Below are positions 1-64,000 of a stretch of DNA of 64,000 nt, piece after piece. This DNA is from Eunapius fragilis (lineage: Eukaryota > Porifera > Demospongiae > Spongillida > Spongillidae), in the NCBI GenBank assembly GCA_963681505.1, contig OY811972.1, positions 15,543,110 through 15,607,109 of the forward strand, written 5' to 3'. The position numbers and the translations under genes are program-made. Below the pieces are notes generated by a model. It had not been told where the DNA came from. It did no database searches and was given only the letters and a program-made list of their open reading frames with translations. How positions within the stretch are numbered: position 1 is the stretch's first letter; each line of letters opens with the position of its first letter.

Positions 1-243
1 TACTAGGCCCGGCACAACGCAATTTGTTGGTCAAGCACAAGAAGACCCTTTCCTGTAACCCGTGGATGGAGGCTATCAGTTAGTTTTTATAAGTCCTGCA
101 CGAAGCCTTAAAAGGTTGCAAACATTGGCATTGAGATGGAGGTAGGTACTAACTGTAACTCCAGGAGATGTGGCACCAGCTTCTTTAGCAAACGTTTCAC
201 AATGCGAGTTAGTTCTTTTCAATCCTTTCGTACTGACTGGAAT

Positions 244-1313
244 CATAGATTATAGAATACAGGGATTGGAAAGGGTAAAGATTACGGGATTCATCCGCAT
301 TTCACGATTCCGTAAATAATGTACCCTGGCCAGGGCACTTTTGTGAGCTTTGCCGAGAAAATAGTCGGTACATTTGAGAAACTTGTGCCCGATCCGGCTA
401 TCCAAATACGTTTAACAATAAGAAGAGGCATTTGTGGAGCAATTCCATTCAACACGGATAAATCTTAGTGTTGTGTTTCTCGCACGTTGGACGCGCAAAA
501 TAGTGCCAGATCAACGAACAGTATTTAATAGCACTCAAGAACAGGACAGCATACACAGAATGGCAGTGCACATACATATATATTGGTATTAGACAATAGA
601 ACAATACACAAAGGTAGGGATATCATTGTGCGCTAACGGGACATACATGTAATAATAGGCAGCACTCCCCTATTAGAGGTTTGACCTCAGTTACGTAGTC
701 ACACTGTCATAACACTTAGCTTCGACCCAAACGAACTTGGAAGCCATTTGCTCCTACAACACATGCACAACACATAAGAAATTTCGATCAAGCCACTCAA
801 TATGCATCTCTGATTCAATATATGTCCTCAAATATTCTAGAACACTGATCACTTTTCAAGGAAAAGTACACAAAAATTACGTTTTTTGGAAATCATTATA
901 TGACATATTTACGATTTACAATGCCAGAACCCCTCGTAGGGACTCCAGAACGTTACTACGCCACACTACCAACTACGTAATGCATATGGGAACTACCAAA
1001 ATGGATTTATAATGTTTCCTGTGTCCAGGAAAATCCCACAACCACTACCCAATCACGTGGTAGCTACGATCGCTTGCTGGCACAACTGAAACTCTGTAAA
1101 AAGAATAGTTAAAAGATTCCTTGATGTCAAAGAGGCTGTCCTCACACAGTTATAGGCTAAACAACGCCGAAAGAAGCTCTCTACAGAAGGATGTTTAACA
1201 GCTCACACGCCCACCAAAGGATTCGATGCGAAGCACGGTCATGTAACGGAACGTGACGTCACGACACGTAAAATGCATATACCGTTTCCAATCCCTGTAT
1301 GTTATAATCTATG
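244..1313. mobile_element. Putative DNA element with about 29-bp terminal inverted repeats
   Basis: The left end (244-272) and the reverse complement of the right end (1285-1313) match over about 29 bases with two mismatches; both contain CAGGGATTGGAAA. The interior has no recognisable protein, and the 91-codon ORF inside looks random. No clean target duplication is visible, so the true ends could be at CAGGG (flanked by TA). Positions 1-243 and 1314-1700 show nothing I can support. Confidence 0.5.
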
Positions 1314-1700
1314 CTGGCATGCACACATCTATGGTTGATGCTGCTAGAGATATGCGGGTACAATTGGTTCATCTACCCTCTTTTAAGTCTTCCTTAGTGT
1401 AACTACTTTACCTAAGGCTAAGTAGCATACCCGTCATACATAGACTTAGTGCAACCCTTTCTTAACACGAATCGCAGGGGCAGCTATGATCGCTAGTCGT
1501 ACTCTGCGGTCTTTGTGGTTCAACAAAACGTCTCGTCGTCTGATGTGATCAAACGATGGTATGATATGATTGTTTGTTTACATTCCACAATGTAGAAGCG
1601 CAATGTGCTGATACTAGAATTCGAAGCCACCAAAGTGAAAGCGAAGGACGAGTGAGAAGTGCTTTTATACTGGCAGCAACTGATTTAGTGACTATCCCCA

Positions 1701-1794
1701 GTCTCGTACCCAGACCTGATCCATTACAGCTACGCAGAAATAGCGGTTATGTAATCCAACCGCACCTGAGAGAATCAGGGTCTGGGTACGAGAC
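1701..1794. mobile_element. Short MITE, TAGTCTCGTACCCAGAC family
   Basis: The ends GTCTCGTACCCAGAC and GTCTGGGTACGAGAC are exact reverse complements around a 60-base core. Related ends occur near 4712, 5511, 33404, 34283, 42147, 50545 and 50662. It lies about 110 bases upstream of the first membrane-protein gene copy, so it may sit in its promoter region. Confidence 0.65.
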
Positions 1795-1906
1795 TACACG
1801 TCCCCTTCCCCAACGCACTTAAACAACCCGGGCAGTTGTTACTGTCTGAAGCGTTATTTCATGTGTGCCACAATTTTCTTCCGCTCATACAGGGTCGCAC
1901 AAGAAA

Positions 1907-3709
1907 ATGAAGCACACGGCGCACCTGCTCCCATCAGCACTACTCGTTGCCACGTTGAGTGTCTCCGTGGCAATGGGGGACGACTGCTTGTGCGAAGACA
2001 CGCGGTGCGTGTACGAGCTGATGAAGACCGCCCTGCAAACCACAACGACGGCAAACGAGCTCCACCTGGCCTTCTTCACCACCATCCCCTTCTTCGACAG
2101 TGTCCGTATCTCCACCGCAGTGAACCTCACCCTCATAGATAGCACCCTTGGCACCAGCACCAGCACCACAGTGTCCTGGATACACCAGTGGTACCCTTAC
2201 ACCTCCTACGGCGTACTGAGGAAGCTATTCCCGGCCATCTTCAGGGGATCAATGGACCCCTGGACGGCCATCCCAGTGTTATATGAGCTGTACGCTAACC
2301 AGTACTTCACCCCCGTGGCTCTGAGCATCAGCCTCACCTGCACCATCAACTCCACCATCACCACTAGCACCCTGGGGAATGCAGCCAGCACTGTTGAGTC
2401 GACCACCTCTGTCGTTCCTGAGACATCGGCCACCACTGCTGCCCAGAACCATCCCATGCCCACCATCACTGCTGTACCAACGGCAGGTACTAACACTAAC
2501 ATGAGCACCTTGAAGAACCTAAACCAGTTGTGGTCAAAAACCCTCCAGTGGGTGAGTTATGACACATTGTGGTGACCTCAGGGAGGGGAGAGGGGAGAGA
2601 AAGGAGGGGGAGGAGAAGGGAAAGGATGGGGGTACTCTTGTCATGTGCTCATTGCTTCATAGACCAAATGCTATGCAAGATACAATGGTCCTAACCCTTT
2701 CCGAAAAGATGAGGACAGGGGCATAGCCTATGACGTGACGTCCTTCACCACCACAGACCTCCTGGCCTTCTCTCTCTTCTGCACACTCTACATCCTCTTC
2801 AACATTGTGGTGGCTGTCATCATCATAGCGACATCTTCAATGGTCCTCAAATGGCTCTCAGAACAGTCCCAGAAGAAGAGTTATGTATCCTCACTGTACG
2901 GGGCAGCGGCGAGCTTTAGCTGCATGTACTCCATTGCCTACCTGTCATGGAAAGCCTTACTCCTTGGGCTGCGCTCCAGGCTTCTGGGACAGATCAAAGA
3001 TGATGTCATCACCCAGGTACTCAAGATCTTTGAGGTCATCAGTGTGGTGGTGCCAGGTGTGATGGTGTTCCTGCACTTCATCAATGCCCTCTACATCACC
3101 AGGAACCTAAAAAATCTTACCTTTGCATTCAAGGGAGTAGGAGACAAAATGGAGAAAATGACCAATCACCCTGACATCAGAAAGGCTGCCTGGTTTTTAT
3201 CTGTGTGGTTTCTGATGACTGAGGTGCAGCTGCTCGCTGCCTCTGCCATACCAGTCCTCGTCTCCCTCCTCACTGACTCTTTCCGCTCCATCGCCCTGTT
3301 TGGCATCGCTGGGACGACCATGGTCTGCCTCATCGTTGTCATGGCAATCATCATTGACACTTTCCTGGACAGGGCAACCCACTCAAAATGGGTACTCTTC
3401 ATCCTTGTCCTGCTGGCTGTGTTTGGACTACTGATCGCCGTGTCCTTTGCCATATACTTCCTGGTCCTCACCGCCGAAGGCTTCGATTACAACTCCGTCT
3501 CTGTGTACATATTTTCTCTCGTACCCTCCCTCATACTGGCGGGTGTGGCCTACTTCACAAATAACTATCTGCTAAAGGACAAGGATGGGGAGGAGGATAA
3601 TGAAACGGTGGTGAAGGGTGTGAAAGAGGTAAAGGCGAAGGTGGGAGATGTGATGGAGATGGAGGAGTTCAAACCAAAGAAAGCCAAACGTTTCCGAAGT
3701 CTAAGTTGA
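1907..3709 (+). CDS. Seven-hydrophobic-segment membrane protein, family copy 1
   Basis: Two exons, 1907-2551 and 2663-3709, join in phase 0 across a 111-base GT-AG intron (donor TGG|GTGAGT) to give 563 residues. I chose the ATG at 1907 because it starts a typical signal peptide (MKHTAHLLPSALLV..., predicted cut near residue 24); an in-frame ATG exists 14 codons upstream. The ectodomain of about 220 residues has Cys27, Cys29, Cys34 and Cys145, N-glycosylation sequons (NLT, NST) and a Ser/Thr-rich stalk. Exon 2 encodes seven hydrophobic segments, beginning near residues 247-275, and an acidic then basic cytosolic tail. The predicted topology is N-terminus out, C-terminus in. I see no class A receptor motifs (DRY, NPxxY) and do not recognise the family, so function is unknown. 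This copy looks intact. Confidence 0.8.
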
Positions 3710-3716
3710 ACAATGC

Positions 3717-3722
3717 AATAAA
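3717..3722 (+). promoter_or_regulatory. Polyadenylation signal AATAAA, copy 1
   Basis: AATAAA lies 8 bases after the stop codon. It is conserved at the same place in copy 2 (16117-16122) but altered in copies 3 and 4. Confidence 0.6.
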
Positions 3723-3967
3723 AGATCTAAGAGAGGCTATGGCTCTGTTTGGCAGAATTGTAGATTTCCCGGTATTTTATTGTGTGTACAATCTTTGAGT
3801 ATCTATGACAGCTAGTGTTTCACCAGAACCCTACAAGGGTTCACTTTGGTATGTGTTTACTGCATGGTAGCCAACGCCCCATCCCCCTTGTAAACCTGTT
3901 CTGTCACAACATGCAACTTCCACACCCTATACCGCAGCATACTTAAGTAACGGGTCCCCAGTCCTTG

Positions 3968-4060
3968 TCACATTGCCAGACTCCCTCCATCAATGACTAA
4001 GGCCGAACCTGTGATTTGTTTGACCTTGTCCCCATACAGCATGGCCACAAGTGCAGCAAC
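3968..4060 (-). pseudogene. Relic of BDH terminal exon, unit 1
   Basis: This 93-base segment aligns end to end with the last exon of the dehydrogenase gene at 44720-44812. It keeps the acceptor AG and the TGA stop and encodes a match to the SDR C-terminus (KQITGSALVIDGG). Three changes are visible in the block just before it: Cys to Tyr, Glu to Lys and Ala to Val. No upstream exons are present, so it is an orphan exon carried by segmental duplication. Confidence 0.85.
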
Positions 4061-5022
4061 CTGAGGAGGGGAGGGGTGGGGAGGGAGGCGTGTATAGTAT
4101 CATATTCCTCTTAGCACCCACCTTTATCATCTACATCCAAGCTCATATCCAGGGCCTTCCAACATGACAACCTCCCCTCACCTCCCTTCCTCTGTGATGA
4201 CCTTACCTTCCGTTGTAAAACTGAATATTGTTACTATATGCACGCGTTATATCAAGCTGTAACATAACATATTTCTAACTTCGAACTGAGTACTGATATG
4301 GGTCGTTTTATGACTAAAGCAGGTTTGTGGTATATAAAATAAAACAACTATAAACTGGCATCAATTTCAAAACCATATATCTTCCAACCTACCACCTCCT
4401 CCTCCACCACCTCCTCCTCCAACAACAACAACCCCACGTCCTTCCTATTTTCAGTACTTAATTGTTTATTTAATTCGATTCTTACACTCTATGAGCCCTT
4501 TACACTCATCCATACAAACGTTCATTACCATTCAGAACGCTTAAAACTGAACGAAGGAGTCCTGTTGATATCGGATTCTGCAGATCATTGAATTGATGAG
4601 CAATTTCCAGGTCATTTCACGCCATTCTTTATTTTAGAAGAGATTCTATTCTCTTGAGACGATGTTATACTCCCTAATGGAAATCCTTTGTTGCAAAACT
4701 ACCTTGACTCTTAGTCTCGTACCCTGACGTATAAATGGATGTTTTATACGTCCGGCGAATATAGGGCGAATTTCGTGGCATTGGAGTGTAATAAGTCACG
4801 CGAAATGAAGAACCCATACAGGCATATTAAATCGCTATACATGTATAGACCACGGTCACATGGCTTGCGGCGAAACTAGTTCACTACCAGGACGATCTCG
4901 TCACTCAGGGCAGATACAAAAGGGGGAGGAGGGGGGGGGGGTGTTACAGGTCTGACCCACGATACGTAAAAGCGTGGGGGGGGGGGGGCAGCTGACGCTC
5001 CAGAATACGAGGTGTTTGTGTG

Positions 5023-5104
<82 letters not shown>

Positions 5105-6658
5105 CTTCCTAGCGGAAGAGGGGCCGGGTTGCAACCCCCACCCCCGTCCCCGTGCCGCCCATGCGTGTAACTATGTTAGTTGCTTGAACACCTCGGGAAG
5201 GATTCTGGAATGCGAAGCATTAAGACTTCCCACTGCCAAGTGGTAGACAGACAAAAACGTCCCGGCCTTGTACAAAGCTAGTGATGGCAGTCTTCTGGTG
5301 AGGGCGAAGCGCTGGGTATCCCAGCTTTAATACAGCGCTCGACATGGCGGTTTCTATAGCAGCTAATATACAAATGGGATGTAATTATGACACTATTAAT
5401 TTACCTTATCACATAACTGTGGGAGTGTCACATGACTGCCCGCATCTGATTGGTAGCGACAGAATACTGTCGCAAATGAAATCCGCTCGTCAGACGTAAT
5501 TTTTTTACACGTCTGGGTACGAGACTACTTGACTCTAGACTATTAACTTCAAGCAGCACTGAACTATCTGAAAGACGAATACCCCCGTTCTACTAGGCCT
5601 AGAAGCTCGTAAGTGTGGTGGGTGTGAGAGATAAACCCGCGCTCTACTGATATTACCGCGCACCACTGAAATTTATATAGGCCATTGTATAGGGCTTTCC
5701 AGTTGGTTTTTATTTAGAGCTCGTAGTGCCGTAGAATATTTTTGCCTTTGGAATACCAGTGAAAGCAACCCAATCATTTCGCGACGCAAAATGCACAAAA
5801 TCTTCTCGTAGACAAGCTACTGAGTAATTTTTCAGAAAGTGAAAAATGATATCGCTCTTGACTCTCCTGGAATAAGGCTGCTGTGTCGGACTGCATGTAA
5901 GAGCAGAAACGTTTACCGATCAATTGCACTATGAAGCCTTAATGGAGACATTGGGCTCAAGCCAAACAGTTCAACGATCGACGCCATGCATGGTTTACTA
6001 CCAAACTGCCTCAAAGGAAACGTTAACCTAGGCTGATCAGGCTTTAATGGTAGAATTCAGGTACAGATGACAGGACTGCATGGTAGTGCGGATGGTGAAT
6101 CAGGTGCTCAATCATGACTGCATTCTTGCAATACGACTGCATTACTCCCGCTTATAGGCTCGCTACAAGCACGTGCACTTGAGTGAAGTATTACCTAAGT
6201 TGTGTTAATACATATCTGAAGTTCTTAGAGTCCTTGCCGCACACGTGAACTGCAATTAATAATGAATATCAGATACAGAAGGGCACGATTTTCCTCTGGG
6301 TAGTAGTGACACTTTTATTTAGTTATATGAAGAAGCCCAGTCTCTTTGCACATGATACAGAGGCGGAGGAAATTGGTTAGGCCCATAATTTATAATTAAT
6401 TAACTTGGTGCATTCATAAATCATCGGAACAAATCGTCGAACTTCCTAGACCCTGCCCTCGGCTCAATAATAAATTCAGGGCCATATGAACGAAAGAAAA
6501 AGTGGTCCGGCCTGGGTGGGAAGAGGCGGGGTCTGGGGCTCCGCCCCAACATTTATTACAGATTGGTGCAAAATATGCATGGCTACCTATGCAATTGGGG
6601 ATTGATGAAAACAGATCATGCGAGAGCTATGTTAATTGATTGGTTGCATATATATACA
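4061..6658. other. Gene-free stretch with simple repeats
   Basis: No coding segment is supportable here. It holds poly-G runs (about 4929 and 4978), a long TG microsatellite (about 5030-5100) and two single ends of the TAGTCTCGTACCC element family (about 4712 and 5511). The 77- and 90-codon ORFs across the TG run are artefacts of the repeat. Confidence 0.7.
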
Positions 6659-7476
6659 CAGGGTGTTTGCCAAAGAACGCAACGCTTTAAAATCCCTATA
6701 ACTCAGGATTGAAATTAATGAAATGCTTTATTTCTTTAACATATGTTGCAGTAGTTAGGCAAATACCAATTAGATTTCAATTATTATAAGCGGTTAAGTA
6801 ACTGTATCAAACCCTCATAAATCAAAATATTCAAAGCCCTCTATTAACAAAGTTATTCAAGATTGCCGTTTACGATGATTAACTAATAATAAGTAACACA
6901 CGATCTGGATATGGGGTAGAACAGTACTGATTTCAAGTTCCTAGGTTCAATAGTGAGTTATTAACATTTAAGACCATCATTTGCTTTAAAGTTATTAGGG
7001 TTGAAGCTGTTATGGGGTAAATATTATTAATAACCATCATAAATTATTCCAGTATAAAATGAAGTACAAAACACTACTTGATTTGGTAATGGATTATTTA
7101 ATGGTGCGTTATTAAAATTCAAAGTTAATAAAAACGTAGTTGTCATTTAGCTTTTTCAAGTTTGATTTGTTGTTTTGAATATTAACTAGTAAAACGCCAA
7201 TCAAATTGCATACTTTTTCAAAGTCTCATCAATTCTATTCTGCAGTTTATAAATCACGTTATTAATTAAAAGTTGTCATACATTGTTCCGTCAGTTTAGT
7301 TAATTGCAAGCTATTTGATTTTATCTTTTGAACGGCTAAAGATAAACGAATTGTAACAATGTGGTTCGTATTTGACTAAACGTGGTTATTGTATGTTTAT
7401 AAATTTATTTAGATTGACAATCCTATTAATGAATTATATTCATTTAAAAGCGTTGCGCTCTTTTGCAAAGACCCTG
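6659..7476. mobile_element. AT-rich DNA element, about 35-bp TIRs and 4-bp TACA duplication
   Basis: The left end CAGGGTGTTTGCCAAAGAAC and the reverse complement of the right end CAGGGTCTTTGCAAAAGAGC match over about 35 bases, both continuing into GCAACGC. TACA flanks both sides (6655-6658 and 7477-7480), consistent with a target-site duplication. The interior is AT-rich without a recognisable transposase, so it is probably non-autonomous. The superfamily is not assigned. Confidence 0.65.
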
Positions 7477-7888
7477 TACAGTATATATACATACACATCA
7501 GTACATATACAATAAAGGAAATGTCTAGTCTGTGCTCATTCAAGCTGACGAACTCGTTCAAGCATGCCATGTATTCCTATTGTAGTGGCTGTGAGTAGTA
7601 GTTATAGTTGCTACAATAACAGTCATGATTGTCGTGAGCGTTGAGATTGGTAACAATAACGTTTAATAATTTTCCGTTCGGGGAAAAAAAACTGGTCCGG
7701 CCATGGCCTGACCGGCCGGACTGGCTGCTACGGCCCTTTTAAATTTATTATAAGCAGACTATGCTTAGCAGCTGTTAATAGATAGATTAACAAAATACTT
7801 TATGAATATTTAATGAACTCGGGGGCCAAGATTCAGGCCATGCCTGGTCGGCCTGGACCGGTTCCGCCGCCACTGTGATACATGTATC

Positions 7889-8183
7889 AACAAGTAAATA
7901 AAAACATTCTCTATGAGAAAGTTGGTGGGATATAGGTTTTGCAGGCAAATAGTATACTGGTGTAAAAAGCAAGGAAACAAGTTTTATCAGAAGGGAAAAT
8001 GTAATAGTCCTATATTTAGCATAGAAACAGCATATGCCTTAGTCGAAGTGTGCTAAATATAGGACTATTACATTTTCCCTTCTGATAAAACTTGTTTCCT
8101 TGCTTTTTACACCAGTATACTATTTGCCTGCAAAACCTATATCCCACCAACTTTCTCATAGAGAATGTTTTTATTTACTTGTT
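7889..8183. mobile_element. Near-perfect palindrome with 133-base arms
   Basis: Positions 7889-8021 and 8051-8183 are reverse complements with a 29-base loop; I found no mismatch by eye. A diverged relative lies at about 57248-57435. This is typical of a fold-back MITE or a head-to-head MITE pair. It could extrude as a cruciform or yield hairpin RNA if transcribed. Confidence 0.8.
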
Positions 8184-8862
8184 ACCTTAATTTTTTTAAC
8201 ACCCAAATCACTGTTGCATCGCAGGTTTCCCCCTTTTCATTTAACCGATCCAGTCGTATTGTGAAAATTTTCTAGGTAACATTGCTTAATTAGAATTGGT
8301 AAGACCGTATATAGGCTTTTAGGCTTTTTTGTATCAAAGCGAGTCCTCCAGCAAATTCTAAAGCTATTGGTACAATTCTCATTGCTTAAAAGTGTTCCTG
8401 TCCCGAGTTATGAGTTCCCAAGAAGAAGAAGAAGCAGAAGCAGACGACGCGCCCATTATTTTTGGAAGGGGAACGAGGACAGCAGTATTTTTCGTTCTCG
8501 ACAACCACGCGGTTCTACGACGTGGAACAAAAACGAAACTACTCAGTTTTGACTTCTAGATCGATTGCCGCAACAAGTTAGACGATCCGATCGTTGGGAG
8601 CGAAGCTAGGGTAGGGTCGCGAGATTTTAATTAAATTCATAGTCGGGGTCAAAACCTATATGGAAGTCTCTAGTGAAAGTCTCTAGCGAGACTTCCGATG
8701 ATTATTTTGTGTGTGTTGCAATATCTTGTGACACTGGTACTAATTCAATGAACTAGCTGGTGACCGAATTAGACCAGCTATTAAAGGAGGAAAAAAACAT
8801 TCATAACAACTGCTCTGCATAATGTGGTACACCATTTGTCCAGATAAATGCTGGTTTTGTAA

Positions 8863-9059
8863 GGGGGTGTCTCCAAACTATTTTGGAAAAGATAACGTCA
8901 TTTTGACGTTTCATTACAACCCCCCCCCCCCCCCCCCCCCCCTCATAACGTCATTCATATCGAAGGTTATGGGAGTCCGGACGCCATCTTTTTTGGTCAG
9001 TACATCGGAAAACGTCAAAATTGACACTAACTTTTCCAAAATAACTTGGAGATGCCCCC
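8863..9059. mobile_element. PIF/Harbinger-like MITE with TAA duplication
   Basis: The ends GGGGGTGTCTCCAAACTATT and the reverse complement of AATAACTTGGAGATGCCCCC match with few mismatches. TAA flanks both ends (8860-8862 and 9060-9062), the 3-bp target typical of PIF/Harbinger. A poly-C run of about 23 bases sits inside the element. It has no coding capacity. Confidence 0.7.
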
Positions 9060-9658
9060 TAAGTAAAACTGCAGGAGATGCAATATAGTTAGTTGATCGT
9101 TTCGACTAGAAAAGTGCCCTATCAGTGCTCTCTAGAGGAATGCTTTATAGACCACAAAAATGACATGACTACAATCACACGCACAGGTAGGACATTGTAA
9201 GTAAGATATTCATGGTATCCAAGGTGGTTGCTAGGCAAAAATGTTGTGGTCTGTGCATACTAAGTGCCCACTGATACACTGCAATGAAACAGGACTGTAT
9301 AGTTACAGATCCCTACAACATGGCCACACCTCTATAGTATGGCCTTATCCTACAGCTGGTGGATAAATATGCAAGCTGCCATCTGTCACACAAAACCTCT
9401 CCTTGTTTGTGTGAAGAGGCTAGGCCAGCCGTCCTAGGTCCCCACCTTTTCAGTTGTTGTATAAGGGTGAGGTGCATGCACGCTAAGTTGTTTTCTTTTT
9501 TTAATTTTTTTTAAAAGGTAAGGTGCATTTGACAATGTAATTTAACATTCGATTACATGTAGTCCACCCTTCCTTAAATTAGAACAGTGTCAAGGTTTGT
9601 GTATGCAACGCATGGGATGTGCATCACGCATTCATACACCGGCAAGGTCGCCAAAGGG

Positions 9659-11093
9659 TTAAAATTCCATACTTGGCTCTATGAGAAGAGAGACAAATTT
9701 GGATATGAGGAGGTAAGTCAGGAGCATGTACTTACCATCCCGTACAGATGTCCCCAGTGACTGGAGCAGAGGGTTAAGGAAATGTCTCATGAAGTAAGCC
9801 ATGTATGGTTGGAGGGATGTCTTCATATACACTGATAAATAAAGCATGCATCAGACAGCCTGCAGCACTTGAACAACTTACTCAGTCTATTTGGCTTCTC
9901 CTCGCCCTTCATCTCATCCAGCTGGCTACATAGCTCGCTGCAATGTGAAAGCGAAAGGGACAGAGGCAATGTGAAAGCAAAAGGGATGGAGGCAATGTGC
10001 AGTGAATGGGGAAGAGGCAAGGTAAAGGGAATGGGGAGGAGGCAATGTTGAAGTGAATGGGGAAGAGGCAATGTTAAAGTGAATGGGGAGGAGGCAATGT
10101 TGAAGGAGGCAATATTGAAGTGAATGGGGAGGAGGAAATGTTGGAAGTCAATGGGGAGGAAGCAATGTTAGATGAATGGGGAGGAGGCAATGTTGAAGTG
10201 AATGGGAAGGAGGCAATGTTGAAGTGAATGGGGAGGAGGCAATGTTGAAGTGAACGGGGAGGAGGCAATGTTGAAGTGAATGGGGAGGAGGCAATGTTGA
10301 AGTGAATGGGGAGGAGGCAATGTTGAAGTGAATGGGGAGGAGGCAATGTTGAAGTGAATGGGGAGGAGGAATGTTGAAGTGAATGGGGAGGAGGCAATGT
10401 TGAAGTGAATGGGGAGGAGGCAATGTTGAAGTGAATGGGAGGAGGCAATATTGGAAGTGAATGGGGAGGAGGCAATGTTGAAGTGAATGGGGAGGAGGCA
10501 ATGTTGACGTGAATGGGGAGGAGGCAATGTTGAAGTGAATGGGGAGGAGGCAATATTGGAAGTGAATGGGGAGGAGGCAATGTTGAAGTGAATGGGGAGG
10601 AGGCAATGTTGAAGTGAATGTGGAGGAGGCAATATTAAAGTGAATGGGCGAGGCTCACAGAAATGATTTGATTTTTACCTCACTGTTGGCACACTTAATG
10701 GGTCAAAGGCTTCCAGGTGTCTGAAATCGATAGGCACACACACCCTCCCTGCATATGAGTAACGAACAGAGGTATATGCATGCACCCCACATCACACACA
10801 ATGCACACTAAACAGTCACATCACACACATAAACACATAAACACTCACATCACACACAATGCAGTTGCTTACAGTGACCACTACCAAGTTTGAAGGGATA
10901 CATGTCCTACTCTATATACAAACATCCTGTGGGTCAAATGTTGCGGTTTATCCATTTAATTAACCCCATCATATCCCAACGTTAAATATAAGGATTCCAA
11001 CACCAAAGATGTTAATTAAATGTATCTTATTAAGCAAGTATTCCCAGGCCACCAAAAGCAAAATAAGATGACAACCCACCAACCCACTGTCCT

Positions 11094-11127
<34 letters not shown>

Positions 11128-11704
11128 CCCTCAAATTCTTCCAGTCCCCCAGACTAACCTGTCTTGGGATGAACACAGAACGGACTCTTAAGGAGGTGGT
11201 TTATCCCCTTGGTAACGTTCACGTCCAGTCTGGGGTACGCCCACTGCACCATGACCTCATTGATGTGCTCCTGTTGCCTGAGGTCATTATTCAGCCGCGC
11301 CCACTTATCCCCAGAGGAGTAGACACTCTCCTCAAACTCCCTGACCAGGTCCTGCTTCTTCTTGTCCTCCTTGAAGAAGGCCAGCATCTTTGCACACTGG
11401 TCTGGGGACGCCATGAAGTCTTGTTCCTGCATAAGCTTGCCAAAGTCTTGCTTGATGATGCTCAACGCCGAGCTAATAGAGAGGGGGCATGGCATCAGCA
11501 AGAGTGGTCCCCAGACCAAATCAACGTCCTTTCCTACGATGGTATTATATCCGATCCTATAGTATATAGTATGGCCACACCCCTATACTATGGCCAATCC
11601 CTTGGTATGGGACTACCCACGACTGCAAATCTCCTTTAACACTTAGCTACCAAAACATAGGTCCTTTAGGGTCAACAAAAGGTTGTCACAGCAGCTCCAC
11701 CCCG

Positions 11705-11739
<35 letters not shown>

Positions 11740-12439
11740 ACAGGACTCACGTGATGGAGGGGTGGAGGTGACTGGACAGCCTCACCTTCTGCACCTGTTG
11801 CTCCCCTCCCTTGATGAGGGTGAGGTACTCAACCACAGCCACCCTGGCCTCCTGCGTGAGGAAGCGGGCCTCTTTGTCACACACCCAGCAGTGGACACCA
11901 CGGCGACCACTGTACACCCACAGGATGTGCTTGTACCCGAAGTCCTCTGTGAGAGGAGGGGAGGGGCATGAGTGGGTGGGCATGGTGAGGGGGTGAGAGG
12001 GGCATGGTGAAGGGGTGGGGGGAGCATGGTGATGGGCATAGTGAGGGGTGGGGCATGATGGCATGGTGAGGGGTGTGCATGGTGAGGGGATGGGGGAGCA
12101 TGGTGAGAGGTGGGCAGAGGGGTGGGGCATGGTGAAGGGGTGGGGCATGGAGATATTACGTGTTCGCTGCAAACAGTGATCACTGGTGCTAGCCAATATC
12201 CAAGTCCAAGAGGAGGGGAGCAGAGGGGGGGGGGGGGGGGGGGGGGGGGGTAACTTGCCTCTCAATGCTCGATCCACTGTCTTCATGGCAATTGTAATAA
12301 ATCTCCAGCATTTACGACAGATATTAGCCTCCTTGCAACATGTACGTATCTCATCATAGTCGGTCATGTCAATGTCAAACACCAGCTCTTTCTGTACAGG
12401 CTTAAAGTTGGCTGGAGCAAGTTTGCCATGACGAGACGG

Positions 12440-12474
<35 letters not shown>

Positions 12475-13055
12475 ATAAAACATGTACTGTAGGCTTTTAC
12501 AGTTATAGTCTCCTACCCAAACCCCTCCCTCTCTTACCCTACCATACATCCAGCTCCTTACCGTACCCTAACCCCTCCCTCTCGTACTCCCCGCCCCACC
12601 CCTTTGCCGCTACTATTCATCCAGCTCCTTACCTTGTCTGAAAAAACCGCTCCTATGTCAATCTTCTGAGGCACTAGTTTCTTCACCTCTCTCTCAAAGT
12701 CTTCCCGACTCTCGAATGACTTGTACCTCACGTATATGTCTCCCTCAAGGGTAAAAGAGAATTCTCTGTGTGAGAAGGTACCGACATCTCCTGAAGAAAT
12801 AAAATAAAATACGGAGCTAAAGCGGGACAAATGGTTTAACATCCCTGAGATAGTCTATATGTTATCTCTATCGGTAGTACTTTAAGTAAGAACTACACGA
12901 CAGGAGCAACCCCCGCTTCCCACCTCCAGCCGAGGGTCCCTACCATACTGCAGCCATTGGAAGTACTTGTCGTGAGGAAATAGCCAAGTGTAGTAAACTC
13001 GAAGCAGGTGTTGGAGGTCATGGTCTTGCGCACCTGCCGCCTGATGCACATCCAT
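9659..13055 (-). CDS. PRIM1: DNA primase small catalytic subunit (PRIM1), complete
   Basis: Nine exons on the minus strand: 13055-12944, 12790-12633, 12439-12259, 11946-11751, 11472-11159, 10748-10679, 9937-9882, 9831-9736 and 9678-9659. All phases join, giving 1203 bases (400 aa plus TAA); human PRIM1 is about 420 aa. It would make RNA primers in the polymerase alpha-primase complex in the nucleus. Visible motifs: HREFSFTL near residue 48; metal-binding DxD in ELVFDIDMTDYDE; the zinc-site cysteines TCCKEANICRKC; SGRRGVHCWVC; and KGINHLLKSPFCVHPKTG. Intron 3 starts with GC rather than GT (AGAG|GCAAGT). Introns carry a 26-bp minisatellite, poly-C, poly-G and TG runs. The gene appears intact. 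Confidence 0.95.
10000..10650. repeat. 26-bp minisatellite in PRIM1 intron 6
   Basis: About 24 copies of a unit containing AATGGGGAGGAGGCAATG occupy the intron between exons 6 and 7. The plus strand is purine-rich and the transcribed sense is pyrimidine-rich. The three overlapping minus-strand ORFs here come only from the stop-free repeat. Confidence 0.9.
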
Positions 13056-14035
13056 TTTCTTTTTAAAAATTCTCCCGCGCGCACCTGCTCCATCTTGAAT
13101 AGTTATCTAACGAGTAACATGACCCATTGGCTTGTGGAGTAAGGGCGTTTCCGCACTACCAAAGGACCGATCCACATTGCGTAGCCCCCCCCCCTCCCAA
13201 CTGAAATTTTTTATCTGCACATATCTCTTCAGTAAGTTACTAAGTCAAAGGTCAGACTGAATGGATTATTACGTGCCAAAATGAAATCCGTAATTAGTTG
13301 ACTTTTAGTTATTTATAGTGCTTATGTTTTAAACTATACAAGTAATATAATTATTTATATAATTAGAGAAGTTGTGCATCTGAAAAAAATAATGGGAACT
13401 ATTAGAGAAAAGCTCCCAACCTGAGGGATGTTCATCCATTTTTCAACGGTGGAGTGGCTTAGATTTAGAATGGTATAATAAAGTTAGAAGCCAGATCAAA
13501 GTCTAAGAGATGGCTTTGCGGTCATATATGAAGGGCCTCTCGTCCCCAGAACTACGCGTACAATACCACAGCTAGTAGGCACCTCCCCCATTGAGGTTAG
13601 TGTGCTAATAAAACTGAGGTGGCAAAATTCTCGGTTGGTACGTCGCATGGGTGTGTGCGTGTGTGCATGTGTACGTTTGTTTGTCCCCCCGCACTAACGG
13701 AGGGGCAGGACGGGAGATACTACGTTTCGAAACCACCCAAGTGCAAGTGTAGCTTTAAAATAAATAAATAATAAATCGCTGTAACTAAGGACACTTAATT
13801 ATGTGTCCTTGGTTACAGCTGTGTCCTTGCTGTAACTCATTTAGTGTTGTGCGCACATCCGTGACTTCAAAGCTGTCTCTTACCCCCCCCCCCCCCCTCC
13901 TTAGTTGTTAAATGAACGCACTTCTCCACATTCCACACCCCATGCACACACTACAAACGCGCGGACAGCCATGGTGTTATTTCATGTATGGCGCGATTCT
14001 CTTACTTCGCCACTCGTACAGGGTCGCGCGAGAAA
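13056..14035. other. Intergenic region between PRIM1 and membrane-protein copy 2
   Basis: No gene is supportable. It is the upstream region of both divergent genes (PRIM1 leftward, copy 2 rightward). A small hairpin with AAGGACAC/GTGTCCTT lies near 13785-13815, and there are poly-C runs. No confident core promoter element is visible. Confidence 0.5.
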
Positions 14036-16104
14036 ATGAAGCACACGGCGCACCTGCTCCCATCAGCGCTACTCGTTGCGGCGCTGAGCGTCTCCGTGGC
14101 AACGGGGGACGACTGCTCGTGCGAAGACACGGTGTGCGTGTACGAACTGATGAAGACGGCCCTGTACACCACGACGACGGCAAACAAGCTCCACCTGGCC
14201 TTCTTTACCACCATCCCCTTCTTCGATAGCGTCCGCGTCTCCACCGCGGTGAACCTTACCCTCACGGATAGCACCCTCGGCACCAGTACCAGCACCGCGT
14301 TGTCCTGGCTACACCAGTGGTACCCTTACACCTCCTACGGCGTACTGAGGAAGCTATTCCCGGCTGTCTTCAGGGGATCAATGGACCCCTGGACGGCCAT
14401 CCCCGTGTTCTACGAGCTGTACGCTAACCAGTACTTCACCCCCGTGGCTCTGAGCATCAGCCTCACCTGCACCATCAACTCCACCACCACCAGCACCCAG
14501 GGAAATGCAGCCAGCACTGTTGAGTCGACCACCTCTGTCGTTCCCCAGCCGTCAGCCACCACTGCCCACTACCATCCCATCCCCACCGTCACTGCTGTAA
14601 GAATGGCGGGCACTAACACTAACATGAACACCTTGAAGACTCTAAACCAGTTATGGTCAAAAACCCTCCAGTGGGTGAGTTATGACACAGTGTTAGAGGG
14701 AGGGAGGGAGGGCTGGAGGGAGGGAGGGAGGGAGGGAGGGAGGGCTGGAGGGAGGGAGGGTGGGAGGGAGGGCTGGAGGGAGGATTGGAGGGAGGGAGGG
14801 AGGGCTGGAGGGAGGGAGGGCTGGAGGGAGGGAGGGCTGGAGGGAGGGAGGGAGGGAGGGCTGGAGGGAGGGAGGGAGACTGGATAAGAGGAGATGGAGA
14901 GACGAGAGAAAGCAGAGTAGAAGGGAAAGGATGGGGAGGAGGAGGGAAAGGCTGGGGAGGAGGAGGGAAAGGATGGGGGTACTCTTGACATGTGCTCATT
15001 ACTTCATAGGCCAAATCCTACGCCAGATACAATGGTCCCAACCCTTACCCAAATGACGAGGACAGAGGCATAGCCTATGACGTGATGTCCTTCACACCCA
15101 CAGACCTCCTGGCCTTCTCTCTCTTCTGCGCACTCTACGTCCTCTTCAACATTGTGGTGGCCATCGTCGTCATAGCGACATCCTCCATGGCCCTCAAATG
15201 GCTCTCGGAAGAGTCGCAGAAGAAGAGCTACGTCTTCCCGCTGTACGGGGCAGCGGCAGGCTTTAGCTGCATGTACGCCATTGCCTACCTGTCGGGGAAA
15301 ATAGTGCTGTTTGGATTGCGCTCCAGGGCCCTGGGACAGATCAAAGACGACGTCATCACCCAGACGTTCAAGATCTTCGAGATCGTCAGTGTGGTGGTGC
15401 CAGGTGTGATGGTGTTCCTGCACTTCATCAATGCCTTCTACATCGTCAAGGACGTGACAAACCTTACCTTTGCATTCAAGGCTGGAGGAGGAGGAGGAGG
15501 AGGAGGAGGAGATATAGAACAAAAAGTAACCAGTCGTAAAAGCCGCCCTTTCATCAGAAAGGCTGCATGGTTTTTATCTGTGTGGTTTCTGATGACTGAG
15601 GTGCAGCTGCTCGCTGCCTCTGCCATACCAGTCCTCGTCTCCCTCCTCACCGACTCCTTCCGCTCCATCGCCCTGTTTGGCATCGCCGGGACGGCCATGG
15701 TCTGCCTTGTCATCGTGGTGGCGATCGTCATCCATACTTTCCAGGATGGGGCCACCCACTCAAAATGGCTACTCTTCACCGTCATCCTGCTGGCTGTGTT
15801 TGGACTACTGATGACTGTGGCCTTTGCCGTATACTTCCTGGTCCTCACCAATGAGGGGCTCGACTCCAACTCCATCTCTGTGTACATCTTATCCCTCGTG
15901 CCCACCCTCATACTGGCGGGTGTGGCCTACTTCACAGACAACTACCTGCTGCTGGATGGGGAGAACGAGAAGGACAAGGTGGATGGGGAGGAGGATAATG
16001 AAACGGTGGACATGAAGGGAAAGTTTGTGACAGAGGTGAAGGAGTTGGGTATGATGGAGATGGAGGAGTTCAAACCAAATATGCCACGCAGTTCTGGAAG
16101 ATGA
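14036..16104 (+). CDS. Seven-hydrophobic-segment membrane protein, family copy 2
   Basis: Exons 14036-14674 and 15010-16104 join in phase 0 to give 577 residues. Signal peptide, cysteine positions, Ser/Thr stalk and seven hydrophobic segments match copy 1. Two expansions set it apart. The intron has grown to 335 bases through GGGAGG-type repeats. A GGA trinucleotide run (about 15481-15511) inserts ten or so glycines into the loop before the fourth hydrophobic segment, where the other copies have a KMEKMT-containing stretch. The C-terminal tail also differs (ends NMPRSSGR). The reading frame is open throughout, so the gene is probably functional. Function unknown. Confidence 0.8.
14694..14880 (+). 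repeat. G-rich GGAGGGAGGG repeat in copy-2 intron
   Basis: Tandem GGGAGGGAGGG blocks interspersed with GGCTGGA fill the intron of copy 2 just after the donor. They are absent from copies 1, 3 and 4. The G-run spacing (three G, one A) fits G-quadruplex-forming RNA on the sense strand. Confidence 0.85.
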
Positions 16105-16116
16105 TGTGAATAATGC

Positions 16117-16122
16117 AATAAA
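16117..16122 (+). promoter_or_regulatory. Polyadenylation signal AATAAA, copy 2
   Basis: AATAAA begins 13 bases after the TGA, in the same context (AATGCAATAAAAGATCT) as in copy 1. Confidence 0.6.
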
Positions 16123-16369
16123 AGATCTGAGAGGCTGTGGCTCTGTATGGCAGAATTTTTTAATTATTGGTATTTCCCTGTATTTTATTGTGTGTACAAT
16201 CTTTGAGTATCTATGGCAGCTACTACCCATACAAGACTTCACTTTGGTATGTGTTAACTGCACGGTAGCCAACACCCACTGTGTAAACCTGTTCTGTCAC
16301 AACATGCAACTTCCACAACCTATACCTCAGCAGAAAAGGCATGCTTAAGTACCGGGTCCCCAGTCCTTG

Positions 16370-16462
16370 TCACTGTGCCAGACCCCCTCCATCAATGACG
16401 AAGGCCAAACCAGTGATTTGTTTGGCTTCGTCCCCACACAGCATGGCCACAAGCGCAGCAAC
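16370..16462 (-). pseudogene. Orphan BDH terminal exon, unit 2
   Basis: An intact-looking copy of the last BDH exon: acceptor AG, 30 codons (VAALVAMLCGDEAKQITG then LAFVIDGGGLAQ) and TGA. No other BDH exon lies on its upstream side; a gypsy fragment begins about 75 bases away. It could still act as a trapped 3' exon, but there is no gene body here. Confidence 0.85.
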
Positions 16463-16538
16463 CTGAGGAGAGGAGTGGGGAGGGAGGCGTGTATAGTATC
16501 ATATTCCTCTTAGCACCCACCAACTGGTCATTATCATT

Positions 16539-17194
16539 GTCAAGTAACAATGTTCGTAAAATGATCAGGCCTGTGCGCAAGTGCAACCATGACAACACAA
16601 ATAACATTATAGTGTTATGCCACATCTCCCTTTCGTGCAAGGGTTGAGTTCCATCCAAATCGTCCCTGTCTGTGACCGTGTCATAATTCTATGAGGTTCC
16701 TGTGGTTGGTTGTCTTGCTCCTGTTCATAGGTATTGGGTTGTTGTGGTTTCCCCGCTTGTTCGGGTTCCTGCTCATAGGAGTCAGGTTGTTGTGATTCAC
16801 CTGCCCCTTGTCTAACAACATTAGGCACGACGTTGAGGTGGTGTCGATTGCGGCGTGCTAAGCCACCCTGAGTTTCCACTATGTATGACCAAGGAGCACC
16901 CACCTTTCCCACCACTATACCAGGGGTCAGCTTACTCTTATCCGTTGTGATCCACACCTCCGTCTGATCTGGAAGTGGGTAGACTCCGTGATGCTTGTCA
17001 AAATTGAACTTTTGGTGGAATTTAAACTCTAAGTCTTGCTCCTGAAATCGAACCAAATAAGGCCACTCTGGTTTCAGATGTTCAAGGGTTTGTGGAAGGT
17101 TAGTGCGCAATTGTCTGCCCATCAGCAGTGCAAGCTTCTCATTTACGACAACTAAAGGGTTTCTGAAGTGAACTTGCAAGTGGGGCCACCTCAC
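16539..17194 (-). pseudogene. 3' fragment of a Ty3/gypsy-type retrotransposon
   Basis: The ORF 16607-17194 (195 codons) resembles the C-terminal tail of Ty3/gypsy integrase, with a basic block (GGLARRNRHHLNVVP) and the terminal signature IMTRSQTG. After a purine tract (AAAGGGAGA), TGTGGCATAACAC could be an LTR start near 16631. The LTR-like DNA ends near 16539, where similarity to BDH flanking sequence of the other units resumes. Reverse transcriptase, RNase H and the integrase core are missing, so it is 5'-truncated and dead. Confidence 0.65.
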
Positions 17195-18283
17195 ATGGTG
17201 CCCAGTGTTAGTAAAACATAAACTGGTTGCCTACTTGGAAGGTTCGCTTAGCAGACACTACATAGATAGCGCACGAATGTATACATCAACCAGATAGATT
17301 AATGTACTGTGAAACAGTTTTGTAATTATAAATTACAATTAATTTAGTACACACAAAAAAATCTCAAAATCAAATAGAAATCAATTTAAATTTAAAAAAT
17401 CCCACCACGTATACATGTAGATAACCATGTAGATAATGATCCCTAGTTAGAGCACGCCTCTGCAGCACTCACCTAGATAATCTTCTGAAGGAGGAAGTGC
17501 CTCAGGGACAGGTCCATTCCAGCTCACACCAAGGCAGCCAAATTGTCCAGTTCCTGCAGACACCAGTATTACTGAGGATAATAATATTGTAAAAAAAACT
17601 AATGAAACAAGTACATGTAAACAGAAACGTTTTGTTCGCAACAGTGAGTATGAATTAAGAATGGTGTAATGCTTTAGCAAGAGAATAAGCTGATGGTAAG
17701 GACCAGTTTAGGACAAGACTTAAAACATTTAGCAATACAGTCAAAACTTGATATAAGCACACAAGCACATCCTCTCGTTACAAGCACATCCTCTCGTTAC
17801 AAGCACATCCTCTCGTTACAAGCACATCCTCTCGTTACAAGCACATCCTCTCGTTACAAGCACATCCTCTCGTTACAAGCACATCTTCTTGTTACAAGCA
17901 CATCCTCTTGTTACATGCACATCCTCTCGTTACAAGCACATCCTCTCGTTACATGCACAGGAGCGGGACTTTAAGTTTTCATAAACTCACTAGCAAATAA
18001 AAACAATGAAAGGAATAGCACAAAAGACCTTTGTTTGTTGAGTGGTTTAAGCAACATGTAATTCATTAAACTCTAAGCACGAATTCATTATAAGCACAGG
18101 GAACAAATGTGGTGCTTATAATCGAGTTTTGACTGTACATGCATCTAATGGTATATGAGACCTAAATATATAATCATAGCTATAGCAATGAAATCTCACA
18201 GTCTTATTGGTCAATTGCGGACATAGAAACCAAGTCTTGTTTTTCACACCAAAGCTAAAATCCTAATCATTCCAAATAGATAC
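17195..18283. other. Mostly non-coding; 19-bp minisatellite and one possible exon
   Basis: A 19-bp unit (TACAAGCACATCCTCTCGT) repeats about ten times at 17756-17960. On the minus strand, about 17478-17554 is bounded by TGCAG and TAG|GTGAGTGC and encodes a short open stretch (TGQFGCLGVSWNGPVPEALP). It might be a further exon of the gene to its right, but I do not recognise it. Confidence 0.4.
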
Positions 18284-19054
18284 CTCTGTATTAATGCTGC
18301 TGGAGCTGCTGCTGGTCATCATGGAGCTGCTAGGAGACACTCTGGGGGTGGAGCCAATGCTTCCAGTGCTGGTCCTGGAGGTGGTCCTCAGGGATTTATC
18401 TGACTTTATTTATGATGGGTGGGTAGGCAACTGGGCACGGGTGGGTTATGTCAACCATGGAAGTTATGTCAAATGCCAGAATTCAATTGTGTGCAATCAA
18501 TTCACGATTCATAGTGTATTAATAGTTACACGTATAAACAGCAGCATACACAAATTGATTTCCGCGCATTGAAAGATCACGCCTGCATCACTGGTGAGAA
18601 GTGTGATTAACTGTAAAAAGCAGTACCATCCAATATAATTTTTACTGGTGGGTAAAGCCCAAAAGTTATAGTTGGGTAAGCCCAAAAGTCACGGGTGGGT
18701 AGCGGGTGGGTAAAGGGTGGGTCAGATAAATCCCTGGTCCTGGCGGCTAGCTGCTGTCTGGATGTGCCCACCTGTATGCCTCCTGCCACTGCAGCTGTCT
18801 GCTCTTGTTCAAGCCGCGTGCCACACCCACCTGGGTTGGCCGGGGGGAGGGGGGGAACCCCGTCCTGATCGGTTTGATCCCATCCAGAGCTGAGCGACGA
18901 CAAACTGTCGACCTTTGCTTGCAGCCGAAGCTCATTGTGGGAAGGGGGGCAGGGGGGGGGGGGGGGCAACCTGTTGCTTGTGGTAGTGATGGTGCCTTGA
19001 GGACTTGGGCTCCCGAGGGTATTGAGAGCCCCTCTCTTTGGACTGGGCACTCGT
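18284..19054 (-). pseudogene. Ser/Pro-rich coding exon split by a MITE (probable CNOT4-like gene)
   Basis: Minus-strand exon from acceptor ACACAG|ACGAG (19054) to donor ACAGAG|GTATCT (18284). It encodes low-complexity Ser/Thr/Pro sequence (PSPKRGALNTLGSPS; STPRVSPSSSMMTSS). At 18389-18736 a 348-base element interrupts it and brings in-frame stops. Removing the element and one 5-bp duplicate rejoins the same reading frame (...QQLAART + TSRTSTGSIG...). Assignment to CNOT4 rests only on position downstream of the RRM exon and on the Ser-rich C-terminus typical of CNOT4. It may be another gene. Confidence 0.5.
18389..18736. mobile_element. 348-bp MITE with 16-bp TIRs and 5-bp GTCCT duplication
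   Basis: The ends CAGGGATTTATCTGAC and GTCAGATAAATCCCTG are perfect inverted repeats. GTCCT lies directly outside both ends (18384-18388 and 18737-18741). No transposase is encoded. The insertion lies within a coding exon. Confidence 0.85.
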
Positions 19055-19670
19055 CTGTGTCATCGATGGCTGGGCCACCCCTGTGGATGTGCTCCTACAC
19101 AGAGCACATCCACATTTTTATTTTTCAAAAACCCTAAGTTCATTATTGTGTCCACACCAGTTATAAAAAAGCAATCTATACAGTATTAGTCAAATCTGTG
19201 TTATAAACTAATTTTTTGTTTAACCCTTTCACCTTCCTCCGAAATGCATATGATGTACTTCATAAGATCTTGGATTTGATGTAAACATGCAACCATGTTC
19301 AAGTATAAAACATTTCAAAGTTGTGAAGTGATTAATTATTCAGCAAAGCATATCCCCTATGTGCATGGACTAATCCATGCAACTGGATCTTTAGTTGTGT
19401 GTGTGTGACCCATGCATGCATCAAATGTGTGACCCCCTCCTTTTGGTGTGTGACATGTAAGTATATATTGTATGTGCATTGCTGAAGAGATAAGGATATT
19501 ATCAGTTGCCATTGCTATTGAGATCGAGATCTACGCTCCACTACATTGGTATAAACCATTAAGGTTATTAAAGTAATAAATGGTCATATGTCTTCTCATA
19601 TGAAGACAGCCATATATGGGAAGTTAGGGAGGTGCTGTTCATCTGCTTTGTCAAAGGTGTATTGACCCAG

Positions 19671-20128
19671 TCCACATCTCTACCTACTAACAACAGACCA
19701 CATCTCTACCTACTAACAACAGACCACATCTCTACCTACTAACAACAGACCACATCTCTACCTACTAACAACAGACCACATCTCTACCTACTAACAACAG
19801 ACCACATCTCTACCTACTAACAACAGACCACATCTCTACCTACTAACAACAGACCACATCTCTACCTACTAACAACAGACCACATCTCTACCTACTAACA
19901 ACAGACCACATCTCTACCTACTAACAACAGACCACATCTCTACCTACTAACAACAGACCACATCTCTACCTACTAACAACAGACCACATCTCTACCTACT
20001 AAACAGACCACATCTCTACCTACTAACAACAGACCACATCTCTACCTACTAACAACAGACCACATCTCTACCTACTAACAACAGACCACATCTCTACCTA
20101 CTAACAACAGACCACATCTCTACCTACT
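19671..20128. repeat. 26-bp minisatellite
   Basis: About 17 nearly identical copies of a unit containing CACATCTCTACCTACTAAC, probably within an intron of the CNOT4-like gene. One unit lacks a single CAA-type triplet. Confidence 0.9.
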
Positions 20129-20204
20129 ATGAGTCCACCCTCCCTACCCAACACTCACTACTTGTACATATGGAGATCACATCAATTATGGAGAATAATG
20201 GCAA

Positions 20205-20460
20205 ATTAACAGCAGAGGTGTATGCTGGCCTTAACAGCAGAGGTGTATGCTGGCCTTAACAGCAGAGGTGTATGCTGGCCTTAACAGCAGAGGTGTATGC
20301 TGGCCTTAACAGCAGAGGTGTATGCTGGCCTTAACAGCAGGGGTGTATGCTGGCCTTAACAGCAGAGGTGTATGCTGGCCTTAACAGCAGAGGTGTATGC
20401 TGGCCTTAACAGCAGAGATGTATGCTGGCCTTAACAGCAGAGGTGTATGCTGGCCTTAAC
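20205..20460. repeat. 25-bp minisatellite
   Basis: About ten copies of a unit containing TTAACAGCAGAGGTGTATGC, ending 37 bases from the RRM exon donor of the CNOT4-like gene. Confidence 0.9.
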
Positions 20461-20496
20461 CCACACATCACCCTCATCCTACACCCTCACATGTAC

Positions 20497-21762
20497 CTGT
20501 GCTCCATTGTACACTATACTGCTGTCAATCACCACCTTGTAGATCTTGCCGTAGTTTCCAAAGTACTCTGGCTTCTTCAAGGTCTGGGCACACGTGTATG
20601 GTAGGTGTGTGAAGGGAAAAGGACAGCAGTGCTTTAACAGGAGTAATAACATCACCATTTAGGCAGGAGACAAGGAGGGAAGGAGAATAGGGCTGGGGAG
20701 GAGAAAGGATCGCATGCATAAGTGAAGGATAGAATGAGGTACAGTCCAGAGCAGTGTGTGTGCATGTGTGTGCATGTGTATGTGCATGTGTGTGCATGTG
20801 TTTGTGCATGTGTGTGCATGTGTTTGTGCATGTGTGTGCATGTGTGTGGTGTGTGCATGTGTGTGGTGCATGTGTGTGGTGCATGTGTGTTGTGTGTGCA
20901 TGTGTGTGCATGTGTGTGTGCATGTGTGTGGTGTGTGCATGTGTGTGGTGTGTGCATGTGTGTGCATGTGTGTGGTGTGTGCATGTGTGTGGTGTGTGCA
21001 TGTGTGTGTGTGCATGTGTGTGGTGTGTGCATGTGTGTGTGCATGTGTGTGGTGTGTGCATGTGTGTGTGCATGTGTGTGGTGTGTGCATGTGTGTGGTG
21101 TGTGCATGTGTGTGGTGTGTGCATGTGTGTGGTGTGTGCATGTGTGTGGTGTGTGCATGTGTGTGGTGTGTGCACGTGTGTGGTGAGTGCATGTGTGTGT
21201 GCATGTGTGTGGTGTGTGCATGTGTGTGTGCATGTGTGTGTGCATGTGTGTGGTGTGAGCATGTCTGTGTGCATGTGTGTGTGAATCCGCTAAACTTCTG
21301 CTATAACTACCACATGTACGCTCAACTAATAGTAACTGGTACAGTATGTTAGTTATACATGCACTTATCACCATACACGTTCCTGCAGTGCATTAAAGGC
21401 CACCTGTATGATAAGCCTCAGGCTAGACAGAAGGTTGGATAGTTTTTTGCCAGGGAAATAAGGGAATTTGGTTTGATTCTACCACAGTAATCGATATCAA
21501 ACAATTGAGGAGCATTCACTTAAAAGGATTCATTCCCTTCCGCATGCACCCTGAACTGTGTTTACCTCTGCATCAGCCAGCCTTCGAGACAAACCAATGA
21601 CAAACACCCCAAGTTCTTCTGCACAACCCTGTGTATCACCATACATGATGTCCATACCAACAAACAGCACTCCACTGAGAAGCCAGGTTCTTGCGGCTCT
21701 CCAACAGTTTCTGTTTCTTCTCGATTGTTTTCTGTTTCTTTTCTGACTTCATTTTCACCATC
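20497..21762 (-). pseudogene. CNOT4: CNOT4-like E3 ligase/RNA-binding gene, RRM exons, with frameshift
   Basis: Three minus-strand exons match CNOT4 in order: 21762-21676 (basic helix, KKQKTIEKKQKLLESRKNLA), 21628-21566 (VVQKNLG, then VFVIGLSRRLADAE) and 20583-20497 (TLKKPEYFGNYGKIYKVV, the start of the RRM). CNOT4 is the RING ubiquitin ligase associated with the CCR4-NOT complex. In the middle exon the two halves are in different frames: a GGGG run is one base short, so the exon is 63 bases where 64 would keep phase with the next exon. This is either a true 1-base deletion or a sequencing error in a homopolymer. The RING domain (expected beyond 21762) and the C3H1 zinc finger were not found in the window. 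Confidence 0.7.
20750..21285. repeat. GTGTGCAT-type microsatellite
   Basis: A compound (TG)n/GTGTGCAT/GTGTGGT array within the intron between the two RRM exons of the CNOT4-like gene. All six frames lack stops over long distances, giving spurious His/Thr- or Cys/Val-repeat ORFs. Confidence 0.95.
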
Positions 21763-22763
21763 CTTCAACGGAATGACTGCCCATCAAATAAATTAAAATT
21801 CCTACCAAAGTGTGTTGACAGCAGTACTGTACATGAGCCTCTCTACATGTAATTAAGAATTCAAATGCAATATTTTATCAACCATTTGCTGATATCATTT
21901 GGCATCAACATGCGTGCACCACATCATGATGTACAACCATGATGGCAGTCACACCATGCCCTGCCATTTCTTGTTCCCATGGTAAAGCAACCCTACACAA
22001 TGAAGGTACACTGAAATAATGATCCTGAGTCAGAGGGATCTATTCTGCTGGGTTCTCTGCATAAGGCTAAAGAAAAGAAAACGAATGCTTCCAAATTCAA
22101 TCTCTCAGCGACCCCCCTTTGCTCATTCCCCCCACTCTCTACCTCTCCTTCCCTCTCACATCTCCCTCCCTCTCTTACCTCTCCCTCCCTCTCTTACCTC
22201 TCCCTCCCTCTCTTACCTCTCCCTCCCTCTCACCTCTCTCTCTCTTACCTCTCCCTCCCTCTCCCTCTCTTACCTCTCCCCCCCTCTCACTCCCTCTGGA
22301 ATGGGGAGCTTTAGTTAATAGCACTGTGTAAGAATAAGCATGATAATTCACTGTTCACTACCATGATCCCATCTTATCTACTGCTGAGTGCCATGAGCAC
22401 TATATAGAACCAGTTGTGGAGCAGAGGTGTGGTATATGCATCAGGATTGTGTATGTGGCATACACTTTCACACAAATGACTGGCAATTAATATTTCCTTT
22501 TACTCTCATTTCAGTTATGGAGAAGCTTTTGGCAGCATTGTCACTTGGAAATAGAGCTAATAGTAAAAGTGAAACCTGGAGTAACATTGCTCAGTGGATT
22601 CGACACTATTAGTTTGCATTCTAAACTTCCAATTCCATTAATCCTACAATACAAAGGTAGATTCTATATTGGAACACCCCGTACTAGCATGATGATGCGC
22701 TACAGCAATGCATATGCATCGAAATCTACTACCGGTATAGCTTACGCCATATATGCAGTACAT
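21763..22763. other. No supportable gene; CT-rich tract
   Basis: Contains a CTCCCTCTCTTAC-type tract at about 22120-22300. The upstream exons expected for the CNOT4-like gene (RING domain) are not seen. Two short plus-strand ORFs near 22427-22769 have no recognisable features. Confidence 0.5.
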
Positions 22764-23012
22764 GTATAGAGCTCTTTCATTGCGTTACTTAATAGCATTC
22801 ATCTTCTAATTAGTCCGCTATATTGGTGCTCGGAGAAGTATGGGATTACTCCAGAGTGTCGTTTAAATATATATTATTGTGGTCTAACACATGACGAGCG
22901 CGAGTTATACGTATCAAAAGTACCAAAACTATATTTCCGAGCACCAATATGGCGGAGAATAAAGCAATTAATTAAAGCCCACGCGTCATGTGACCATGAA
23001 AGAGCTCTATAC
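22764..23012. mobile_element. 249-bp MITE with GTATAGAGCTCTTTCAT ends
   Basis: The terminal 17 bases GTATAGAGCTCTTTCAT are exactly inverted at the right end (ATGAAAGAGCTCTATAC). A second inverted pair (TTGGTGCTCGGA / TCCGAGCACCAA) lies inside. It ends 50 bases before the start of the ORF at 23063, so it may form part of that gene's upstream region. Confidence 0.7.
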
Positions 23013-23062
23013 GGTAAAACAATCCAACATCCGTAACAGGAAAACATTTCTTGTCACAAATC

Positions 23063-23908
23063 ATGGCGTCATCAATAGGTCCTTTTGAATCTGAGGAAGA
23101 ATATTGCGATTATTTGTGGACAAACCCGGATGCTTTGATAGCAAGGATCAATGTCTCAAAATCTGAACATAGAAAAAATAGAACCTTGCGAATTTACGAC
23201 CAAGGAAAAGCACCCTGTGTTTACGGGGTGGTGGTCAATAAGAGTATAGTTGATGGTGATAATTATCATTTTTGGAAGCTGCTGAAAATTGGTTGGACAG
23301 GAGTCGATACTACCAGAGATAATATATTATCTCTGATACTACACCTTCTGCGACTAAGCAGGCAGCAGCTCCTACCGCTACGACGAGTAAGCCGGCGACC
23401 AAACCCCCACCAAACAGGATGGAGACAATAACAAGGGAAGCACATAGATGGTGCTCAGAACAAAAAAATAATCGATAAAGATGACGAAACGCCGGTAAGT
23501 ATTTTATTTGTGCTGCGGGTTGCGGGAAAAACAGAAACTGACAAAGATGTGGAAGATAAGGTTAGAAAGGCTTTGGGCCTGCAAGTATGTGATAAGTTAG
23601 GAAAGACGCTGGGTTTTCCTATCCACACTGAGTGGGTTTTTACATCGCAGCCTTATGTTGACCGCATAAAAGAAATGATTGGTGAAAAGGTGTCACTAGA
23701 TGAAGAGTGCACTACTGAGTTACTTTTACAATCATCGTTTGACTTGAGAAAGGTAAACCAAAAGAAACATCCCATTAAAAAACTGCAGATGGGTATACAT
23801 GTATGTATTCGTGAGGGTAAGGATGGATCCTTTGTTGAAGAACAAATAAAAGTAAAGCAAGAGGCACAATGTGCTACCGGCTCTGATAAGAAGTTGAAGA
23901 AAAGTTAG
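23063..23908 (+). pseudogene. Single-exon ORF of unknown function, broken by a 29-base insertion
   Basis: Starts MASSIGPFESEEEYCDYLW and ends KKLKKS; about 270 residues when read through two breaks. First break: a 21-base palindrome at 23314-23334 with 8-base duplicates (GATACTAC, 23306-23313 and 23335-23342) shifts the frame; without it the text runs on as GVDTTPSATKQAAAP. Second break: an A-run near 23462 is one base short for the frame that continues KIIDKDDETPVSILFVLRV. The segment FWKLLKIGWTGVDTT then VLRVAGKT...DKDVEDKVRKALG loosely recalls GIY-YIG-type domains, but I cannot assign it. It lacks introns. Confidence 0.5.
23314..23334. mobile_element. 21-base micro-element with 8-bp GATACTAC duplication
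   Basis: The perfect palindrome core (CAGAGATAAT...ATTATCTCT) is flanked by exact 8-base direct repeats. Three further members occur at 34759, 42257 and 50721. The 8-bp duplication and CAGAG start resemble hAT elements. Confidence 0.75.
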
Positions 23909-25779
23909 TATTTGAAACGAAGATAGGAAGACGGCAAATATAAGAACCTTCATGCAGTATGTAATGTGTATAGATGTGCATGGGTTCATGCTGCCAAATT
24001 AAATTTATTTGATTGCTTTATACCCATCACTGCACGATCTATAAATTAGTCAAGCTGAGCCACGTGGTCTTTGTGAGGATGCTTCTACCTCTACCTTAAA
24101 AGTGAATTCAAGCATCTTTCCCATTTCACATTAGATATCAACCTATAAGCATGACTTTGCCATTCATCATGAGGTGCAAATAAAATTGTTGCCCACTGAG
24201 TAAGTAGTAACCAATTGCCTGCTTGGCAAGTAAAGGCTACTTTGAATTCTTTAAGTTGTGTAGTGTAGATTGACCTTATGCTAGGTGTGAGGCCTGTCCA
24301 TTCCATGCAGCTATTTTTTTTCTCCACCAGAAACTGCACGAAGCTATTCATAATCCATGCAAACACCACAAATGCCTTTAACTCACGAAACACCATGGTC
24401 ACGTCATCCTCTGCTGCCTCATCCTTCATGGCCCTGTTTTTCCCCTGCACCACAGACTCTTCTACCAATGTCTACTCTCTCCAGCTCACCATCACTACTC
24501 TTTTGAGTTCAGCAATCTTCTCCACTACAAACAAGCGTCTCCTCCCTCATCGCAATCTCTCTCATGTTCTCCCTTGTTCCATTGCTATAATCTGCTCACT
24601 TAACTCCATTGTTATAAAATGCATACCAGCTAACAACCACCCACCTCCACCCCATCACCAAGTCCAGGTCTACTGAACAATCTCCACATCTAACAAGCAA
24701 CTATGCAGCATCAATAACTCCACCCACACCAAGTCTGGTCCATTGAAATGACAACCTACATATCTGACAACTATTCACCCGCCTCCACCACCCATACCAA
24801 TTAAAGTCTTGGTCTATTGAACAATCATCACATCTGACAACCATCACTAACTATCCCATCACCAAATTAAACTATTTCCAAATCTGGCTGGCCCACTTCA
24901 GGACTAACACTGGTCACACACAATATCCCATTGCCACCACCAACTTCACCTTTTGAGAGGACTTCAAGGTACAAACGATTTTTACCCACAGATGAACAGT
25001 GACTGTATTTCACGATTTTTTCACCAAACCAATACGGTCAGATTGGCAGCTTTGACGGGTGGCTGCCTTGGATTCGCCCAGTCCCTAAATATAAGACTAT
25101 TACATTTACACTTTATTAACACAGCTTTGGCTCCACTAAGTTACTCTCTGTTGCCTTGACGCCACAGCCTAGTCTGGCTTCCTTCATGGCCCCTTTCTCC
25201 CTCTGCACCACGGTCTCTTCTGCCACCATGCACTCCCCCTCCCTTGAGCTCTCTATCACACCAACACTGTCTCCACTACACTCCCTCACCAGGATCTCCT
25301 CCCACAATGGCCATCCTACCACCAACTTCTTCTCCTTGATCTCCTCCTTGTTCCTTCTTTACTTAAATCTCTTTCACCATGGTCCTGTCTTCCTCTGCCA
25401 TCGTGGTTACCTTCATAGCCCTGTTTTGTCTCCTCCCTAAGTGAGGTCTCCTCCCTCATCGCAATCTCTTTCACCCTCTCCCTTGTTCCATTGCTACAAT
25501 CTGCTCACTTAACTCCATTGTATAAACATAACACTTAAGTTCAGCTAACAACCACCCACCTCCACCTCATCACCAAGCCATCACCAAGCCAGAACGCACC
25601 ATCACAAATTCCACCCACACCATGCCCAGGTCTATTGAAATAATTTCATCGTTTGTAGGGACCCCTATTCTCTTCAAGCACAAATGAGTTTTACCCCCCT
25701 AATCGTTCAGGTCAACAGAAGCCATATCCTAGCACCAGCAACACTGGAAGGTCATCAAGATCATGTACAATCTAGGCTG
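23909..25779. other. Gene-free region with a diverged internal duplication
   Basis: Segments around 24500-24625 and 25430-25530 share long matches (CTCCTCCCTCATCGCAATCT, CTCACTTAACTCCATTGT), indicating an old duplication. ORFs on either strand are short and unrecognisable. Confidence 0.5.
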
Positions 25780-28700
25780 TAGGACCATGTGTACAGTGGT
25801 GCGTACAGTAGGACCATGTGTACAGAGGTGTGTACAGTAGGACCATGTGTACAGTGGTGTGTACAGTAGGGCCATGTGTACAGTGGTGTGTACAGTAGGG
25901 CCATGTTTACAGTGGTGTGTACAGTAAGACCATGTGTACAGTGGTGTGTACAGTGGGACCATGTGTACAGTGGTGTGTACAGTAGGACCATGTGTACAGT
26001 GGTGTGTACAGTAGGACCATGTGTACAGTAGGACCATGTGTACAGTGGTGTGTACCGCAGGACCATGTGTACAGTGGTGCGTACAGTAGGACCATGTGTA
26101 AGTAAGATCATGTGTACAGTGGTGTGTACAGTAGGACCATGTGTACAGTGTTGTGTACAGTAGGACCATGTGTACAGTGGTGTGTACAGTAGGACCATGT
26201 GTACAGTGGTGCGTACAGTAGGACCATGTGTACAGAGGTGTGTACAGTAGGACCATGTGTACAGTGGTTTGTACAGTAGGACCATGTGTACAGAGGTGTG
26301 TACAGTAGGACCATGTGTACAGTGGTGTGTACAGTAGGGCCATGTGTACAGTGGTGCGTACAGTAGGACCATGTGTACAGAGGTGTGTACAGTAGGACCA
26401 TGTGTACAGTGGTTTGTACAGTAGGACCATGTGTACAGTGGTGTGTACAGTAGGACCATGTGTACAGTGGTGTGTACAGTAGGACCATGTGTACAGTGGT
26501 GTGTACAGTAGGACCATGTGTACAGTGGTGTGTACAGTAGGACCATGTGTATAGTGGTGTGTACAGTAGGACCATGTGTACAATAGGACCATGTGTACAG
26601 TAGGACCATGTGTACAGTGGTGTGTACAGTAGGACCATGTGTACAGTGGTGTGTACAGTAGGACCATGTGTACAGTGGTGTGTACAGTAGGACCATGTGT
26701 ACAGGGGTGTGTACAGTGGGACCATGTGTACAGTGGTGTGTACAGTAGGACCATGCGTACAGTGGTGTGTACAGTAGGACCATGTGTACAGTAGGACCAT
26801 GTGTACAGTGGTGTGTACAGTAGGACCATGTGTACAGTAGGACCATGTGTACAGTGGTGTGTACAGTAGGACCATGTGTACAGTGGTGTGTACTGTAGGA
26901 CCATGTGTACAGTGGTGTGTACAGTAGGACCATGTGTACAGTGGTGTGTACAGTAGGACCATGTGTACAGAGGTGTGTACAGTAAGACCATGTGTACAGT
27001 GGTGTGTACAGTGGGACCATGTGTACAGTGGTGTGTACAGTAGGACCATTCGTACAGTGGTGTGTACAGTAGGACCATGTGTACAGTGGTGTGTACAGTA
27101 GGACCATGTGTACAGTGGTTTGTACAGTAGGACCATGTGTACAGTGGTTTGTACAGTAGGACCATGTGTACAGTGGTGTGTACAGTAGGGCCATGTGTAC
27201 AGTTGTGTGTACAGTAGGACCATGTGTACAGTGGTTTGTACAGTAGGACCATGTGTACAGTGGTGTGTACAGTAGGGCCATGTGTACAGTGGTGTGTACA
27301 GTAGGGCCATGTGTACAGTTGTGTGTACAGTAGGACCATGTGTACAGTGGTTTGTACAGTAGGACCATGTGTACAGTGGTGTGTACAGTAGGACCATGTG
27401 TACAGGGGTGTGTACAGTAGGACCATGTGTACAGTAGGACCATGTGTACAGTGGTGTGTACAGTAGGACCATGTGTACAGTGGTGTGTACTGTAGGACCA
27501 TGTGTACAGTGGTGTGTACAGTAGGACCATGTGTACAGTGGTGTGTACAGTAGGACCATGTGTACAGAGGTGTGTACAGTAAGACCATGTGTACAGTGGT
27601 GTGTACAGTGGGACCATGTGTACAGTGGTGTGTACAGTAGGACCATTCGTACAGTGGTGTGTACAGTAGGACCATGTGTACAGTGGTGTGTACAGTAGGA
27701 CCATGTGTACAGTGGTGCGTACAGTAGGACCATGTGTACAGTGGTGTGTACAGTAGGGCCATGTGTACAGTGGTGTGTACAGTAGGACCATGTGTACAGG
27801 GGTGTGTACAGTGGGACCATGTGTACAGTGGTGTGTACAGTAGGACCATGCGTACAGTGGTGTGTACAGTAGGACCATGTGTACAGTAGGACCATGTGTA
27901 CAGTGGTGTGTACAGTAGGACCATGTGTACAGTAGGACCATGTGTACAGTGGTATGTACAGTAGGACCATGTGTACAGTGGTGTGTACAGTAGGGCCATG
28001 TGTACAGTGGTGTGTACAGTAGGGCCATGTGTACAGTGGTGTGTACAGTGGGACCATGTGTACAGTGGTGTGTACAGTAAGACCATGTGTACAGTGGTGT
28101 GTACAGTAGGACCATGTGTACAGTGGCATGTACAGTAAGACCATGTGTACAGTGGTGTGTACAGTGGGACCATGTGTACAGTGGTGTGTACAGTAAGACC
28201 ATGTGTACAGTGGTGTGTACAGTAGGACCATGTGTACAGTGGCATGTACAGTAAGACCATGTGTATAGCGGTGTGTACAGTAGGACCATGTGTACAGTGG
28301 TGTGTACAGTAGGACCATGTGTACAGTGGTGTGTACAGTAGGACCATGTGTACAGTAGGACCATGTGTACAGAGGTGTGTACAGTAGGACCATGTGTACA
28401 ATGGTGTGTACAGTAGGACCATGTGTACAGTGGTGTGTACAGTAAGACCATGTGTATAGCGGTGTGTACAGTAGGACCATGTGTACAGTGGTGTGTACAG
28501 TAGGACCATGTGTACAGTGGTGTGTACAGTAGGACCATGTGTACAGTAGGACCATGTGTACAGTAGGACCATGTGTACAGTGGTGTGTACAGTAGGTCCA
28601 TGTGTACAGAGGTGTGTACAGTAGGACCATGTGTACAGTGGTGTGTACAGTAGGACCATGTGTACAGTGGTGTGTACAGTAGGACCATGTGTACAGTGGT

Positions 28701-29245
28701 TTGTACAGTAGGACCATGTGTACAGTGGTGCGTACAGTAGGACCATGTGTACAGTGGTGTGTACAGTAGGACCATGTGTACAGTGGTGTGTACAGTAGGA
28801 CCATGTGTACAGTGGTGTGTACAGTAGGACCATGTGTACAGTGGTGTGTACAGTAGGACCATGTGTACAGTGGTGTGTACAGTAGGACCATGTGTACAGT
28901 GGTGTGTACAGTAGGACCATGTGTACAGTGGTGTGTACAGTAGGACCATGTGTACAGTGGTGTGTACAGTAGGACCATGTGTACAGTGGTGTGTACAGTA
29001 GGACCATGTGTACAGTGGTGTGTACAGTAGGGCCATGTGTACAGTAGGACCATGTGTACAGTGGTGTGTACAGTAGGACCATGTATACAGTGGTGTGTAC
29101 AGTAGGACCATGTGTACAGTGGTGTGTACAGTAGGACCATGTGTACAGGGGTGTGTACAGTAGGACCATGTGTACAGTGGTGTGTACAGTAGGACCATGT
29201 GTATAGTGGTGTGTACAGTAGGACCATGTGTACAATGGTGTATTG
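25780..29245. repeat. 29-bp minisatellite, about 3.5 kb
   Basis: Well over 100 units of a 29-base repeat (GTACAGTAGGACCATGTG + TACAGTGGTGT), with many shortened units where one half is lost. Because 29 is not a multiple of three and the unit lacks minus-strand stops, all three minus frames stay open for more than 1000 codons with a 29-residue period. I regard these as non-coding. The array ends just before the USP-like exon. Confidence 0.95.
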
Positions 29246-29261
29246 AATAATAGCATTTGTA

Positions 29262-32133
29262 AAAATAGACAATCTCCCTCCTGTCACAAAGAGGCAAGTT
29301 TTTATTCCACATATCATATCATTCGTTCCTTTGATTACTCACTTATCCACCAAGGACAACACTGACCATGGTGCACTGCTGGACATCTCAAGAAGGGCAA
29401 ACAAAGGTCTTGAGAACAAAGCGATAATTTGTTGTCTAAATGCTGCACTACAAGCCATTGCAACAACACCACTGCACTTTATGTTGAAAGGTAATGCAGT
29501 TTAAAATACAATACGCTAATTTTTTCACTCCGTATTTTAGCTATCAATGCACCTAGTCTATCTGCAATCCAAGAAGCTTATTTGAGAGTAATGGATGAAC
29601 TTGAAAACAACACAACCATTCCATGTGACCCTACATGCCTAGCTGTGAGATAATGCGATTTGAAGTGTATGTTTATTATGCACTGACTTCTAACAGATTG
29701 CAATAAGTGAGGAGACAAGGGATCTTAACTATGGTGTACAAAATGATTGCTCAGAAGGGATCATGTTCTTGCTTGATAAACTTCTAGTTCAGCATATTTA
29801 TAACATTCTTTTTTTGTTTAGGAAATCAAGTGCACTGATCAATTCTCAACCATGATACGGAAGTAATCCAATTGTTGTTCTAAGGTTCGAATGTCCCTTT
29901 ATACCCAAGTTATAAATATCCCATGTAGTCTGATTGTGAAGCAACTTCATGGCCAGTGATATCATGCATCATTGATGAAGACTGCAATTCTACAAGTATC
30001 AATTGTTTACTAAATGATTAGACTGGTTAGATGAATACATGAGTTCAATGAAAGGGCCTCAAGTGTTATAGACATAAAAGCATGCAGCATTCCTATTCCA
30101 ATGGAGTTTTTCTAATAGTGTTTGTAAAGTTTGCAACACATGACTCAGCATGCAAACAAGAGAAATCTTTTTTCCTGCAGTATTGATTCTTCATTGTGAC
30201 AGGGCATCACGATCTAGCAACATAAATTTGCAAAATACAGTCAAACTGCCAAGGTTAAATAGCATTGGTTAGATCATCATTTCATCCTTGCACATGTATC
30301 TTCTCAAAGATCCTTTCAAATGACTCATACATGCTCCAAAAGGAGCCCAGTGTATGTGCTTAGTGCCTTTGTGGTAATATTGACAAATGACTATGCAACA
30401 GTTCATTTAATACACTTTATAAACCATAGATTCATCATGGCAAATATTCCAACTCTGGACATTGTAACTTGTCTTCCTCACATTTAATAATGTTCATTCA
30501 CAACAGATACTTGTGTAGTGAGGAGTAAGAACGAATGGATTAACTACAATGATACGACTGCAAATGTTAATTCATCACCAATTTTTAACACTTCGTCTTT
30601 AGTTGAGGTAAGATTATCAGTAATTTTTGCTTGTCCCGCAATAACAGAGTGCTACACATATGCATATATGTATTTGTAAGCAAATTTAATTTATGAATTG
30701 CATATTTTAGAAGAATTTCTGCATTGCTGTATACACATCTGTAATGACAACAGTGAATTAAAATCAGTAAACATGACCTTACATGATTATTAATTGTCCT
30801 GAAGGCAATTGTTGCCAAAAGTGACAGTGGTTTTCAATCCGAAGAAGGCTTGCTGCAAAGTGTTTTGTAAGTGTGTTTGGATGCATAAATGTTAATAACC
30901 ATACAAATTTATGTTTATAGAATTATACTGGTTTGGCTCTGCAAATTGAAGCCAAGGTACGTTTCTGTCATTCCGTGGAATGCAATCATTGCATCAGTTC
31001 ATAGTTATATCAGAAATTGCCAGTGGGATTTAGAAAACTCAAGAACTGGCCAATGTTTGGATTCTAAGGTGGATTCTATAATTCAATGCTGAGCATATAA
31101 TATTACATTGTACTTGCTTTTCAGCATACGTGAATCTTCTGCAGTCAAGTGGAATAAAAGTAAACCATTTTGAGGGTTAGAAATATTATAAATACATCAC
31201 ATGATCACATGCAGATGGGGAAAAATATCATTTGTTTCGATCCCTCATTTTTGCCTGTATTCAAATCTAGAGGATATCATGCAATTCGAAGACATTCCAA
31301 GGTACACCTTATTGTTTATCATCAGGTGTTAATACTTACTCATTTCATGTAGGGCAAAAACATTTTTCAGTGTGATGCACTGTTTTTCCCTATACACAAA
31401 CCTCAGCATTGGAGTCTATTGGTTAGCTATTATTTATGCATTCACCACATATGTGTATTGTTCATTCCACTCAATGTAATTTATGGTGTATTTACTATTC
31501 CTTCGATCGATGCAGATTGTGCACGTGAAAACACACACCATTCATTGCATAGACTCATTACGTTACAGTGATAAAGATGCATTGAATTGGATTTGGTGAG
31601 ATTGTGTTTTCAACTACTTGCACTATGCACACATTTCTAAATAAGGTTGTGCCTCTGTGAGGAAACAAGATATCGATTGAAGACCCACATATCAGTTGCA
31701 GTCAACGATAAACAAATGCAAAATGTTATTGATTTTCAACCACTGCAGTGTACTATTGCTTCTTTACCATTGCAACGAAATGCTGTTGACTGTGGAGTTT
31801 TTCTGTGCTTTGTAAATAAATTTATTGTACTTATTCTACTGCTACTTAATGTATGTATCCAATAGGCAGCAAGGCTGAATTTGGAGGAATTTTCATACCT
31901 CCATACAGAGAGTTTGCAAAATCACTGGATTGCATGGTGCATTCACATGACTTGTAATTCAACACAGGACATGGTGGAAAGGTATAGAATGCAAATGGTC
32001 TATGAGCTCTCACAAGGAGAGCTATACCCATTACAAGCAGCAGAAGGTATTTATAACATGTCATGCATCATAAATTAATCTTTTTTTTTTAGACAAGCAT
32101 GCAAGACCAGCCTATCATGATCATTTCAGTTAA
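29262..32133 (+). CDS. Multi-exon gene with USP-like (C19) then Ulp1-like (C48) protease regions
   Basis: USP part: Cys box KGLENKAIICCLNAALQAI (29401-29460), an LNYGVQNDCSEGIMFLLDKLL block like the USP QQDAHEF motif (29728-29785), and EWINYNDTTANV like the end of the His box (30533-30570). Ulp1 part: FFPIHKPQHWSLL with the catalytic His (about 31385-31423), IVHVKTHTIHCIDSL with Asp, and RNAVDCGVFLCF with the catalytic Cys (about 31770-31815). The exons from 31311 to the stop at 32131-32133 join in correct phase. Exon borders at 29880-30520 and 30880-31200 do not all keep frame, so part of the gene may be decayed or misread. It would cleave ubiquitin- or SUMO-like conjugates; a transposon origin is possible. 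The first exon is not identified (open from about 29247). Confidence 0.6.
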
Positions 32134-33163
32134 GAATAAGTGTGCACAAAGTGTCCCTACAACTTCTAGTGACGGTCGCATTTGCAGCAATGCGTCATAC
32201 AGTGATAATGGTGATGGTAGCAATGCTGATTGTAGTGGTGATGAAAGATGTGGTGCCACTGCTGATGCTGACATTATTGTCAGTGATGATACAGATGGTG
32301 AAGACAATGAGAATATTAGTAGCTCCAATGAACCTGGTGATGATAGTGATTCTGCTGAGAGCTCTGAAGACAATGATAACTCTGACAAAGACACGACAAT
32401 ACTCATTCCAACATACGTGAACACTCCAGACTATGACGATGTATGTGCAACTGAAGTGGGGAAGGGAACATTACCTCAGATTCTTTCCATCTATGAAAAG
32501 GCCTCCCTACAGGTAAGGAGTTAATAAAGATTATGTAAAGCAAAATATATACTATCCCAGCTTTTTAAAAAAGTGAAACTCAATGCCCATTTACAAGAGA
32601 ACTGATAAGAGAAACTGTGAAGGAATTTGAGGTACAATTTGAGTATAATCTTTTAAATAAATAAATAAATAAATATATGGAATTTTTTTTACCTATTCTA
32701 GCCTACTATACGAGGAATTATCAGTGGTCATGTAAGATCAAAGTACCTTAAGAACACCAAAACTGTGGAAAAAATTCTAAAACCTAATCCGAATTGGCCA
32801 TTTCAAAATTGTCAAGATATGGTATGTCTACTATACCTATACAATATAATGGTGTCTGCTAGTGTTGTGCCTCACTCTTATGTTAACAGGCATCAGAGAT
32901 CCAACTATACTTAAGTGAGGTAGAGAGTGACGAAAGAGGAAGTGCTTCTGTACTATTTAGTCATATAAGCAAGTTCATTATTTGGCCAGAGGTACTGTAC
33001 ATTTGTAGCAATTTGTGTATACAGTTGGTATTAATGCCTTCAGGTTGTCACCAATCTTATCATGAAGCGGTTCAGCATTACGCAATCCAAAACAATTGAA
33101 CATTTTTATGCTCCAGACTCTACCATGACTTTTTTTTTTCTAGCGTCATACAGTGCAGACTAG
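32099..33163 (+). CDS. Acidic multi-exon ORF overlapping the end of the protease gene
   Basis: Starts at the ATG at 32099, in a different frame from the last protease exon, and runs 141 codons to 32521 with a strongly acidic Asp/Glu/Ser tract (VSDDTDGEDNENISSS). Further exons bounded by AG and GT look open: 32702-32821 (PTIRGIISGHVRSKYLKN), 32891-32992 (ASEIQLYLSEVESDERG) and about 33046-33163 (VVTNLIMKRFSITQSKTIEH, ending YSAD). The junction near 32575-32632 is uncertain. I do not recognise the protein. It may be a separate gene or the frame-shifted C-terminal part of the preceding one. Confidence 0.4.
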
Positions 33164-33403
33164 AGTATGTATGCGTTTTTACACTGCGCCACCTTCTCGT
33201 TTTCGTTAGTCGTACGGCTAACCATATTCATCATTCATTTTTTAAAAACACAATACATTGCCAATATACACAAAATAAGAATAACGTTGTAAGAAACTAA
33301 AGCCTATTGGATGATTGTAGGAAGTGATGCCCCATCGTCAAAGAATAGTCCACTCCTCCACTTTACCCCAGATCCCCTTAGACACAATCTTGATGATCGA
33401 ACC

Positions 33404-34283
33404 TAGTCTCGTTCCCAGACCACACTCGCAGCTGTACATCACCGCTACGCTAGAAGTGGTCTGGGAAACTGGCTAACAAAATTGGTTCTATGCCCGGGCC
33501 ATTTCTAACCGTACAATCAGAATGCAGGTGCTCCGTGACGTCACGATAATTAGGTAATAGAGCAGTTAATCGTACGATGGCAAACCTGGAGCTCGACAAT
33601 GCGATAATTCAGGCGTCTCAACAGATATGCGACGATTCGTCCAGACCCAGAACAGAGCTATTAAAAGCTTCATGGAAGGGCGTGATGTTTTATTAGCTTA
33701 CCGACGGAGAGTGGAAAGTTGTTATGCTTCTCTGTGCTACCCTACGCGTTCGATTACCTCTACAAACGCGTTGTCAGTATCGTGGTGGTCGTTTCACCCT
33801 TGATTGCATTAATGTTTGGGCTATTCCATTTAATGCGCAATCGATTCCATTTAATGCGCACAGGGAGGGAGATCTTTGATTTCAGGTCCTTTCTAATGCT
33901 ATCCAATTTATCTTGCAGTGCCAAGTACTTCTTGATCGAGTCGAAGCACCTTGGACACAAGTACCCTGATTCATATTCTCTCCCAGATTAGTTGTCTCGA
34001 TCGCTAAACCCATTAAAACCACTCTGCAGCGTTGCGATGTTGTACTAGCAAGCTGCTTCCTATTCCTACTTTCTAAAACCGGAGCGTCGCACAACTTGCA
34101 TCTATTCATTTTACAAACGCATTGACCAATATGGCACCGTTAATGAGTGTTGCCGCGACTCTTACACCCAATGACGTCACAACTGTTACGAACCAATTTT
34201 GTTAGGCAGTTTCCCAGACCACTTCTAGCGTAGCGGTGATGTAATCCATCCGCAGCTGCGAGTGTGGTCTGGGAACGAGACTA
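33404..34283. mobile_element. 880-bp Mutator-like element with 9-bp duplication GATCGAACC
   Basis: Left end TAGTCTCGTTCCCAGACCAC and the right end are inverted over about 85-90 bases, to AACAAAATTGGTT, with a small indel. Exact 9-base duplicates flank it (33395-33403 and 34284-34292), the size typical of Mutator-like elements. There is no transposase inside; instead a short zinc-finger-like reading frame lies on the minus strand. Confidence 0.85.
33760..34109 (-). pseudogene. Cys-rich (CxxC...CxxC) zinc-binding-like ORF inside the element
   Basis: The minus strand reads MNRCKLCDAPVLESRNRKQ, then after one frameshift YESGYLCPRCFDSIKKYLAL and a charged helix (QDKLDSIRKDLKSKI). The CKLC...CPRC pairing and following helix resemble the N-terminal zinc domain of some animal transcription-factor-like proteins, but the family is not certain. 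One frame break near 33970 suggests decay. It may be a captured host exon. Confidence 0.4.
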
Positions 34284-34750
34284 GATCGAACCAGGGAAAG
34301 AAAAGTCGAGCTCTGACAAACGCACAAGGTCCAGGATTGAGGGCCGATCTAGGCTTCCGAAGTTTTTGGACTCTCCAAGTCAAATGAAGCGTTGTTTGAT
34401 ATAAAGTCATTGACGCGGACGCACCATCACACTTGCATCGAACACTCGAATCAAGTTTGAACTCAGCGGGGGCTCTAGAAAAGAAAAAGCCATATAACAA
34501 GGCAGTTGCCTTTTGTAACATCCGTTCTCCACACAGAGGCAGAACATTTTTTGAAGCACGTGCTAGCTATCAGCATCGCCAAATAGGAAAAATCATATGC
34601 TGAAACGTATCTGCTTTGGTTCACGTACAACCTGACTTTATACTTGAGCAGCCACAATCCCCAAGACAGCCCGAACTTCATATTCATCTCGTAGTAATCT
34701 TTCCGCTGGAATGTGCGGCTGAGGAATGTGCATGGGGCTAACTTCCACAC
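34284..34750. other. No supportable gene
   Basis: Overlapping minus-strand ORFs of 91-98 codons have no recognisable features and do not resemble the conserved genes nearby. Confidence 0.4.
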
Positions 34751-34758
34751 GGTCTTAT

Positions 34759-34773
34759 CAGAGATAATTCTCT
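34759..34773. mobile_element. 15-base micro-element with perfect 8-bp GGTCTTAT duplication
   Basis: CAGAGATAATTCTCT is flanked by GGTCTTAT on both sides (34751-34758 and 34774-34781). It shares termini with the micro-elements at 23314, 42257 and 50721. Confidence 0.75.
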
Positions 34774-35389
34774 GGTCTTATTAATAGCGCTGCGAATACG
34801 CCCCCTTTATCCAACCACGGAAGATTTAGTTCCTATAGCTAGCAGCATCTCCACGCCCTGCCTATACTTCTTACCTTCTTCTTACACATGTATTTGTCAT
34901 ACCAAATCACCATAACCATATCCATTGACACGTTACAAATGCATGATGGTGTGAGCCTACAGAAGAGCATCAATCCAAACTATGTACCTTTGCTTTTGTC
35001 TCACAGCAGAAAATGGTGTGTTCACTGACAGATCTAAGATGAGTTATCATGGTATGGTGGGGATTAGGATAACTGCACTCCTCCCTTCAAGTCATACATG
35101 TACCGACTAGGACATCAGACTCGCTGCAAGGTTCAGATGATCTAAATTTGGGAAGGGAGGAGTGCAGTTATCCTAATTTGGATTGATGCTCTTCTGTAGG
35201 CTCACACCATCATGCATTTGCAACGTGTCAATGGATATGGTTATGGCGATTTGGTATGACAAATGTGCAAGAAGAAGGTAAGAAGTATAGGCAGGGCGTG
35301 CATGGAGATGCTGCTAGCCTTAATTATAGGAACTAAATCTTTCGTGGTTGGATACAGGGGGCGTATTCGCAGTGCTATTAATAAGACCA
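34774..35389. repeat. Large fold-back: about 210-base inverted arms
   Basis: 34774-34984 and 35170-35389 are inverted copies with small differences, sharing ATTGATGCTCTTCTGTAGGC and GGGGGCGTATTCGCAGTGC-type blocks. A second, inner inverted pair (GGATTAGGATAACTGCACTC) lies at about 35066 and 35150. The right arm ends 190 bases before the start codon of membrane-protein copy 3. Confidence 0.75.
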
Positions 35390-35579
35390 CAACATTTTCA
35401 ACATCCTATGAATATTACAACGGTACTGAAGTCTATCGACTGACAGTTATGTTAAAGTCAATGAATGTTGCTTCTACGAGGTGCGAAAAGTCTCCACTTG
35501 CGAGTCCCCCCAGGCCCTGTATTAAATATCTATGGCACGATTCTCTTACTACGCCACTTATACAGGGTCGCGCGAGAAA

Positions 35580-37390
35580 ATGAAGCACACGGCGCACCTG
35601 CTCACATCAGCGCTACTCGTTGCGGCGCTGAGCGTCTCCGTGGCAACGGGGGACGACTGCTCGTGCGAACACACGGTGTGCGTGTACGAGCTGATGAAGA
35701 CGGCCCTGCAAACCACAACGACGGCAAACGAGCTCCACCAGGCCTTCTTCACCACCATCCCCTTCTTCGACAGTGTCCGCATCTTCACCGCGGTGAACCT
35801 CACCCTCACAGATAGCACCCTCGGCACCAGAACCAGCACCGAGGTGTCCTGGATACACCAGTGGTACCCTTACACCTCCTACGGCGTACTGAGGAAGCTA
35901 TTCCCGGCTGTCTTCAGGGGATCAATGGACCCCTGGACGTCCATCCCCGTGTTATATGAACTGTACGCTAACCAGTACTTCACCCCCGTGGCTCTGAGCA
36001 TCAGCCTCACCTGCACCATCAACTCCACCACCACCAGCACCCTGGGGAATGCAGCCAGCACTGTTGAGTCGAACACCTCTGTCGTTCCCCAGAGTTTGGC
36101 TACTACTGCTGCCCAGAACCGTCCCATCTCCACTGTCACTGCTGTACCAACAACAGATACTAACACAAACACCTTGAAGAACCTAAACCATTTGTGGTCA
36201 AAAACCCTCCAGTGGGTGAGTTATGTATGACACATTGTGGTGACCTCAGGGAGGAGAAAGGGGAGAGAAAGGAGGGAGGAGAAGGGAAAGAATGGGGGTA
36301 CTCTTGTCATGTTCTCAATGTTTCATAGGTCAAATCCTACTCCAGATACAATGGTCCCAACCCTTACCCAAATGATGAGGACAGGGGCATAGCCTACGAC
36401 GTGACGTCTTTCACCACCACAGACCTCCTGGCCTTCTCTCTCTTCAGCGTACTCTACATCCTCTTCAACATTGTGGTGGCCATTGTCGTCATAGCGACAT
36501 CCTCCATGGCCCTCAAATGGCTCTCGGAACAGTCCCAGAAGAAGAGCTATGTATCCTCGCTGTACGGGGCAGCGGCAGGCTTTAGCTGCATGTACTCCTT
36601 TGCCTACTTGTCGTGGAAAGCCTTACTCCTTGGGCTGCGCTCCAGGATTCTGGGACAGATCAAAGATGACGTCATCACCCAGCCATTCAAGATCTTTGAA
36701 ATCATCAGTATGGTGGTACCAGGTGTGATGGTATGCCTGCACTTCATCTACGCCCTCTACATCACCAGGACCCTAAGACATCTTACCTTTGCATTCAAGG
36801 GAGTAGGAGACAAAATGGAGAAAATGACCAATCACCCTTTCATCAGAATGGCTGCCTGGTTTTTATCTGTGTGGTTTCTGATGACTGAGGTGCAGCTGCT
36901 CGCTGCCTCTGCCATACCAGTCCTCGTCTCCCTCCTCACCGACTCCTTCCGCTCCATCGCCCTGTTTGGCATCGCCGGGACGGTCATGGTCTGCTCTGTT
37001 GTTGTCATGGCGATCATCATCCACACTTTCCAGTACTGGGCCACCCACTCAAAATGGCTACTCTTCATCCTTGTCCTGCTGGCTGTGTTTGGACTACTGA
37101 TCGCCGTGTCCTTTGCCATATACTTCCTGGTCATCACCGCCGAAGGCTTCGATTACAACGCCGTCTCTGTGTACATATTTTCTCTCATACCCTCCCTCAT
37201 ACTGGCGGGTGTGGCCTACTTCACAAATAACTATCTGCTGTTGGATGACAAGGATGAGAAAAAGGATGGGGAGGAGGAGAATGAAACGGTGGTGAAGGGT
37301 GTGACAGAGGTGAAGGTGAAGGTGGGAGATGTGATGGAGATGGAGGAGTTCAAGCCAAAGAAAGCCAGACGATTCCGAAGTCACAGTTGA
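35580..37390 (+). CDS. Seven-hydrophobic-segment membrane protein, family copy 3
   Basis: Exons 35580-36215 and 36329-37390 join in phase 0 to give 565 residues. Signal peptide (MKHTAHLLTSALLVAALS), ectodomain cysteines, Ser/Thr stalk and seven hydrophobic segments are preserved. It is very similar to copy 4, and both share features that copies 1 and 2 lack (for example KDEKKDGEEENETV in the tail). The copy is open and probably functional, but the downstream AATAAA of copies 1 and 2 reads AACAAC here. An upstream in-frame ATG (35532) adds 16 residues, less likely because it precedes the signal peptide. Confidence 0.8.
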
Positions 37391-37639
37391 ACAATGCAAC
37401 AACAGATCTAAGAGAGGCTTGTGTCTCTGTTTGGCAGAATTTTTTAATCATGGGTATTTTATTGTGTGTAGTATCTATACCAGCTAATGTTTCACCAGAC
37501 CCATACAAGGTCTCACTTTGTAACTGCACGGTAGCCAACACCTACTGTGTAAACCTGTTCTGTCACACAACATACAACTTCCACAACCTATATACCTCAG
37601 CAGAAAAGGCATGCTTAAGTAACGGGTCCCCAGTCCTTG

Positions 37640-37733
37640 TCACTGTGCCAGACCCCCTCCATCAATGACCAAGGCCGAACCTGTGATTTGTTTGGCTTCA
37701 TCCCCACACAGCACGGCACATGTGCAACGACCA
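37640..37733 (-). pseudogene. Decayed BDH terminal exon, unit 3
   Basis: The 3' two thirds (LCGDEAKQITGSALVIDGG and TGA) match the BDH last exon. The 5' end is damaged: the acceptor CTCAG of the other units reads CTCTG, and small indels shift the frame in the first ten codons. It is not expected to splice as in the parent gene. Confidence 0.85.
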
Positions 37734-37870
37734 GAGGAGGGAGGAGGGACGAGGGAGGGAGGCATGTATAGTATCATATTCCACTTAGCACCCACCAATA
37801 TACATCCAAGCTCATATCCAGGGCCTTCCAACATGATGATCCCCATCCTGTGTGATTACCTTCATGGGAG

Positions 37871-38195
37871 ACACCCCATCACTTTATTACCTTGGCCTCC
37901 TCATACGAGACACCCCCATCACTTTATTACCTTGGCCTCCTCATAGGAGACATCCCATCACTTTATTACCTTGGCCTCCTCATAGGAGACATCCCATCAC
38001 TTTATTACCTTGGCCTCCTCATAGGAGACACCCCATCACTTTATTACCTTGGCCTCCTCATACGAGACACCTCATCACTTTATTACCTTGGCCTCCTCAT
38101 ACGAGACATCCCATCACTTTACTACCTTGGCCTCCTCATTGGAGACATCCCATCACTTTATTACCTTGGCCTCCTCATAAGACACCCCATCACTT
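37871..38195. repeat. 38-bp minisatellite made of BDH exon-5 ends and splice donors, unit 3
   Basis: About eight units carry, on the minus strand, GGAGGCCAAG|GTAATAAAGT, identical to the exon 5/intron boundary of the BDH gene at 48022/48021. Here there is no exon 5 body and no exon 6, so the array is an orphan block next to the decayed terminal exon. Confidence 0.85.
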
Positions 38196-38698
38196 TACCC
38201 AACATACCAACAAAAATTGCAATTGCTTTTTCTGTTATGCGGTCAAAAATTGCATGGTCTGAGCCGTGAAAATATTACCAGTTCTATAGAAGGGGCGTGG
38301 CTCTTGTAAGAGAACTACACGAGTGGATTACATCGCCGCTACAGTGTATCCATATCTGTAGCATACCAGGTACGTGCATGGTTTAATAACAGCACAACCG
38401 CCCGGGGGTTAGATAATTCTTCAATTGTTAATTTAGCATTGGTAGGGTATTAGGTATTAGGGTATAGTCGGCAGTGGGAGCAGTACCGGTGTCACGGAAT
38501 TGTTTATCCCCCTATAATTTCATCCCCCCGGATAGAAAAAGGAATCCTCCTGAGCTGGATTATTCCGGGATTGATTATCGTACCTTGAAATAGTTTCCCC
38601 CCCCCCCCCCCTCCCCCCAATCCCAAACATATATTAAACATAACCACGTGAACAGTTATTGTATACATATACCACACACAAAGTACAGCAACTGTCAG

Positions 38699-39690
38699 AT
38701 GGATGGTGAAGAATACAACGATATGGTTCGTTCCTTGAGAGCAAAGACGATAAGCACCGAACTTGGCCTCGGAGAGTAGAAGAATCTAAAGATAAGGAGG
38801 CAAAAAGGGCATATCGCAAGAAATGCGAAGACTTTGCCACTCATGACGGTCTTCTGTTTAAGACGAACAGGCGGAAGAAGCATGAGACTGGAGCGTTGTC
38901 GTCTATGCGAGCTGAGGATCAAAAGCAGGTACCGAGTGATTAAAATGGATGAAAAGATGCGCCTGCATGAGAGCGTCCACAAAGATCCAGCAGGGGGTCA
39001 CTTTGGTGTTCATAAAATGTAGGCACCGCTGCTAGCTCTTTTGATTTGATCATACATTATATCTAATGTTTCCTCTGACTGCGTGTACATGGATTCTTAT
39101 TAATGGCAAGTGAAGGTAGCTGAGCGGTATGGATGTAATATTGCAGCACTTGCCTTGTTTGTCAAAAACGAAACAAAATGCGCAAGAAGATAGCAAATCT
39201 CCATCCAGTAACCAAGCATTTGCTCAATGGGGAATGGACCTTGTGGGTCCATTATCAGGTGTCAATGTTGTCTGTTATCTGATGGTAATGACAGAGTATC
39301 TGATAAAATGGACAGAGGTATATATACCATACCTAATAAAGAAGCAATTATAGTGTTTATAGGTGACTTAAAAAGTTAATAGGAAGGTTTGGGGTACCAG
39401 TAACCATAATTTCAGACCAGGGACGAGAGTTTTGTAATGAGCTCAATGATAGAACCTGCAGTACCTCACGACACATCTGCATGTACTGCATACCATCCAA
39501 AGTAACGGCCGTACAGAGAGATTTAATCAAACGATTTGTGCTTGTTTAAGTAAGCTCTCTGATGGTGGAAAGAGGACGATTTGGATCTTATATTGCTTGG
39601 TTATCGCTCATCCATGCAATCATCTTTGCTGTATTCCCCATTTGAACTTGTTTATGGTGTGAAAGCAATGCTGCGTATATTGAACTAGAT
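38699..39690 (+). pseudogene. Dead integrase (retroelement- or KRBA2-like)
   Basis: Readable blocks in order: HESVHKDPAGGHFGVHKM (like the zinc-binding H-H region before the integrase core), FAQWGMDLVGPLSG with the first catalytic Asp (about 39222-39260), a TEYLIKWTE block, SDQGREF with the second Asp (about 39413-39435) and an AYHP-SNG-like block. Stops and frameshifts separate the blocks, so it is a relic. Its source may be a gypsy-type pol or a host-domesticated integrase. Confidence 0.65.
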
Positions 39691-39699
39691 CTGCCAACA

Positions 39700-41152
39700 C
39701 ATACATTTCAATAAGATGAAGATGTCAATCATATATATGGAAATGTTAACTCGTGGCTAGCCGCTGTGCAGTTGCTAGAATGGTAATAATAAATTTCCAA
39801 ATAGTTTGTCATTAACATGTTCATGTCTCCATACAGTTCAATGTCATCAGTCCACATCAATGCCAAAGCTGTACAGTCAAATTTATACCTGTGCTCCGCA
39901 GAAGTCCTGCCTGTTGTGAAAACTACAGTAGACAAGGTACCCCTGTACACATGTACAAAGTGGGTCAGTTTACAAAGAATGAGGTTTTCATAACCAATGG
40001 TGGAGTGCAGGGTTGGTATTATAGTCTTCAGTGCATGAGAAGTATAACATCTTCATGTATAGTTGATATACACACAATGAATTAAGGACTTATTGCCACG
40101 CTTCAAGTCACCGATTTCTGAAGTGAGCCCAATTCATCCTCTACCCTATAGTAGCAAAGAAATTAAGGTTTTGGAAAAAGCCCATGCATTCTTTGGAAAA
40201 AGTCAATTCAGGCATTTGTTGACAGGTAACATGGTTTAATGAGTATGATGAACTATAGATGTACATTCAGGGATCAACACATATCATTTGCCACTTTACT
40301 TGAGACATGTCACAAAAATGAGGTCAGCCACAAATGTTTGTAAAAACCATTTGTCATGAGTTATCTCCTGCAGTAACATCTGAGGTCGATTTGTCAGAAA
40401 ATCATCAATTCAAGCTTTTTCAATGTTTACATTGATGGAAAATGGGACAAGGTTTCCAAAAAATTAACGATGTAGTGCTTTTTAGAAAATGGCCTATTGA
40501 TAACTGTCACGTTGTAAGTTTTATATTGCACCCTGGTAAATGAGATTTGCCGTTTATGCAAATAGGTGGACGCAGTCGAGCATCTTCTGTATGGTATTGC
40601 CCTTGATGAGGGTTATGGAGGCAACAGAGCAAACATCCTAGCCTTAGATATTCTGTATCCAGAGGTATGTAAATTGTGTGAGTTAAAAATAATATCACAT
40701 GCATCAGGCGTCTATTAAATGTATGAAGTTGATGATCTGTTCGATTTCAAACGAGCAAGGGATGAAACGGGATGAAGCAACAAAATATTAAGTGGAAAAC
40801 ATTATGCCCTGATTGTTATTTGTGTTTGAAATTATACATGGCTGATAACTTCATACTTTCCGGCAAAAGGTTAGTCGCACAAAGTTTAACCAAAAGGGAC
40901 AGGGCCAATGCAAATTGGCGTGATTTGTGATTGCATGTGCCCGTCGTGATTCACAGCACAACTTCCTGGCTATATATATATATATATATATATAGTAGCT
41001 CCCCATATTCCAACATCTATAGATCTATGGTATTCGCGCGCCCGCGCGAGCACACACACGTACACACATATGCATGTATGTATCTCTGGTTGCACACAAA
41101 CACGCGCACACACTACTCCGCACGCATACACCGCCGGCACGCGTAAGCGCGT

Positions 41153-41226
<74 letters not shown>

Positions 41227-41273
41227 GCACACACAGTACTAGTGACACGCACGCACGCACACACACACACACA

Positions 41274-41366
<93 letters not shown>

Positions 41367-41690
41367 TTAAATTGCATGGTTTTGGGGGGTGCATGGGTGG
41401 GGGGGGGGGGGGGGGGGGGGGGACAAATTATTCCGAGGGAGGATAAACTATTCCGGAATAGATTACCCGGAGGATCAATTGTTCGGGATAACCTATATCG
41501 TGACAACCGGATTAAGACAGTGGTAGGCCCTGGGCAATTAGCCTTAATGGTACCCCCCCCCCCCCCCCCCTCCCACTCCCACTATTTAACCCATCAAATA
41601 GTAATACTGAAACACTTCTATACTCTATGCGTTAGTTCTCAATTCGCTTAATTAACGCTTATCACATAACCGCTCAATAATATTGTACGT
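39700..41690. other. Mostly unrecognised DNA with AC/GCAC microsatellites
   Basis: Short open stretches around 40560-40680 (DEGYGGNRANILALDILYPE) may be an exon of an unknown gene but are unassigned. A long CA run (41155-41223), a GCAC/CA run (41250-41366), a poly-G run (about 41399-41422) and a poly-C run (about 41553) follow. The large ORFs across them are repeat artefacts. Confidence 0.6.
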
Positions 41691-41975
41691 CCCGTCCGTA
41701 CGAACGTCCGCGTAACTTATTTATGTACTCGGCCTAGCGCCTATTGGTTGCTTGGTACGAGACCTACAGTGTAGCAACCGATAGGAACGACCACCGCCCA
41801 CACATAAGTATATAGCAACGCGTACTTTAATTAGCGACCATGCTTGTACAGGTAATAATCAAAAAATGCCGTAACAATTAACGCAACGCGACATGTACTT
41901 ACTATCTGACAATAATAATTCCATGTATTGCGCGGGCATGTGCGTAGTAACCGTATGTTAGAACAGGTGGTAGAT
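41690..41975 (+). repeat. Direct repeat flanking membrane-protein copy 4 (left)
   Basis: It shares ordered blocks with 44875-45200: GCGTAACTTATTTAT, CCTATTGGTTGCT, a GACCACC...CCCACACA block, GTATTGCGCGGGCATGT and TAGAACAGGTGGTA. It is diverged but collinear and in the same orientation. Confidence 0.65.
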
Positions 41976-42256
41976 TGTATATGCGAGTATGTGTTTAAAG
42001 TAAATTAGAACTTATTGTAAGGGTCTGGGAACCATTTGTATAAATAAATCATAGAATTATCTATGGGTCGGTGTACTTATGGCTAAGTACACCGACAGTT
42101 TTCCTAACACACAATGAATGTGCTTATTTTCTGTATACTGTACGTAGCGGTTATGTCATCCACCCGCAGCTGTGAAAATATGGGCCAGGGTACGAGATTA
42201 CGGTACGGTGCAGCGCGCCACGCCCCCCCCCCCCTCCCTCTGGCACTGCATGCTAG

Positions 42257-42294
42257 CAGAGATAATATATAGAGTTAGGGTTAGGACTATCTCT
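42257..42294. mobile_element. 38-base micro-element containing TTAGGGTTAGG
   Basis: Starts CAGAGATAATATATAGAG and ends CTATCTCT, with TTAGGGTTAGG in the middle. The flanks CATGCTAG and GATGCTAG match in 7 of 8 bases. It belongs with the micro-elements at 23314, 34759 and 50721. Confidence 0.65.
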
Positions 42295-42497
42295 GATGCT
42301 AGGGAGTTCGAGATGGGCAGGCGAGAGATGCGACGTGTCGAAGCCACCCAAGTGCAAGTGAAGAATTACAGGCAGTAACTCATTAAGTGACGTGACGTCC
42401 CTCCCTCAACGCATACGTAATTTTTGAGATCCACTCCCAGTCCGAGTGTTTGGAACGATTCTCTTACTTCGCCACTCATACAGGGTCGCGCGAGAAA

Positions 42498-44476
42498 ATG
42501 AAGCACATGGCCCACCTGCTCACATCAGCGCTACTCGTTGCGGCACTCACAGGAAAAAAAATCGTGTTCCGGACCGTGGGTTTTAACCTATCGACCTTGG
42601 GATCTGTTCCATCAAACGTATTCAAAGTGCCTAAGACAACAGTGAATACATTTGATGGAACAGATCCCAAGGTTGATAGGATAAAACCCAAGGTCCGGAA
42701 CACGATTTTTTTTCCTGTGACTGAGTGTCTCCGTGGCAACGGGGGACGACTGTTCGTGCGAACACACGGTGTGCGTGTACGAGCTGATGAAGACGGCCCT
42801 GTACACCACGACGACGGCAAACGAGCTCCACCAGGCCTTCTTCACCACCATCCCCTTCTTCGATAGCGTCCGCATCTTCACCGCGGTGAACCTCACCCTC
42901 ACAGATAGCACCCTCGGCACCAGAACCAGCACCGAGGTGTCCTGGATACACCAGTGGTATCCTTACACCTCCTACGGCGTACTGAGGAAGCTATTCCCGG
43001 CTGTCTTTAGGGGATCAATGGACCCCTGGACGTCCATCCCCGTGTTATATGAACTGTATGCTAACCAGTACTTCACCCCCGTGGCTGTGAGCATCAGCCT
43101 CACCTGCACCATCAACTCCACCACCACCACTAGCACCCTGGGGAATGCAGCCAGCACTGTTGAGTCGACCACCTCTGTCGTTCCCCAGAGTTTGGCTACT
43201 ACTGCTGCCCAGAACCGTCCCATCTCCACTGTCACTACAACAGGTACTAACACAAACACCTTGAAGAACCTAAACCATTTGTGGTCAAAAACCCTCCAGT
43301 GGGTGAGTTATGACACATTGTGGTGACCTCAGGGAGGAGAGAGGGGAGAGAAAGGAGGGAGGAGGAGAAGGGAAAGAATGGGGGTACTCTTGTCATGTTC
43401 TCAATGCTTCATAGGTCAAATCCTACTCCAGATACAATGGACCCAACCCTTTCCCAAATGATGGGGACAGGGGCATAGCCTACGACGTGACGTCCTTCAC
43501 CACCACAGACCTCCTGGCCTTCTCTCTCTTCAGCGTACTCTACGTCCTCTTCAACATTGTGGTGGCCATTGTCGTCATAGCGACATCCTCCATGGCCCTC
43601 AAATGGCTCTCGGAACAGTCCCAAAAGAAGAGCTACGTCTCCTCGCTGTACGGGGCAGTGGCGGCTTTTAGCTGCGTGTATGCCATAGCCTACTTGTCGT
43701 GGAAAGCCTTACTCCTTGGGCTGCGCTCCAGGCTTCTGGGACAGATCAAAGATGACGTCATCACCCAGGTACTCAAGATCTTTGAGGTCATCAGTGTGGT
43801 GGTACCAGGTGTGATGGTATGCCTGCACTTCATCTACGCCCTCTACATCACCAGGACCCTAAGACATCTTACCTTTGCATTCAAGGGAGTAGGAGACAAA
43901 ATGGAGAAAATGACCAATCACCCTTTCATCAGAATGGCTGCCTGGTTTTTATCTGTGTGGTTTCTGATGACTGAGGTGCAGCTGCTCGCTGCCTCTGCCA
44001 TACCAGTCCTCGTCTCCCTCCTCACTGACTCCTTCCGCTCCATCGCCCTGTTTAGCATCGCCGGGACGGCCATGGTCTGTTCTGTTGTTGTCATGGCGAT
44101 CATCATCAACACTTTCCAGTACTGGGTCACCCACTCAAAATGGCTACTCTTCACCCTTGTCCTGATGGCTGTGTTTGGACTACTGATCGCCGTGTCCTTT
44201 GCCATATACTTCCTGGTCCTCACCGCCGAAGGCTTCGATTACAACGCCGTCTCTGTGTACATATTTTCTCTCGTACCCTCCCTCATACTGGCGGGTGTGG
44301 CCTACTTCACAAATAACTATCTGCTGTTGGATGACAAGGATGAGAAAAAGGATGGGGAGGAGGAGAATGAAACGGTGGTGAAGGGTGTGACAGAGGTGAA
44401 GGTGAAGGTGGGAGATGTGATGGAGATGGAGGAGTTCAAGCCAAAGAAAGCCAGACGATTCCGAAGTCTAAGTTGA
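42498..44476 (+). pseudogene. Seven-hydrophobic-segment membrane protein, family copy 4, MITE-disrupted
   Basis: Exon 1 (42498-43302) starts with the family signal peptide (MKHMAHLLTSALLVAAL). A 172-base MITE plus a 3-base duplication (175 bases, not a multiple of three) then interrupts it at 42548, so the mature ectodomain (GDDCSCEHTVCVYELMK onward, from 42739) is out of frame with the signal peptide. Exon 2 (43415-44476) is fully open and nearly identical to copy 3. Unless an unusual start or splice removes the MITE, no secreted ectodomain can be made. The polyadenylation signal is also altered (AACAAA). The disruption looks recent because the rest of the gene shows no decay. Confidence 0.8.
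42548..42719. mobile_element. 172-bp hairpin MITE with 3-bp ACT duplication
   Basis: The ends CACAGGAAAAAAAATCG and CGATTTTTTTTCCTGTG are inverted, and pairing continues for about 70 bases with a few mismatches. ACT lies on both sides (42545-42547 and 42720-42722). Comparison with copies 1-3, which run through this point uninterrupted, fixes the boundaries. Confidence 0.9.
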
Positions 44477-44719
44477 ACAATGCAACAAAAGATCTAAGAG
44501 AGGCTTGTGTCTCTGTTTGGCAGATTTTTTTAATCATGGGTATTTTATTGTGTGTAGTATCTATAACAGCTAATGTTTCACCAGACCCATACAAGGCTTC
44601 ACTTTGATATGTGTTTACTGCATGGTAGCCAATGTCCCATGTGTAAACCTGTTCAGTCACAACATACAACTTCCACAACCTATACCTCAGCAGCTTAAGT
44701 AACGGGTCCCCAGTCCTTG

Positions 44720-47700
44720 TCACTGTGCCAGACCCCCTCCATCAATGACTAAGGCTGAACCAGTGATTTGTTTGGCTTCGTCCCCACACAACATGGCCAC
44801 AAGCGCAGCAACCTGAGCAGGAAAATGGGAGGGAGAGGGAGGGAGGCGTGTATTAAATACTATAATTTCCAACGTACGTACGTACATACATCTGCGTAAC
44901 TTATTTATATACTCCTATTGGTTGCTAGGTATGCATGCATACCTAGCAACCAATAGGAATGACCACCTCCCACACAAAAGTACATAGCAACGCATACATA
45001 GCAACCATGCTTGCCACAAAACCTACATGCCTGTACAGGCCATCACAATTAAAGCAACGCTATTGTGGTGGTTCACTCTCAAGTCTCATAGTACAGGTCG
45101 AAAACATGTAGTTACTAATAAGTCCATGAAGTATTTGTATTGCGCGGGCATGTTATAGAGGTTGTGTAGTAACCGTATGGTAGAACAGGTGGTAAAGTAA
45201 AAATAATCAGCCCGTGATTTTTCAGGGTAGTAGTATATTCCTCTTAGCACACACCAACAGGTCATTATAATCTACATCCAAGCTCATATCCAGGGCCTTC
45301 CAACATGATGACCCCCTCCTATGTGATTACCTTCGCGTCCGTACTGCCTTACCCATTGTACATGAGTCCCTCCCCAAAGCACTCTCTGCTCTACCCCTCC
45401 TCCCCAAAGCACTCTCTGCTCTACCACTCCTCCCCAAAGCACTCTCTGCCCTACCCCTCCTCCCCAAAGCATTCTCTGCTCTACCCCTCCTCCTCAAAGC
45501 ATTCTCTGCTCTACCCCTCCTCCCCAAAGCACTCTCTGCTCTACCCCTCCTCCTCAAAGCATTCTCTGCTCTACCCCTCCTCCTCAAAGCACTCTCTGCC
45601 CTACCCCTCCTCCTCAAAGCATTCTCTGCTCTACCCCTCCTCCCCAAAGCACTCTCTGCTCTACCCCTCCTCCTCAAAGCATTCTCTGCTCTACCCCTCC
45701 TCCTCAAAGCACTCTCTGCCCTACTCCTCCTCCTCAAAGCATTCTCTGCTCTACCCCTCCTCCCCAAAGCACTCTCTGCCCTACCCCTCCTCCCCAAAGC
45801 ATTCTCTGCTCTACCCCTCCTCCTCAAAGCATTCTCTGCTCTACCCCTCCTCCCCAAAGCACTCTCTGCTCTACCCCTCCTCCTCAAAGCATTCTCTGCT
45901 CTACCCCTCCTCCCCAAAGCACTCTCTGCTCTACCCCTCCTCCTCAAAGCATTCTCTGCTCTACCCCTCCTCCCCAAAGCACTCTCTGCTCTACCCCTCC
46001 TCCTCAAAGCATTCTCTGCTCTACCCCTCCTCCCCAAAGCACTCTCTGCTCTACCCCTCCTCCTCAAAGCACTCTCTGCTCTACCCCTCCTCCTCAAAGC
46101 ACTCTCTGCTCTACCCCTCCTCCCCAAAGCACTCTTTGCCCTACCCCTCCTCCCCAAAGCACTCTCTGCCCTACCCCTCCTCCCCAAAGCACTCTCTGCT
46201 CTACCCCTCCTCCTCAAAGCACTCTCTGCTCTAACCCCTCCTCCCCAAAGCACTCTCTGCTCTACCCCTCCTCCCCAAAGCACTCTCTGCCCTACCCCTC
46301 CTCCTCAAAGCATTCTCTGCCCTACCCCTCCTCCTCAAAGCACTCTCTGCTCTACCCCTCCTCCTCAAAGCATTCTCTGCTCTACCCCTCCTCCCCAAAG
46401 CACTCTCTGCTCTACCCCTCCTCCTCAAAGCACTCTCTGCTCTACCCCTCCTCCTCAAAGCACTCTCTGCTCTACTCCTCCTCCTCAAAGCACTCTCTGC
46501 TCTACCCCTCCTCCCCAAAGCACTCTCTGCTCTACCCCGCCTCCTCAAAGCACTCTCTGCTCTACCCCTCCTCCCCAAAGCACTCTCTGCCCTACCCCTC
46601 CTCCCCAAAGCACTCTCTGCTCTACCCCTCCTCCTCAAAGCATTCTCTGCTCTACCCCTCCTCCCCAAAGCACTCCTACCCCTCCTCCTCAAAGCATTCT
46701 CTGCTCTACCCCTCCTCCTCAAAGCATTCTCTGCCCTACCCCTCCTCCTCAAAGCACTCTCTGCTCTACCCCTCCTCCCCAAAGCACTCTTTGCCCTACC
46801 CCTCCTCCCCAAAGCACTCTCTGCCCTACCCCTCCTCCCCAAAGCACTCTCTGCTCTACCCCTCCTCCTCAAAGCACTCTCTGCTCTAACCCCTCCTCCC
46901 CAAAGCACTCTCTGCTCTACCCCTCCTCCCCAAAGCACTCTCTGCCCTACCCCTCCTCCTCAAAGCATTCTCTGCCCTACCCCTCCTCCTCAAAGCACTC
47001 TCTGCTCTACCCCTCCTCCTCAAAGCATTCTCTGCTCTACCCCTCCTCCCCAAAGCACTCTCTGCTCTACCCCTCCTCCTCAAAGCACTCTCTGCTCTAC
47101 CCCTCCTCCTCAAAGCACTCTCTGCTCTACTCCTCCTCCTCAAAGCACTCTCTGCTCTACCCCTCCTCCCCAAAGCACTCTCTGCTCTACCCCGCCTCCT
47201 CAAAGCACTCTCTGCTCTACCCCTCCTCCCCAAAGCACTCTCTGCCCTACCCCTCCTCCCCAAAGCACTCTCTGCTCTACCCCTCCTCCTCAAAGCATTC
47301 TCTGCTCTACCCCTCCTCCCCAAAGCACTCCTACCCCTCCTCCTCAAAGCATTCTCTGCTCTACCCCTCCTCCTCAAAGCATTCTCTGCCCTACCCCTCC
47401 TCCCCAAAGCACTCTTTGCCCTACCCCTCCTCCTCAAAGCATTCTCTGTCCTACCCCTCCCCCCATATGCATATCCTGTTGCCTACTGTCAGAGGACCCA
47501 CATAATCACACCTACCTCACTTGGCATGACAAATTCTCCTGTGGGTTGACCCAAGAGCAATCTGGTCTGGGGATGGGGAATAGATATAGGTGTTACATAT
47601 ACCTTGCAAAGGACACCCCATCACTTTATTACCTTGGCCTCCTCATACGAGACACCCCCATCACTTTATTACCTTGGCCTCCTCATAAGACACCCCATCA

Positions 47701-50487
47701 CTTTATTACCTTGGCCTCCTCATAGGAGACACCCCATCACTTTATTACCTTGGCCTCCTCATACGAGACACCCCATCACTTTATTACCTTGGCCTCCTCA
47801 TAGGAGACATCCCATCACTTTATTACCTAGGCCTCCTCATAGGAGACATCCCATCACTTTATTACCTTGGCCTCCTCATACGAGACACCCCATCACTTTA
47901 TTACCTTGGCCTCCTCATAGGAGACATCCCATCACTTTATTACCTAGGCCTCCTCATACGAGACACCCCATCACTTTATTACCTAGGCCTCCTCATAGGA
48001 GACACCCCATCACTTTATTACCTTGGCCTCTTCATAGGAGACATCGTCCCTCTTCATGATGGCCTCAAGCTGTGGTACCACCACTGCACACATTCACACA
48101 CACACACACACATAAACACACACACACATACATGAGGAATAATAGAGGATACCCACACACACATACACACACACACACATACACACACTAGTTAGGTATG
48201 TTCATCACTTGGCTATGAGAGTATCTCCAAAATCATCAACTCAACTTGCCTGGAAGGGGGGGGGGGGGGGGGGGGGGGCTGGCTCATGTAATCTTACATA
48301 GCTAGCCCACATGGTGGTGTCAGTTAACGTAGCTCACATGATCTCAGGCCATAGCTCACATGATCTCAGACAATAGCTCACATGATCTCAGGCAATAGCC
48401 CACATGATCTCAATAGCTCACATGATCTCAGGCAATAGCTCACATGATCTCAGGCAATAGCTCACATGATCTCACAACATTGCCTACATGGGGTAAGGAC
48501 GAATCCTGGACAGATGGCATTGCATGTGACTCCACTGCCAGCCATTTCCAAGGCAACAGCCTAAGATTGGAAGGAATAGAAATGTTAAAACTGTCCCACC
48601 TTCTCCCTACCTCCCTACACTCTCTCTCTTCCTCCCACCCCCATCCCTTACATCACACCCACACTACTCACTCCCACCTTTGTCATTCCAACCACGCCAT
48701 GTTTGGTTGCTACGTAGGGGACCTTATTGATGGCCCCTGATAGACCCAAGTCTGAGGCAATGTTAACAATCCTTCCCCACCCTATGGGGAAGAGAGGGGG
48801 TAGGAGAAAGAGAAGAGGAGGAGGAGGAGGAGGAGGAGGAGGAGGAGGAGGAGGAGGAGGAAGAAAGAGGATAATGAGAGATGAAATGTAAGTATAGTGG
48901 TATATACACTTCACCAACACTTATAACCATGTAGGGTGTGCTCCAATTAGAAGGGGCTCACCTCTCTCCTTCATCTCCTTCACGGCCAGGCGAGTGGTGT
49001 GGAAGGGAGCAGTTAGGTTTATGGCCACCATTTTGTCCCACATGTGGACAGGGTAGTCCTCCAGAGGTGCGACGTACTGTATTCCTGGGGGAGGAGTAGG
49101 TGGAAGGAGGGACAAAGGGTGTGATACAGAGTTGGCAAGTTTTATTATTGTAATGTGATGTGGTAATCATATGATACATTCAGACACATACATGGCTAGA
49201 AAGACATGTATTTATATAAATAAAGCATTCAATCTTTTTTTACAAATGCCCAAGTAGGAAGGGAGGATGTCTCTTGTCTGAATTGACCCCCCACCCCAAC
49301 CCTGCACAGCCCCTGAGAGTCATTGCTGAAGGTGGTGGTTGAAACAAATACAATGTAACTACATTTTTAAAATTAAGATGTGCATCCTGTGAGTGTGTTG
49401 AGTGAAAAGTGCTGACAGTATGAGACCCCACTATGACCCGAGGTATGAGACCCCACTATGACCCCACTATGACCCGAGGTATGAGACCCCACTATGACCC
49501 GAGGTATGAGACCCCACTATGACCCCACTATGACCCGAGGTATGAGACCCCACTATGACCCGAGGTATGAGACCCCACTATGACCCCACTATGACCCGAG
49601 GTATGAGACCCCACTATGACCCCACTATGACCCGAGGTATGAGACCCCACTATGACCCGAGGTATGAGACCCCACTATGACCCGAGGTATGAGACCCCAC
49701 TATGACCCGAGGTATGAGACCCCACTGTGACCCGAGGTATGAGACCCCACTATGATCCGAGGTATGAGACCCCACTATGACCCGAGTTATGAGACCCCAC
49801 TATGACCCCACCATGACCCGAGGTATGAGACCCCACTATGACCCGAGGTATGAGACCCCACTATGACTCGAGGATTAAAAACAGTACTTAAAATGAAGGT
49901 GGTGTGCACATCACATCAGTACATTTAACATTGGTTATTGAGGTAGTGTTATAATTTATCAAACAAATTCTGTTAGCCCAACAGATTATTTACAACCTGT
50001 AACAGAACTGGAAAAAACATGGCCGCCGCTCTTCCCGGGATGACAACCTCTCTGTATCTATGTCATAGATATTAGAGCACTCTGATATCTATGGCCTATA
50101 TTGACCACTCGTTCCCTTTTCTCACTACACCGACGTAGCGCTGAACGAAACAATAACCTTCCATCGTCACGTCCTAACCGTTTTAATACCTAACCCACCG
50201 CTTACCTGCTTACCCGCATTGTTCACCAGTACGTCGGGGCCTCGACCAAACTTCTCCCGCACAAATTCGAACATTTGGACTATCTGCTTCACGTCCGTGA
50301 GGTCTGCACCGTGGTATTCGACCTTTTTCGCGCCCTTTTCCTTGCAATCCTTCACCACCTGTTCTATCTCCGCGGGAGTGCCGAACCCGTTTACGACGAC
50401 ATTGTAGCCACTCCCTGCTAGTTTTAGAGCTATTTCCCTGCCTATCCCGCTGGTGGAACCAGTTACCAGCGCTAACATATCAGCCAT
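44720..50487 (-). CDS. D-beta-hydroxybutyrate dehydrogenase, bacterial-type SDR, complete
   Basis: Seven exons on the minus strand: 50487-50214, 49084-48962, 48781-48678, 48560-48488, 48083-48022, 47566-47516 and 44812-44720. All phases join: 780 bases, 259 aa, the usual size of the bacterial-type enzyme that interconverts 3-hydroxybutyrate and acetoacetate with NAD(H). Motifs: nucleotide-binding VTGSTSGIG near residue 10; VNNAG at about 88-92; IQYVAPLEDYP; VNIASDLG; YVATKHGVVG with the catalytic Tyr and Lys; TCNAICPGFVLTPL; GQPTGEFVMPSE; and KQITGSALVIDGG. I chose the ATG at 50487, in line with family length. Intron 6 (2.7 kb) is filled by a 30-bp minisatellite, and the exon 5 donor lies in a 38-bp array. 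It is convergent with membrane-protein copy 4. Confidence 0.93.
44875..45200 (+). repeat. Direct repeat flanking membrane-protein copy 4 (right)
   Basis: Partner of 41690-41975, inside the last BDH intron. It contains a small perfect hairpin (CCTATTGGTTGCTAGGTATG and its inverse). Confidence 0.65.
45364..47457. repeat. 30-bp minisatellite in BDH intron 6, with higher-order duplication
   Basis: About 70 units (CTCTGCTCTACCCCTCCTCC + CCAAAGCACT, with C/T variants). A block of about 655 bases is duplicated: the rare variant GCTCTAACCCC occurs at about 46230 and 46885, followed by the same order of variant units. The 30-base period keeps frames open, which explains the long Ser/Lys/His and Arg/Ala ORFs. 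Confidence 0.95.
47611..48035 (-). repeat. 38-bp minisatellite repeating the BDH exon-5 end and splice donor
   Basis: Eleven or so units, each (minus strand) made of the last 19-20 exonic bases CTCCTATGAGGAGGCCAAG, the donor GTAATAAAGTGATGGG and back again. The unit nearest exon 5 is the real exon end (48022). In the BDH frame, reading past any unit meets a TGA after GTAATAAAG, so retaining extra units would truncate the protein. Confidence 0.92.
49425..49875. repeat. 25-bp minisatellite in BDH intron 1
   Basis: Units of GACCCCACTATGACCCGAGG + TATGA, alternating with units carrying an extra CCCACTATGA segment; about 15-20 copies. Confidence 0.9.
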
Positions 50488-50544
50488 TTGTTTAAAACCA
50501 CACGTCACCTCAGCTCCCAATCCGAGTGGTCTGAATGGGAATTG

Positions 50545-50662
50545 GTCTCGTACCCAGACTCAAATGTACGTAACGATGATCATGTATGACATCACGTACA
50601 GATGTCATGTCATACTGTAAGCGATGATCATCGTTACGTACATTTGGGTCTGGGTACGAGAC
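50545..50662. mobile_element. Hairpin MITE, TAGTCTCGTACCC family, upstream of BDH
   Basis: GTCTCGTACCCAGACTCAAA and the right end are inverted with few or no mismatches over about 50 bases per arm. Flanks AATGGGAAT and AATGGGAGT match in 8 of 9 bases, agreeing with the 9-bp duplication of the 33404 element. It lies 58 bases upstream of the BDH start codon. Confidence 0.75.
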
Positions 50663-50720
50663 TAAATGGGAGTGACCTTTGCCGTAAGAATAAATCCGTA
50701 ACGCCGCCGATGGGCAGTGC

Positions 50721-50741
50721 CAGAAATAATATATTATCTCT
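50721..50741. mobile_element. 21-base micro-element with 8-bp duplication (GGCAGTGC/GGCAGTAC)
   Basis: CAGAAATAAT...ATTATCTCT differs in one base from the one at 23314. Flanking 8-mers match in 7 of 8 positions. It is the fourth member of this family in the window. Confidence 0.7.
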
Positions 50742-51238
50742 GGCAGTACTACGTTTCCAACACGTCTGCGTCACGGCTCACGGCTCTGTACTCTGATTAT
50801 TTTGACACTTCTAATACGTACAACGCCGTTTATTATTATTATTTTTAATAATCTGAACCAGCGGCAGCAGGTTCAATATAGGATTGATTGAATGTCATTA
50901 ATAAAACTTCACTATCGTCTGGAGGGACAACGGAGAAACGGATCGTTTATCTTTATATCGCGATGGAATGAGAGCTACAGTTCTACGTTGGTTCCGTGTC
51001 ATAAAACGGTGTGGTTATAGAGAAACTAACAATTTCCTGTTTCTTGTGCCCAGTCCTAAAATTCTTGGTCGTCGTATTCCTATTCTTCTTCTTATAACTC
51101 GAGCTACGAACGCTTTTGAAGAACGGCAATAGTACCAATCACTTCGAAATTTACCGGCACGTTATCCTTACATGTTCTATTTAATAATTATATACAATAG
51201 ATTTTTATTAATAATTTTAGGCAGTATAAATACTCTAA

Positions 51239-52674
51239 CCTACAACATCTGCAGTGTCAAGAGCATTGGATATCATACAAAACGTGGGGCCAGATCTTGG
51301 CTTACATGTGAACTTACAGAAATGTGAGTTATTTGGTAAAGACACATCAACGTTTATTTCTACAATCCCGTACTCCAATATCCCACATTTTGAGACTTTG
51401 GGAGCCCCAGTCGGTGACGCGGAGTTCTGCAATAAGTTCATAATCAAAAAGCATTTTGCAGCTCGTGCACTCCTGTCTAGCTTATCCCCATGTGACATTT
51501 ATGTTACTGCGCCAGTGTGCTGGGTTTTGCAAACTATCCCATCTTGCCAGAGTCACTCCACCTTCACATGCTTTCAATGCTTTGCAAGAATTCGACTCTG
51601 ACATTCGTCTATTTTTCTCCAAGTGTACAGGACTGGTGTTGACACTCCAGATCATGCCTGGCATCAGGCTCAACCCAGTCTGCGTAGAGGTGGATTAGGG
51701 CTTCGTTCACTTGCGCACCATTCACCAGCTGCTTACATGGCATCACTGAGCAATTCTAACAGTGCAACATCTACTCACTGCGGCGTGCCATTTAGCTTCT
51801 GCCATTGCACAGTACAACACATTTGTGCCCCCTTCTGATGCACTCTCTGTTAATGATTTTGTAGATCATACCCTTTCTCAGAGACAACTGTCAGACAGGC
51901 TAGAAGATGTTCAGTTAAACAACCTCTTTGATGCTGCTTCGTGTGCTGATAAAGCACGGTTACTTTCTACATCATCGCCACATGCATCAGCCTGGTTATT
52001 AACTGTTGTACCATCAGATGGTTCAGGCCTTCACCGGCAACTGCATTTGTTTCAGACTGCCATCAGATGGTGGTTGTGCATTAGCCACACAGCATCTCCT
52101 GAGAGTAATCCTCTAGTTTGGCCTCTTTGTCCTGACAAAGCATTGGACACTTAAGGCCATCACTATACAACCTGTAAGTGTGGAGGTGATGTAACAAACA
52201 GGCACAACATGCTTCGAAATGCATTGTTCAGCACATTTTGCCATGCATCTTTATCAGCTCACCTTGAGGTTGGATGTGGCTGGGGGCTGGACAAGTCAAA
52301 TACTAGACCAGCTGATATCTTAGTCTCCAACTGGGATGGCAGTGCCTCTGCACCATTTGACATCAGTGTGACATCCCCGCTAAATTCATCATTAGTTGTG
52401 GAAGCGGGCATGTCATCTGGTGTGGCTGCTAGAGCTGCAGAGAAAAGGAAGCACTTGCAAAATGATGCTAAGTGCAAACAGTTAGGCTGGCGGTGCATTC
52501 CTTTAGTGGTGGAAACCTATGGTGCATGGGGAGCTGAAGCCATTGAGGTGTTTTCAACTGTGGCATCACGACTGGCTATCCAGACTAATTCCACCAAGTC
52601 AAGAGCTCTGGCCACCCTCTATGGTCGTCTCAGCATGATTTTGGTACGGGCCAATGCTGGAGCTATTCTGATGT
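51239..52674 (+). pseudogene. Relic of a non-LTR-type retroelement, C-terminal half
   Basis: Translated blocks in three frames: LDIIQNVGPDLGLHVNLQKC (end of a reverse-transcriptase-like region), HQAQPSLRRGGLGLRSLAHH, then a long open part from 51762 with CKCGGDVTNRHNMLRN, TRPADILVSNWDG, FDISVTSPLNSSLV and LVVETYGAWGAEAIEV. The Cys-His knuckle and PAD...D.SVTSPL pattern suggest a restriction-like endonuclease tail. Frameshifts near 51480 and 51700 and a stop near 52152 make it non-functional. The 5' part is absent. Confidence 0.65.
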
Positions 52675-52879
52675 GATCATACCTGCCATCATCTGCGTTT
52701 ATTTTGGACTTATGATAGTAACATTAGTGTTATAGCTGTAGTTTAGTGGTGTTATGTACTGATACGTATTTCACATTATTGATGTTAAATTGTATATAAT
52801 TAACAATTCTAACCTGCACTAAATTTATTTGGTGCAATTTAGTTGTTACTTCGGCTAGTGAAGTTGTTTCTCTAAAAAT

Positions 52880-53745
52880 GCCTTCGCGTAATCATAGATT
52901 GAAGAATACCTGGATATGAAACGCGTCACGTGATCCATTAAATTGTCAATTGTAGGCGGCGGACCCTTTGAAGCGAACTGTGTTTCGATTAACCCTTTGG
53001 TAGCGTACGCTTTTTTTGAACTTTCACAGCTATAGAACACAAAAATCGTTATCTTCGGCATTCTTCTTATTCCCACTTGTGTTACTTTCCAGGTTAGTGA
53101 CTATTTTTCATGCAATTCACTAGGCATACTCTACGTAAGTTCCGTATATGTCATTTCAGCCACTTCGGTACCTATATCTCAACTTAGAAATGCTTCCAGC
53201 CATTCATTTCTATAAGCAAAACATTGCGTCATTCCCTCTGTGGAACGAACCTATATCTGTTGTAAGGGGCTTCAGCGTGTTGGTACAACTGCTTGGTGAA
53301 CAGGTAGCAGACCCATCGTGTTTCGGTACCTATAGTGTGTGAGTTAGACACACGCAGCAAAGTCCAATTTTGCATTTAAATGTTGAGAATGAGATGATGT
53401 GTGGAACGCGTACTGTCAAAGGTAGACCAAAGTTACGCGTTATGTGCAAATGTCTTCTAGTTTTGTGGGTTATATTCATTTAACCGTCCGCGGACCGATA
53501 TATGTTTCGGTACCTCTTGTGTACGGAAAAGGCAAGCTAGATAGCATTTAGACTCATCTACGCAGTTACTATGATCAATTGAAGGGAACGCACGTACATG
53601 TATAGTGATTAAACTAAGCTTTTGATACTTTCGGCCCGCCATATACACCAAATGTGTCAGGTGCCGAAATTAACGCGGATCATTTCTAATTATCTCCGCG
53701 TTTCATATCCAGGTATTCTTCAATCCATGGCGTAATCAAAAGAAG
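52880..53745. repeat. Inverted repeat pair, about 45 bases, 820 bases apart
   Basis: TTGAAGAATACCTGGATATG at about 52900 and its reverse complement CATATCCAGGTATTCTTCAA at about 53705 lie within longer matching arms (GCGTAATCA...AAACGCG). The sequence between has no supportable gene. Confidence 0.6.
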
Positions 53746-54190
53746 AGATCTAAGCAACGAGCGGAATACCTCCAAAAGCAAGGCGAGAACAAAGCTAAAG
53801 CCCGAGCGCTCTACAAGGCCAATCCAGAAAAAAAGAAGGCTCTCTACGCGACAGCTACAAGGCTGATCCCGAAATGAAGAAGGCCTCTGTACGCGACAGC
53901 TACAAGGCCGATCCCGAAAAGATGAAGGCCTTTGTACGCGACAGCTACAAGGCCGATATTGAATCTAAGCGATCTGCTAAAAGGTAGCGATATGAAGAGG
54001 ACCTCGAGGAGAACCGTGCTGCTAAAAGGCGGCGAAATGAAGAGGACCTCGAGGGAAACCGCGCTGCTAAAAGGCAAAAATACGTGGACAATTCAGCTGC
54101 CATAAAGCATCAGAAAGGAGTCGGTATTGGCTGTCCGAGTGGCTAAATGTGCTGCCGAGAGGACGCGGTACCGCAGGGGTCACATACCAC
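53732..54190 (+). pseudogene. Lys/Arg-rich tandem-repeat protein fragment, transposon-associated type
   Basis: The plus strand, with frameshifts, encodes repeats such as RDSYKADPEKMKAFV and blocks EEDLEENRAAKRRR, then RAAKRQKYVDNSAAIKH. Proteins with such RDSYKADPEKK repeats occur in sponge and cnidarian genomes, in my recollection near transposon ORFs, but the exact family is uncertain. Frame breaks after ALYA and at KRSAKR* show decay. Confidence 0.5.
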
Positions 54191-54337
54191 CCAAAGGTAT
54201 GTTATGGCGGGTTGTATTAACATTAAAAAGCTGTGCATGCAACATTTGTACATAGTCGGGCGGCCCGCCATTGGTCGGGCTTGTCACCCTACTACCTGAC
54301 CAAACGCGGACGTAGGGCCTGCCCTACAAACTGCAAT

Positions 54338-54754
54338 GGACCTTTTGCCTCTGACGTCACACATGAATTTTGGGGGGCAACGTTAAAATGGCATAGCTTC
54401 ATCATCATAGCTCCTACATGCTTTTCCTTTTAAAGTGTCCTTAGGAGGTAAATTATCACACATTTCATTTTTGTTCTATTTCACGATGGAGCTTTGTAAG
54501 GGATTTTTATACAGCGAAACATTGCAGAAGTTGCTAATGAGACATGCGCAGTCGTTTTTTCAATTTTAGGGGGTCAACTTCCGGTAACTTGTGAGCGTTG
54601 TAACGTCTGCACCGTAACTGGCGTAGGTACTTCATTTTGAATATAGTTAGGCATTCATTTACCATTAATTTCGTACATGCTGTGGTGTTTCTATAAGGAC
54701 TTACGTTTTGACAAACATAATCACTTAATTTGTGACGTCAGAGGCAAAAGGTCC
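54338..54754. mobile_element. 417-bp MITE with GGACCTTTTGCCTCTGACGT ends and AAT duplication
   Basis: At least 24 terminal bases are exactly inverted (GGACCTTTTGCC...; ...GGCAAAAGGTCC). AAT flanks both ends (54335-54337 and 54755-54757). No coding capacity. Confidence 0.75.
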
Positions 54755-54884
54755 AATGGACCTTTTATAAACCATGTTGGTGATGCACAACAATTCATGA
54801 TACATGCAAAAGTGTGGTATTCACCTAACGCTATGTACTCAGCCAATCTCATTTCAATATTAATTGGTGCTGTGTCCATTGTAC

Positions 54885-55215
54885 ACACCACCAGCACTGG
54901 CCCGTCACATCCATACTGTCAGTACACACCACCAGCACTGGCCCATCACATCCATACATTCAGTACACACCACCAGCACTAGCCCGTCACACCACCAGCA
55001 CTAACCCATCACATCCATACATTCAGTACACACCACCAGCACTGGCCCATCACATCCATACATTCAGTACACACCACCAGCACTAGCCCGTCACACCACC
55101 AGCACTAACCCATCACATCCATACATTCAGTACACACCACCAGCACTGGCCAATCACATCCATACATTCAGTACACACCACCAGCACTAGCCCATCACAT
55201 CCATACATTCAGTAC
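54885..55215. repeat. About 41-bp minisatellite
   Basis: Units of CAGTACACACCACCAGCACT followed by (G/A)GCCC(A/G)TCACATCCATACATT; about eight copies, with some shortened units. Confidence 0.85.
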
Positions 55216-55408
55216 ACAATGTACTAGACATACTGCCAACCATGAGCAAGTGGCCAATTAACTATTTAGAGGATGTGGGCCACAAAAAAACCCTTAAAAA
55301 GGGAAAAAACCAAATTGTTCAAATTGTTCATGAAGTGCAGCAGACTTTCTTGCCACCACATGCCGCCATATCGTAATCAGTCTGCGCATCAACTTGTTAT
55401 AGCCACCA

Positions 55409-56160
55409 TCACATACTTCTAGCAGCACTCACATTTCTGTAGTGAGACTTTATGCCCACACTCATAAAGCTGCAGACCCTGTCCACAGATATTACCTCAC
55501 CTGAGAACATATCCTTATCGAGACTACATGCTGCCATGTAGCTCACTTCCTGAGTTCCCACACTATCTATACAACTTAACTGCATGTAGGCTACACCTCC
55601 ATGTTTAGATGGGAGCATTTTTACTAAGATGAAATTTGACCAATAGAATTTTAACACAATTGACACACATGCACCCCTTCCCTCCCTCTCATTAAAATGA
55701 TGGAATTGGACCAATAGAATTATAGCACAGTCTGCACACGTGCATGTTAAGGCTTTGCAGGTATAAAAGTCACTCACCTGCTGAATAGTGCACTGTACAA
55801 AAAGAGGTAAAAATTTAATACTCTCTGTCACGTACATGTAGATGGCAGAGGAAGACCTGCGGGTTTTTTTTTATATAGCAGAGGCCGAGGGATCGGAGGT
55901 GGAAGAGGATGGTTTCATTCATCCTCCAACTCATCTCCCCTTCATCCCATCACCTCCAGAAGCCCCGCTGCCCCCACCACCACCAGCGCTGCCCCCACCT
56001 GCGCTCTCACCACCACCACCAGTGCTTCCCCCCTGGCCTGCATAGCCACTGCCACCCTGGCCCGCCTGGCAGAACCAGCGTGGTGAGGAGGCCGGGGGGG
56101 AGGCTGGGGAGGAGAACGTCCACACAGAAGAAGATTGGGACAAACTTTTATAAATACAGC
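55409..56160. other. Unrecognised ORFs on both strands
   Basis: A 142-codon minus-strand ORF (55409-55837) and a short plus-strand Pro-rich ORF (55842-56045, MAEEDLRVFFYIAEAEGSEV) start within a few bases of each other on opposite strands. Neither resembles a known family to me. They may be ordinary open stretches or small exons. Confidence 0.25.
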
Positions 56161-56194
56161 TTATAATAATTATTATTATTATTAAAGTTATGAA

Positions 56195-57019
56195 TTATTG
56201 CATCATGAACTTCAGCAGCAAGATCAAATCAGATTAGATTCAATGCTTCTCACTCTTGATACAAAACAGGTACTTCAAAGAGCCATCACATTTAAAACAT
56301 CTACATGGTTAACAGTGCTACCTACCACAGATCATCATTTTGACCTTTCTGCTACCGAGTTTCGTGATGCTTTAACAGTCAGATATCATAGACCCCTTTT
56401 GAAGATGCCAGCAACATGTGATGGATGTGGTGCAGCCTTTAGTTATGAACATGCCCTGGACTGTAAGAAAGGGGGTCTCATTACCAGATGTCACAATGAA
56501 ATAAGAGACACTCTTGGTGACCTGTCATCTATTGTTTATAAGGACATTATCAGGGAACCAGTGATACAAGAGGCATGTGAAACCCTCCTTAATAGCTGAC
56601 CTTGGTGTACGAGGGGTTTGGCAGCCTCAGGCTCAAGCACTTTTTGATGTACGTGTGATAGACACTGATGCACCCTCTCATGTTCAAAGAAGTGTGGCAG
56701 CAGTCCAAGCATCAGCTGAAACAGAAAAAAAGAAAAAATACAACAATGCAGCTATTGCTAGACGAGCCTCATTTACACCATTTGTGGTATCAGTTGATGG
56801 TGCCTTGGGATGTGAAGCAACCAACTATCTTAAACACCTCTCTGCGCACATCTGCAAGAAATGAGGAAAGTCCTATGGAGAAGTGATGGGATGGCTGAGG
56901 GCCAGTTTGTCATTTGCAATCATTAGAGCCACTGATTTGAGTCTCCGGGGATCTCGTATCAGATGGAGGAGTGTTATGGATATGGCTGATGGAATAGGAC
57001 TTCCCTATATAGTAGAATA
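56195..57019 (+). pseudogene. Second retroelement C-terminal relic
   Basis: Blocks in order: FDLSATEFRDALTVRYHRPL, a Cys-His knuckle MPATCDGCGAAFSYEHALDC, KGGLITRCHNEIRD, then after a frameshift LIADLGVRGVWQPQAQALFD with VRVIDTDAPSHV, ASFTPFVVSVDGALGCEA, and (after another break) GKSYGEVMGWLRASLSFA ending LPYIVE. The order of knuckle, D-rich strand and helix resembles the tail at 51762-52674, but it belongs to a different subfamily. It is broken by at least two frameshifts or stops (about 56596 and 56862). Confidence 0.6.
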
Positions 57020-57247
57020 GTTAGTTCTTCCAATAATATTTCCCAGTATTTATTTATTTCATTTCTTCTCTGGTATTATGGATTCTATACTTACGTAATT
57101 ATTCTATGTATGTATTCCTCGTTTATTTACTAGCGCATGGACCATTATTGCATTAAGAGACAAGGAGATCGTCTAAATTCAAAACACTCTTCCTACAATT
57201 GATTATTGACTACGATAATGCTATGACAGGGTGAAAAAAAACTTATG

Positions 57248-57435
57248 AACCAAGTAAATAAAAATATTCTCTAACGAGAGAGTTGTTGGGATATAGGATT
57301 GACCAATGGTGGTGTAAAATGCACGACAACAAGAGCTGACAGAAATTTCACTGGAAAATTGTAATAGGCCTATATTTAGCACACTCACAATATAATAGTG
57401 CATGCCTGAGTAATGGCTTAATATAGGCCTATTTC
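57248..57435. mobile_element. Decayed relative of the 7889-8183 palindrome
   Basis: Shares AAGTAAATAAAAA, TTGGGATATAGG and a TAATAGGCCTATATTTAGCA block with the palindrome at 7889-8183. Its arms have diverged and the right arm is truncated. Confidence 0.6.
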
Positions 57436-57454
57436 AATTTTCCGAGGGTTCTAA

Positions 57455-58740
57455 TACTAGAAAACCATTGCACACATGGAAGATAGCAGTGACCATCCCT
57501 CTTTCTATAATTGATGCCACCTCACGCATACAAGCTTCAGTATGGGTTTAACTAGCGATTCAAAAGTAGGTTCCCACCCATACATCTCTATGGGAAACCA
57601 CCCATAGATCTCTACGGTAAAGTTTGACTATCTTAACGTCAAGGTGTTGATGAGGCTTCTAATACTAGAAACTACTGCACAAATGGAAGATAGCAGTGAC
57701 CATCCCTCTTTCTATAATTGATGCCACCTCACGCATACAAGCTTCAGTATGGGTTTAACTAGCGATTCAAAAGTAGGTTCCCACCCATACATCTCTATGG
57801 GAAACCACCCATAGATCTCTACGGTAAAGTTTGACTATCTTAACGTCAAGGTGTTGATGAGGCTTCTAATACTAGAAACTACTGCACAAATGGAAGATAG
57901 CAGTGACCATCCCTCTTTCTATAATTGATGCCACCTCACGCATACAAGCTTCAGTATGGGTTTAACAAGCGATTCAAAAGTAGGTTCCCACCCATTCATC
58001 TCTATGGGAAATTTGACTGTCCTACCGTCAAGGTGTTGATGAGGCTTCTAATACTAGAAAACCATTGCACACATGGAAGATAGCAGTGACCATCCCTCTT
58101 TCTATAATTGATGCCACCTCAGGCATACAAGCTTCAGTATGGGTTTAACAAATGATTCAAAAGTAGGTTCCCACCCATACATCTCTACGGTAAAGTTGAC
58201 TATCTTAACGTCAAGGTGTTGATGAGGCTTCTAATTCAAGAAAACCACTGCATAGATAGAAGATAGCAGTGACCACCACTCTTTCTCCATTTGATACCAA
58301 CTCATGCATACATGCTTCAGTATGGGTTTAACAAGCGATTCAAAAGTAGGTTCCCACCCATACATCTCTATGGGAAACCACCCATACATCTCTGTGGTAA
58401 AGTTTCACTATCTTTATGTCAAGGTGTTGATGAGGCTTCTAATACTAGAAAAACCACTGCACACATGGAAGATAGCAGTGACCATCCCTCTTTCTATAAT
58501 TGATGCCACCTCAGGCATACAAGCTTCAGTATGGGTTTAACAAGCGATTCAAAAGTAGGTTCCCACCGATACATCTGTATGGGAAACCACCCATACATCT
58601 CTATGGTAAAGTTTGAATATCTTAACGTCAAGGTGTTGGTGAGGCTTCTAATTCAAGAAACCAATGCATAGATGGAAGATAGCAGTGACCACCCCTCTTT
58701 CTCCATATAATAAAACCTCATGCATACATGCTTCAGTATA
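57455..58740. repeat. About 208-bp tandem repeat, six to seven units
   Basis: Each unit contains CATGGAAGATAGCAGTGACC, TTGATGCCACCTCA, AAAGTAGGTTCCCACCCATA and GTCAAGGTGTTGATGAGGCT. Units start near 57460, 57669, 57877, 58055 (shortened), 58240, 58453 and 58660. It directly joins the PstI-palindrome satellite. Confidence 0.9.
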
Positions 58741-61700
58741 AGTCAAGAATGTCAGTATGTATGACTCCTGCAGAATTCAAGTATGTCAATATGTATGACT
58801 CCTGCAGGAGTCATACAAACTGACATTATTGACTTCTGCAGGAGTCATACATTGAGATATTTGACTCCTGCAGGAGTCATACATAGTGACATACTTGACT
58901 CCTGCAGGAGTCATACAATGTACATGGAGATAGTTCACTCATGCAGGTGTCAGACACGGAGATACATGACTCCTGTTGGAGCCATCATATTGGCATACCT
59001 GACTCCTGCAGGAGTCATGCATAGAGATACTTGACTCCTGCAGGAGTCTTACATCATGACATAATAGACTCCTGCAGGAGTCATGCATGGAGATACTTGA
59101 CTCCTGCAGGAGTCAAACATAATGACATACTTGACTCCTGCAGAAGTAATGCATAGAAATACTTGACTCCTGCAGGAGTCATAAATTAAGATACTTAATT
59201 CCTGCAGGAGTCATAGTATCTCTATGCAGGAGTCAAGTATCTCTATGCATGACTCCTGCAGGAGTCAAGTATGCCATTATGTATGACTCCTGCAGGAGTC
59301 ATGTATCTCCATAAATGACTCCCACAGGAGTGAACAATCTCCATGTATAACTCCTGCAGGAGTCAAGTATGTCAGTATGTATGACTCCTGCAGGAGTCAA
59401 GTATCTCAATGCATGTCTCCTGCAGGAGTCAAATATATCATGATGTATGACACATGCAGGAGTCAAGTATCTCTATGCATGACTCCTGCAAGAGTCACGT
59501 ATGTCAGTATGTATGACACGTGCAGGAATCATGCATCTCAATGCATGACTCCTACAGGGGTCAAGTATCTCAATGTATGACTCCTGCAGAAGTCAAGTAT
59601 GTCATAATAAATGACTCCTGCAGGAGTCAAGTATGTCTGTATGTACGACTCCTGCAGGAGTCAAGTATCTCAATGCATGACTCTAGCAGGAGTCAAGTAT
59701 GTCATGATGTATGACTCCTGCAGGCGTCAAGTATCTCTATGTATGACTCTTGCAAGAGTCAAGTATGTCATGATGTATGACTCCTGCAGGAGTCAAGTAT
59801 CTCTATGTATGACTCCAGCAGGAGTCAAGTATGTCATTATGTATGACTCCTGCAGGAGTCAAGTATCTCGATGCATGACTCCTGCAGGAGTCAAGTATGT
59901 CATGATGTATGACTCCTGCAGGAGTCATGTAACTCCATGCATGACACCTGCAGGAGTGAACTATCTCCAAGTATGACTCCAGCAGGAGTCTACTATGTCA
60001 GTATGTATGACTCCTGCAGGAGTCAAATATCTCTATGCAAGACTCTTGCAGGATTCAAGTATGTCAGTATGTATGACTCCTGCAGGAGTCAAGTATCTCA
60101 ATGTATGACTCCTGCAGTAGTCACGAATGTTAGTATGTATGACTCATGCAGGAGTCAAGTATCTCAATTTATAACTCTAGCAGGAATCAAGTATGTCATG
60201 ATGTATGACACCTGCAGGAGTGAACTATGTCCATATATGACTCCTGCTTGAGTCAAGTATGTTGTGATGTATGACTCCTGCAGGAGTCAAGTATGTCAGT
60301 ATGTATAACTCCTGCAGGAGTCAAGTATCTCCATGCATAACTCCTGTAGGTGTGAACAATCTTCATGCATGACTCCTGCAGGAGTGAAGTATCTCTATGC
60401 ATGACTCCTGCAGGAGTCAAGTATGTCAATATGTATGACTCCTGTAGGAGTCAAGTATGTCGGTATGTATGACTCCTGGAGGAGTCAAGCAACTCAATGT
60501 TTGACTCCTGCAAGAGTCAAGTATGTCATGATGTATGACTCCTGCAGGAGTCTAGTATCTCTATGCATGACTCCTGCAAGAGTCAATTATGTCAATATGT
60601 ATGACTCCTGCAGGAGTCAAGTATCTCCATGCATGACTCCTGCAGGAGTCAAGTATGTCATTATGTATGACTCCTGCAGGAGTCAAGTATGTCAATATGA
60701 ATGACTCCGGCGGGAGTCAATTATCTCCACGCATGACTACTGCTTGCGTGAACAATCACCATGTATGACTCCTGCAGGAGACAAGTATATCAGTATGTAT
60801 GACTCCTGCAGGAGTCAAGTATCTCCATGTATGACACCTGCAGGCATGAACTGTCTCCATGTATGACTCCTGCTGGAGTCAAGTATCTCTTTCCATTACT
60901 CCTGCAGGAGTCAAGTATGTCAATATGAATGACTCCTGTAGGAGTCAAGTATCTCCATGTATGACACCTGCAGGCATGAACTGTCTCCATGTATGACTCC
61001 TGCAGGAGTCTAGTATGTATGAATCCTGCAGGAGTCAAGAATCTCAATGAATGACTCCTGCAGGAGTCAAGTATGTCATGATGTATGACTACTGCAGGAG
61101 TCAAGTATCTCTATGCTTGACTCCTGTAGGAGTCAAGAATGTCAGTATGTATGACTCCTGCAGGAGTCATGTATCTCCGTGTATGATACCTGCAGGAGTG
61201 AACTATCTCCATGTATGACTCCTGCAAGACTCAAGCATGTCATTATGTATGACTCCTGCAGGAGTCAAGTATCTCAATGTATAACTCCTGCAGTAGTCAA
61301 GAATGTCAGTACGTATGACTCCTGCAGGAGTCAGGTATCTCAATTTATGACTCCTGCAGGAGTCAAGTATGTTGTGATGTATGACTCCTGCAGGAGTCAT
61401 GTATCTCTATGCATCACTCCTGCAAGAGTCAAGTATCTCAATGTGTGACTCCTGCATGAGTCAAGTATCTCAATGAATGACTCCTGCAGGAGTCAAGTAT
61501 GTCATGATGTATGACTCCAGCAGATGTCAAGTATGTCAGTATGTATGACTCCTGCTGGAGTCAAGTATCGCAATGCATGACGCCTGCAGGAGTCAAGTAT
61601 CTCAATGCATGACTCCTGCAGGAGTCAAGTATGTCATGATGAATGACTCCTGCAGGAGTGAAGTATTTCTATGCATGACTCCTGCAAGAGTCCAGTATGT

Positions 61701-64000
61701 CAATATATTTGACTCCTACAGGAGTCAAGTATCTCCAATCAGGACTCCTGTAGGAGACAAGGATGTCATTATATATGACTCCTGCAGGAGTCTAGTATCT
61801 CGATGCATGAATCCTGCAGGAGTCAAGTATGTCATTATGTATTGCTCCTGCAGGAGTCAAGTATCTCAATGTATAAGACATTGTCTCCATGGAGATTGTT
61901 CACTCCTGCAGGTATCATACACGGAGATACATGACTCCTGCAGGAGTCATACATACTGACATTCTTGACTCCTGCAGGAGTCATGCATAGAGATACTTGA
62001 CTCCTGCAGGAGTCATACATCATGCCATACTTGACTCCTGCAGGAGTCTTGCATAGAGATACTTGACTCCTGCAGGAGTAATGCAAAGAGATACTTGACT
62101 GCAGCAGGAGTCATACATAGTGATATACTTGACTCCGGCAGGAGTGGTACATGGAGATAGTTCACTCCTGCAGGTGTCATACACGGAGATACATGACTCC
62201 TGCAGGAGTCATACATATTGACAAACTGGACTCCTGCAGGAGTCATGCATAGTGATACTTGACTCCTGCAGGAGTCATACATCATGACACACTTGACTCC
62301 TGCAGGAGTCTTACATTGAGACACTTGACTCCAGCAGGAGTCATACATACTGACATACTTGACACCTGCAGGAGTCTTACATGGAGACAGTTCATACCTG
62401 CAGATGTCATACATGGAGATACTTGACTCCTGCAGGAGTCATACATATTGACATACTTGACTCCTGCAGGAGTCATGCATGGAGATACATGACTCCTACA
62501 GGAGTCAAACATATTGACATACTTCACTCCTGCAGGAGTAATGCAAAGAGATACATTGCTCCAGCAGGAGTCACACAGAGTGACATACTTGACTCCTGCA
62601 GGAGTCATACATGGAGATAGTTCACTCCTGCAGGTGTCACACACAGAGATTCATGACTCCTGCAGGAGTCATACATATTAACAAACTTGACTCCTGCAGG
62701 AGTCATGCATAGTGATGCTTGACTCCTGCAGGAGTCATACATCATGACATACTTGACTCCAGCATGCAGCAGGAGTCTTACATTGAGATACTTGACTCCT
62801 GCAGGAGTCATACATACTGACATACTTGACTCCTGCAGGAGTCTTACACGGCGACAGTTCAGGCCTGCAGGTGTCATACATGGAGATACTTGACTCCTGC
62901 AGGAGTCAGGCATATTGACAAACTTGACTCCTGCAGGAGTCATGCATGGAGATACTTGACTCCTGCAGGGGTCATATATACTGACATTCTTGAGTACTGC
63001 AAGAGTCATCCATTGAGATACTTGACTCCTGTAGGAGTCATACATACTGACGTACTTGACTCCTACAGGAGTCATACATACTGACATACTTGACTCCGGC
63101 AGGAGTCATGCATAGAGATACTTGACTTCTGCAGGAGTCATACATCATGATATACTTGACTCGTGCAGGAGTCATGCATTGAGATACTTGACTCCTGTAA
63201 GAGTCATACGTACTGACATTCTTGACTACTGCAGGAGTTATATATTGAGATACCTGACTCCTGCAGGAGTCATACATAATACTTGACTCCTGCAGGAGTC
63301 ATACATGTAGAGAGTTCATGCCGTCAGGTGTCACAGATGGAGATACTTGACTCCTGCAGGAGTCATACATCATGACATACTTGACTCCTGCAGGACTCAT
63401 AAATTGCGATACCTGACTCCTGCAGGAGTCATACATACTGACATACTTGACTCCTGCAGGAGTCATACATACTGACATACTTGACTCCTGCAGGAGTCAT
63501 ACATACTGACATACCTGACTCCTGCTGGAGTCATGCATAGAGATACTTGACTCCTGCAGGAGTCATGCAGAGAGATTCTTGACTTCTACAGGAATCTTAC
63601 ATCATAATATACTTGACTCTTGCAGGAGTCATACATTGAGATATTTGACTCCTGTAGGAGTCATACATGGAGATACTTGACTCCTGCAGTTATCTTGCAT
63701 ATTGACATACTTGACTCCTGCAGGAGTCATGCATACTGACATACGTGACTCCTGCAGGCGTCATACATCATGAGACACTTGACTCGTGCAGGAGTCATAC
63801 ATTGAGATACTTGACTCCTGCAGGAGTCATACGTACTGACATTCTAGACTACTGCAGGAGTTATACATTGAGATACTTGACTCCTGCAGGAGTCATACAT
63901 AATGACATAGTTGACTCCTACAGGAGTTATACATGGACATAGTTCACTCCTGCAGGTATCATTCACGGAGATACATGATTCCTGCAGGAGTCATCCATAC
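58741..64000. repeat. Palindromic PstI satellite (GACTCCTGCAGGAGTC), runs off the window
   Basis: A 16-base palindrome with a PstI site (CTGCAG) recurs about every 30 bases, with directional spacers alternating between about two types (AAGTATCTCAATGCAT and AAGTATGTCATGATGTAT). The spacers read plus at 58743-58800, minus at about 58808-59205, plus at about 59215-61880 and minus from about 61880 to the end. There are no spacer-unique sequences and no associated genes, so it is not a CRISPR array. The true length is unknown. Confidence 0.93.

Follow-up and report, generated by a model that had tools for sequence, protein, structure and literature searches.

The window and its micro-insertions

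The window is the whole stretch of 64,000 nucleotides analysed here, from the sponge Eunapius fragilis (assembly GCA_963681505.1, contig OY811972.1, positions 15,543,110 to 15,607,109 of the forward strand). Long minisatellite arrays fill much of it (9940-10653, 25779-29241, 45369-47460 and 58743-64000), the last being a 32/66-bp array, partly palindromic, built on CTCCTGCAGGAG. A two-gene cassette of long open frames is present in four copies (1865-3709, 13988-16104, 35532-37390 and 42733-44476); the copy at 35532-37390 matched no Pfam family above the cut-off. The window also contains three foldbacks (34775-35389, 42544-42723 and 50542-50665), the second of which lies inside a copy of the cassette.

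Four micro-insertions of 15-38 bases with 8-bp target duplications had been described at this locus in a sequence-only reading. All four sequences are present. When the complete ends, CAGAGA...TCTCTG, are counted, the insertions at sites 1-4 measure 22, 16, 39 and 22 bp and the duplication is 7 bp; the eighth base had come from placing the last G of the element in the repeat. The flanking 7-mers are exact at three of the four sites. Site 1 reads atactac CAGAGATAATATATTATCTCTG atactac (7-mers in lower case here and below), with ATACTAC at 23307-23313 and 23336-23342 and the 22-bp insertion at 23314-23335. Site 2 reads gtcttat CAGAGATAATTCTCTG gtcttat, with GTCTTAT at 34752-34758 and 34775-34781 and a 16-bp insertion at 34759-34774 that consists of one tip of 10 nt and one of 6 nt. 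Site 3 reads atgctag CAGAGATAATATATAGAGTTAGGGTTAGGACTATCTCTG atgctag, with ATGCTAG at 42250-42256 and 42296-42302. Its insertion comprises, on the plus strand, a left tip CAGAGATAATATATAGA (42257-42273) and a filler GTTAGGGTTAGG (42274-42285), followed by AC and the 8-nt right tip TATCTCTG (42286-42295). Site 4 reads gcagtgc CAGAAATAATATATTATCTCTG gcagtac, a 22-bp insertion at 50721-50742 with one substitution in its left end (CAGAAA), between GCAGTGC (50714-50720) and GCAGTAC (50743-50749), which agree at 6 of 7 positions. An empty counterpart of site 2 is found within the first foldback (arms 34775-34982 and 35174-35389). The left-arm tip holds site 2 and its right duplication; at the right-arm tip, GGTCTTATTAATAGC, GTCTTAT occurs once. 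No empty site for site 3 was found among the paralogous gene copies in the window.

A scan that assumed no particular sequence covered the 46,470 bp of the window that lie outside tandem arrays; it required exact inverted ends of 6 bp, a length of 10-60 bp and flanking 7-mers differing at no more than one position, and gave four matches. Sites 1-3 are the matches whose 7-mers are exact. The remaining one, with a single mismatch, is an unrelated foldback; site 4 is absent because its end is substituted. A general scan of the window was swamped by the tandem arrays. A looser scan, which asked for a CAGAG-type start and flanking 7-mers, returned many matches in the arrays and a few elsewhere that lack parent-like tips; such tips occur at the four sites only. 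Removal of the insertion at 23314 had been offered as independent support, on the grounds that it restores an ORF. Removal does shift the frame, so that 44 codons of Pro/Thr/Ala-rich sequence precede a stop, yet with the insertion in place the frame is likewise open for 38 codons. Neither frame is decisive, and the restored ORF was rejected as evidence of insertion.

Genome-wide matches and the parent element

The genome (218,937,333 bp in 24 contigs) contains 714 matches to the pattern CAGAGATAN{0,30}TATCTCTG and none to the reversed control; insertions with shorter tips are missed because the pattern demands 8 nt of tip on each side. Flanks were compared in the first 50 matches listed, all on contig C1, two of which overlap (L123); removal of 7 flank-similar duplicates left 43. 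The flanking 7-mers are identical at 22 of the 43 and differ by at most one mismatch at 29, and the other 14, with two or more mismatches, are without clear duplication. Shuffling of the right flanks within the sample gave a mean of 0.56 identical 7-mers and a maximum of 4. The observation holds up and exceeds chance. The duplicated 7-mers favour GT at the start and AC at the end. The commonest length is 26 bp (16/43), and 31 of the 43 need no filler while 12 carry it. A particular 22-mer and a particular 26-mer are each found at many places, with duplications that differ. Two loci, L007 and L121, have identical flanks in inverted orientation around cores of 26 and 30 bp; they represent a single scar site that was duplicated as part of a larger repeat and whose centre changed afterwards. 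The 22-mer had no match in viral contigs, and a gapped 22-base pattern was found at 5 loci in three bacterial genomes among the bacterial and archaeal genomes searched. When the letters of the ends were searched for in the literature, none of the titles listed concerned transposons.

A one-ended search for CAGAGATAATATATAGA followed by any base except T gave, genome-wide, 225 matches on one strand and 226 on the other, a few of which, site 3 included, are scars. Among the first 100 matches listed are many facing pairs of ends, mostly 0.8-5 kb apart; those separated by 0.8-1.7 kb are apparently long non-autonomous copies. Ten long pairs were read at both ends. They share a 29-nt inverted repeat, CAGAGATAATATATAGAGGGATTGGAAAC or a near variant, each end starts with CAGAGATAATATATAGAGGGATTGG(A/C)AAC or a near variant, and exact 7-bp duplications flank nine of the ten. 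These copies have what is expected of the P superfamily: a terminal inverted repeat CA...TG in all ten, a target duplication of 7 or 8 bp (7 bp in the nine) and, between the inverted repeats of copy L134, P-type transposase domains. L134 (C1:14970809-14975773; 4,965 bp) matches PF21787 (E 4.7e-15), PF21789 (E 9.8e-9) and PF21788 (E 0.00069, below its cut-off) in separate pieces and separate frames, a reading in which introns and lesions are not told apart. When one piece of the L134 transposase was searched by sequence against solved structures, no transposase was returned, the one match having an E value of 0.85.

PF21787 has 57 matches across the genome and was found in none of 14 control genomes. 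On C1 and C2 it occurs at 14 distinct places (16 rows), 6 of which have a parent repeat within 2.5 kb; two of those 6 (L023 and L024) are identical copies. Transposase copies at three different places (L029, L031 and L039) are ~99% identical over 3.4 kb, which suggests recent movement, and L029 lies near a parent-type end.

The idea that these are transposon termini set between target duplications and belonging to a family is borne out. Their assignment to hAT, with 8-bp duplications, has very little to commend it. CAGAG ends do resemble hAT ends. A duplication length of 7 bp would not in itself speak against such elements, which have 8-bp duplications in general and a 7-bp duplication, as here, in hAT7 of rust fungi (PMC12730594, as far as its available text goes). 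Against hAT, only 2 of the first 25 matches read have exact 8-mers in the register first proposed, compared with 15 of 25 exact 7-mers. The 8-bp duplication thus does not characterise these 25 matches, and the one parent copy examined for a transposase, L134, gave no hAT domain: no hAT family appeared among the Pfam matches (E up to 0.01) of its six translated pieces. The long elements bounded by these termini have P-superfamily domains beside or between the ends. The parent of the micro-insertions is a P-superfamily transposon, not hAT, because the same ends carry 7-bp duplications and P-superfamily domains.

The 17-nt limit and the proposed joining of ends

The tips of the micro-insertions end at a sharp limit. 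Genome-wide, 113 matches have tips of exactly 17 nt and 4 have tips of at least 18 nt, both counts including copies that lie within larger repeats; a single 26-bp product, CAGAGATAATATATAGATTATCTCTG, accounts for 61 of the 100 listed 17-nt matches. Of 86 arms in the C1 sample, 12 end at 17 nt, none at 16 and none at 18 or beyond. One of the 4 longer-tip matches is site 3, where the left tip equals nucleotides 1-17 of the parent repeat exactly and the eighteenth base, G, begins the filler; the remaining three allow a reading of 17 nt followed by one or two more bases. The Drosophila P transposase cuts at the element end on one strand and 17 nt inside on the other (PMC7776569), and the donor ends left by P excision carry 17-nt 3' overhangs (PMC2895639), according to the text available from these sources. 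The parent transposase may likewise make a 17-nt staggered cut with 3' overhangs at the donor site. The agreement between the tip limit and the Drosophila P stagger is the main argument that each micro-insertion is, in all probability, the scar left by excision of a P-superfamily transposon. Extrapolating from the sample, the genome appears to hold several hundred such scars.

Excision would leave such scars in the following way. An element inserts and generates the 7-bp duplication, as is seen at the long copies. The transposase would then cut one strand at the element end and the other 17 nt inside, so that each side of the gap would retain one 7-bp copy and a single-stranded 3' tip of 17 nt, CAGAGATAATATATAGA; this step draws on the 17-nt limit and on Drosophila P. 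The identical tips could form an imperfect 8-nt duplex that takes in both 3' ends, giving 26 bp, or could pair via the 6-nt run TATATA or ATATAT, with trimming of flaps, giving 24 or 22 bp. Fill-in and ligation, probably by end joining of the polymerase-theta type, would yield duplication, tip, tip and duplication in that order, with filler sometimes added first.

The pairing of two identical CAGAGATAATATATAGA overhangs was computed, and the best registers overlap by 8, 10 and 12 nt, for products of 26, 24 and 22 bp; we infer that these registers are the ones used. In the 8-nt register, TATATAGA, both 3' ends are paired, with 6 pairs and 2 A.G mismatches. Among 50 listed of the 83 26-mers, 39 keep the version of one strand at both mismatches, 11 are the A/T palindrome and none is the C/G palindrome; our reading of these classes is that the mismatches were resolved from one strand, or that the 3' GA ends were trimmed and refilled. 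The insertion at site 1 is the product expected of two parent tips pairing via ATATAT. The same calculation on the Drosophila tip gives products of 30 and 32 bp. Table 1 of PMC2895639, a source available in part, describes P repair junctions as duplication, tips joined at AT or TA, and duplication, and includes AT and TA junctions of lengths 30 and 32 bp in 14 and 5 isolates. The main core types fit what two 17-nt overhangs would give when annealed and joined.

These patterns bear on two further explanations. One is that the palindromes of 16-39 bp are themselves ultra-short mobile elements, a kind of nano-MITE cut and pasted by a P-type transposase. Their number (714 matches), the 7-bp duplications around them and the fact that the same 22-mer and the same 26-mer turn up at many places, between differing duplications, are all compatible with mobility. 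It is nevertheless improbable. A MITE has a homogeneous internal sequence that is copied between sites, whereas among the 43 sampled insertions the centres vary in length and content around constant tips of at most 17 nt. The boundary at 17 nt (113 against 4) would be unexpected for an element whose parent repeat is 29 nt, and the recurrent cores are predicted by the pairing of overhangs. Movement of P elements also needs internal transposase binding sites, for which these palindromes have no room. The Drosophila P element contains such sites (PMC7776569, available text). The earlier suggestion of integration of almost nothing but termini is most likely wrong for the same reason, that the tips stop at 17 nt within a repeat of 29.

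The other explanation, slightly less probable still, is internal deletion of long copies by interrupted gap repair with both ends retained. P-type elements of Drosophila do form internally deleted copies in this manner, and the filler at 12 of 43 centres would agree with it. Interrupted repair gives no reason to stop at 17 nt, where the counts fall from 113 to 4. Excision scars account for both features: tips capped at 17 nt and centres that match end joining indicate elements that were leaving, not arriving.

At site 3, the two telomere-type repeats GTTAGGGTTAGG stand directly after the full 17-nt tip. The telomere type was judged from contig C3, which has TTAGGG arrays near both of its ends, since the contig ends of C1 and C2 (4 x 300 bp) are without TTAGGG. 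Telomerase could have extended the 3' overhang at this site, a reading suggested by one case. Four tandem TTAGGG units were matched, with overlaps counted, 1331 times on one strand and 719 times on the other. Many of the matches listed are in short tracts inside chromosomes, and such interior tracts may reflect telomere repeats added at breaks. No earlier report of genomic P-type scars, or of telomere filler, was recognised among the papers listed in literature searches, which does not imply that none is in print.

Comparison with other P-type families

A second P family is present in the genome, with terminal inverted repeat CAAGGATTATTAACTATTACATGGATTGG and repeat CAAGGATTATTAACTATTACATGGATTGGAATCCG (copies L021 and L022). 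The copy on C3 is flanked by the 7-bp duplication GTTCAAG, read by eye. Copy L022, with L156/L157 (G000:C7:8227542-8236985), has a complete right inverted repeat and a left one that is missing ~15 outer nt, as if the end had been lost in cutting or insertion. Micro-scar matches of this family number 129 genome-wide. Most of the places listed were rejected as independent events, since among the 24 read the 28-, 35- and 36-mers lie in repeats with the same flanks; several of the 24 go back to a few events copied inside larger repeats. The independent scars with duplications keep 14/14, 13/15, 21/8 and 22/17 nt of tip, the last two sharing 1 and 2 nt. The 17-nt limit is not seen in the second family: at least 21 nt remain in two of the few scars that are independent, and these few suggest a tip limit of ~21 nt.

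The motif GGATTGG is common to both families, and the limit would fall one base before it in each, as judged from two events in the second. It is conceivable, if somewhat doubtful, that P-type transposases place their inner cut relative to a conserved internal motif, GGATTGG in these families, and not to the element end, with AGA^G-GGATTGG at 17 nt and ACA^T-GGATTGG at ~21 nt. Under this tentative proposal, the scars would form a genome-wide fossil record of germline repair of 3' overhangs, telomerase sometimes adding telomere repeats to the tip before joining. The cut position of THAP9 is not given in the available text of PMC8230255 or PMC10983969.

The long 17-nt staggered cut has been described as unusual for Drosophila P (PMC7776569, available text). 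The natural scars point to the same 17 nt in another P-type family with another duplication length, and because the same number emerges from them, the geometry of the cut may be readable from sequence alone. Since two known 17-nt 3' overhangs would be the starting material for every scar, the set amounts to a large natural experiment on end joining, in which annealing register, choice at mismatches, flap trimming, filler and telomere capture may be counted without laboratory work. It also carries a warning that palindromic micro-insertions with target duplications can pass for tiny transposons.

The closest known counterparts are the repair junctions of Drosophila P{wa}, as they are described in the available text of PMC2895639. 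These likewise consist of a duplication, remnants of 17-nt 3' tips joined at self-complementary AT/TA, sometimes filler, and a duplication. They arose in the laboratory, at a single site in repair-mutant flies, and have 8-bp duplications, whereas the scars described here are natural, lie at many sites, belong to another P-type family and have 7-bp duplications. Galileo of Drosophila is also a member of the P superfamily with mostly 7-bp duplications, of consensus GTANTAC (PMC4168063, PMC2775673, both available in part). As in Galileo, GT and AC are favoured at target positions 1-2 and 6-7, but the middle of the target here is not clearly A-N-T. Galileo has long inverted repeats, whereas the inverted repeat shared by the parent elements in E. 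fragilis is ~29 nt.
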